Assembly: GCA_016281335.1 (NCBI GenBank)
Contig: JAEEIK010000157.1
Coordinates: 1-40,801 of the forward strand
Length of the DNA stretch: 40,801 nt
DNA from: Lachnospiraceae bacterium
GTDB taxonomy: Bacteria; Bacillota; Clostridia; Lachnospirales; Lachnospiraceae
Reading direction: 5' to 3'
The notes below the pieces were generated by a model. That model had not been told where the DNA came from. It did no database searches and was given only the letters and a program-made list of their open reading frames with translations. The position numbers and the translations under genes were made by a program. Shown here one piece after another: positions 1 through 40,801 of this stretch (the first letter of the stretch is position 1; every line of letters starts with the position of its first letter).

Positions 1-327
1 ATAAGAACCTGCTGCGATATCCACCCTGCCTTCCGCAAGCATCGTGGTAAGTTCTTTCTGGTCGGCGGCATATATGTATTCCATCGTTACGTTCTCGGGC
101 AGTTTGTCGGCCAGCACGTTCAGTACCTCACACTCCCAGCCTGCGTATACGGGATTCCCGCTTTCGTCCGTAGCCCTGAAACAGCTTCTGTCTTCTCCGC
201 AGGCTATGCCTACCGTAAGCACTCCGTCATCAAGTACACTCTGTGCATCCGACTGAGTCTGCGCTTTCCCGCAGCCTGAGAGCAGCACCGCTCCCATTAA
301 CATGATTGTTACGATCTTCTTTTTCAT
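1..327 (-). CDS. extracellular solute-binding lipoprotein, family 3 type (C-terminus off window)
   Basis: The first 109 codons of a secreted binding protein are present; the gene runs off the left edge. It starts with a basic stretch (MKKKIVT), a hydrophobic core and a lipobox LLSGC, so the Cys should be lipidated and anchor the protein outside the membrane. The mature part (DDGVLTVGIAC, then AGWECEVLNVLADKLP and LTTMLAEGRVDIAAGSY) has the layout of ABC-transporter family 3 (amino-acid/polar solute) binding proteins, where the early GxxVGW-like segment and the L..GR.D motif are conserved. An AGGAAGG ribosome site lies just before the ATG. It starts 13 bases after the VirB4 stop on the same strand, so it may be the last visible gene of the T4SS operon, which is an odd partner. 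Ligand cannot be told. Confidence 0.8.
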   Translation of the reverse strand, partial: MKKKIVTIMLMGAVLLSGCGKAQTQSDAQSVLDDGVLTVGIACGEDRSCFRATDESGNPVYAGWECEVLNVLADKLPENVTMEYIYAADQKELTTMLAEGRVDIAAGSY

Positions 328-340
328 TTTTTTCCTTCCT

Positions 341-3085
341 TTACGTCATGGTAAACAGATCTTCTATACCCTTGGCTGCCACAATGTTAACCGTGGTCCT
401 CTCCTGAGGTGAAGTGATCACGAATGCGCGGCCTCTGCCGTTATTGATGATATCCTCCTGCTCACTCTCGTTGATGGCTCCGGCTTTCTCATAGAGCTTA
501 CACAGGTCATCCATATCATTAGGCGCCAGCGGGAAGATAAAGCTGTACTGGCTGGCGTTGATGATAGCCGTTGACTTTCTGGCCAGTTCCTCGGTACCCA
601 CAAAGTCCTTTATGTTCTGTGTAATGACGATCTGCATACCGTTATACTTACGGATACGCTTTGCCAGCTGGAACATGAAGTCAAGGGCTATAGGATACTT
701 GGAATCAATGAATACGTGCGCCTCGTCTATTACGATAACGATCTTGCGCTGCGCATTGTAACGCATGTTGTATTCCCTGTTCTTTATTATCTCGTTATCC
801 AGCCATTTGAGCACCAGAAGCATCTGTGCATTGGCGATGGTGCCGTTCTTATTTGCAAGCAGTGACTGGAAGTTGAATACTATGAAGTTCTCCTGGGTGG
901 AAATGGTGGCTTCACCGTTCCACAGAGCCGAGTTTCTTCCTCCCGTTGCGAACTTGCTCACATGGGTTATTAGCTTGCCGAGCAGTTCTTTTCTGTGTCC
1001 TTCACCGGTGGTCTGATACTCGTCAAGCACTCTCTCATGCAGGTCGTCAAAGGTCGGGAAATCCGAAGGCGAAAGCTTGCTTAAGTCTGTATCGTTATCT
1101 ATATTCCTGTCCAGATATACGTGGGTGGTCACGTTGTTTAAGAGTTCCAGCATCTCCCCGTCCAGTCCCGGAAGTATCTGTCTGTAGAACTCTTCAAGAA
1201 ACTGCAGGTGAGTTGAGAAACTGTTTGCAGCTGCCTCTTCATCACTGCCCTCATCATCTGCAAGACCTGTGATGACATGGAAGGGATTGAGACGTCCCTG
1301 GGTGGCCGTACCCACATCTATGATCTTTCCCTTCATATTGGCTGCCAGTTTCGTATACTCGTTCTCGGGGTCGAGTATGAAGATCTTGCTGTTCTCTGCC
1401 GCCAGCTGTGTAAGTATGGTCTTGGTAGCATAGGATTTACCTGAACCGGACTTACCTATGATGACCGTATTGGAGTTGCCTCTCTCGCTGTCTCTTCTGA
1501 AGAAGTTGATGAATACCGGAACACCGCTGCTCTGGCCCACAAAAAGTCCGTTATTATCACAAAGCGCTTTATACACGTAAGGGAATACAGCCGCCACTGA
1601 AGACGAATGAATTCCTCTCTGGTATTTCTTGAAGAAATCGTAACCTGAAGGCATTGCCGATGCATAAGCCTCAAACTGCTGCATCATGTTATCGGTGACC
1701 TTAAAGCCCTCCTCGGCAAGTTCTCTTCTTATCTGCTTCTTATATCCGAATGCCGAACTCTTAAGTTTCGGCGACCTGCCGGCCTCCACATCGGCCATAT
1801 GTTCCGACAGTTCAAAATCATTGGCCTGAACATAGGTGCTCACATTAAACAGTATCTCGTTCTCACCCTGTAAAAGCCTCAGCACCTCTGCCAGCGTATC
1901 GATGTGTGTGCCGACCTCCATTATCTTGGAAGCCTTGCCGGTGGTGGATTCCTGTTCTCTCAGTTCATCGATCGACTGGTCGATCTGGCGTACCGCCTTG
2001 TATCTCTCGATGGGTGTCATCTTCAACACTACCCTGGTACCGATCTTATTGAAGAAGCCGGCGCCCCAGGCATTGCTGACCACCGTGGGATAATCTCTGA
2101 AGCGGAAATTGTGTGTTATCAGCTCGTCATACTGTACCGTACGCGCCGTAAACTTTATGGTATCAGGGAGTATCCAGTCCATGTACTCCGAAGGTTCAAG
2201 CTTTTCGACCTCTCTCTCATCAAAGGTCATGTTGTACTGATACTTAAGGAATACCGCCAGTTCCTTGCCTTCCAGCTGGTGACATTCCATATTGTTGGTT
2301 GCAAAAGTCTGGATCGCATTTTCTATCTGGTTCTGCAGAAAATCCCTATCCTTATAGCAGAACATCACATAATGATGGGGCTGATATATCTTTTCCTTGT
2401 AATCAAAGGTTTCAAGCTGGGCTATACGGTCATAGATGATACCTACTCTTACTGTCAGTTCTTCCTCATCCAGCAGGCCGTTTAAATAAGCTTCTTTCAG
2501 CTCCGCTATCTTCTTATGCTCATTCTTGATGAAATCATCATAGATAACTGGTCTGTCCACCTTCACAAGATTTATCATCTCATCCAGTGATGCGGTACGA
2601 AGCACTGCGGCAAAGCAGCGGTCTATGATCGAATCCTGTCTGCTCTCGCTGAAGAAGCGGAACTCCACCGAGGGTACGCTCATGACCACGGCGCTGTATG
2701 AGGAACCGTACTCTATGAACTTTCCGTCTATGCCGGTGAAAGGTGTTATATCTTCGACGGAAAAATCTGCTGCCGGGATTATAGCATCCAGCAGGCCTTT
2801 CTTCTTTCCTTCTCCTTCCAGTCTCTTCTTGGTGAAGACTCTCTTCCTGCCAAGGTACTTGAGTGCATAGAAGAGAAAGAGATATCCCTTGTCGTCACCG
2901 AGAGGTATCACCAGTCCTATGGTGATCACGGCTATGATCAGTGACAGCGTTATGTGTCCAGGGATGTTTGCAAGGAACATGGATACTGCCAGCGCCATAC
3001 CTGCGCTTCCTACCAGGACATCGACAACCTCTACGCCTTTAAAGAGTTCAAGCCTGACCTTTGTTCTTTTGGGAATTACCCTCAT
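341..3085 (-). CDS. virB4: VirB4-type T4SS ATPase with N-terminal VirB3/PrgI-like membrane segment
   Basis: This 914-residue protein is the cytoplasmic energising ATPase of a type IV secretion system. Residues about 1-90 are unlike a plain VirB4: a basic start (RVIPKRTKVRLELFKG) followed by two hydrophobic helices, as in the small PrgI/VirB3 proteins of Gram-positive conjugation systems, so VirB3 and VirB4 appear fused. The Walker A motif GKSGSGKS is near residue 545 and Walker B (VIVIDEAHVF) near 783; the later segment VITQNIKDF is also typical of VirB4/TraC/TrsE proteins. The C-terminal half is the RecA-like motor. GGAGG precedes the ATG. It follows the large VirB6-like gene by 40 bases. 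Family assignment is secure; whether the system moves DNA or protein is not shown. Confidence 0.95.
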   Translation of the reverse strand: MRVIPKRTKVRLELFKGVEVVDVLVGSAGMALAVSMFLANIPGHITLSLIIAVITIGLVIPLGDDKGYLFLFYALKYLGRKRVFTKKRLEGEGKKKGLLDAIIPAADFSVEDITPFTGIDGKFIEYGSSYSAVVMSVPSVEFRFFSESRQDSIIDRCFAAVLRTASLDEMINLVKVDRPVIYDDFIKNEHKKIAELKEAYLNGLLDEEELTVRVGIIYDRIAQLETFDYKEKIYQPHHYVMFCYKDRDFLQNQIENAIQTFATNNMECHQLEGKELAVFLKYQYNMTFDEREVEKLEPSEYMDWILPDTIKFTARTVQYDELITHNFRFRDYPTVVSNAWGAGFFNKIGTRVVLKMTPIERYKAVRQIDQSIDELREQESTTGKASKIMEVGTHIDTLAEVLRLLQGENEILFNVSTYVQANDFELSEHMADVEAGRSPKLKSSAFGYKKQIRRELAEEGFKVTDNMMQQFEAYASAMPSGYDFFKKYQRGIHSSSVAAVFPYVYKALCDNNGLFVGQSSGVPVFINFFRRDSERGNSNTVIIGKSGSGKSYATKTILTQLAAENSKIFILDPENEYTKLAANMKGKIIDVGTATQGRLNPFHVITGLADDEGSDEEAAANSFSTHLQFLEEFYRQILPGLDGEMLELLNNVTTHVYLDRNIDNDTDLSKLSPSDFPTFDDLHERVLDEYQTTGEGHRKELLGKLITHVSKFATGGRNSALWNGEATISTQENFIVFNFQSLLANKNGTIANAQMLLVLKWLDNEIIKNREYNMRYNAQRKIVIVIDEAHVFIDSKYPIALDFMFQLAKRIRKYNGMQIVITQNIKDFVGTEELARKSTAIINASQYSFIFPLAPNDMDDLCKLYEKAGAINESEQEDIINNGRGRAFVITSPQERTTVNIVAAKGIEDLFTMT

Positions 3086-3125
3086 CTTTGGATTCCTCCG
3101 TATTTATTTTGTTACTGTATTAGTC

Positions 3126-5840
3126 TCAATCTTTCTTATCGCCCGGTTTTTCCGGCTGCTTAGGCTGGCCGCCTTCAGCTCCCGCTCCCCCGGCCTGATT
3201 CGGTATATCATGCATCTCCGGTTTGTCTCCGAGTGACAGATCAACTACCGGACCGTGTCCCTCTACCGTACGTGGATCGATATTGAACTGAGGCTCCGTA
3301 TGAAGAGGCACTGCACCCTCATCATAAGGACTCCAGGGCTTTCTGGGTTCAGGCATCGGATCTCCGCTGTAAGGACTGTAAGGCCTCTGTTCCATTCCGC
3401 TTGCATTGCTGTGGAAGTTTGCAGGTTCCTCCATGCCCTGGATTGAGAAACTGCTTCCGCTTGAGCTGGAGAACTGCTGCTCCTCCCTGTGCCCGCCTAT
3501 GGTAAACTGTGCTCCTTCGCTGCTCCTGAAATCATTTGAAGGTTTTGCTCCTTCAAAACTCATCTGTGAGCCGTGCGATATCTCAAGTCCGGGTGCCGGC
3601 GCTTCGGGAAGATCATGCTCATATAAGCTCTTTCCGCCGAAGCTCTTCACTCCGGTAAGTTCTCTTTCACCGGTTTCCGAATTCACGCCGAAATGCAGAT
3701 CCGCCACACCGGTATTGATATAGGAATTGTATTCCTTTCCGTCCTTGTCCACATCCCATTTTGCTGCGGTAACGCCGAAAGCTCCAAATTCCTTCCTTGC
3801 ATAGCTGACCTTACCGTCTGCAGTCTCAACTCTCTGGTAACTCATGAAGCCTGCGCTGAGAGTCTCAACCTTGCCGGTCTCCTGATCAAAGGTCCTGCGG
3901 ATATTAAGCGGCGCGAAATTCGAGCAGAACCATCCGCCCTGTTTCCTTCCTGTCTCCTTACCGTTAGCATCCACCGAAATGGTCTCGGCTTTCTTAAACT
4001 GCAGGCCGCTGGAGATCTTCACCTTGGATACCTTGAAGTTTCCGTCTGCATCCTTTGTCATGCGGACAAACGGCATTGACTTCTTAACAAGATTACCGTC
4101 TTTATCATATTTCCTGCCGAAGCCGAATATGTTGGACTTATAGGTACCGTCCTTCTGCATGCCGAACTGGAAGTTCTTACCGAGGTTGAGGCCGATACGT
4201 GTCTTGCCCTTGGCATCCACACCTCTGGTGATAAGTCCGCCGAAGAACTTGCCGGTAACACCGGGCTTCGGTTTCTTGGGATCCGGCTTTGCAGGCGGCT
4301 TATATGTACCCTTCTTGATAGCATCTGCCTTGGCTTTCTTCTGCGCCGAAGCAAGTGCTGCTTTCTTGATATCCTTGGAATCGGTAAGCTTCTTAGGCTC
4401 GGACTTATTGCCGCTGGAGCCGCCTGCTCCCGCTGCTCCGGCCGCGCCGCCCTTACCGTTGAATTTGCCTCCGCCGGCTCCGCCTGCACCGCCTGCGCCT
4501 CCGGCACCGCCGGCTCCGCCCTGCTGCAGTTTCGATAACTGGCTCTGTTTAGACAGTTTTGAACGGACATCGTAAGCATTTTTAAGCTCTTTGCCCCAGG
4601 CGTATGCGCTCTTAAGTCCGCCATAGAAGGCCATATCCTGTGCCCTCTCCATCGAAGCGGAGGTAGAATCCACCAGACCGGTTATCAGCGGTCCTGCGCT
4701 CTTCACTGCGAAAGCTCCGCCCAGAAGGAAAAGTATCTTTATAACGTAATCACACTCGGTGCTCATTCCGAAACTCAGCTTGCCTCCCATGACCGAAGGC
4801 ATTATCAGCAGATATATCTGCATGGCGACCACGGAACCGTATGCCGAGAACAGCTGTCCGACAAACAGATCCTTCCAGGACTTGAATTTCTCGCCGTCAT
4901 CAAGGGGCTGGGAAGCCGCAAAGAAGGGTGCCAGTATGAAAAGTATCAGTAAGTTATACATACGGTTGATGAACTTGAACACACCCGAGCACAGTACGTA
5001 CAGCAGCAGAAGTCCCGCACCGTAACCTACCAGATAATCAATCTTGCTGTACTTGAAATCTTTCTCAACCTGCTCCTGATTGCCGTAATCCACGGTACCG
5101 GGGCCGGTATAATAATACTTCTTTCTCAGCTCATCATCCACGGATGCATCATAGCCTTGTTTAGCATTATATGATTCCGTACTGGCCGCATTAAATGTAG
5201 TCATGACAAAGAGCGCCCTGGCTACCGTAGTGGTCTTGGTACTTCCGGTCTGTGATGTGACAAGAGCCGTGTTGACAGCTGATAATACCACGCTTGAAAG
5301 ACTTATCATCAGCATACATACCAGCGGTATCGCTATAAGTTTTACAAATCCCTGGAAAGTTGCGCGAAGCACCTTGCCGACAGGTCTCTGCTCATCACCA
5401 AGATCTCCCATGGACTTTATCACTGCTACCACTGCAGCTGCTATCAACAGAACAAAGGATATCGCTATCAGTGCCCATGCGGCTTTCTGAACAAAAGGCA
5501 TACCGAAGAATACACCTATTATGTTCTGCTGCTTGCCCTTATACTCTATAGTCGCTATGCCGCCGAATACATTAAAGAGCGATTGGGCGGTATCAATAAG
5601 CCTGAGTAAGCCTACATATATACCATAGAATACGGCAGCAAGTATCTCCAGGATGATCTCCACGAAGCCCTTCAGCACAGGTATGATGAAGTTGATCAGC
5701 AGGGGCTTTAAGATATTATCGAAGACCCATGAAAAGATCGTCTCCAGCACGTCGCTTAAGAACTTCAGTACCGGCTCAATGATCTTTTTGAATATTTTAT
5801 TGAATAGATCGGCTACAAGCCCAAGATATACCTGTTCCAT
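3126..5840 (-). CDS. virB6: VirB6/TrbL-like T4SS membrane protein with large Gly-rich and soluble C-terminal extension
   Basis: A 904-residue polytopic membrane protein. Residues about 1-400 contain the hydrophobic VirB6/TrbL-like core and match the neighbouring 398-residue protein segment by segment (AISFVL..., KSMGD..., RP...VLR, APFFAASQPLDDGEKFKSWKD). VirB6 proteins form the inner-membrane channel of T4SSs. Around residue 445 a Gly-Gly-Ala repeat makes a flexible linker, followed by a Lys/Pro-rich stretch and a hydrophilic region of about 400 residues rich in beta-like NxxTG/DxDGK segments, ending in a Pro/Gly-rich acidic tail. This extension is absent from the paralogue and from usual VirB6 proteins. 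The Shine-Dalgarno site is weak (GTAGGA). The VirB4 gene follows 40 bases downstream. I do not recognise the extension; it may dock substrates or reach into the envelope. Confidence 0.85.
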   Translation of the reverse strand: MEQVYLGLVADLFNKIFKKIIEPVLKFLSDVLETIFSWVFDNILKPLLINFIIPVLKGFVEIILEILAAVFYGIYVGLLRLIDTAQSLFNVFGGIATIEYKGKQQNIIGVFFGMPFVQKAAWALIAISFVLLIAAAVVAVIKSMGDLGDEQRPVGKVLRATFQGFVKLIAIPLVCMLMISLSSVVLSAVNTALVTSQTGSTKTTTVARALFVMTTFNAASTESYNAKQGYDASVDDELRKKYYYTGPGTVDYGNQEQVEKDFKYSKIDYLVGYGAGLLLLYVLCSGVFKFINRMYNLLILFILAPFFAASQPLDDGEKFKSWKDLFVGQLFSAYGSVVAMQIYLLIMPSVMGGKLSFGMSTECDYVIKILFLLGGAFAVKSAGPLITGLVDSTSASMERAQDMAFYGGLKSAYAWGKELKNAYDVRSKLSKQSQLSKLQQGGAGGAGGAGGAGGAGGGKFNGKGGAAGAAGAGGSSGNKSEPKKLTDSKDIKKAALASAQKKAKADAIKKGTYKPPAKPDPKKPKPGVTGKFFGGLITRGVDAKGKTRIGLNLGKNFQFGMQKDGTYKSNIFGFGRKYDKDGNLVKKSMPFVRMTKDADGNFKVSKVKISSGLQFKKAETISVDANGKETGRKQGGWFCSNFAPLNIRRTFDQETGKVETLSAGFMSYQRVETADGKVSYARKEFGAFGVTAAKWDVDKDGKEYNSYINTGVADLHFGVNSETGERELTGVKSFGGKSLYEHDLPEAPAPGLEISHGSQMSFEGAKPSNDFRSSEGAQFTIGGHREEQQFSSSSGSSFSIQGMEEPANFHSNASGMEQRPYSPYSGDPMPEPRKPWSPYDEGAVPLHTEPQFNIDPRTVEGHGPVVDLSLGDKPEMHDIPNQAGGAGAEGGQPKQPEKPGDKKD

Positions 5841-5855
5841 AGTCCTACGCTTTCT

Positions 5856-7052
5856 TTACTTCTTCTCCTCGTCCTTCTTGTCTTCCTTCTTTTCCTTCTT
5901 CTGTGAAGGGTTGCGTAAAGCCTGACGCACGCGTTGCCCAACGCCTCCGAGTATATTGTTCATCAGGAAGCTGTTAGCATCCAGCTGTTCCCCGAGGGAC
6001 GGGTTATACAGCTTGACCAGCATATTCCTGCTGGTATAGATCGCAAAGGATCCTCCCAGTACCAGTAAGAGTTTCATCAGCATCGGCTGCACTTCCGGCG
6101 GGAATTTCATATCCGAACTCATAAGTACCGGCAGCGTGGCCATATATAGTCGCATCGCGACGATAGGCGAAAAAGCGCTGATCATGAAGGCCACAAAGGA
6201 ATCTTTCCACTGCTTGAAGCTCTTGCCTCCGTCCAGCGGCATCCAGGCCGCAAAGATCGGGCTTATCACATAGAGTATCAGCAGCATGAAGAGTCTCTGT
6301 ATGAACTGTACGATGGTCGTAACCATTATTACCATAAGGAACAGGGTCACGATTATCGCTATCAGGAAATCAAATTTCTTATAATTGAAATAGTTCTGTA
6401 CCTCTTTTATCTGCTGGAAATTCCTGCCATGACTGAACATCTCGTAACCGGACTTCTTCCATTCTGACTGTGCTATGGTATAGAAGATCGTATCTCCGAG
6501 GGTAGCATCGGAACCACCCAGAGAAAGCGCTGTATGTATCTGAACCAGTATCTCGGTTACCATCCTTACTGCAAACAGGCAGGCAAAGGGTATCAGCATA
6601 AAGGTGATAGCAGTCTTTAAAGCTTCCCTGAGCACCGTACTGATGGGTCTCTTGTTCTCACCTATGGAATCGCCCATGGACTGTACCACTGCAATACCTG
6701 TAGTCAATACTGCCAGCACAAAGGATATGGCGGTTATCATAAGCATCGCCCTCTGTATCGCAGGCAGGGTAAAGAGATATTCCAATATGGTCTGATTATT
6801 GTCCACATTGTCTACCATGACCTTGGTATATCCCGAGAAGATATTGAATATGTCTTCCAGGAAATTCACCAGCTTAAGCAAAGCTACCCAGGCCTTCAGG
6901 AGAAGCTCGCCAAAAAGGTCACCAAGCAGATCGCCTATCATGTAGAACACGATATTGAACACATCTTTGAGCACCGGAACGAAGATCTCATTAAAGACCC
7001 ACTGCAGTACTTTTTGTATTCCGTCAAGGATTCCTAGACTTACGGGTACCAC
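5856..7052 (-). CDS. virB6: VirB6/TrbL-like T4SS membrane protein
   Basis: A 398-residue protein with an amphipathic N-terminal region and about five to six membrane helices, related to the CD1112-type VirB6/TrbL proteins of clostridial conjugative elements. It is a clear paralogue of the N-terminal part of the next gene: the two share SMGD...RPI/V-S/G-x-VLR and P.FAA..PLD.G..FK.WKD. The C-terminus is strongly charged (repeated KK/EE) and likely cytoplasmic. The start is GTG, 3 bases after the stop of the surface-protein gene, with a GGTGAGGT ribosome site inside that gene's end. The next gene starts 15 bases after its stop. Two different VirB6 proteins may form a mixed channel; that is inference. 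Confidence 0.88.
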   Translation of the reverse strand: MVPVSLGILDGIQKVLQWVFNEIFVPVLKDVFNIVFYMIGDLLGDLFGELLLKAWVALLKLVNFLEDIFNIFSGYTKVMVDNVDNNQTILEYLFTLPAIQRAMLMITAISFVLAVLTTGIAVVQSMGDSIGENKRPISTVLREALKTAITFMLIPFACLFAVRMVTEILVQIHTALSLGGSDATLGDTIFYTIAQSEWKKSGYEMFSHGRNFQQIKEVQNYFNYKKFDFLIAIIVTLFLMVIMVTTIVQFIQRLFMLLILYVISPIFAAWMPLDGGKSFKQWKDSFVAFMISAFSPIVAMRLYMATLPVLMSSDMKFPPEVQPMLMKLLLVLGGSFAIYTSRNMLVKLYNPSLGEQLDANSFLMNNILGGVGQRVRQALRNPSQKKEKKEDKKDEEKK

Positions 7053-7055
7053 GAT

Positions 7056-8837
7056 TTACCTCACCTTCACCTTTGAATTAATGTATCTCATGTATGAAAT
7101 AATACCGGCTATAGCTCCTATCACAAGAATGATCGCCACTATTGCCCCCTTATTGAAACCGTATTTGACCTTAAACTGACTCCTGCCCTTGTTGCCCGCA
7201 TTATCATATGCAAACACTTCGTAATCACCGGGCTGCTTGATCTGAGTCTGGATATTTCCGCTGGAGATCAGTTTTCCGTCCTTATATATCACTGTCTCTT
7301 TCACATCCTTGGATTTGAAGAGAAGCTGTGCTTTGTTCTTTTCGGTACTTACATAGAATCTGGGCCTTATCCTGTCTAAGAGGAAATCGGTATCGATAGT
7401 CCTGTCACCGTTACTGATGGTTATGGTATATCTGCCGTCTTCCCTTAAGAGCGCTGCATCCTTGCCCACTCTCTTGATGGAGTCCGCCTCCAGTCCGTCC
7501 ACCATGATCTGGGTAATGGTAAAGCCTTCAGGCGCACGATATACGGAAAGGTCATTGACTGCCTGTCCTATTATCCTGAAAGAGAAGGTCGGGGTCTCGC
7601 TCTGATAAGCATCATAATACACAACATCCTCTGCCACCGGGATCACGGTATAGCTGCCTACTTCACTGATCTTCTGCTCGGGATCGAATTCGAAGGGTTC
7701 TCCGTCCTTGTAGATCGTAAAATCCAGATCATCACTGGTGCGCAGCGTCACTTCTCTCTTGGTGATCATACCGTTGGGTACATCCGTATAAAAGCTCATG
7801 CTGTTGCGCAGTGTATTCTTATAATATCCGGAAGTATAGTCATATACGCTGGCGAGACCTGTACGTCTGTTTATTCCCTCAGTGGTATATAAACCATCGG
7901 TTCCCATATCCTGAGCCAGTTCTTCAATGGCGCTCTGGTTGATGCTGCCGTCTTCATTCATGATGTCGGCTATGCTTTCATCCACATCATTATCTTCATC
8001 CAGGGCTTCCTGCAATGCTGCTATCTCTTCGGGAGTAAGACCTTCGTCCTCAAATTCCTCATCAGGAGGTGTGAGCAGTTCCTGTTCTTCAGGCTGCTGA
8101 GGTTCTGCCGGTTCCAGCAGCCCCGGCTCCTCATCTATGTCATAGGGGAGTCCGTTTGATGTATTGTCTTCTGCCGTATTATCTCCTGATACCTTGTCTG
8201 CTATACGGAAACGATATACTGCTGTATAAATGTATATGGTATCGACCACGGTTTCCGTTGCGGTCAGTGTAAATACGTAAGTTCCTTTTTCCGTGATAGC
8301 TTTACCGCTCTGAGCCGTATAGGGAACACCGTCCTTTTCGCAGGTAAAGAAGATATTTGCCGGCATCTCAAGAGTAACTGCTTTTGAAGTTATGGCTCCG
8401 TTGCCCACATTGCTGTAGAAGAAGAACTTTCCGTTTATGCTCAGCTCATAAGTATCGTAATCCGAATGATACTGCTCGCTTAAACTTCCTTCAGTGGTAA
8501 CCGTCTTCATTCCGGTGGTCGGATCCACACCGGTGGATACCTTATTTGTATGCTGTTCAGGCGTGCTCACGGACTGGCTGTCAAGCCCTGTCTGCGACTC
8601 CGTTGACTGGGTCGTAAAGCCCGAATTCTGAACCTGATCCCGTATATCATTGCTGCCGACAAAATCTCCCAGTCTTCTCAGATCGGCAAAGGGATCATCA
8701 TCATCATCATTACCCCGGCCGTCTTCGGAAGCGTATACCTTATTCATGCCTGCTCCGACCGGTGCCATTACCAGTGAAGCGGAAAGGATCGTTCCCGTCA
8801 GGACCTTTAATACTCTTTTTAACAGCTCAGCTTTCAT
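7056..8837 (-). CDS. secreted, membrane-anchored surface protein with tandem Ig-like domains, T4SS-associated
   Basis: A 593-residue protein with a signal peptide (basic MKAELLKRVLK, hydrophobic core, probable cleavage at VYASE near residue 37), a very acidic Asp run, a long extracellular region, and one C-terminal membrane helix (AIVAIILVIGAIAGIISYM) followed by a short basic tail. The outside part repeats one fold at least twice: SINGKFFFYSNVGNGAITSK near residue 135 and NSMSFYTDVPNGMITKREV near 345 both continue into TLE/TLR, a predicted strand, YKDGEPF/EKDGVPY and a G-T/S-Y-V/T segment. A third Ig-like unit (VIYKDGKLISSG, YDNAGNKG) precedes the membrane helix. An acidic Pro/Glu spacer separates units 1 and 2. 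Topology resembles the DUF4366-type proteins encoded beside Gram-positive T4SSs, but I do not recognise the family. It could contact the cell wall or a target cell. Confidence 0.75.
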   Translation of the reverse strand: MKAELLKRVLKVLTGTILSASLVMAPVGAGMNKVYASEDGRGNDDDDDPFADLRRLGDFVGSNDIRDQVQNSGFTTQSTESQTGLDSQSVSTPEQHTNKVSTGVDPTTGMKTVTTEGSLSEQYHSDYDTYELSINGKFFFYSNVGNGAITSKAVTLEMPANIFFTCEKDGVPYTAQSGKAITEKGTYVFTLTATETVVDTIYIYTAVYRFRIADKVSGDNTAEDNTSNGLPYDIDEEPGLLEPAEPQQPEEQELLTPPDEEFEDEGLTPEEIAALQEALDEDNDVDESIADIMNEDGSINQSAIEELAQDMGTDGLYTTEGINRRTGLASVYDYTSGYYKNTLRNSMSFYTDVPNGMITKREVTLRTSDDLDFTIYKDGEPFEFDPEQKISEVGSYTVIPVAEDVVYYDAYQSETPTFSFRIIGQAVNDLSVYRAPEGFTITQIMVDGLEADSIKRVGKDAALLREDGRYTITISNGDRTIDTDFLLDRIRPRFYVSTEKNKAQLLFKSKDVKETVIYKDGKLISSGNIQTQIKQPGDYEVFAYDNAGNKGRSQFKVKYGFNKGAIVAIILVIGAIAGIISYMRYINSKVKVR

Positions 8838-8843
8838 CTTTGA

Positions 8844-10907
8844 TCACTCCTCTCCGGCATATTCCTCTTCGCCGGCTTCTTCCCCGCCTTCAGCGGCTGC
8901 TTCTTCATTCGCCGCATCAAGTATCAGGTAATTTCTTTCTTCAAGGTCATAAAATACTTCATCGCCATAGAACACGTTATTTCTCACGTCCGTCATATCC
9001 ATGGTACCGAACTCATAGAGCGGGCACTTGTAACTGGGTGTGAACTGCGTCTTAAGCGGGTTATTACCGAAGGTAACTATTATCGAGTTACCCGTTGAAT
9101 ACTTATTGTTCAGCTTCATCAGTTCCGAAGGATAGATCAGAGGTCTGCTGGTCAGCTGGTTGGAGAAGTTGACCTGATCGCCCTTGTCTCCGGTAGAACC
9201 TGAAACCGAAGTGCCTCTTACCGTCATGTTACCGCAGAGCTTGGAGAATTCTTCACAGGTACCGATATCATTGGAACCTATGAACATCTTGATACCGCAG
9301 TTACCTTTAACGATATCCGCAACGGTCTCACCGTATACGTTGTTAAGCTGTGCGAAAGACTGGATGATCATATGGAACCATATCTTTCTTGAACGGCCGA
9401 CCGTGATCATCTTGTCAAACTTGTCGATCTTGGGCATGTTACCGAACTCATCGAGAATGAAGTATACGTTTCTCGGAAGTGACAGGTCTTCACGTGAGCT
9501 GGCCACTTTGATCAGCGCCTTATAGATACAGAGGATGAACACTGCTGCCAGCGCATGTCTGGTATCCTTCTCATCAGGTATCTTAAGGAAGAGAGCCGTA
9601 GGCGCAAAAGCGAACTGCTCGGGCTGTATGTCCGTTGCGCTGGTCAGCGCGCACAGACCTTCATCGTTGAACATACTCAGTTTATCAAAAGCTATTGACA
9701 TGTATGAAGAAAGTGTCTGATCCGCAGCCGAGAGCACCTGTCTTGAAAGACCTACGGCCTTTGACAGCTTGCTGCGTCCCTTGAAGTAATCCTTAAGGGC
9801 CGCGAACTCATCCTCCGAGTTCATTATCGCTTTACTGATGTTATAGAAACAGAATTTTTCTTTTGTCATCTCCAGTTCGGGATTCTCGGAGTCTTCAAGC
9901 ATTGCCAGGCAGGTAGCCATGATAATGGATCTTGCGCCCTTTTCCCAAACGGGATCATCCTTTGATTCTATGGGGCAGATAACGCTGATAAGGTCGTTTA
10001 AGTCTTCATACATCTCATCATAAACTTTCTGCTTCTGCACCCTGATTATGCCTATCAGTTCCTTGCGGATCGCATAGGCCTTGCCTTCATATTCATACCA
10101 CACTTCACCGTACTGGCTCTTATCATTGACCAGTTCCAGATCCTCGGCTTCATCTATGGGATAGCTGTTTTCGTATATCTCCTCGCCTACCCTTAAGTAT
10201 TCCTGATATGCATCATAAATGGAACCTAAGGGATTCCATCTGAATGAGGAGTAAGGATCACGCAGGTCAAGCACCATACAGTTGTATCCGTGCTCCTTGA
10301 GCATCTTTGAATGCATCTGGAAAAGCTCTCCCTTGGGGTCCGTACAGATCATCGAAGAACCTGCTGCCGCATGACCGAGTATCTGCACAACGGGATTAAC
10401 GAAGGTGGTCGTCTTACCGGAACCGGTAGCACCTATGATGATACCGTGGCAGGGACTCATGAGGTTGATATCTATGTCTTTCTTTTTCTGGTTATATACG
10501 GCATATACCGCTATACCGTCTTTCTTCTCTTCATTAAGAGCATTGAAACGCTTCTTCGGGAACAGATCGTCCTTTTCTTTGTCCGTCAGGAATCTGGAAT
10601 TTTCCAGGTTTCCTTCCACACCTTCTACCTTGCTCTTGAGCATCTTGCCTGCATTCTTTCCGGGAGTGCCGTTTCCTGCCGCAAAATAGAGGACTATCAG
10701 GAATATCTCGGCAATGAGACCGTAAAGGTAGGTTTCCTTCATCAGCAAAACCTTTGGTGCAAAAAACTGTGCGCTTTTTTCGCCGTTAATGCCGATGAAA
10801 TTGTAGATAGCCATATTTATCACGGCTCCGGCGATCACTGCGATCAACAGAAAAGCTATGATATAGATGAGTATCTTCTTTCCGTTTTCCTCAAACCATT
10901 CCTTCAT
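8844..10907 (-). CDS. virD4: VirD4/TraG-type T4SS coupling ATPase
   Basis: A 687-residue membrane-anchored ATPase that in T4SSs selects the substrate and hands it to the channel. Two N-terminal membrane helices (residues about 12-35 and 55-75) are followed by the motor domain: Walker A GATGSGKTTTF near residue 160 and Walker B FILDEFGNMP near 484, then GRSRKIWFHMIIQSFAQL, all classical TraG/VirD4 sequence. The C-terminus is a Glu/Ala/Gly-rich acidic tail from about residue 665; acidic tails on coupling proteins are known in some systems to receive substrates, which fits a role here but is inference. The ATG overlaps the stop of the CPBP gene (ATGA) and is preceded by AAAGGAG. The surface-protein gene starts 6 bases after its stop. 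Confidence 0.95.
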   Translation of the reverse strand: MKEWFEENGKKILIYIIAFLLIAVIAGAVINMAIYNFIGINGEKSAQFFAPKVLLMKETYLYGLIAEIFLIVLYFAAGNGTPGKNAGKMLKSKVEGVEGNLENSRFLTDKEKDDLFPKKRFNALNEEKKDGIAVYAVYNQKKKDIDINLMSPCHGIIIGATGSGKTTTFVNPVVQILGHAAAGSSMICTDPKGELFQMHSKMLKEHGYNCMVLDLRDPYSSFRWNPLGSIYDAYQEYLRVGEEIYENSYPIDEAEDLELVNDKSQYGEVWYEYEGKAYAIRKELIGIIRVQKQKVYDEMYEDLNDLISVICPIESKDDPVWEKGARSIIMATCLAMLEDSENPELEMTKEKFCFYNISKAIMNSEDEFAALKDYFKGRSKLSKAVGLSRQVLSAADQTLSSYMSIAFDKLSMFNDEGLCALTSATDIQPEQFAFAPTALFLKIPDEKDTRHALAAVFILCIYKALIKVASSREDLSLPRNVYFILDEFGNMPKIDKFDKMITVGRSRKIWFHMIIQSFAQLNNVYGETVADIVKGNCGIKMFIGSNDIGTCEEFSKLCGNMTVRGTSVSGSTGDKGDQVNFSNQLTSRPLIYPSELMKLNNKYSTGNSIIVTFGNNPLKTQFTPSYKCPLYEFGTMDMTDVRNNVFYGDEVFYDLEERNYLILDAANEEAAAEGGEEAGEEEYAGEE

Positions 10908-11764
10908 TTTATACTTACTCTCCTTTCAATGCGGCCGGTATACAGTCCTGCAAGCACTACACTCACCAGCAATCCTGTCACTCCATACAGGGCTATCAGT
11001 GCTTTGCTTCCGAACAACGCTTTATTTAAGGTTTCGCTTTCGCTTATGAACAGGTTGATTATAGCCGTGGAATTAAAACCGATGTGCAGTATCACTCCGT
11101 ATGCGATATTGTCTTCTTTCATGGATGTCCTGGCCAGTATCTGTCCCAAAAGGAAAGCATACAGCATCCAGATCGGACTTCCGTGAAGCAGCGCAAAGAT
11201 TATGCTGGAAACAGTGATCGCAAGGTTTTCAGAAAGCCTTTCCAGCAGCGTATTCAGCATGTAGCCTCTGAAGATTATCTCCTCTGTTACCGGCGCGGTA
11301 AACAGTATCGTAAACAGCGTCAGCAGAAGATCCCTTCCCAGATACATCCTGTTGACCGACACATGATAAGACTGTGTCAGAAAGAACTTCGGCAACAGTG
11401 TTATCAGCGCCGATACAGCCGTCGCTGACGCAAAGCCGAACACAAAGAAACCGATGGCCCTTACAAGCTTCATCTCCTTAAAGAACAGGGTCGCATCCTC
11501 GGAAAGTGAGGAGCCTCTCTTCTTAGCTCTTCTGTGGAAGATGAACAGGGCAACAAATATGCCCAGCGCCGAATAAAAGTTTGCCCCGTAGGAGAAGAAT
11601 TCCTCCAGCGTCATGTCCGAATGACCGAATACATAGCCTACGGCCATGAACAGACTGGGCAGGAGCGCGTACAGAAACAGCGGCGACAGAGCCCGCAAAA
11701 AGCATCCTGTATAAACCCAGATCTTCTGCTGGGTACTGAGATTTTTAAGACTCTCCCCCGCCAC
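10904..11764 (-). CDS. CPBP-family intramembrane metalloprotease
   Basis: A 286-residue membrane protein with about eight hydrophobic segments. The signature of the CPBP (CAAX protease and bacteriocin-processing, Abi) family is present: EEIIFRGYM near residue 161, FALLHGSPIWM further on, and a third motif HIGFNS near 240; these supply the catalytic Glu/Arg and His residues. Such enzymes cleave or protect within the membrane; in Firmicutes several sit with bacteriocin or secretion genes. The start is GTG, 15 bases after the STAS gene stop, and its stop overlaps the VirD4 start by 4 bases, so it is translationally coupled to the coupling ATPase. A role in maturing a T4SS component or substrate is plausible but not shown. 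Confidence 0.85.
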   Translation of the reverse strand: MAGESLKNLSTQQKIWVYTGCFLRALSPLFLYALLPSLFMAVGYVFGHSDMTLEEFFSYGANFYSALGIFVALFIFHRRAKKRGSSLSEDATLFFKEMKLVRAIGFFVFGFASATAVSALITLLPKFFLTQSYHVSVNRMYLGRDLLLTLFTILFTAPVTEEIIFRGYMLNTLLERLSENLAITVSSIIFALLHGSPIWMLYAFLLGQILARTSMKEDNIAYGVILHIGFNSTAIINLFISESETLNKALFGSKALIALYGVTGLLVSVVLAGLYTGRIERRVSIK

Positions 11765-11779
11765 TTTGCCTTATCCTCT

Positions 11780-12061
11780 TTATTCCTCTATAGTGAGCAG
11801 TCCCGAAAAGCCCGTAACATCAAAGACATCACGAACAGCCTCGGAAACGTTTCTTATGAGCATCATTCCGGAATGCTTGTTTACTTCCTTCTGCATTGAA
11901 AGAAGCGCTCTCAAACCAACGGAGGAGATGTAATTGGTCTCCGCCATATCGATCACCAGATCATAATTCCCTGCCTCCGCAAAAGCCTTCAGTTCTGCTT
12001 CCAGCTTGGGCGCGGTCTTGATGTCGATCCTTTTCTCGGTTTTGTAGATTGTCTCGCTCAT
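11780..12061 (-). CDS. STAS-domain protein, anti-sigma-factor antagonist type
   Basis: A 93-residue single-domain protein. The pattern R-x-D-I-x-T-A-P-x-L-E near the start and D-L-V-I-D-M-A-x-x-x-Y-I-S-S-V-G-L-R-A-L-L in the middle is the SpoIIAA/RsbV type; the Ser in the SSVGLR segment is where such proteins are phosphorylated by their partner kinase. These proteins usually free a sigma factor or switch a complex by binding an anti-sigma kinase. No partner kinase or sigma gene is seen in the window. An AAGGAG site precedes the ATG. It lies in the T4SS operon, 42 bases after the DUF1292 gene and 15 before the CPBP gene, so it may set secretion activity rather than transcription; this is inference. 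Confidence 0.9.
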   Translation of the reverse strand: MSETIYKTEKRIDIKTAPKLEAELKAFAEAGNYDLVIDMAETNYISSVGLRALLSMQKEVNKHSGMMLIRNVSEAVRDVFDVTGFSGLLTIEE

Positions 12062-12103
12062 AGTTATTCTCCTTATATATTATTTATGAGGGGGATTCTC
12101 CCC

Positions 12104-12667
12104 TTACTCTTCATCCAGATAGTACCATTCTCCGTCTTCACCCTGATATATCTTCTCACCTTTTTCGTCCAGGTAATACCAGATACCTGACTTGCTCTTA
12201 TATACCCTCTCTCCGTTCTCGTCCTCATACATGGGAACTCCGTCTTCATCCAGATATACCGGCTTGCCGTCTTCCGCAAAGATGAAGAGCCTGCCCTGCT
12301 CGTCCTCAAAACACTCGTCCTCATCCTCGTCTTCGAAGGCTTCCTCCCGTATCCTTGCCATCTCTTCTTCCGGAATGGAACCGTCATCTATCAGGTACTC
12401 TTCGGTTTCGGTACTGCCGTTCAGTATGCCTTCCGCTTCTTCGGCCACTTCCCGATACTCCGCCTCATCCGTGATATCATCCAGTATCATCTCGTCATTG
12501 GGCCCTGCATGGAAACCAAAGATAGCAAGTTCGTCCTTTCCTCCCTCCCGGTCCGGCTGCAGCACGATATATTCCTTTTCATTCACTGCCAGCGTAAGCA
12601 CCGGTCTGAAAGCCAGTTCGTTACCCTCTGCATCTTCAAGTATTATCCTTGTATATTCCTCGTCCAA
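12104..12667 (-). CDS. DUF1292 protein with acidic aromatic repeat tail
   Basis: A 187-residue very acidic protein. The first 90 residues match DUF1292 (YrzB-like): ITLED-EGNE-type start (IILEDAEGNELAF), VNEKEYIVLQP, and a stretch around E-Y-x-x-V-A-E-E. The rest is a chain of units of about ten residues of the form x-Y-x-D-E-D/K-G-x-x-x-Y (VYLDEDGVPMYEDENG, WYYLDEKGEKIYQGEDG, WYYLDEE), like beta-hairpin repeats of wall-binding modules, although there is no signal peptide. The start is TTG, chosen because AAGGAGAAGGA lies 8 bases before it and no ATG fits. It is the first gene of the T4SS operon, behind the promoter at 12721-12750. Function of DUF1292 is not established. Confidence 0.8.
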   Translation of the reverse strand: MDEEYTRIILEDAEGNELAFRPVLTLAVNEKEYIVLQPDREGGKDELAIFGFHAGPNDEMILDDITDEAEYREVAEEAEGILNGSTETEEYLIDDGSIPEEEMARIREEAFEDEDEDECFEDEQGRLFIFAEDGKPVYLDEDGVPMYEDENGERVYKSKSGIWYYLDEKGEKIYQGEDGEWYYLDEE

Positions 12668-12720
12668 AGATCCTTCTCCTTGTTCACATAATGATACAAT
12701 ATCTACATGATATCTATCGA

Positions 12721-12750
12721 ATTATAACGCAACATGATGTGTTTTGTAAA
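12721..12750 (-). promoter_or_regulatory. sigma-A-like promoter of the T4SS operon
   Basis: On the minus strand TTTACA (12750-12745), an 18-base spacer and a perfect TATAAT (12726-12721) precede the TTG start of the DUF1292 gene by about 54 bases. It lies in the only real gap (104 bases) before the operon. The direct-repeat element found at the three charged-protein promoters is not present here, so the machine and its neighbours seem to be controlled differently. Confidence 0.6.
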
Positions 12751-12771
12751 CCCCGCAGGCACAAATTATGT

Positions 12772-15570
12772 TTACTTATTTTTCGGTACCAGAGGCTTGT
12801 CATTATTCATAACTTCGTTTTTTTCGGCCTTGATCTCTATCTGTGTTCCCTTGGACATTCTGAGTTTACCGTAATCGGGCTTGGGTTCTTTTTTATTCTG
12901 CTTATCTTCTTCCTTCTTCAGTGTCTCCACATTGGTCTTCTTCGAATACTTGGATTCATATATGAAGTGTTCCTTGCCCCAGCCCTCAACATTTACTGCC
13001 ACTCTGTAAGGCTCTTCTTTCTTTTCGCCTTCTATCTTATTATCTTCCTTCTTGTTCTCTTCTTCCTTCTTCTCCGGCTCTTCTTTCTTCTCCTCTTCCT
13101 TCTTTACCGGTTCTTCTTCCTTCTTCTCTTCTTCTTTCTTTTCCGGCTCTTCCTTTTTCTGCTCTTCCTTCTTTTCTTCTTCCTTCTTTTCGTCTTCGTA
13201 CTCTTCTATCTCGAAATCATCCGCATTAAAGTCATCCTGCTCATTATCTTTCTTCTCTGCGGGTTTATCCTCATTTACCTCGATCACAAAGTCATCCTCG
13301 CCAAGCTCTTCCGGGGCCTTTTCTTTCTTTATCCTTCCGCCGTATTTCTCATACTCTGAATTAAGAGTATCCATCTGCTCCTGAAGTCCGCTCTTAAGCT
13401 TTGAAAGAGACTTGTCAAATTCCAGGCCGTACTCATCTCCGACCAGCACTTTATCATCTATGCCTTCGAATATTTCTTTTGCCTTATCCCTTATTCCCTC
13501 AAAGAGTTCACGAAACTCACTATTGTGCTGATTACGGTATGTTCCGCTCTCCATATCATCCAGATATGCATTTGTGGCTACAACAAGTTTTCCGTAAGCT
13601 TCCTTCATTTCTGAGATGGTACAGTTATCACCCAGTCGCTCGCAGGCTGCCAGATTCCCCAGAAGTTCGAATGTACGCTGGTCTCTTTGAATATTCTGTT
13701 TCCGTAATGCACTGCCCAGCTCCTGCATTTCTTTATTCATATCGATCAGCTCTTCGACATTTGCAAAAAGATCTCCAAGCTTATCTAATATGCCTTGATG
13801 CTCTTCCGGCGTGAGCTTTTCTATCTCAGGCTCTTTTTCTGCTGCTTCTTCAGCTTCCTTTTCTTCCTCAGCCTTTTCCTCTTCTCTCTTCTCTTCCTCT
13901 CTCTTCTGCTCCTCTTTTTTCTTTTCTTCTTCTTTTTCTTTCTCTTCTTTCTTCTCTTCTTCCTTCTTTTCCTCTTCGTCGGCATTCTCGTTCACTTCAT
14001 TGTTTTCTGCTTCCTGCTCTACATTTTCTTCCTGAACGATCTGCCCGTACTCATTGTTTTCATTTACATTTTCATTCTCATTTGCATCCTGCTCTACGTT
14101 CTCATTCTCATTTCCGTTCTCATTCTCATTTCCGTTCTCATTAACATTCTGCTCTTCGTTTGCGTTTTCATTCTCATTATTGATCTGCTCATTATTCTGA
14201 TTATCAAGCTGTTCTTCATTTCCGGCCTGATTTTCATTATTTACATTTTCTTCGTTTTCCACCTGTGCTTCCAGATTCTCCATTTCGGCTCCGAGTTCTT
14301 CATTATTCAGGTTTTCCTCTCCTGCGTTTGCAAAGAAGGCCTCCACAGCGCCGCCCGCTCCGGCCTGCTCCTGATTAACTTCCTGCTCGGCTTCCCTGTA
14401 AATACGTTCAGCTTCAAGCTCGTTTATCTCCCTGTTCGCTTCTCCGTTCTCAAGAGCTTCTACCTCCTGATCCAGCTCCGGATCATCGACTCCCGCATCA
14501 TGAACAGGCATTCCGTTCTCATCATATTCGATATCAAACGTCCTGGACTTATTGGCAGGCTTCAGGTTTTCGATCTCACCCGCGGACATCACATCATTGA
14601 TGTGTTTATCGATAAGCATGGATACGTTCGCAGCCAGCCTGTCATCGGGATTCTTTGCACAGATATTCGTAAAAACGGTCTTAAATGTCCTATAGTAGAA
14701 ATCTCTTTCATCCCCGCTGCTTAACGGCGCGTTTAAGATATTCTTTACCTGGGCGAGTTCCGGCCCGTTATGATCTCTCAAATAGGAATCAATTCTTGCA
14801 TAGGTGTTCAGGTCTCTTACCGGCCAGCCCAGTTCCAGCGCCTTTTTATACGACTCAAGGCGGAACTCCATCCTTGCCACATTGGGCATCCTGCCTACTT
14901 CCTTATAGTCGGCATTCATAAGCTCATGCTTTTCGGTATTCTCCAGTTTCTTCAGTTCCTTCAGCTGTCCCTGCAGCTCGCTGATCCCGGTATAGATGTT
15001 AAACTTACAGTTAAGATCATCGATCTCTCCCATTATATTTTCAAATCCGTCTTCACCGGCATACTTAAGCATACTGCGCTCGATCTTGTCGGCTGATGCA
15101 AGCATTCTGTATGGCATGAAGTCGTTACCCATGCCGTGTACGATCATATCCGCAGCTTTTTGGGAATTCTCTGCCTGATAGATGGGTTTGAAATTTTCAA
15201 GCATTGCTTCCACATCGGTGCTTATGGGAGATACAGACTCTCTTTTGCTCCTGCCGTGTCCCGCTTCCATATCCCTCATCCTGTTGGAATATGTCCGCAT
15301 AGTTGTGCTGACTACAAACATCTCCTCCGGAGCCAGTCTTTCTTCCACCGCTTCTGCGATCTCGCCTGCCAGCTTTGATACGGCATCAGTCGCCCGCCTC
15401 AATGCATCGGGTGCCATCGCTCTCATCTGTTCGGGGTTCATTTTGAGGAACGCGCCGTGAGCCTCATTCTTTAAGAACTCCTGATATATCTTTTTTATCT
15501 CACCTGTTTTGTCCAGTTTTACGAGTGTGAGCAGATCCTTTTTAAAATTCTGAATATCCTTGAAATCCAT
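12772..15570 (-). CDS. large charged helical protein with Asn/Glu and Lys/Glu low-complexity regions, unknown function
   Basis: A 932-residue cytoplasmic-looking protein with no signal peptide or membrane helix. Residues about 1-340 are an ordered, mainly helical domain. Residues about 400-525 are an Asn/Glu repeat (NENGNENENG type), followed by about 60 residues of Lys/Glu (EEKKEEEKKEE). A second helical domain (about 590-740) precedes a second Lys/Glu stretch and a 70-residue more regular C-terminus (YRVAVNVEGWGKEHFIYESK ... LRMSKGTQIEI). AAAGGAGAAAAGGA precedes the ATG. Transcription should start from the direct-repeat promoter at 15616-15649. I do not recognise the family. Because it belongs to the same regulon as the smaller charged proteins next to a T4SS, a secreted-effector role is a hypothesis. 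Scaffold or surface-tether roles are alternatives. Confidence 0.75.
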   Translation of the reverse strand: MDFKDIQNFKKDLLTLVKLDKTGEIKKIYQEFLKNEAHGAFLKMNPEQMRAMAPDALRRATDAVSKLAGEIAEAVEERLAPEEMFVVSTTMRTYSNRMRDMEAGHGRSKRESVSPISTDVEAMLENFKPIYQAENSQKAADMIVHGMGNDFMPYRMLASADKIERSMLKYAGEDGFENIMGEIDDLNCKFNIYTGISELQGQLKELKKLENTEKHELMNADYKEVGRMPNVARMEFRLESYKKALELGWPVRDLNTYARIDSYLRDHNGPELAQVKNILNAPLSSGDERDFYYRTFKTVFTNICAKNPDDRLAANVSMLIDKHINDVMSAGEIENLKPANKSRTFDIEYDENGMPVHDAGVDDPELDQEVEALENGEANREINELEAERIYREAEQEVNQEQAGAGGAVEAFFANAGEENLNNEELGAEMENLEAQVENEENVNNENQAGNEEQLDNQNNEQINNENENANEEQNVNENGNENENGNENENVEQDANENENVNENNEYGQIVQEENVEQEAENNEVNENADEEEKKEEEKKEEKEKEEEKKKEEQKREEEKREEEKAEEEKEAEEAAEKEPEIEKLTPEEHQGILDKLGDLFANVEELIDMNKEMQELGSALRKQNIQRDQRTFELLGNLAACERLGDNCTISEMKEAYGKLVVATNAYLDDMESGTYRNQHNSEFRELFEGIRDKAKEIFEGIDDKVLVGDEYGLEFDKSLSKLKSGLQEQMDTLNSEYEKYGGRIKKEKAPEELGEDDFVIEVNEDKPAEKKDNEQDDFNADDFEIEEYEDEKKEEEKKEEQKKEEPEKKEEEKKEEEPVKKEEEKKEEPEKKEEENKKEDNKIEGEKKEEPYRVAVNVEGWGKEHFIYESKYSKKTNVETLKKEEDKQNKKEPKPDYGKLRMSKGTQIEIKAEKNEVMNNDKPLVPKNK

Positions 15571-15615
15571 GTCCTTTTCTCCTTTTCTGATATTCTTTTT
15601 TCATCTTGTGCCTAG

Positions 15616-15649
15616 ATCATACTACATGGGGCGTAGCAAAAGTGAAGCA
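15616..15649 (-). promoter_or_regulatory. direct-repeat (SARP-like) promoter, site A
   Basis: On the minus strand TGCTTCACTTTTGCTACGC (15649-15631) contains two TGCT units 11 bases apart, followed by exactly 9 bases and the -10 box TATGAT (15621-15616). The 19-mer is identical at site B and differs by three bases at site C, and the 9-base gap to the -10 box is the same in all three. It lies 46 bases before the start of the 932-residue gene. There is no normal -35 box, so an activator bound to the repeats is likely. Confidence 0.75.
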
Positions 15650-15662
15650 AAAATGATATACT
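15631..15662 (+). promoter_or_regulatory. possible divergent promoter using the same direct repeats
   Basis: Read on the plus strand, the repeats of site A (AGCA units 11 bases apart, 15631-15649) are followed after 7 bases by TATACT (15657-15662), about 30 bases before the ATG at 15693. The element sits between two divergent genes of the same kind and could switch both. The plus-strand -35 position has only a poor match (TAGCAA), so this too would need an activator. Confidence 0.4.
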
Positions 15663-15692
15663 TATAAAAAATAATTTCAGGAGGTGACATCT

Positions 15693-16202
15693 ATGCCGGC
15701 TGCTAAGAAAAAACAAAACAATCCCGATATCAAACTTCCCTTAAAACAGCTTCTCGAAAAGGAAAAGCAGATCGTAAAAGCCGCCGAAAGACTTGATGAC
15801 TACCTTGCTACCCTCTCTCCCGGAATGATGGACCGCATCATGACCGATGAGAGCACTCCCGAAGTCAATGCCGCCAGAAAGGAAGTCAGCCGTCTTCTCG
15901 ACAATGTCATGAACCTTCAGGAAAGCATGTCCAAAGAAGCCGACAATTTCAAAGAAGCTTCCTCAGAGGTCCGTAAGAAGATCAGCTTTGAAGAGCTTAA
16001 CCGCCAGGAGAAGAAAGCCACCGCACGTCATAACAAAAAGCAGGATAAGCTGAAAGAGCTCGCTGCCGCCGATGTCAAATCCGGTCCCGTGCTCGAAGAC
16101 GGCGAAGGGCTTCTCCTTCCGAAAGACCGCCAGAAACAGCGCAGTGTTAAACGACGCGAAAAGACTCTCGAAAAAGAGTCCAAAGGCGGTCCTTCACTAT
16201 AA
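15693..16202 (+). CDS. small charged helical protein with SFEEL motif, unknown function
   Basis: A 169-residue Lys/Glu-rich helical protein and the only clear plus-strand gene in the window. The ATG at 15693 is chosen over an in-frame GTG at 15684 because AGGAGGTG lies 7 bases before it. Its start, MPAAKKK, resembles the MPAAEK start of the 217-residue protein at 17755-18408. Residues about 93-106 read VRKKISFEELNRQE, the best copy of a motif shared with the proteins at 16797-17762 (RKKMSFAELNEKE) and 37976-38794 (RSRISLDTLEGEN). The C-terminus is basic and flexible (RSVKRREKTLEKESKGG). No membrane segment. It converges with the 194-residue gene, overlapping it by 6 bases. Candidate T4SS substrate by context only. 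Confidence 0.8.
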   Translation: MPAAKKKQNNPDIKLPLKQLLEKEKQIVKAAERLDDYLATLSPGMMDRIMTDESTPEVNAARKEVSRLLDNVMNLQESMSKEADNFKEASSEVRKKISFEELNRQEKKATARHNKKQDKLKELAAADVKSGPVLEDGEGLLLPKDRQKQRSVKRREKTLEKESKGGPSL

Positions 16203-16781
16203 GATCTTCACTTTGACAGGAGGTTTTAAGACCTCCTGTTTTTCTTTTTCCGGCGCATTTCTTAAATTTCTTGCGCTTTTCTTAAGTCCGTCTCCCTGCA
16301 TATCTTCAAAACGCAGCCTGACACGGCTTAATTCTGCTTTTACCATCAGTCTGTCATTTTTCTCAAATTCTATATCACGGTCATCTTTTCCCGGATGCAG
16401 CTTTCTTATGGCCGCAGATACTGCCTTCAGCGGAACAAACATCAGGGTTTCCATACCGACGCTTATCCCCGGAATATAACTGATATCATTCAATACCAGG
16501 AATTCCCTTATCGAATCAAGTAAGCGTATACGTCTCTCTATGGCCTCACGTTCCTTTTCCTTCTCTGCCTCTTTAAGTTCTTTTTCAAGCTGCTTACGTC
16601 TCTCCTCCGCCTGTCGTAAACGTTCCGCGCGTTCTTCTTCAGTCTCCCCGTCTGATGATAAATTCAAAAGACAGCCTTCTTCCAGTGCTTCCACTGTTTC
16701 TTCATAATCCTGCAGGCTGTCCAGATTGTCCATGATCTCCATGAATACATCATGAAGGAAGAATTCCAGTTTTTCATTCAT
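16197..16781 (-). CDS. charged coiled-coil protein, unknown function
   Basis: A 194-residue protein. The N-terminal 50 residues are acidic and helical, residues about 50-90 form a strong Arg/Glu coiled coil (EEERAERLRQAEERRKQLEK), and the C-terminal half is basic, containing LSRVRLRFEDMQGDG, a loose match to the S-F-x-x-L motif of its neighbours, and ending in PPVKVKIL. AAGGAG lies 12 bases before the ATG. It is the third gene of a unit with the 217- and 321-residue genes (15-base gap), under the promoter at 18450-18483. Its last codons lie inside the terminator of the convergent plus-strand gene. I do not recognise the family. Confidence 0.75.
   Translation of the reverse strand: MNEKLEFFLHDVFMEIMDNLDSLQDYEETVEALEEGCLLNLSSDGETEEERAERLRQAEERRKQLEKELKEAEKEKEREAIERRIRLLDSIREFLVLNDISYIPGISVGMETLMFVPLKAVSAAIRKLHPGKDDRDIEFEKNDRLMVKAELSRVRLRFEDMQGDGLKKSARNLRNAPEKEKQEVLKPPVKVKIL
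16216..16249 (+). terminator. intrinsic terminator of the plus-strand gene, inside the opposing coding region
   Basis: A perfect 9-base stem, ACAGGAGGT (16216-16224) and ACCTCCTGT (16231-16239), with a 6-base loop is followed on the plus strand by a T-rich run. It lies 14 bases after the stop of the 169-residue gene. The same bases encode QEVLKPPV near the C-terminus of the convergent gene. Confidence 0.8.
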
Positions 16782-16796
16782 AGCAAAAGCTTCTCC

Positions 16797-17762
16797 TTAT
16801 CTTTTACCAAAGAAACTCTCCAGTTTCTTTCCGATATCGCGCTGCGGACTTTTTGCTTCCCTGTTTATCTCCCGCTTTTTGGGCTTCCCTGCATTTTCCT
16901 TCTCATTCAGTTCCGCGAAACTCATCTTCTTCCTGCTCTCGTTTTTTTTTACCCTGTGCCGTTCCGAAACATCTATAAGTTCTTCCATCCTGGCATCCAG
17001 CCTGCCCTGCATTTCATCAAGCGGTTCCCGGCTTCCGAGTTTCTTTCCTTTTTCATCTATGCCCTTTGCAAATTCTTTGGTAAACTCTGCCAGTTCTCGA
17101 ACCTCTGCCGAAGTATTTGTCTTTGCAAAAGCATCCGCGCTGTCCATGAGCGAATTTGCCGCCTTACTTATCTCATCTGCGCTCATCGATACATCCGTGC
17201 GGAGAAAGGCATGTACCTCATCCCTGAGTTTTCTGTATTCATCGCCCTTCCAGCCATAGCTCTCGGTATCCTCAAGCATATCCGAGTATTCAAAGAGCTT
17301 ATCCTGTCCGTCCTGTATCATCTCTTCAAGCATATCCAGGGTTTCCAGCTTTTTGCCCACATCCTTAAGCTCCGCCTCGCAGTCCTCTTCCCCCATGGTC
17401 TTAAGCCCCGCATCATCGGTAAGTCCCTTTGATGCGTATACTTCTTCCCTTCTTATCACATCGCTTATTCCCTGCAGTTCACGGACATGCTCTGCAATGG
17501 GGCTTTCAAGATAGATCGCTATCTTCTTATCCAGTTCCTCTGCTGCCGCGGTCCATTCAGGCGAATCCTGCTCACAGTCCTGCAGTCTTATCATCGCATT
17601 TCTGAGGGCAGAATGATCCATGCTCCATGTATCGTCGATAAGACTGTCCATGCGCCTCATATTGAGCCCCAGGAGATATTCTCTCTCATATTCGCTCCTG
17701 TATGAACTTTCTCCCATTGTTCCTTTTACATCCATCTCTTTCTCCGGACGCTGTTCAGACAT
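16797..17762 (-). CDS. charged helical protein with SFAEL motif, unknown function
   Basis: A 321-residue acidic, almost wholly helical protein without signal peptide or membrane helix. The ATG (MSEQRPEKEMD) is chosen; an in-frame TTG 12 bases upstream is possible but has no ribosome site. The ATG overlaps the stop of the 217-residue gene by 8 bases, implying coupled translation. Near the C-terminus comes RKKMSFAELNEKEN, then a basic tail (KPKKREINREAKSPQRDIGK) ending in FFGKR. The same motif is in the proteins at 15693-16202 and 37976-38794. A basic, flexible C-terminus after a helical body is common in T4SS substrates recognised by VirD4 proteins, but also in many other proteins. Confidence 0.75.
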   Translation of the reverse strand: MSEQRPEKEMDVKGTMGESSYRSEYEREYLLGLNMRRMDSLIDDTWSMDHSALRNAMIRLQDCEQDSPEWTAAAEELDKKIAIYLESPIAEHVRELQGISDVIRREEVYASKGLTDDAGLKTMGEEDCEAELKDVGKKLETLDMLEEMIQDGQDKLFEYSDMLEDTESYGWKGDEYRKLRDEVHAFLRTDVSMSADEISKAANSLMDSADAFAKTNTSAEVRELAEFTKEFAKGIDEKGKKLGSREPLDEMQGRLDARMEELIDVSERHRVKKNESRKKMSFAELNEKENAGKPKKREINREAKSPQRDIGKKLESFFGKR

Positions 17763-18408
17763 TTGCCTTTTCAAACAGCCACGTCTGATCTTCCGTCCTT
17801 TCCCCTTCGGGTTTTTTTTCCAGTATGGCCTTAAGCTCTTTTAAATACATCTCCCTGTTGCCCTCAAGGCCGCTGGTCTCTTTATCAAGATTATTAAGAA
17901 AGCCTTCGATCTCTTTATTCAGATTCCCGTCTTTATCAAAACGCTGATCATAAAGCTTGCCCAGAAATACCTCATCTCCCGGACGGTCCCAGCCGCCCCA
18001 CTTCATACTTTCAAGGAAGCCCTCTTTATCCGCTTCATGCCTTTCGCGCATTACTTCAAAAGCAAGACCGTTCATATATTCCTCGATGACTCTCTTCTCT
18101 TCATCCGCTATGCTTTCCCATTTACCGAGTTCCCTGAGTATTTCCCTTTTGTTTTTCGCCGGGCTTTTCTCTGCTATCTTTGTATCAAACAGGAACTCAT
18201 ATAATTCGCCCCCGCGCTTCAGCTCCGATTTGGTCTCGTAGGTACTTGCCGCTTCATTTTTCTTCTGAGCCTTAAAGTAACTGTCAAAAAGCGCATCAAT
18301 GACCTTTCCGTCACCGTCTTCTTTCCAGTTATTTCCTATGAGCTTGGCTTTAAACTCTTCCCTTGAGTATTCGGTCTTTGCGATAACTATCTTTTCCGCA
18401 GCCGGCAT
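17755..18408 (-). CDS. charged helical protein, unknown function
   Basis: A 217-residue Glu/Lys-rich, predicted helical protein with several Trp residues (NNWKEDGDG, KWGGWDRPGDE). It begins MPAAEKIVIAKTEYSREEF, a start shared in part with the plus-strand 169-residue protein. No signal peptide, no membrane segment, and no clear S-F-x-x-L motif. A strong CAGGAGGG site precedes the ATG. It is the first gene of a three-gene unit behind promoter site B and directly follows the end of the two-component kinase gene, which is separated from it by that promoter. Family unknown. Confidence 0.75.
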   Translation of the reverse strand: MPAAEKIVIAKTEYSREEFKAKLIGNNWKEDGDGKVIDALFDSYFKAQKKNEAASTYETKSELKRGGELYEFLFDTKIAEKSPAKNKREILRELGKWESIADEEKRVIEEYMNGLAFEVMRERHEADKEGFLESMKWGGWDRPGDEVFLGKLYDQRFDKDGNLNKEIEGFLNNLDKETSGLEGNREMYLKELKAILEKKPEGERTEDQTWLFEKANV

Positions 18409-18449
18409 CTTAAAACCCTCCTGTTTTCTTTCTCATCCGGCTTGCCCAC

Positions 18450-18483
18450 ATTTTACCAGCTTAGGCGTAGCAAAAGTGAAGCA
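18450..18483 (-). promoter_or_regulatory. direct-repeat (SARP-like) promoter, site B
   Basis: The minus strand carries TGCTTCACTTTTGCTACGC (18483-18465), identical over 19 bases to site A, then 9 bases and the -10 box TAAAAT (18455-18450). The ATG of the 217-residue gene follows about 42 bases later. It lies between the histidine kinase stop (18496) and the three-gene charged-protein unit, giving that unit its own start. Confidence 0.75.
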
Positions 18484-18495
18484 GGCCTGAATCAC

Positions 18496-19722
18496 TTATT
18501 TTTTCGGCATTATCACGCTGACGGTGGTCCCGTCCTCGCGCTTGTCTATTATCAGACGGCCTCCGCACTGGGCCGCAAGCCTTCCTCTTACGTTTTTGAG
18601 TCCCACACTCTGTCTGTTCTTCTGTTTTTCAGTGGAATGATCGTCACCCTGGCCGTCATCGCTCACCCTTATCACCACCTGATACGCATCTTCCTCGGTC
18701 TCCACCACTATGCGTCCTCCTACGGAATGGGTGCCTATGCCGTATCTGATGGCATTTTCCACTATGGGCTGCAGTATCAGCGGCGGCATCATGAAATCCT
18801 CCGCTCCGAGTCTGTATTCCACTTCAAATTCCCTTCCGTCGCTTAACTGCTCCAGCTTGATATACTCCCCGGTATGCTCCATTTCACGTTTGAAGGGTAT
18901 CAGTTCATTGGCGGTAAGTGATTCTAAGTTTCCTCTCAGATACTCCGAAAAATGAGCTATCGCAGGCTTTACCTTTTCCGGTTCGTCATCACAGAGTCCC
19001 TGTATCACCTGCAGGGAGTTAAAGATAAAATGCGGTGATATCTGCTGCATCAGCAGCCTTACCTTCGTATCAGCCAGCTCTATATCCCTTTGCATCAGCT
19101 CATTTTCGGTCTGTACCTGATAATTCATATATGCGATCTGATACATCAGCGTCATGCCGAAAGCCGTGAGTCTTAGGTAGGGAATCATCATCTCCAGCAC
19201 ATGCAGAAAGATCGGCAGCATTACAGCCGCGCCGAGCCACAGTCTCCTGTTCTCATGTCCGAGGCTTAAGATTATGTACATGAAGGATATAAAAAGCTGT
19301 ATCGCTCCGAAGATCGGATATACACCTCCCTCAAAATCAAGTAGCAGTTCCGCAGGTATATAGAGCGCGGTCAGTATCGCTATCAGCCTTACCGGCAGCC
19401 TCTCCGCTCCCTTTTTCTCAGTGCCGCCACAGATATAAAAGCTGAAGGATATATTGGAAAATGATGCAAATATTCCCGAAAAAAGCAGCGTAAGCTTTAC
19501 CAGCATCTCCTTGTCCATCTGCTTCTGCCCGCAGAGTTCGCTTGTCAGACATTCCCCTGCCTCACCGATGAAAAGAGCCAGCAGCAGAAACAGAAGTCCC
19601 GCATGGAAATACCTTACCAGCTCGTCTTCTCTTTTCCTGCCGAAAGATGCCAGGATAAGGAACACCAGGAGCACTGCCGAGAGAAAGGAAGCAGCGGTAT
19701 TAAAGAGTACGAGTCCGCTCAT
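18496..19722 (-). CDS. LytS/YehU-type sensor histidine kinase
   Basis: A 408-residue kinase. Residues about 1-205 hold six hydrophobic segments with no separate extracellular domain. The phospho-accepting region QQISPHFIFNSLQ (His near residue 228) is of the His_kinase (PF06580) type found in LytS/AgrC-like kinases. ATP-binding motifs follow: PIVENAIRYG near 325, VSDDGQG near 356, and GLKNVRGRL. The ATG overlaps the stop of the membrane-protein gene (ATGA), so it is the third gene of a response-regulator/membrane-protein/kinase operon. The signal is unknown. It presumably phosphorylates the receiver-SARP regulator at 20420-21250. Confidence 0.93.
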   Translation of the reverse strand: MSGLVLFNTAASFLSAVLLVFLILASFGRKREDELVRYFHAGLLFLLLALFIGEAGECLTSELCGQKQMDKEMLVKLTLLFSGIFASFSNISFSFYICGGTEKKGAERLPVRLIAILTALYIPAELLLDFEGGVYPIFGAIQLFISFMYIILSLGHENRRLWLGAAVMLPIFLHVLEMMIPYLRLTAFGMTLMYQIAYMNYQVQTENELMQRDIELADTKVRLLMQQISPHFIFNSLQVIQGLCDDEPEKVKPAIAHFSEYLRGNLESLTANELIPFKREMEHTGEYIKLEQLSDGREFEVEYRLGAEDFMMPPLILQPIVENAIRYGIGTHSVGGRIVVETEEDAYQVVIRVSDDGQGDDHSTEKQKNRQSVGLKNVRGRLAAQCGGRLIIDKREDGTTVSVIMPKK

Positions 19723-20423
19723 CTTATGTGCCTCCCTTCCTGGGCTTTTTCAAGCCTTATCCTCCAGATATTTCCTATGGCATCCCTGATCGCGAAATAT
19801 ATGGGCACATCCAGAATTATCACTATCAGCCTCATGACAAAGGTGGCAGTGGCAAGTATTCCGGCCATTATTGCCAGTTTCCCTTCTGCAGGTACAAATA
19901 TGTCCGCCACGCCGAACATCACCGCCGATATCCCCAGGGATATATACAGGATAGCGCCCTTTCGGCATCTTGCCGCCTGTTCGTTTTTCTTAACTTCCTC
20001 AAGAAGCCTGGCAAAACAGCCTATCATGACTCTGTAAGCAATAACAAAACACAAAAGTGAAGCATTCTCCGCCATGCTGGCGCAGCCCTGCATAAATCCC
20101 CGTTTTTCACTGAATTCGGAAATATAGCTGAACTCATTTGTCAGCATCGCGATAAAACACAAAAGCATCCTGAAGAACAAAAGCTGCCATACGATGCCGA
20201 AATCATCATGCAGCCCTTTTATGCCGTATATACAGCTCATGAACAGCACGAGAAAGAGCATATCCAGGGAAAAAAGACTGACGGACAGTATGCTCCTAAG
20301 CGCCGCATCTTTCGTCAGCAGATCCAGAGCGTTCATGACAACAAAAAAAGCTAACGAACTCACGAAACATACCAGCATGAGCGTCGTCAGATTTTTAAGG
20401 GTTTTCTTGTTTACCCGCTTCAC
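19719..20423 (-). CDS. six-helix membrane protein in a two-component operon, unknown function
   Basis: A 234-residue integral membrane protein with about six hydrophobic segments and short charged loops (RLLEEVKKNEQAARCRKG between helices). The GTG start overlaps the response-regulator stop by 4 bases and has GGGAGGAG before it; the stop overlaps the kinase start by 4 bases. Its size, helix count and placement resemble the membrane part of the neighbouring kinase without a catalytic domain, so it may be an accessory sensor. No family is recognised. Confidence 0.75.
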   Translation of the reverse strand: MKRVNKKTLKNLTTLMLVCFVSSLAFFVVMNALDLLTKDAALRSILSVSLFSLDMLFLVLFMSCIYGIKGLHDDFGIVWQLLFFRMLLCFIAMLTNEFSYISEFSEKRGFMQGCASMAENASLLCFVIAYRVMIGCFARLLEEVKKNEQAARCRKGAILYISLGISAVMFGVADIFVPAEGKLAIMAGILATATFVMRLIVIILDVPIYFAIRDAIGNIWRIRLEKAQEGRHIR

Positions 20424-21250
20424 CAGTCTCCTCCCTTACCGGTCTCCAGGTATTCCTCGGACATATCGTAAAGATTTCCTATACGCATCTCCGCCCAGTA
20501 ATACTGGGTCATATATTCTCCCTGGAACAGATTCACCGCTGCGGGTTTTCCTTTGAGGAAATCGTAATAATCACAGTCTATCTTGGCCTGGTCCACACTC
20601 CAGGAATTCCAGTCCTTTCGTATCACATCTTCAACTCCCTCTTTTCTGAGGTCAAGCTTGAGACTGCGCAGCAACGCCCTGCACTGGGCTTTCAGGCCGG
20701 TATCGGCTTCCCTTTCTTCCCAAAGGGCGGTACACAGTTCATTGACGCTGACTCCCGCTCCGCGTCTGTCCACCAGATAAGCAAGTGTTTCCTTCGCCTT
20801 CTGTCTGGAAAAGTGAATGGGTTCTCCTTTTTCGTTAAAAGCCTCAAAATTCCCGAAGCATTGCACATTCAGTCTGCTCATCCGCCTCGGCGCCATCGGG
20901 GTCCTTAAGTTTTCTATCTCCGCCTGCAGTTTTTCAACACTTGCCGGTTTGAGCACGAAACCGCTCACATGCAGTTGATGCGCATCCAGCGCGTATTCGG
21001 AATGTCCGGTCACAAAGACTATGTTGCTTTTTGGCGATAGTGTCTTGATCTTCATGGCCATTTCCAGACCGTTGATCTTCGGCATCTCTATATCAAGCCA
21101 CACTATTTCCGGATGCTTTTCGTCTATCAGTTTAAGCGCCTCTTCCGGATCTTTTACTGCCAGATGCTCCCCCTCCGGCTCTATCTCCATCATCAGTTTG
21201 GCGGTCTCTTTGGCGATAGTCAGTTTATCGTCCACTGCAATTGTGATCAT
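20420..21250 (-). CDS. response regulator, receiver plus SARP-like DNA-binding domain
   Basis: A 276-residue regulator. The ATG at 21250 (MITIAVDDK) is chosen because GGAGGAAG lies just before it; an upstream in-frame start would add an Ala-rich stretch with no homology. Residues 1-115 are a receiver: acidic pair VDD, phospho-acceptor Asp in WLDIEMP near 52, conserved Thr in FVTGH, Lys in LKPAS. Residues about 125-225 are a winged helix of the OmpR/SARP kind (LNVQCFGNFEAF, SRQKAKETLAYLVDRRGA, ELCTALWE), followed by a short BTAD-like end (CDYYDFLKGKP, LFQGEYMTQYYWAE). It starts an operon with a membrane protein and a LytS-type kinase. SARPs bind direct repeats 11 bases apart upstream of -10 boxes, the pattern at 15616, 18450 and 38854, so it is the prime candidate regulator of those sites. 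Confidence 0.92.
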   Translation of the reverse strand: MITIAVDDKLTIAKETAKLMMEIEPEGEHLAVKDPEEALKLIDEKHPEIVWLDIEMPKINGLEMAMKIKTLSPKSNIVFVTGHSEYALDAHQLHVSGFVLKPASVEKLQAEIENLRTPMAPRRMSRLNVQCFGNFEAFNEKGEPIHFSRQKAKETLAYLVDRRGAGVSVNELCTALWEEREADTGLKAQCRALLRSLKLDLRKEGVEDVIRKDWNSWSVDQAKIDCDYYDFLKGKPAAVNLFQGEYMTQYYWAEMRIGNLYDMSEEYLETGKGGDW

Positions 21251-21268
21251 AACTTCCTCCATTAATAA

Positions 21269-21287
21269 GGCGGCAGCCGGTGCCGCC
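21269..21287. other. strong GC hairpin before the response-regulator gene
   Basis: GGCGGCA (21269-21275) and TGCCGCC (21281-21287) pair perfectly around a 5-base loop. On the minus strand only TTATTAAT follows, so it is at best a weak terminator for the chemoreceptor gene upstream. It ends 18 bases before the response-regulator start and could act in its leader. Confidence 0.5.
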
Positions 21288-21291
21288 GCCA

Positions 21292-21360
21292 CGCCCCTTT
21301 CCAAAGGCTTCTACCCGGAGGGAGAAGCTGTCGGCACGAAGTGCTGACTGATGAGGGGCA
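21292..21360. repeat. REP-like double-hairpin repeat
   Basis: Two adjacent hairpins: GCTTCT/AGAAGC (21307-21312, 21323-21328) and GTCGGCAC/GTGCTGAC (21330-21337, 21341-21348, one mismatch), followed by TGATGAGGGGC. The layout (GAGAAGC, a TCGG..CTGA hairpin, TGATGAGGGG) resembles short intergenic palindromic repeats common in gut Firmicutes. It fills the gap between a chemoreceptor gene and the response-regulator operon. Confidence 0.55.
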
Positions 21361-21364
21361 AATT

Positions 21365-23110
21365 TTACACTCTGAAATAACTGATCGTATCGGTAAGGTC
21401 TGCTGCAAGGGTCTGAAGCTTTGTGGCAGATTCGCTTATCAGCGTAAATGTTGCATTGAGTTCTTCCATTGAAGCATTGGTCTCTTCTGTGGAAGCTGCA
21501 TTCTCTTCGGATATGGCTGACAGATCCGAAATGATCTCCATCAGGCCGTTCTTCGCATCCGTAAGTTCCGCTACACGACCGGTAATGTCTGCCGAAGTAT
21601 CCTTCACCTTTACAACGTTGCCGTTCATGGTCTCCATATTGGTCTTTGTATCTTCCAGCTGGCGGGACTGTATACCGAAGGACTCGTTCAGCTTTTCCAT
21701 TACCGACACGGATGAAGCCGCATCGGCAAGCAGCCTGTCAACAATGGATTTGATCTCATCTGCACTGTGGGATGACTGGTCTGCCAGTGCCCTTATCTCA
21801 TCCGCAACTACAGCAAAACCGCGGCCCGCATCACCGGCTCTTGCAGCTTCGATGGAAGCATTGAGTGAAAGCAGGTTGGTCTGGGTAGCTATATCTGTAA
21901 TAGCCTGCGTAAACTCGGATATGGATCTTGCCGATTCATTGGTGGAACTTATGGTGGCTCCTATGTCCTTAACGGAAGCCGTTACCTCCTCACTCTGTTT
22001 GATCAGCTTATCAAGAGCATCCATGGCCTTGTCACAGGCATCCTTCATCTCTTCCGCATACCTGTCCATATCCTGAACGTTGCCCGCAATATTCTCGATA
22101 TTCCTGCCTATGTCGTCGGTATCGCCTGCAGCTGTCTCCACGCTCTCTGCCTGGGAAACGGCACCCTTGCTTATCTCCGTTACCGCATCCGTTACCTGTT
22201 CGGATGCCATTGAAGCCTGGTCCGCCGAATCAGCCAGTTCCGTACCTGCTGCAGTCAGTTCTCTTGCCATTTCATTTGACTTGCTCATGACTTCAGTCAT
22301 CTTGGCAGAGAGCAGCTTCGCGCTTCTTGTTATGGTTCCCACATCATCGTTGCCTATCTCACTGTCATCAGGGAATTCCACATTCAGATTGCCGCCTGCC
22401 AGTTCATCAAGATTCTTAGTGACTGTCTTTATGCCTATCCTCAGCATTCTGATCGCGCTTACAACTATGATCGCTATAAGCAGCATAAGTATTCCGAAAA
22501 CTAAGGACACCAGGAATATCTTATTGGCTATGACTTTCTGCAGATGCTCATACTCTTCCGCTGCCCACTGTTCCACCAGTTCCTGCATCTCATTGATACG
22601 TTCTCTGGCATTATCGAATTTAAGATTGAAATCCGACCAGTCACCTGTATTCGTTCTTACGTTATAAGACATCTGCCAGGCTTCAAATTCTTTCTGGAAC
22701 TCCTCCTTTGTCTCTTTAAAACTTAAGCCGGCTGAGCTCTTCATTTCATTGCAGAGCTTGTTGTCTTTGGATGCTGCCTCCATAGCCGTATTCATTCGCT
22801 GCAGCACCTGTGAAGTATTATCATCATAATCGGCAAGATAACCGTCAACTAAAGCGGCATCCATGCCTTCCATGTTTTTAAGTTCCCTGTATCCCGTAGC
22901 TCCGAGCAGAGCCTGATAGAAATCCCTGTCGCCGTTGAGAAGCGCCGAACTGGCGGTATAGAGGACATCATAATAGATCTCCGTCATCTGCTTTTCCACC
23001 TGGTTCATTTCGCTTGCCATCACTATGACGGAAACCAGAAGTGCGATCGCCAGCGGCACCGAGATGATCAGAAGCTTTGCCCTTACGCTAATGTTATTTA
23101 ACCACTTCAT
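21365..23110 (-). CDS. methyl-accepting chemotaxis protein
   Basis: A 581-residue chemoreceptor. One membrane helix near the start (residues about 12-32), an outside helical domain of about 160 residues (probably a four-helix-bundle sensor), a second membrane helix (about 195-218), a HAMP linker with the usual [14 protein letters not shown] turn, and a long cytoplasmic coiled coil. The signalling tip has [19 protein letters not shown] and [20 protein letters not shown], where CheA and CheW bind. From about residue 300 to the end it is nearly identical to the receptor at 23335-25035, and both end SISYFRV. AGGAGGAT precedes the ATG. No pentapeptide tether for CheR/CheB is seen. The ligand is unknown. 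Confidence 0.95.
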
Positions 23111-23141
23111 TCTAATCCTCCTCTTCTCTCTTTATGATGAT

Positions 23142-23173
23142 AAAAAAAGGGGTGGGCAGATGCCTGCTCACCC
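23142..23173 (-). terminator. intrinsic terminator hairpin upstream of the chemoreceptor gene
   Basis: On the minus strand GGGTGAGCAG (23173-23164), a 4-base loop and CTGCCCACCC (23159-23150) form a 10-base stem with one mismatch, followed by seven Ts (to 23142). It lies between the predicted promoter at 23182-23210 and the ATG at 23110, so it may stop transcription arriving from the upstream receptor gene or act within the leader. Confidence 0.7.
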
Positions 23174-23181
23174 GCTGATTA

Positions 23182-23210
23182 ATTTTACTATAAAATCCCC
23201 TCTCTGTCCA
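23182..23210 (-). promoter_or_regulatory. promoter of the chemoreceptor gene at 21365-23110
   Basis: On the minus strand TGGACA (23210-23205), a 17-base spacer and TAAAAT (23187-23182). The predicted start point, near 23175, falls right at the base of the terminator-like hairpin. No sigma-D (FliA-type) consensus was found for either receptor gene. Confidence 0.55.
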
Positions 23211-23256
23211 GCGAAAATAGTATATTATGCTCAAAAAAACATATCTGAGATGCAAG

Positions 23257-23322
23257 GGTCAAATGGGCATACGATCTTCGATCGTATGAATATGCTGCAC
23301 AGCTGCTTGTACCCATTTGACC
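23257..23322. repeat. palindromic repeat element, short copy
   Basis: Outer arms GGTCAAATGGG (23257-23267) and CCCATTTGACC (23312-23322) pair perfectly. Inside lies a hairpin with arms CATACGATC and GATCGTATG around TTC (23268-23288), then GCTGCACAGC. Its reverse complement matches the ends and inner hairpin of the longer element at 25074-25199. It begins 13 bases after the stop of the receptor gene at 23335-25035. Confidence 0.8.
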
Positions 23323-23334
23323 TCGGCAAATTGC

Positions 23335-25035
23335 TTATACCCTGAAATAACTGATGCTGTCCGCCATTTCACCGGCAAGGTTCTGAAGTGTCCCCGCAGC
23401 TTCATTTATGATCGTAAATGTTGCATTCAGTTCCTCCATGGAGGCTGTGGTCTGCTCTGTTGAAGCGGCATTTTCCTCGGATACTGCGGACAGGTCTGAG
23501 ATGATCTCCATCAGTCCGTTCTTGGCTTCATTGAGCTGCGCTATCTGCCCGGTTATGCTTGCCGAAGTATCTTTTACATTCGTCACGTTACCGTTCATCG
23601 TGATCATATTATCCCTTGTGGCATCCAGCTGTGTCGCCTGCATTCCGAAAGCTTCATTCAGTTTTTCCATAACCTTTACGGAAGAAGCAGCATCGGCAAG
23701 CAAACGTTCAACTATGGCCTTGATCTCATCAGCGCTGGTCGAAGACTGATCTGCCAGAGCCCTTATCTCATCTGCAACTACGGCAAAACCGCGTCCCGCA
23801 TCGCCTGCTCTTGCTGCCTCAATTGAAGCGTTGAGCGAAAGCAGATTGGTCTGCGTCGCTATATCGGTGATAGCCTGGGTAAACTCGGATATTGACTTGG
23901 CCGATTCGTTGGTGGAACGTATGGTATCGTCTATCTCCTTGACGGAAGCTGTCACTTCCTCACTCTGCTTTATCAGGCGGTCCAGCGCAGCCATAGCCTT
24001 ATCGCAGGCTTCCTTCATCTCTTCCGCATATCTGTCCATATCATTTACATTGCCGTTGATATTCTCGATATTATTTCCGATATCATCGGTATCCGATGCT
24101 GCATTTTCAACACTCTCAGCCTGGGAAACAGCTCCCTTGCTTATACCTGTCACAGCCTCAGTGACCATTTCCGATGCTTCTGCTGCCTGGCCTGAAGATT
24201 CCGTCAATTCCCTGGCCTGAGTATCAAGTTTTTCGGATGCAGCCTGTGACTTAGTGATAACCTCTCTTAATCTGTCACTGAGATTCTCCACCACCTCGGC
24301 TATGACTCCGAGTTCATCACTGCGGTTCATCAGTTCTTCACTTACATCTACCGACAGATTGCCGTCACCTATCTCTTTGACATAGCCGGCGATAGCCGTC
24401 AGCTTTTTGGAATACTTGTTGGAGACCAGACTGCCGATTATCAGGAATATTATCGTAATGATAGCGGAAATGATAACAAGAGTTCCTACAGCCTTGTTTA
24501 TTATCTTCTCCACCTCGGCGGAAGGACGTCCCGCAAAGAAGGCTCCCACATATTTACCGTTTTCGATCTCGGGTGTATAGAACACAAAATACTTGGTGCC
24601 GTTGATCACGGTATTGAAGTTTTTGAAGGTCTGCCCCTTCTTTAATGCCTCATATACGTCATCACCGATGTCTTTCCCGGCCATTCCATCAATGGTGGTT
24701 ATGATACGCGTCTTGTCAATGATCAGCGTGAAATCCAGTCCTGTTCCGGCTTTCATGTCATCCATGATTTGTTGGAAATTATCCTTATTCTGCAGATCAT
24801 ACTCGCCTTTCCATAATACTCCGTTTTCCATATGCCAGCTCCCCGGATATATATCATCCACCAGCTGCTGGAATTCCTGGCAGGACATCTGCATTACCTG
24901 CTCACCCATTTCATGATAGCCCACTGTAATGGATGCCCTGGCTGAGATTATCAGCGCGATCGACATCAGCACCAGACCGAGCAAGGCGATAAAAACTATA
25001 TACCATATCAGTTTGCCGTTCTTTTCTTTCTTCAT
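23335..25035 (-). CDS. methyl-accepting chemotaxis protein with single-Cache sensor
   Basis: A 566-residue chemoreceptor. The ATG at 25035 ([11 protein letters not shown]) is chosen because GGAGGAG lies 6 bases before it; the open frame continues 69 codons upstream but would then translate the palindromic repeat. A membrane helix (about 9-33) leads to an outside domain of about 150 residues with single-Cache features ([43 protein letters not shown]), a second membrane helix (about 188-212), HAMP, and a signalling coiled coil with the tip [20 protein letters not shown]. sCache domains often sense small organic acids or amino acids; the ligand here is not known. Signalling part nearly identical to the next receptor gene, so one arose by duplication with a sensor change. 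Confidence 0.95.
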
Positions 25036-25073
25036 ATTCTGCTCCTCCATGATCATAAAGCTGTGATACCGCG

Positions 25074-25199
25074 GGCAAATGGGTGCAATCAGCAAAGCTG
25101 CTTGTGTATGCAGCATTATGATCGCTCCGGCAAGCAAGCTTGCCTGGACGATCATCCTGCTGCATATACATACGATCTTCGATCGTATGCCCATTTGCC
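25074..25199. repeat. palindromic repeat element, long copy with nested hairpins
   Basis: Outer arms GGCAAATGGG (25074-25083) and CCCATTTGCC (25190-25199) enclose three structures: a small CAGC/GCTG hairpin; a long interrupted hairpin made of TGCAGCA/TGCTGCA (25109-25115, 25158-25164), ATGATCG/CGATCAT (25118-25124, 25149-25155) and GGCAAGC/GCTTGCC (25129-25135, 25138-25144); and the hairpin with arms CATACGATC and GATCGTATG (25169-25189). The reverse complement of the element at 23257-23322 is a shorter form lacking the central hairpin. It ends 38 bases before the receptor ATG. Confidence 0.85.
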
Positions 25200-25208
25200 T
25201 TATACACC

Positions 25209-25260
25209 AAAAAGGCAGCCCTGTGTGAATTGTATTCCTCAAGTCACACCAAGTCTGCCT
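25209..25260 (-). terminator. intrinsic terminator after the GH95 gene
   Basis: On the minus strand GGCAG ... GTGTGA ... TCACAC ... CTGCC forms an interrupted stem (outer pairs 25214-25218 with 25255-25259, inner pairs 25223-25228 with 25244-25249) followed by five Ts. It closes the phenylalanine operon about 60 bases after the GH95 stop. Confidence 0.7.
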
Positions 25261-25317
25261 CTTTGCATATCAGCATAATACCATATTTCAGCCTCTCTAG
25301 TAAATAACAAAATATGG

Positions 25318-27558
25318 TCAATAACACCCGGTCCGGACACCTGCGGCTGCTTCAACAAGCTTTACCTCATCTTTATATCTTAGCCTGTACTGCCCGCCTT
25401 TATCAGAGGTGATAAAAGCATTAACAAACTTTCCGTCCTTCCAGCTTATATCCACGCTTACTCCGCCTTTGGCACGAAGTCCCTTAACTTCCCCGTTCTT
25501 CCATTCTTCCGGCAGGGCCGGAAGCAGTATGATCTCCCCGCCTGTGCATTGAAGCAGCGCTTCAGCAATAGCTGCGGTACCGCCGAAATTACCGTCGATC
25601 TGGAAAGGCGGGTGATTATCAAACATATTCGGATTCGTGGAGAGTCCCAGCAGCTTATGCAGGTTTTCATACAGCTTTTCGCTGTCGTAAAGTCTTGCCC
25701 ACATGTTCGCTATCCAGGCCCTGCTCCAGCCCGTATGACCTCCGCCGTGGGAAAGCCTGCGTTCCAGGGTTGCCCTGGCAGCTTTTGCAAGTTCGGGAGT
25801 TTTCCCCGGTGTTATCAGTTCTGCGGGATGCAGGGCAAAGAGCTGTGAGATATGCCGGTGTCCCGGCTCCACCTCATCATAGTCAACTGCCCATTCCTTT
25901 ATCTGTCCGTATTTTCCTATTTCCGGAGCAGGTATCTTTTTCAGGAGTTCCCCGAGTTCTTTTGCAAACCCTTCATCGATACCGAGTATCCCAGCGCTCT
26001 CTATCACCTCGTTAAAGAGTACCGTGATGATCTGGGAATCCATGGAAGGGCCGATACACAGACAGCCGGTAACACCCTTATCGGTTTTATAGGTATTCTC
26101 GGGAGACACCGAAGGTGAGGTCACCAGTCTTCCCTCTTCATCTTCGATAAGGAATTCCGTAAAGAATTCCGCCGCCTCTTTTAACAGATGGTATTTTTCT
26201 TTAAGGAATGCAATATCCTTTGTATATTCATAATGCAGATATACATGCAGCGCAAGCCAGGCCCCGCTCATGGGCCACAGCGTTGCCGGTATCCATTCAT
26301 CCTGAGGCGCTGCATCTCCCCAGATATCGGTATTATGATGACTCACAAAGCCCTTATCTATGCCGTACATCTCCTTCGCCATCCTGCGTCCGTTTACACA
26401 TACGCGCTCCAGCAGGTCGAATAAGGGTTCATGGCATTCACTTAAATTGCAGCTTTCCGCGGGCCAGTAATTCATCTCGGTATTGATGTTAACGGTAAAC
26501 TTGCTGCCCCAGGCCGGCCACATATCCTTGTTCCATATACCCTGGAGATTAAGGGGCTGGGATCCCGGCCTGCTGCCGGAGATCATCAGGTAACGTCCGA
26601 AATTGAAGTAAAGTTCCATAAGTCCGTTATCCCTGTTAGCCTCTTCCTTAAATGCAGCGATCCTTAAATCCGTCGTCAGACTTTCCTTCTTCTCTTTATC
26701 TTCCTCCAGGATAAGGCTCACACGCTCATAATATTTTTTATAGTCTGCGATATGCTCTTCTTTCAGCTTTAAGTATTCTTTGGCATATACTGCTTCTGCA
26801 TCCGAGACCGCCTTGTCCTTATAGCCTTCCTTCTCATAAAAACCGGTCCTTGCAGTTACAAACAATGTTGCCTCATCCGCTCCGCGTACCCGCAGCTTCT
26901 TTCCTACCGTGCGCAGACTGCCGCCCTTTATATTTCCCGCCAGCACTGCCGCGAAGAAAATCCCATCCGCAGATCCCGTGCCGCCGGTAAAGAGTATCAT
27001 GTTTTCGGCGCAGGGGCGGTTATCGTCATAGTAATCGTCTCTTCCGTCTATCCCCGCATCAAAATTTAACGTTCCCGGCTTATCCGCCGTGAAGTGCGCA
27101 ACTATTGCGGCATCGGGTGCGGAAGCGAAGTATTCTCTTTTATATTTGACACCGCCTGCGCTGTATTCCACTGCAGCTACAGCCTCAGAAATATCCAGCC
27201 TTCTTTCATACCCGCTTATCTCTTCGCCTTCATGGATCAGATCGATATTAAGATCCGCCAGCGGCATATAATGCCTGCTGTTGGGATTAATGCCCTGCAT
27301 CTTTTCAAAAGCCGTCTTTTCCGCCGCAGGTATATCCCCCTGTCTCAGTAGCTCCCTTACTTCCTTAAGGCCTTCCTGCGCATCGGGATTTACACGGTTC
27401 CTTAAGCCTCCGGACCATACCGAATCTTCATTGAGCCCGATCAGTTCCTTACTTACCCGCCCGTATACCATGCCTCCCATACGCCCGTTTCCTATAGGCA
27501 GCGCATTGTTGAAATCATCCGCTTCTTTTGTATATCTGAGTATGTGTTCGCTCTGCAT
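25318..27558 (-). CDS. GH95 family glycoside hydrolase (alpha-L-fucosidase type)
   Basis: A 746-residue enzyme of glycoside hydrolase family 95, whose members release terminal alpha-1,2-linked L-fucose (some act on L-galactose) with inversion. Family marks are present: LPIGNGRMGGMVYG and NEDSVWSGG near the start, NLQGIWNKDMWPAWGSKF followed by NINTEMNYW near residue 357 (the catalytic Asn pair), TSPSVSPEN near 481 (general acid Glu region), and FQIDGNFGGTAA near 653 (Asp). There is no signal peptide, so it is cytoplasmic and would act on imported oligosaccharides. A GGGAG site precedes the ATG, 17 bases after the DAHP-synthase stop, so it seems to be the last gene of the phenylalanine operon, an unusual partner. 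No sugar transporter is nearby. Confidence 0.95.
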   Translation of the reverse strand: MQSEHILRYTKEADDFNNALPIGNGRMGGMVYGRVSKELIGLNEDSVWSGGLRNRVNPDAQEGLKEVRELLRQGDIPAAEKTAFEKMQGINPNSRHYMPLADLNIDLIHEGEEISGYERRLDISEAVAAVEYSAGGVKYKREYFASAPDAAIVAHFTADKPGTLNFDAGIDGRDDYYDDNRPCAENMILFTGGTGSADGIFFAAVLAGNIKGGSLRTVGKKLRVRGADEATLFVTARTGFYEKEGYKDKAVSDAEAVYAKEYLKLKEEHIADYKKYYERVSLILEEDKEKKESLTTDLRIAAFKEEANRDNGLMELYFNFGRYLMISGSRPGSQPLNLQGIWNKDMWPAWGSKFTVNINTEMNYWPAESCNLSECHEPLFDLLERVCVNGRRMAKEMYGIDKGFVSHHNTDIWGDAAPQDEWIPATLWPMSGAWLALHVYLHYEYTKDIAFLKEKYHLLKEAAEFFTEFLIEDEEGRLVTSPSVSPENTYKTDKGVTGCLCIGPSMDSQIITVLFNEVIESAGILGIDEGFAKELGELLKKIPAPEIGKYGQIKEWAVDYDEVEPGHRHISQLFALHPAELITPGKTPELAKAARATLERRLSHGGGHTGWSRAWIANMWARLYDSEKLYENLHKLLGLSTNPNMFDNHPPFQIDGNFGGTAAIAEALLQCTGGEIILLPALPEEWKNGEVKGLRAKGGVSVDISWKDGKFVNAFITSDKGGQYRLRYKDEVKLVEAAAGVRTGCY

Positions 27559-27575
27559 CTTTTACTCCCGTTTTT

Positions 27576-28604
27576 TTACAACAGTTCCGCTATCTCGTAT
27601 ATCAGTTTTTCACTCTTCTCCCAGCCAAGGCAGGCGTCTGTTATTGACTTTCCGTAAACACCTTCTCCTATCTTCTGGTTTCCGTCCTCTATATAGCTTT
27701 CCACCATAAAGCCCTTAACCAGTCCCGCTATATCAGGATTATGCCTGCAGGCGTAGAGCACCTCTTTGATGATACGCGGCTGCTCGAAAGGATTCTTTCC
27801 CGAGTTGGCATGATTGGTGTCTATGATAACAGCCGGATTTGCATATTCTCCCTTCTGATAGTCCTCGTAAAGCCTGATCAGATCTTCGTAATGATAGTTG
27901 GGCAGCGACTGCCCGTGCTTGTTGGTATAGCCCCTGAGGATCGCATGTGTATGCATATTTCCGTCCGAATGGACTTCCCAACCCCTGTATATGAAGGTAT
28001 GACGGTGCTGGGCTGCCTGAATGGCATTCATCATTATGGTATTATCCCCACCTGTAGGATTCTTCATGCCTACAGGAACGCTGATGCCGCTGGCAACCAG
28101 ACGGTGCTGCTGGTCTTCCACACTTCTGGCTCCGACCGCGACATAGCCCAGCAGATCGTTAAGATAACGGTAATTTTCGGGATAGAGCATTTCATCCGCA
28201 CAGGAAAAGCCGGTTTCTTCGACAGCCCTCATATGCATATGTCTGGTGGCTATGATGCCTTTAAACATATCCGGCTTTTCGTTGGGATCGGGCTGGTGAA
28301 GCATCCCCTTGTAGCCCGCGCCGGTGGTGCGCGGTTTGTTTGTGTATATCCTCGGCACTATAAAGATTTTCTCTTCCACCTTTTCCTGCACCTTCTTAAG
28401 ACGCAGAGTATAATCGATCACACTGTCTTCATTGTCCGCGCTGCAGGGCCCGATGATCAGCAAAAGCCTTTTATCCTCTCCTTCAAAGATACGCTTGATC
28501 TGCGCATTTCTCTTCTCTATGGTCTCACTCATTTTTAGCGTTAAAGGATACATCTCCTTTACTTCCGCCGGTATGGTCAGCTTGCGTTCAAATTCCATTC
28601 CCAT
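27576..28604 (-). CDS. aroF: 3-deoxy-7-phosphoheptulonate (DAHP) synthase, class I
   Basis: This 342-residue enzyme condenses phosphoenolpyruvate and erythrose 4-phosphate in the first step of the shikimate pathway. It belongs to the AroF/G/H group: GPCSADN near residue 53 (metal-binding Cys), PRIYTNKPRTTGAGYKG (substrate-binding), GARSVEDQQHR, GMKNPTGG, IDTNHANSGKNP (metal His), MVESYIEDGNQ (metal Glu) and SITDACLGWE (metal Asp). Length is normal. The ATG of MGMEF is used, 9 bases after GGAGG; a second ATG beside that site opens only a 7-codon frame. It follows pheA by 45 bases and shares the phenylalanine-controlled promoter. Which amino acid inhibits it cannot be read from the sequence; the operon suggests phenylalanine. 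Confidence 0.96.
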   Translation of the reverse strand: MGMEFERKLTIPAEVKEMYPLTLKMSETIEKRNAQIKRIFEGEDKRLLLIIGPCSADNEDSVIDYTLRLKKVQEKVEEKIFIVPRIYTNKPRTTGAGYKGMLHQPDPNEKPDMFKGIIATRHMHMRAVEETGFSCADEMLYPENYRYLNDLLGYVAVGARSVEDQQHRLVASGISVPVGMKNPTGGDNTIMMNAIQAAQHRHTFIYRGWEVHSDGNMHTHAILRGYTNKHGQSLPNYHYEDLIRLYEDYQKGEYANPAVIIDTNHANSGKNPFEQPRIIKEVLYACRHNPDIAGLVKGFMVESYIEDGNQKIGEGVYGKSITDACLGWEKSEKLIYEIAELL

Positions 28605-28649
28605 TTTTCATATCCTCCAAAAGTCGGGTATCCGATCCCGTTCAGCTAT

Positions 28650-29471
28650 TTAATCCAGGGTTATTACCTCGTGATAGTTTCCGAGTATCCTTATCACATC
28701 ACAGTTCCACTTCAGTTCTGCTATCATCCTGTTACCGGCATTGCTCTTTATGTCCCCTTCGCCTTCGATGTAGAAATAATAATTCCAGGCGAGTTCTCTT
28801 GCGGGACGGCTTCTTATGGCCTTCAGATTAAAGCCGTTCATTCCGATGGTAGTCACTGCCTTAGCCAGCGCCCCTGCCTCGTTGTTCACGGTAAATATCA
28901 TGGAAAAAGCCTGTCTCTCTTTAAGCAGCGGTTCATCCTCCCTTGATATTACCACAAAACGCGTCATATTGTCGTCTTTTTCATTGATGTTATGATCCAG
29001 TATATCCAGGCCGTATATCTCAGCCGTTTCTTTGCTGGCAATGGCCGCCGTATGTATATCGCCCTTTTCTGCCACTTCCCTTGCGGATACCGCGGTATTG
29101 GTCGCCGCGCTCAGTTCAAAACCCTTCTCCTTTATATAGCCTGCGCACTGGTCCAGAGCCTGGGGATGGCTTACCACCCTGTTTATGTCCGAAAGCTTTG
29201 CTCCCTTTACAGCCAGCAAATGGTGGGTTATCGGCATCTCATATATACCTGCGATATACAGATACCCGAAATATAAGAGATCCATTACCTGCGCCACATC
29301 CCCTGCAAAACTGTTTTCCACCGGAAGCACGCCGTAATCGCAGTCCCCGTTCTTAACCGCCTTATAAACATTACCGAATGAGGGATAGGAAACACATTCG
29401 CATCCCGGAAATATCTTTCCTCCCGCTATATAGGCATATGCTCCTTTTATCCCGCTGTAACCAACCTTCAT
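28650..29471 (-). CDS. pheA: prephenate dehydratase
   Basis: A 273-residue enzyme that turns prephenate into phenylpyruvate, the committed step to phenylalanine. The dehydratase domain (1-180) has VGYSGIKGAYAY, LPVENSFAGDV, SHPQALDQC, NTAVSAREVAE, AAIAS and the catalytic DNMTRFVVI segment. A C-terminal ACT domain (about 190-270, starting FSMIFTVNNEAGALAKA) should bind phenylalanine; its usual ESRP motif reads RSRP here. There is no chorismate mutase domain, so a separate mutase must exist elsewhere. A strong AAGGAGG site precedes the ATG. Expression is controlled by the leader peptide and terminator at 29504-29688. Confidence 0.96.
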   Translation of the reverse strand: MKVGYSGIKGAYAYIAGGKIFPGCECVSYPSFGNVYKAVKNGDCDYGVLPVENSFAGDVAQVMDLLYFGYLYIAGIYEMPITHHLLAVKGAKLSDINRVVSHPQALDQCAGYIKEKGFELSAATNTAVSAREVAEKGDIHTAAIASKETAEIYGLDILDHNINEKDDNMTRFVVISREDEPLLKERQAFSMIFTVNNEAGALAKAVTTIGMNGFNLKAIRSRPARELAWNYYFYIEGEGDIKSNAGNRMIAELKWNCDVIRILGNYHEVITLD

Positions 29472-29503
29472 AACTGTTCCTCCTTTTTATAGGCTCCGGC
29501 AAA

Positions 29504-29531
29504 CAAAAAACCTGCCCGGAAAGGACAGGTT
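29504..29531 (-). terminator. attenuator terminator before pheA
   Basis: On the minus strand AACCTGTCC (29531-29523), a 5-base loop and GGGCAGGTT (29517-29509) form a 9-base stem with one G-U pair, followed by a T run to 29504. It lies between the Phe-rich leader peptide and pheA, 33 bases before the pheA ATG. An upstream ACAGG (near 29567) could pair with its 5' arm as part of an antiterminator. Confidence 0.85.
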
Positions 29532-29577
29532 CTTATTCACTCAGTGCTTTTCTTATCTAAGCAATCCTGTTCTCCGC

Positions 29578-29688
29578 TTACGCATCCTTATGTAGCTTAC
29601 TAAAGGCAAAAAAACTAAAGCCTGCAAAAAAGCTGCCGGCCTTAAAGAAGTCAAATGCGTATGCGTTTGTAACAGTCTGCTTGTTCAT
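29578..29688 (-). CDS. phenylalanine-rich leader peptide controlling pheA
   Basis: A 36-codon reading frame (ATG at 29688, TAA at 29578-29580) encodes nine Phe in its central 18 residues: AFDFFKAGSFFAGFSFFAF, plus one Tyr. It lies between a consensus promoter and an intrinsic terminator upstream of pheA, which is exactly the layout of ribosome-mediated attenuation: low charged tRNA-Phe stalls the ribosome and prevents the terminator forming. No Shine-Dalgarno site is present, and the -10 box ends only 7 bases before the ATG, so the transcript probably begins at or next to the ATG and is leaderless. The frame is too short for routine gene calling. Confidence 0.88.
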   Translation of the reverse strand: MNKQTVTNAYAFDFFKAGSFFAGFSFFAFSKLHKDA

Positions 29689-29695
29689 GTCAGCT

Positions 29696-29724
29696 ACAGT
29701 ACCATATTTGTTTTCGTCTGTCAA
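29696..29724 (-). promoter_or_regulatory. promoter of the pheA operon
   Basis: On the minus strand a perfect TTGACA (29724-29719), a 17-base spacer and TACTGT (29701-29696). The -35 box starts 4 bases after the stop of the HD-GYP gene, so the operon has its own start independent of the c-di-GMP operon. Confidence 0.8.
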
Positions 29725-29728
29725 CAGT

Positions 29729-32137
29729 TTATGTTCTGATCCTTATATCCATAAGCGTGCACAGATCACCCGTCAGCGCCACAAGGACATCCTCCGCATC
29801 ATAGGGCAATACTGTTGTGCAATCCAGACTGATGCCTGCATTTTCCGTGGTAAAGCGGATCCTGTTCTTTCTTCTGCTGAAATCGATCTCGTAATCAAGT
29901 CCTTTACTGTTCTTTTTCTTCCAGTAATCCCAGCCCGCAAATTCGCTGCTCTTATGGACTATGAGCTTATTCTTTCCTTCTCCCTCATCCGTGGCATCAT
30001 CCCCGTCCAGACGTATGCATGCATATTCACGGTAGCCCTTGCCGCCAACGTTTCCGTCCTCGGATGAATAAAGAAGAACATAAGCGCAGTGGTGTACAAG
30101 ACTGGCCATGGGCAGTGTCTGGGTACGGAAGAATATCCTCATTCCGTCTGCAACCGGAAGCCCCGGTGTATAGGCTTCTCTGTAGCCGTCCACTTCCACA
30201 TTCGGTATGTCCCCGTCCTTCCTCGTGAAATAATTAACCTCGGGCGCTATCCTTGAAATAGGCGCATCTTCGGTATTCAGGGACACTTCCTTCACATGGA
30301 TCTTCCTCACACTGCAGTGTTCTCCGGTAAGTCCGAGATATACGAATCTTGTGGCATCCGGAAGCGCCACCGTCACTTGTGCGGATATATAGGGCGAGTT
30401 TATGCTCAGCCTTACATGATCCTTAAGATTCACCGCCTCTATCTCATAGGTGATCCAGACATTGCCTTCCGCTTCTTCAAGCACATCCTTTTCACTGACC
30501 TTTGCTTTTATATCCCTTGCCGAAGTACAGATGGTATGGCCGTCCATCCATATCTCACCGAATTCGAAATACTTAAGGTTTCTTATACTGCTTTCGGTTC
30601 TGTGCACACAGGTATCCAGAGAATCAAACAGCACTATGGCCGGTATGGATTTCTTTTTGTCAAAGCCCTCATCCGGCCTTGCTTCGAATTTGACCTTCAG
30701 ATACTCTTTGGACAGCTTTAAACCGTCGGATACTATCTGCTTATACTCATCAAAATGCATGGCGCTGACTTTGGTCAGATCATATCTGTCAGACTCGTCC
30801 ACATTTTCCTCATCGGTCTCACGCATCAGATAATCGGTGTCCCTGTCGATCATGCGTATCATGATGTCCACTATCTTCGGATCGTACTCCCTGCCTGCAC
30901 CTTCCTTAAGAAGCTCACGTACTTTTCCCTGGGCCAAAGGATCACGCCCCTCCTTGTAGGATGTCATCTCATCATAAGCATCCGCAACCGCTACTATACG
31001 TGCTGTCAGGGGTATGGCTTCTCCCTGAAGTCCTTCCGGATAACCTTTTCCGTCATATCTTTCGGTATGATACAGAGCAGCGGTCTTCAGGTAAGGCTGC
31101 TCCTCCAGCTGTGACAGAAGTTTTTTTGTGACCTCGGGCAGCTTCCTGAGCATCTTTTCCTCGCTCCCCGTCAGTCGTCCGCTCTTTCCCATAAGTGAAT
31201 CCGGAAGCGTAATGTACCCTATGTCATGCAGTGCAGCCGAATAATATACCCTGAAGCATTCCCTGTCATCCATTCCCAACTCGCCTGCTATCTCACGTGA
31301 ATAAGCCGCCACTCTCAGTGAGTGTCCTTTTCTGAAACCGCCTCTTTCATCAAGCGCATTGACTACGGTTTTTGTCAGCTGTTCAAAACTCCGTCTTAAG
31401 GAAAGGCTCCTTTTATGCGCATCATCCAGCTCTCTCAGCTGGGCTTTCTCCAGCTTTTCGTTAAGTTCCGATATTGCAAATGCATACAGCACTATGCCCA
31501 TGCCGACTATAGCCATATTGGTAAGAGATACACCGTAGAAGAACGCCTGGAATATGGATGCGACCATGGGAAACACCGTAAAGAGTAACAGAGGTACGCT
31601 TATGTAAAGGTTCAGACGCTTAACATACTGTATGATGACCGATAACTGGAACAACAGTGCAAGGAAGGGAATGATGTAACATATAATGAAGCCCGGGCCC
31701 CTCTGATATGCGTTGTTCTCATCAAAGTAGTAATACAATCCCGTAAACTGTGATATGACGACCATAAGCCATCCGACAGCACATATTATCTCAACTATCC
31801 TGAGTCTCATGGGCACGGTATTGAGCTCCATCTCGTTCCTGCACAGATCCGCAAGATACAGATTGAAACTGTGTACCACGGATATGGTCATAAAGAACAC
31901 AAGGAAATTACTTATCCTTACCATGTGATAAGCGGTATCCCCCGATATTCCGTGATATACATATGCAAGGCGGTCCGAATACAGCAGTATGCCGGCAGCA
32001 AATTCAAGATGCGCAAGGGCCCGCTTTCTTTTTTTCGGTATCGACCTTGTGAGCAGCGCCATTATGCCGACAACGACGCAGACACTGGACAGTCCCAGCA
32101 TGATATTCAGTTGATGAGCTTCCAGCCAGCTAAACAT
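29729..32137 (-). CDS. membrane HD-GYP protein with duplicated C-terminal domain (predicted c-di-GMP phosphodiesterase)
   Basis: An 802-residue protein. Residues about 10-230 hold seven membrane helices with short loops, an intramembrane sensor. A short coiled linker leads to an HD-GYP domain (about 260-425): [28 protein letters not shown] near 304 (HD metal site) and [13 protein letters not shown] near 362 (GYP), so c-di-GMP hydrolysis is likely. After it come about 330 residues that I do not recognise, predicted beta-rich and containing two related ends ([16 protein letters not shown] near 635 and [16 protein letters not shown] at the C-terminus), so a beta-sandwich seems duplicated in the cytoplasm. 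The start overlaps the hybrid-kinase stop by 8 bases with GAGGAAACAAAGG before it. Confidence 0.9.
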
Positions 32138-35100
32138 CCTTTGTTTCCTCTTTTTCTTCCGGGATAAGCATCATGCTTTCCGGAAGATGCTTCATTATCA
32201 CATGCTCTACAGCTATTATATCAACAGGTTTCAGCAGGTAACCGTTATAGCCTTTCGACAGATAGTACTCTTCTCCTCCCGATGCACTGCTGTCGGTAAG
32301 CGCATATACCGGCAGCTTCGGATGGTCTTTTCTTATCTTCGTTATGACCTCGTTCCCGTCCGTTCCCGGCATCATATGATCCAGCAGTACCACATTGATA
32401 TCGCTGCTCTCTATCTTTTCCAGGCATTCTTCGGCGCTTCCTGCCGTGGTCACAAATACGCCGGTAGGTTTTAAAAGTCCCTTGATCACATTCAGGTTCA
32501 CCGGATCGAAATCCGCCACAAGTATATCCGCATCCGGAGCGATAAACTGCGGTTTATATGTTTTATTTTCATCATCGGCGCCGTCTTCGTCAAATATTCC
32601 TACAGGCGTCTCATCCACGATCTTCTGCCTGAGCGTAAACAGAAACTCGCTTCCTTCACCGTAAACACTCTCGCACTTAAGTTTTCCGCCCATCATTTCA
32701 GCAAACTTGTATGAGATATCCAGGCCAAGACCTGTTCCCTTTATAGCGGATGCCCTCACCTCATCCATTCTGTCATAGACTGAGAACAGCATATCCAGTT
32801 CTTCCTTCTTCATGCCCCGGCCGGTGTCCTTAACGGTTATGATAAGACCGACTCCGGCTTCGTTTCTCTCCGTTACCCTTATGCCAAATTCAATGCTGCC
32901 TTCTTCCGTAAATTTCACTGCATTTGTCAGAAGGTTCATTATGATCTGTTTTATCTTGCCTCCGTCACCATACAGTCTTTTGGGCAGTCCTTCATCAATG
33001 TCTGTCGTAAACTTAAGTTTCTTTTCTTCTGCCCGCTCACGTATCACGGCTATGATGCTCCTGAGCATTTCCCCGGTAGCATATTCCTGTTCTATTACAT
33101 ACACCTTACCCGTCTCTATGCTTGAAACATCGATCAGATCATTGATCAGCGCCATCAGCGATTCGGAAGCATATCTGATGTCTTTCGCATAGGAATTAAC
33201 CGCCCCGTAATACTCTTTCGGAACATTCCTGTTATCCTCACGCAGTATCATCTCATCCATGCCGATGATCCTGTTGATGGGAGAACGTATCTCCTGACTG
33301 ATGTTTGCAAGAAATCTGGACTTGGCGGAATTGGCTTTCTCCGCTTCTTCCTTTGCTTCCTGTATCTCTATATACTGCTTTCTTATGATGGTACCGCTCA
33401 TGATACGCCACACTATAACGCCTATTGTGGCCAGTGCAATGAGCATTATCGCCATTCTTACAGACATCCTTTCAAAGAATTCAGGATCCTTTACGATCTT
33501 ATATGTATTTCCGCTCAGCACTTTTTTAGTCACATCGTCAAGTATCTGTACATGGAGGGTGTACTCGCCATAACCCAGTCCGGTAAAGACGAGGGGTGTC
33601 AGTCTGCTCTGTTCCGCAGTGATACCCATATCCCCGCTTCCTTCCAGATACATCCTTACTATGGGATCGGATACGGTATAATCAAGAATGGCCGGCGTGA
33701 TCTGTATACGGCCGTTACCCGCAGGTATACGGTATATGCCCGCCTCATCCGGCATTATTTCTGTACCGTCATAGTTTACGGATCTTAAGGCAATGAGCAT
33801 ATTACCGGACAGATCGTAAAAATTTTCTATGCTTGCCGCGGATACTCCGCTCTGTCCGGCTATATACACTATACCGTTTTCTCCTATACCGCTGTAGCTG
33901 TGGGAGACAGGTATGCTGGTAAGTCCGTTGGAAGTCTCATAAAGCTTATAGTTCTCTATCTTATCCGCAAGGACTGCATCTGCCCTGACGGAGTATATGC
34001 CCTTTGATGACAGGAACCACAGCTCATCATCTCCGCGCTCCAGTACATCAAAGACATTGTTATACGGGAAGCTGGTAACATTGCATACCATTCCGTCTTT
34101 TATGTATTCTACGGTACTGGAGGTGATGACCCAGAGGACTCCTCTTTTGTCATCTCTCCTGATGCGCATGATAACCTCACTGGCAAGTCCCTGTTCCATT
34201 CCTATCCTTTTATATGAATCATCACCGATCACATATATGCCGTCTCCGTCAGTTCCCGCATATATGCTACCGTCCGCTCCTTCACAGACTGTCAGTATGA
34301 TCGTATTCTTAAGCCCCTGCCTTGCCCCGTAGCTCTTTATGACGCTGTCGTCTCTGATTACTGCCACGCCCGCATTGGTCCCCACTATGATTGATCCGTC
34401 GGAAGCCTCATATGTGCATCTGATCTCGTTGCTTGGCATTTCATCATAAACGGTAAAAGCTTTCAGCTCCCCGTCGCTGTTCAGGCGCACGAGTCCCTGG
34501 CTGCCCGAGAAGGTCGAAAACCACAGACTGTTCCTGCTGTCTTTCATGATGCAGCGTATCCTTGTGCCTTCAAAATATTCGGTCAGGCCGTTTTCGATGC
34601 TGTGGTAATCTTCATCTATGATCTGCAGTCCCTTATCAGTTCCTATATACAGTAAACCGTCCCTGTAACAGCTGGCATTTACCACTTCGGACTCAATTCC
34701 CGCCGCTCCTGTAATGTCAAGGAAATTATCGGCCACCAGCTTCATCACTCCGTATCTGGAAGATGCAAACCATATATTTCCCTGCAGGTCCGAAGTCATC
34801 ATCTCGAAGGAATCTTTTACCGGCAGACTGTCAAAGGCTGTAAATTCATCATTCTCATTGATATAACCGGCAGCATGCACGGAAGCTATCCATAATCTGC
34901 CGCAGGCATAATGCATCCAGTGAATGTCGGAAAGCGGCGCCGTATCGAGCCTTTTCATCTCGGCTGCCGACTTACCGAAAGTTCCGTAATACACATGGTC
35001 CCTGCTTGTGCCAAAATACAGGGTTCCCGGTTTTTCGGGATCTGCAAGTATCGTTGTGATCTTTCCTATACCCAGCTCGGAACTCCTGTAGAATTCCTCC

Positions 35101-35774
35101 ACTCCCGAAGTCCTTAGTTTAAATACACCGCCCTCCGATGTGTGTCCGTATACCTTTCCGTCGGCATCGGATACCAGCCTGAGTATCCTTTGGCCCTTTA
35201 TCCTCTCATCATCAATAGGATGGATCTTCATATCTGTATCAAAGTAATTAACGCCTGCAGTGGAAGCCACAAAAACATTGCCCTCAGCATCCTCGGCGAA
35301 AGATCTGATGGAATTGGAGTTAAGACCGTCAGACTTCATGAAGTGTTCCTGTTTCTGTCCGTCTATCACCACCACGCCCTTGTCATTGGTAGCTACCCAG
35401 ATCCTTCCGTTTGAATCTTCAAACAATCCGCGTCCGCTGCTCAGACCGTTATCGCCGGGCAGCTTTTCAAATCTGACACCATCATATCGGATTATTCCGC
35501 TGTATCCGCCTATCCAGATATAACCGTCACTCGAGGCCAGGACACAGTTAGCTTCCGAGGTCGGCAGCCCGTTGGTCGCATCGTATAAGACCGGCAGAAA
35601 ATATACGCCGGGTATCTGGTTGCTAGCCGCATAACCGCCGCCTACAGGATGGTCATTCCGATCGCTGCCGCTGTCTTCCTCCTGGGTCGCATGCACGTAA
35701 AAATATCCGCATGTCGATGACATGAGAAGAAATGCGAGCAGTATGACTATTGTCCTTATCCTTAGTCTTTTCAT
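32130..35774 (-). CDS. hybrid histidine-kinase-like protein with beta-propeller sensor, phospho-His missing
   Basis: A 1214-residue protein. A signal/anchor helix (about 7-28) is followed by an outside region of about 700 residues made of Reg_prop-type propeller repeats ([53 protein letters not shown]) and a Y_Y_Y-like domain, a membrane helix (about 775-795), a kinase core and a receiver. The histidine box reads [14 protein letters not shown]: codon 33294-33296 is CAG, Gln, where kinases have His. The ATP-binding domain looks intact (NLLTNAVKF near 948, [23 protein letters not shown]). The receiver has VLLDHMMPG near 1130, Thr in ALTDS and Lys in LLKPVD. It cannot autophosphorylate in the usual way. 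It overlaps both HD-GYP genes. Its ligand may be a polysaccharide fragment, as for similar propeller sensors. Confidence 0.92.
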
Positions 35775-37942
35775 ATCTCCTGGTATTTCTTAAGCACCTT
35801 TTTCACTTCGGTCAGAGACTCAATGAACACTTCCACGCACTTGGGATCAAACTGCGTTCCCGACCCTTCCTTTATTATCTGCACAGCCTTATCAAAGGGA
35901 AAAGCCGGTTTATATACTCGCGGCGATGACAGCGCATCGAACACATCCGCAATAGCCATGACTCTGGCCGACAGCGGAATCACCTCACCGTGAAGTCCCT
36001 CGGGATAGCCCTTGCCGTCCCATCTCTCATGATGATATGCAGCCATATTCCTGGCTTCTTTGAGATAGTTATCACCCTCCATGGAACTTATGGCATTTTC
36101 AAGTATATTCTTTCCTGCTGTCGTATGAGTCTTCATTATCTCAAACTCTTCATCCGTCAGCTTGCCCGGTTTATTAAGCACGGCATCGGGTATGTTGATC
36201 TTGCCCACATCATGGAGCGGGGCACTCATCTCCACATCCCTCATATACCTGTCACTTAATTTTTCCGCATAGTAACCGTTCCGCTTTAAACCCTGCAGTA
36301 TGATCCTTACATAGGCCGCAGTCTTCAGTACATGCGCTCCGGTATCCGAGTCCCTGCTTTCCACCATGTCCGCCATCGTGATCAGCAGCGTGCTCTGCAT
36401 CTTGGTGATGGATTCGGATTTGTTCCGGTTTTCCTTCAGCTGGTATACGGTCTCTCCGGTCATTCTGCAGAAGGCGTTGTAGAGCTGTTCCACCTCATCA
36501 CCGGTATGTATGTCCATTTTCTCTATCTTGTCAAGTTCCTCTTCACTGGCGCCGCTTTCGTCTACCATTTCATTGGCTCTCAACGTCATGCTCATGATCG
36601 GCATTACTATATGGTACTTGGTAGTCAGTATGCTTATTGCAACTATCAGCAGTATGAAGCCTGAAAAGATCAGCAGCACTCTCCCTGCATAATCACTTAT
36701 CATTTCATTAACACGCCTGTATTCCACATTTGATACCGCATAGCATACACAATTGCCCTCATCATCATAGACCGGATAATAAGATGCGATAAAGTTGCCG
36801 TACTGGTCATCCATCTTTACGGCCGGCAGCATTTCACCGGCAAGCAGCGCATCCTTATACGGAAGATAAGCCTCTTCATATTCCACTACGCTTCCCGGGC
36901 TTTCTCCGAATACATAACTGCCGTCGCTTAAGATCGTATTCAGATCGAACACAACATGACAGCCGTCTTTTTCTATCTTGTAAACATACAGAAAGGCTAT
37001 ATCGGGCGAACTGTTCTTAAGTATCTCAAGTCTTCTTCTGGTTTCATCATAACCCCTGGCCGCGTATCCCAGTTCCAGATATGTCTCTACTCTATCGGGA
37101 TCAATTATCTCCGATGCCAGATAGGCTATCTGTGACGCATCCGAAGACATATCTTCGATGGTAGTCTCCCGGAAGCTGCTTATACTGAAGATCACGGCGA
37201 TGACGGTCACCAGCAGGGTGGAAATGACAAGTATCAGGTTGATACGCAGTCCTATAGGCATCCTGCTTTTCAGCTTTCTCCTGGCATTTTCCTGTTCGTC
37301 AAAAGAAAGCGGCGTCTGTCTCCATGAAGACAGACGCACATAGTCTTTTACCTTTGCCGGAGTGATGCGTATCAGCAGCAGAGCTGCCGCAAGAGAGATA
37401 GCCTTGTCCATCAGATCGGTGATGTAGGTGCTTACCATATGGCTTCCGAAAGGGCCTAAGCCAAGATGCTTTCCCAGCCAGTCATATATAGCTACCGACA
37501 TGGGCGCATCAGAGGATGCCTCATACAGAAACCAGGTGATCGCACCGCCTATGCCGCCGCCTATCAGGGCCAGTATCAGTACATAGAAGATCAGATCGGC
37601 AGCGCTTCTTTTTTTCTCCACGCCGTATTTTTTTATTCTTTTGTATCTTGCGTAATCCCCGAACCATGCTGCGGTAACTATAGCGATCAGCATATTGAGG
37701 GAAGCATAGAATATAGACTCTCCGTCCATAAAGAAATTGACCGCATTCGTTGCAAAGGCCGTAATAATCCCCGGAACGATGCCGCCCAGCGCAGTCGCCA
37801 CTATCGTTCCTACAGTATCTATATAAAACGGCAGTCCCGTTCTCCTCACCGCCATTGACAGCAGTACATTCAGCAGAAGCGAAAACACCATCAATGAAAT
37901 AACGGCAGGATGAAATATGCTGTTTTTCTTTTGCCTGAACAT
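35771..37942 (-). CDS. membrane HD-GYP protein (predicted c-di-GMP phosphodiesterase)
   Basis: A 723-residue protein. Residues about 10-200 form five or six membrane helices resembling the membrane part of ECF-type S components and similar sensors ([39 protein letters not shown]). A Cache-like outside domain (about 255-400, [36 protein letters not shown]) lies between two further helices, then HAMP and an HD-GYP domain: [26 protein letters not shown] near 575 and [13 protein letters not shown] near 642, a complete set of catalytic residues. The stop overlaps the hybrid-kinase start by 4 bases. No good ribosome site lies at the ATG; AAAGGAT is about 20 bases away, so the start may be imprecise. 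Confidence 0.92.
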
Positions 37943-37975
37943 CGTGTGGGTTATCTTAAATATCCTTTCGTGATC

Positions 37976-38794
37976 CTATTTCGAGGCCTGCTTCCCATGC
38001 ATTTCTTTGGCACTCTCTTTGTTCTCGGCGTGCTCTCTCCTTACAGCAGGCTTCTTTTCGTTCTCGCCCTCCAGGGTATCGAGGCTGATCCTGCTCCTTA
38101 CTTTGATCCTGTCAAACTGTGCGGCCTTCTGGGGATCAACCATACGTAAGGCCAGGATGGCGTCCGCCACATTGGGATTTGTTTTTTCGTATGCTTTTTC
38201 CGACTCTATGAAGTGTTCTATTGCAGTGCCGGCTTCGGCCATATTACTGCACAGTCTTTCGCCGAGTATACTGCCGTAAGCGCCATATTTGGAAGCTGCG
38301 AACTTTTCTATGGCAGCTGTCATATCCGTGAATTCCGCTGACACCTTATTCCCGGCTTCATTTCCGTTTTCTTTCATCCGGTCTGCTATCCTGCCGGCTT
38401 CGTCAAGTTTGGCCCGGTCCAGCTTTTCATAGGCTCTCCACTGCGGAAGTTCTGCTCTCTCTTCGTCGGCATGAGTCTTCAGCCAGGGTTCGTCATATTT
38501 CCCGACTGCCTCTCTCAGAGCCTTTGCCTCAGGCGTATCTTCAAGCTTATCAAGTTCTTCGTTTACTGCCTTTAACAGCTCATCCATTACCAGATAAGGA
38601 TGGTCCATACAGCGTATATCTCCGTATTCCTCCTTCGGCGCACGTCCTTCCTTAAAGCACTCAATCAGTTTCTGAAAGGAGTGGTCTTCGGGCAGAGTAC
38701 GGCCAAGATCATAAACAGCCCCCATAAGCTCATAGGGCTCATTCCTGTAAGCTAAGGCACAGGCTTCATTTATAAACTCTTCCCTGCTTTGCAT
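37976..38794 (-). CDS. charged helical protein with SLDTL motif, unknown function
   Basis: A 272-residue Glu/Lys/Ala-rich, predicted helical protein with no signal peptide or membrane helix. Near residue 232 it reads VRSRISLDTLEGENEKK, the third copy of the motif seen in the 169- and 321-residue proteins 20 kb away, followed by a basic flexible C-terminus (PAVRREHAENKESAKEMHGK). AAGGAGAAG precedes the ATG, as in the 194-residue gene. It is driven by direct-repeat promoter site C and lies 33 bases before the HD-GYP gene with no terminator between, so it probably leads the c-di-GMP operon. Shared promoter and motif place it in the same group as the proteins near the T4SS. Confidence 0.75.
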   Translation of the reverse strand: MQSREEFINEACALAYRNEPYELMGAVYDLGRTLPEDHSFQKLIECFKEGRAPKEEYGDIRCMDHPYLVMDELLKAVNEELDKLEDTPEAKALREAVGKYDEPWLKTHADEERAELPQWRAYEKLDRAKLDEAGRIADRMKENGNEAGNKVSAEFTDMTAAIEKFAASKYGAYGSILGERLCSNMAEAGTAIEHFIESEKAYEKTNPNVADAILALRMVDPQKAAQFDRIKVRSRISLDTLEGENEKKPAVRREHAENKESAKEMHGKQASK

Positions 38795-38853
38795 CAGAGC
38801 TTCTCCTTCCTTTCATACTTTATTTCAGACGCTTCTTACGGCTATTTTCACAT

Positions 38854-38887
38854 ATTATAAAACAGCATGCGTAGCAAAAGCGTATCA
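38854..38887 (-). promoter_or_regulatory. direct-repeat (SARP-like) promoter, site C
   Basis: The minus strand reads TGATACGCTTTTGCTACGC (38887-38869), in which TGATACGC and TGCTACGC repeat 11 bases apart even more clearly than at sites A and B, then 9 bases and a perfect TATAAT (38859-38854). The ATG of the 272-residue gene follows about 60 bases later. The element starts 1 base after the stop of the MetH-like gene. Confidence 0.75.
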
Positions 38888-38888
38888 C

Positions 38889-39503
38889 TTATTCCTTAAC
38901 ACCGATTATCGCCGTTACCGATTTCTCCGGGCTCATGATACAGGTATCCATAAGGCTTAAACCTATATATTTAGCGGGATTCAGTATACTGAAAACTCCC
39001 TTCTGATTTTCCGTAAGTTCCAGATCCCCGTAGCCCGGACTGTATCTCTTTACGTTCTTATGTCCTTTTTCTTCTGATTCCCGGTTCAGCTTTTCATTCA
39101 GTATATTGCAGAATTCCTCTACACATGCGGCTCCGCAGGCCTGAAGAATGGCAGCTTCCGACATGGATCTTACGGAAGCTGTCTTTATCTGCCTGTCTAT
39201 CGCAGCCCCTATGGTTGCCGCAAAGATATAGGCTCTGCTGCAGCCCTCACACCATGCCGCCAGCGACTTTGAATGGATCTCGCCGTAGGGAAGTACGACG
39301 TTTTCCCCTTTTATCTCAATATCAAAAAGGCCGTAGCAGGCCTTCGGGGCTGCCAGGGCCTCTGTTTTCTTAATGCCTTCCGCTATACGCGTAACATCTG
39401 CCTCGTCCGGCTTATGCCCCATATATCCGAGATATCTGTATACCTCTTTCTCCGGTATACTGATCTCTCCGGCTTTCAGGCTGAATTGATATATCGTCTC
39501 CAT
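38889..39503 (-). CDS. vitamin B12-dependent methionine synthase activation-domain protein
   Basis: A 204-residue protein matching the activation (S-adenosylmethionine-binding) domain of MetH, the part that allows reductive reactivation of the cobalamin cofactor. Marks include EVYRYLGYMGHKPD, the central FAATIGAAIDRQI, and KRYSPGYGDLELTENQ followed by IGLSLMDTCIMSPEKSVTAIIGV, the RxxPGYGD and ...MxPxKSVxAxxG signature. In many Clostridia this domain is a separate protein beside a split MetH; no methionine synthase catalytic gene is in the window. The ATG is one base beyond the kinase stop (TGATATG) with no clear ribosome site, so translation is probably coupled. Its co-transcription with a histidine kinase is unexplained. 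Confidence 0.9.
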   Translation of the reverse strand: METIYQFSLKAGEISIPEKEVYRYLGYMGHKPDEADVTRIAEGIKKTEALAAPKACYGLFDIEIKGENVVLPYGEIHSKSLAAWCEGCSRAYIFAATIGAAIDRQIKTASVRSMSEAAILQACGAACVEEFCNILNEKLNRESEEKGHKNVKRYSPGYGDLELTENQKGVFSILNPAKYIGLSLMDTCIMSPEKSVTAIIGVKE

Positions 39504-39504
39504 A

Positions 39505-40801
39505 TCAGAATCTTATGCTTATCTGGGTGCCTTCACCGGGCACCGAATAAAGATTAACATCAGCGTCATGGAACTGTGCTCCGTGCTTAACTATGGACAG
39601 TCCGAGTCCCGTACCTCCGAGAGAATTCGAATGGCTCTTATCAACCCTGAAGAACCTTTCGAATACACGGCTCTGGTCACCGTAAGGTATTCCTATACCC
39701 GTGTCCTTCACGGTCACGGTCACGTGCTCGTTCTTCTCCTTTACGCTGATCACTGCCTCGCCGCCCTTACGGTTATACTTGATGGCATTCTCCAGCAGAT
39801 TGAAGAACATCTCTTTCAGCACCTGTTCCACACCGTTGACATAGGCTGTCTCGCCTTCTATCTTAAGCGTCACTTCCTTCTCGTCGGCCTGGGTCTTAAG
39901 CTCCTTTATCACCGTCTCGGAAAGCTTATATACGTCCACCTTCTCCTTCTTCTCGGTTATCTCGCCGTTATCCAGTTTTGAAAGTCTTATGATATCACCG
40001 AGCAGCGCCATCAGTCTCTTGGATTCCTTATTGATGTCCTCGGCGTATTTCTTTGCTTCTTCGGGAGTTGTCTTTTTCTTGCACATCTTGGAAGAAGCCT
40101 CGGCTATGACTTCCACGGGACCGCTGAGTTCCTTCGACACGTTTCCGGAGAACTCACGCCTCAGTATATCCCTCTGTTCCTTTTCGGTAACATCCATGAT
40201 GATGAACACGGCGCCGCTGACACGTTTATGACTGACCACGGGAGTGCTGATCAGCCTGTAATTCCTGCCGTCGCTTTCGATCAGCTGCTCGGTCTTCTCG
40301 CCGGAAAGCGCCTGCTCCTTGGCCTTTGTGAAACCGTCGTCTATGAATTTGAGTTCTTCACCTATCTTGCAGGCTCTGGTATGACGGAGAGCCGCACCGT
40401 TAGCGCTCAGGATCACGCCCCTCTTGTCGGCGATCAGGAAGCCCTCTTCCATACCTTCGGTCAAAGCTGCGAATTCCTTCTGGCGATAGCTCAGCTCATC
40501 GATCTGGTCCTGGATGGTCAGCTTCTGTTCCTGCAGCCTTTCTATCAAAGGCTTTAACTCGGTATATTCATCCGACAGATCCGGATTGTCCGGGTCTATG
40601 CCGTTAACGGGCTTCAGTATCTGGTTGGCCATACGGAAAGCGATTATACCCGAGATGATTAGCACGAGGGAAAACACCCACATGATGGGGCTTACAGCCT
40701 TCAGCACATTGGATACCACCGAAAGATGCGAAGACAGCCGAAGCACCGTTCCGTCTGTGCAGAGCATGGCATAACTCATCACGCTCTCGTTTCCGCCTCC
40801 A
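39505..40801 (-). CDS. PhoR/WalK-like sensor kinase, phospho-His missing (N-terminus off window)
   Basis: The frame is open to the right edge, so the 5' end is cut. The visible part starts in an outside domain (SYAMLCTDGTVLRLSS), a membrane helix, a short linker, a PAS-like domain (EGFLIADKRGVILSANGAA), a dimerisation domain and an ATP-binding domain. The histidine box reads REFSGNVSKELSGPV: codon 40132-40134 is AAG, Lys, where the family has His (VSHELRTP), and the following TP is lost. ATP-binding motifs are intact: NLLENAIKY, DTGIGIP, FERFFRVDKSHS, GGTGLGLSIVKH. In phosphate-type systems the response-regulator gene usually precedes the kinase and would be off-window. It is probably a non-phosphorylating or otherwise altered kinase. 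Confidence 0.88.
   Translation of the reverse strand, partial: GGGNESVMSYAMLCTDGTVLRLSSHLSVVSNVLKAVSPIMWVFSLVLIISGIIAFRMANQILKPVNGIDPDNPDLSDEYTELKPLIERLQEQKLTIQDQIDELSYRQKEFAALTEGMEEGFLIADKRGVILSANGAALRHTRACKIGEELKFIDDGFTKAKEQALSGEKTEQLIESDGRNYRLISTPVVSHKRVSGAVFIIMDVTEKEQRDILRREFSGNVSKELSGPVEVIAEASSKMCKKKTTPEEAKKYAEDINKESKRLMALLGDIIRLSKLDNGEITEKKEKVDVYKLSETVIKELKTQADEKEVTLKIEGETAYVNGVEQVLKEMFFNLLENAIKYNRKGGEAVISVKEKNEHVTVTVKDTGIGIPYGDQSRVFERFFRVDKSHSNSLGGTGLGLSIVKHGAQFHDADVNLYSVPGEGTQISIRF

What the first reader, a model, noticed from the sequence alone, without database searches (positions are those of the whole stretch)
15616..38887. Three promoters share a SARP-like direct-repeat element with fixed spacing to the -10 box
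Minus-strand 19-mers at 15649-15631 and 18483-18465 are identical, and 38887-38869 differs by three bases. Each has two TG-x-T repeats 11 bases apart and each is followed by exactly 9 bases and a -10 box (TATGAT, TAAAAT, TATAAT). SARP activators are known to bind direct repeats of 11-base period just upstream of -10 boxes. All three sites drive charged proteins of unknown function, and a receiver-SARP regulator is encoded at 20420-21250. This suggests an undescribed regulon in which that regulator controls the charged proteins and, through site C, the HD-GYP operon.
Basis: partly seen in the sequence, partly recalled or inferred. Interest (0 to 1): 0.85.

Follow-up and report, generated by a model that had tools for sequence, protein, structure and literature searches.

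The report
Promoter switch for a secretion arsenal
A bacterium carries one and the same promoter-like DNA signal in front of a type IV secretion machine and in front of about a dozen scattered, unusually large proteins, half of which share one protein domain, so a single two-component regulator likely switches on the machine together with proteins it is predicted to deliver into other cells, a role long suspected but hardly documented in bacteria with this kind of cell wall.

Summary
The three sites are real: two 8-bp half-sites 11 bp apart, N9, then a -10 box; three in the window, 19 in the genome at up to 3 mismatches (reversed pattern 0). Site A heads an operon with VirD4, VirB6 and VirB4; another copy heads its continuation with a VirB2 pilin. 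Of 22 first genes listed, 12 are very large soluble proteins. Many such proteins share a C-terminal domain unknown to Pfam (0 of 25 copies) and a tail motif. Among 200 family genomes the domain is in 9, of which 8 have this VirB4 (P=5e-10). Genes found by the domain alone in four other species carry the element in another version (20 of 31 against 5 of 78 ORFs). A response regulator with a SARP-like DNA-binding domain lies within about 2 kb of a site in 12 of 15 genomes. Best reading: it activates a protein-delivering T4SS with its substrates. Binding, expression and delivery are untested. In related species the same regulator and element sit beside a contractile-injection gene.

The parts
15616..15649 (-). 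Site A: TGCTTCAC-TTT-TGCTACGC-N9-TATGAT; heads the T4SS operon
18450..18483 (-). Site B: TGCTTCAC-TTT-TGCTACGC-N9-TAAAAT; directly downstream of the HK gene, heads three charged proteins
38854..38887 (-). Site C: TGATACGC-TTT-TGCTACGC-N9-TATAAT; heads the 272-aa protein and, by gene order, the HD-GYP genes
20420..21250 (-). Response regulator: receiver plus SARP-like winged-helix DNA-binding domain; proposed activator (ATG start; ORF open to 21304)
   Evidence: homologues near a site in 12 of 15 genomes
19719..20423 (-). 234-aa protein between RR and HK, hydrophobic by eye; no Pfam match
18496..19722 (-). Histidine kinase (His_kinase, HATPase_c), proposed partner of the RR
   Evidence: co-located homologues
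17755..18408 (-). 217-aa charged protein, first gene of site B; resembles part of the regulon protein at C120 (31% over 156 residues)
16797..17774 (-). 325-aa charged protein, second gene of site B, with tail motif and a weak match to the C-terminal domain
16860..17246 (-). C-terminal domain (residues 177-305) in the 325-aa protein, weak match, combined model only
   Evidence: E 6e-4; not listed
16896..16934 (-). Tail motif RKKMSFAELNEKE, starting 45 residues from the C-terminus
16197..16781 (-). 194-aa charged protein, third gene of site B
12772..15570 (-). 932-aa acidic protein with basic C-terminus (+5 in the last 50 residues), first gene of site A; putative substrate; domain not detected
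12104..12667 (-). 187-aa acidic protein (DUF1292)
11780..12061 (-). STAS-domain protein
10904..11764 (-). CAAX/Rce1-like membrane protease
8844..10907 (-). VirD4 coupling protein (CD1115 family, 295.7 bits, cut-off 250)
7056..8837 (-). 593-aa protein of the T4SS operon, exported-looking by eye, no Pfam or NCBIfam match
5856..7052 (-). VirB6-like membrane protein, 398 aa (named by eye from its place and look; no family search made)
3126..5840 (-). VirB6-like membrane protein, 904 aa (MMCAP2_0566 conjugal family, 193.8 bits, cut-off 90)
341..3085 (-). VirB4 ATPase, 914 aa (best: Mbov_0397 ICE family, 542.9 bits, cut-off 590)
1..327 (-). Start of a solute-binding-like lipoprotein; the operon continues on contig C27, whose last 141 bases equal the first 141 of the window
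   Evidence: family of the G029 counterpart
37976..38794 (-). 272-aa charged helical protein, first gene of site C; putative substrate
38015..38404 (-). C-terminal domain (residues 131-260) of the 272-aa protein, weak match; residues 118-222 modelled as a helical bundle
   Evidence: E 1.6e-4 with the type II model, not listed with the combined model
38057..38098 (-). Tail motif RSRISLDTLEGENE, starting 40 residues from the C-terminus
35771..37942 (-). HD-GYP protein 33 bp behind the 272-aa gene; co-transcription inferred

Best explanation
One promoter-like element (two 8-bp half-sites with 11-bp period, N9, -10 box) stands in front of both parts of a type IV secretion operon and in front of about a dozen dispersed large proteins in this genome, and the adjacent two-component response regulator with a SARP-like DNA-binding domain likely activates them together, so that the machine and the proteins it is predicted to deliver would be made at the same time. 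Shown by sequence: the element, its fixed spacing and its genome-wide set; the T4SS genes; the shared C-terminal domain and tail motif of many regulon proteins; the co-occurrence of that domain with this T4SS across genera; and that the half-site version largely follows the regulator lineage. Inferred: that the regulator binds two tandem half-sites where a -35 box would be and recruits RNA polymerase; that the kinase controls it; that VirD4 recognises the C-terminal domain and/or basic tail; and that the T4SS, built like those of conjugative elements but without a detected PF03432 relaxase gene in this genome, now exports proteins. The recipient cells are unknown.
For: Element: 19 sites against 0 control; 20 of 21 elements with up to 2 mismatches have the -10 box at exactly N9 although it was not asked for. 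Machine: VirD4, VirB6 and VirB4 in the site-A operon; contig C27 continues the window (141 identical bases), and its element heads a VirB2 pilin (PF18895, 39.0 bits, cut-off 26.6) and a further VirB6-like protein. Regulator: within about 2 kb of a site in 12 of 15 genomes with sites; five half-site versions that largely go with regulator clades. Full-length regulator (E<1e-45, a cut set after seeing the list) in 18 of 23 genus genomes with a T4SS or a sheath gene against 2 of 12 without (P=9e-4). Substrates: in six T4SS genomes, complete first genes of at least 300 aa without a strongly hydrophobic stretch have C-terminal 50-residue net charge +3.7 (n=30) against -0.2 (n=89), P=8e-8; median length 991 against 409 aa. 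Shared C-terminal domain, no hit in the 657 reversed ORFs. Genus: domain in 9 of 11 VirB4 genomes against 3 of 24 (P=1.4e-4). Family: 8 of the 9 domain genomes are among the 14 of 200 with VirB4 (P=5e-10; 6e-9 without the own genome). Cross-test: 20 of 31 domain-found ORFs carry the repeat element against 5 of 78 other ORFs (P=7e-10). Tail motif: 11 of 42 domain-found genes against 2 of 338 background ORFs. PF03432 relaxase: none in G000.
Against: No binding, expression or secretion data. Not every site fits: in this genome C22, C37, C90 and C156p head small or ordinary-looking genes and C40a/b head lipoproteins; over all 78 sites 47 first genes have at least 300 aa, and one site has no ORF. 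The domain was not detected in several first genes (the 932- and 217-aa proteins, C127, C43), and in the window's own 272- and 325-aa proteins it is weak and seen by one model each. 11 of 31 domain ORFs had no element, some perhaps inner genes of operons. Five domain ORFs in G000 (C89, C100, three on C67) showed no element in what was fetched; two of them run off the contig. In one search, 6 of 13 loci (L165, L093, L167, L106, L108, L101) showed no convincing element, although the regulator is there; one of them, L093, has the length of the G012 contig in which the looser scan did find it. The half-site version is not one-to-one with the clade: YSB2008 has a TGTTGCRC-like version but a DNA-binding domain nearer to those of G000 and G013. 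The domain also occurs in three genomes without VirB4 (G014, G017, G028), and G025 and G034 have VirB4 but neither domain nor full-length regulator. VirB4 and VirD4 belong to families named for conjugation. One relaxase family was searched in an incomplete genome. Genus-level P values ignore relatedness.
Confidence: 0.72

Rival explanations
1. The T4SS locus is a conjugative element or its remnant, and the large charged proteins are passengers or 'polyvalent' proteins sent along with DNA.
For: VirD4 is in the CD1115 conjugal family, VirB4 scores best against an ICE ATPase family, VirB6 against conjugal families. G029, G005 and G019 do have PF03432 relaxases, on other contigs than VirB4.
Against: No PF03432 relaxase in G000, G022, G030, G013, G015, G034 or G025 (7 of 10 searched); none recognised among the proteins of the locus that were scanned or, by eye, among the flanking ORFs. 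The putative substrates lie on many separate contigs with their own promoter elements. Other relaxase families were not searched.
Confidence: 0.15
2. The regulon is real but the large proteins are intracellular, structural or surface-assembly factors made with the machine, not delivered cargo.
For: No delivery shown; none of 9 tested large G000 proteins has a Pfam domain above cut-off; some regulon members are lipoproteins or ordinary-looking enzymes.
Against: Modular architecture: variable bodies joined to one C-terminal domain, a tail motif mostly 40-70 residues from the end and a basic end, as for substrates recognised at the C-terminus. In related genomes element-driven proteins carry calpain-like or ABC1-kinase-like domains.
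Confidence: 0.2
3. The element belongs to another regulator: an ordinary OmpR/PhoB-type response regulator, or an alternative sigma factor whose -35 region it would be.
For: PhoB-class activators also use 11-bp direct repeats in place of the -35 box (recalled, not from a call). The regulator's DNA-binding domain also matches Trans_reg_C weakly (11 of 13 members, best E 9e-6).
Against: The half-site is repeated with 11-bp period and both halves change together between genomes (TGCAACAC twice, GCTTGCAC twice, TGTTGGAC twice), which suits tandem binding by one protein rather than a sigma factor. The gene beside the sites is repeatedly this RR.
Confidence: 0.1

Closest known systems
SARP regulators such as AfsR (afs box)
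   Same: Direct repeats of 11-bp period just upstream of the -10 element. The AfsR paper gives the 3' repeat 8 bp from -10 and a 22-bp box from -40 to -19 (PMC10936776, passages read); here 9 bp separate the second 8-bp half-site from -10, and if the -10 hexamer is placed at -12 to -7 the two 11-bp units span the same -40 to -19. DNA-binding domain best matches EmbR among solved structures (profile E 5.6e-4; AfsR also listed, E 0.5).
   Different: Receiver domain in front, no BTAD match, Lachnospiraceae relatives instead of actinomycetes, target is a secretion machine with large proteins instead of antibiotic genes.
Effector-delivering T4SSs of Gram-negative bacteria
   Same: VirD4/VirB4/VirB6/VirB2 machine with a co-regulated dispersed set of modular proteins that have conserved C-terminal regions (general comparison recalled).
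   Different: Machine of the Gram-positive ICE type; C-terminal domain unknown to Pfam; SARP-like regulator; delivery not shown.
Streptococcus suis 89K T4SS
   Same: Gram-positive T4SS reported to export a protein; described in a 2025 review as apparently the first effector translocator of this superfamily in a Gram-positive species (PMC12857230, passages read).
   Different: There one protease is reported in the passages seen; here a genome-wide substrate-like family with its own domain and shared promoter element.
Conjugative T4SSs of CD11xx and Mycoplasma ICE type
   Same: VirD4 and the 904-aa VirB6 belong to these NCBIfam families and VirB4 scores best with them, below cut-off.
   Different: No PF03432 relaxase in this genome; linked TCS and promoter element; dispersed co-regulated large proteins.

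Membership tests
SARP transcriptional activators | SARP-type winged-helix (ODB) DNA-binding domain | tested here: met
   Profile of 13 regulators: EmbR best PDB match, E 5.6e-4; AfsR listed at E 0.5. The match is distant.
SARP transcriptional activators | Bacterial transcriptional activation (BTAD) domain | tested here: not met
   No BTAD match by Pfam for the RR (E<=0.001) or for 13 family members (E<=0.05). Hence 'works like a SARP', not filed as a member.
SARP transcriptional activators | Promoters with direct repeats of 11-bp period close upstream of -10 | tested here: met
   reference geometry. Binding itself not tested.
Type IV secretion system | VirB4 ATPase, VirD4 coupling protein, VirB6 | tested here: met
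   (VirD4 and the 904-aa VirB6 above cut-off; VirB4 542.9 bits against cut-off 590)
Type IV secretion system | VirB2-like pilin | tested here: met
   PF18895 above cut-off in L060 and L247
Type IV secretion system | VirB8 and peptidoglycan hydrolase (VirB1) | tested here: inconclusive
   No such Pfam match among the operon proteins scanned; several large unknown proteins remain
Conjugative element | Relaxase | tested here: not met
   No PF03432 in G000. Other relaxase families not searched; genome 93% complete.
T4SS effectors | C-terminal recognition region shared by otherwise different proteins | tested here: met
   (sequence only; recognition by VirD4 not shown)
T4SS effectors | VirD4-dependent delivery into another cell | not testable with these tools
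   needs an experiment

The most novel reading that the evidence does not exclude
Commensal Lachnospiraceae possess a dedicated protein-injecting type IV secretion system with a large effector arsenal marked by a new C-terminal targeting domain, all fired by one SARP-like two-component switch; and because related species have the same switch beside a contractile injection system instead, and no genome of the 35 in the genus was found to have both machines, the regulon is a plug-in arsenal whose injection machine can be exchanged.
Probability: 0.5. Interest if true: 0.93.

Novelty: new variant of a known kind. Interest (0 to 1): 0.86.

Why it matters
[quoted passage not shown] Here a promoter signature and a protein domain together point out machine, regulator and candidate substrates in one genome, and the same set can be listed in relatives, so the question becomes directly testable. 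It would also carry SARP-like control from antibiotic clusters to secretion in another bacterial group and give a sequence handle for finding such proteins.
Full report
OBSERVATION. The pattern with up to 3 mismatches has 3 matches in the window and none in 100 shuffles. In the whole genome G000 (3.23 Mb in 159 contigs, 93% complete) it has 19 matches, the reversed pattern none. A looser pattern that names only the half-sites and TAnnnT gives 25 places against 4 in the control. Most telling is, where no -10 box was asked for: 21 elements have up to 2 mismatches, and 20 of them have T-A-N-N-N-T exactly nine bases further on; the remaining one (C116) has TATAAT eight bases on. The element is two 8-bp half-sites, TGCTWCRC and TGCTACRC, starting 11 bp apart and separated by TTT; the three spacer T's are nearly invariant.

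WHAT THE SITES DRIVE IN THIS GENOME. Site A heads an operon: a 932-aa acidic protein, a DUF1292 protein, a STAS protein, a CAAX-type membrane protease, VirD4 (CD1115 family, above cut-off), a 593-aa exported-looking protein, two VirB6-like proteins (one by family match, one by eye) and VirB4. The contig ends in a solute-binding-like lipoprotein gene, and the last 141 bases of contig C27 are identical to the first 141 of the window. On C27 the next element heads a 97-aa protein, a 409-aa exported-looking protein, a VirB2 pilin (PF18895), a 1428-aa lipoprotein-like protein, a 220-aa membrane protein, a further VirB6-like protein and a 384-aa protein. Genome G022 has the same gene order and three corresponding sites. 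Site B heads three charged proteins; it lies directly behind the regulator/kinase operon. Site C heads a 272-aa protein followed after 33 bp by an HD-GYP protein. The other sites lie on other contigs. Of 22 first genes in G000, 12 are large proteins, 436 to at least 3298 aa, without a strongly hydrophobic stretch (C32A, C65, C73, C127, C115, C156m, C7, C15, C67, C117, C116, C120; four run off their contig). The rest are the 217- and 272-aa proteins, a 111-aa and a 97-aa protein, two related lipoprotein-like genes (C40a, C40b), and four small or ordinary-looking genes (C22, C37, C90, C156p). Over the 78 sites in 12 genomes that I tabulated, 47 first genes have at least 300 aa and one site has no ORF.

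A SHARED C-TERMINAL MODULE. In six T4SS genomes, the complete first genes of at least 300 aa without a strongly hydrophobic stretch (n=30) have a median length of 991 aa against 409 for 89 other ORFs of the same stretches, and their last 50 residues carry a net charge of +3.7 against -0.2 (P=8e-8), although the whole proteins are acidic. Proteins that are otherwise unlike share a domain of about 150 residues that mostly ends 5 to 125 residues before the C-terminus; in C15 and its G022 counterpart it lies far from the end. Its conserved core is S-x-E-Y-x2-M-x2-A-L, then Y, then G-x2-R. Searched against the 657 ORFs of the fetched stretches, the combined model hits 30 proteins at E<=1e-3, 22 of them first genes behind an element (many of them in its training set); the reversed ORFs give none. 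None of 25 aligned copies matches any Pfam family. Of the window's own proteins, the site-C protein matches only the type II model (E 1.6e-4) and the 325-aa protein of site B only the combined model (E 6e-4), so these two rest on weak matches plus the tail motif. Behind the domain a short motif, roughly [RK]-x-[ILMV]-[SDN]-[LIMFV]-x-x-[LM] followed by an acidic residue, starts 40-70 residues from the end in 22 of its 25 occurrences: 14 of 40 element-defined proteins, 11 of 42 domain-found proteins, 2 of 338 other ORFs; elsewhere in the same proteins it occurs 0.0086 times per 100 residues. I wrote this expression after seeing some of the 40; the set of 42 is the fairer test (P=5.5e-10), though some of the 42 are orthologues of the 40. 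AlphaFold models the site-C protein as all-helical with a bundle at 118-222 and a low-confidence tail.

CO-OCCURRENCE WITH THE MACHINE. In the genus (35 genomes) the domain is found in 12 and VirB4 in 11, of which 9 have both (in G012 the VirB4 match is a 97-residue piece); the two VirB4 genomes without the domain, G025 and G034, also lack a full-length regulator. In a sample of 200 genomes from 199 genera of the family, the domain is in 9 and VirB4 in 14; 8 have both (P=4.8e-10, or 6e-9 without the own genome). The odd one, G159, is a 208-aa frame with a stop. In G186 and G153 domain genes lie on the same contig as VirB4.

INDEPENDENT CROSS-TEST OF THE ELEMENT. In G012, G019, G015 and G013 I took genes found by the domain, not by the DNA element, and scored their upstream regions only for an 8-bp direct repeat of 11-bp period followed by N9 and a -10-like box, without any half-site letters. 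20 of 31 domain ORFs pass against 5 of 78 other ORFs (P=6.6e-10). The element there reads [GA]CTTGCAC-NNT-[GA]CTTGCAC-N9-TAnnnT, with TTT as the commonest spacer. By genome: 7 of 14, 6 of 7, 4 of 6 and 3 of 4. No G012 protein was in the training set of the domain model. Of the 5 others, two lie in the G012 stretch with the regulator (L344), one is a 1913-aa ORF in G019, one is a 296-aa ORF in G012, and one (G015) reads the same kind of element on the opposite strand. The pass mark was set after a first look.

THE REGULATOR. The window's response regulator has a receiver (PF00072) and a C-terminal winged helix whose family profile best matches EmbR, a SARP-type protein, among solved structures (E 5.6e-4). 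No BTAD domain is detected, so I do not file it as a SARP. It is the only match at E<=1e-15 in G000. Among 15 genomes with the element, a site lies within about 2 kb of a regulator gene in 12: G000, G022, G013, G019, G030, G014, G016, G028, G032, G011, G012 (L344) and YSB2008 (L159). In G029 it is on the same contig about 28 kb away; in G015 and G005 it is on another contig. Half-site versions largely go with regulator clades: TGCTWCRC (G000, G022; 93% identical DNA-binding domains), TGCAACAC (G029, G005), [GA]CTTGCAC (G013, G030, G019; 90-94%), TGTTGCRC (G011, G016, G028, G032; 76-82%), TGTTGGAC (G014); DNA-binding domains of different clades are 35-54% identical. It is not one-to-one: YSB2008 has a TGTTGCRC-like version but its domain is nearer to those of G000 and G013 (53-54%) than to the TGTTGCRC clade (45-50%). 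Both halves tend to change together, as expected if two copies of one domain bind in tandem. [quoted passage not shown] Placing the -10 hexamer here at -12 to -7 puts the two 11-bp units at the same positions (arithmetic, no mapped start sites).

A SECOND MACHINE. Five genomes without a match to this VirB4 (G011, G014, G016, G028, G032) have the regulator and the element. In G014 a site heads a protein with a partial CIS13 contractile-injection match, below its cut-off, and a similar protein, by eye, lies beside the regulator in the other four. Phage-sheath PF04984 is in 12 of 35 genomes of the genus and in none of the 11 with VirB4 (P=0.003). In G016 and G028 sheath and regulator are on one contig about 23 kb apart. 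Other sites there head giant proteins: 2740 aa with an ABC1-kinase-like domain in G014 and 2920 aa with a calpain-like domain in G028. So the switch seems tied to injection machines in general. The sheath could still be from a prophage, since no other CIS core gene was checked.

HOW IT MOST LIKELY WORKS. A signal sensed by the membrane kinase would phosphorylate the regulator; two regulator domains would bind the two half-sites where a -35 box would be and recruit RNA polymerase; the T4SS and its substrates would be made together; VirD4 would capture the substrates by the C-terminal domain and basic tail. Shown: element, gene sets, domain, tail, co-occurrence. Inferred: every step of this chain. 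Against: the exceptions listed above, no experiments, and the conjugal ancestry of the machine.

KNOWN OR NEW. Parts are of known kinds (T4SS, two-component regulator, SARP-like promoter). The combination, the C-terminal domain and the regulon were not found in the searches made (open-licence papers only, listings of limited length). A recent review treats effector-dedicated Gram-positive T4SSs as an open question, with S. suis 89K as the apparent first case (PMC12857230, passages). I call it a new variant of a known kind.

Noticed in passing
genus scan, G002, G006, G010, G011, G014, G016, G018, G020, G023, G028, G031, G032 against G000, G005, G012, G013, G015, G019, G022, G025, G029, G030, G034: Phage-sheath/contractile-system gene and this T4SS VirB4 were never found in the same genome (12 and 11 of 35, overlap 0, P=0.003), as if one injection machine excludes the other.
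   Followed up: partly
L273:1067-9289 and L287:1154-9916: Giant element-driven proteins of G014 and G028 carry an ABC1-kinase-like and a calpain-like domain, in genomes with a sheath gene instead of the T4SS.
   Followed up: partly
window 15684-16202 (+): A 172-aa ORF divergent from site A, conserved at 86% in L090 (5619-6119, minus); function unknown.
   Followed up: no
G107:C95: Seven matches to the C-terminal domain in a row on one contig, in another genus that also has VirB4.
   Followed up: no
L247:3745-4551 and window 11780-12061: Anti-sigma-type HATPase (G029) and STAS proteins stand in the T4SS loci, suggesting a further partner-switching control of the machine.
   Followed up: no
G025:C32 and G034:C16: T4SS VirB4 (62% identical) in genomes that lack both the full-length regulator and the C-terminal domain: possibly ordinary conjugative versions of the same machine.
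   Followed up: no
window 29729-37942: The HD-GYP gene behind site C sits next to a hybrid sensor kinase and a second HD-GYP protein, so the element may also reach c-di-GMP turnover; conservation of this link was not examined.
   Followed up: no
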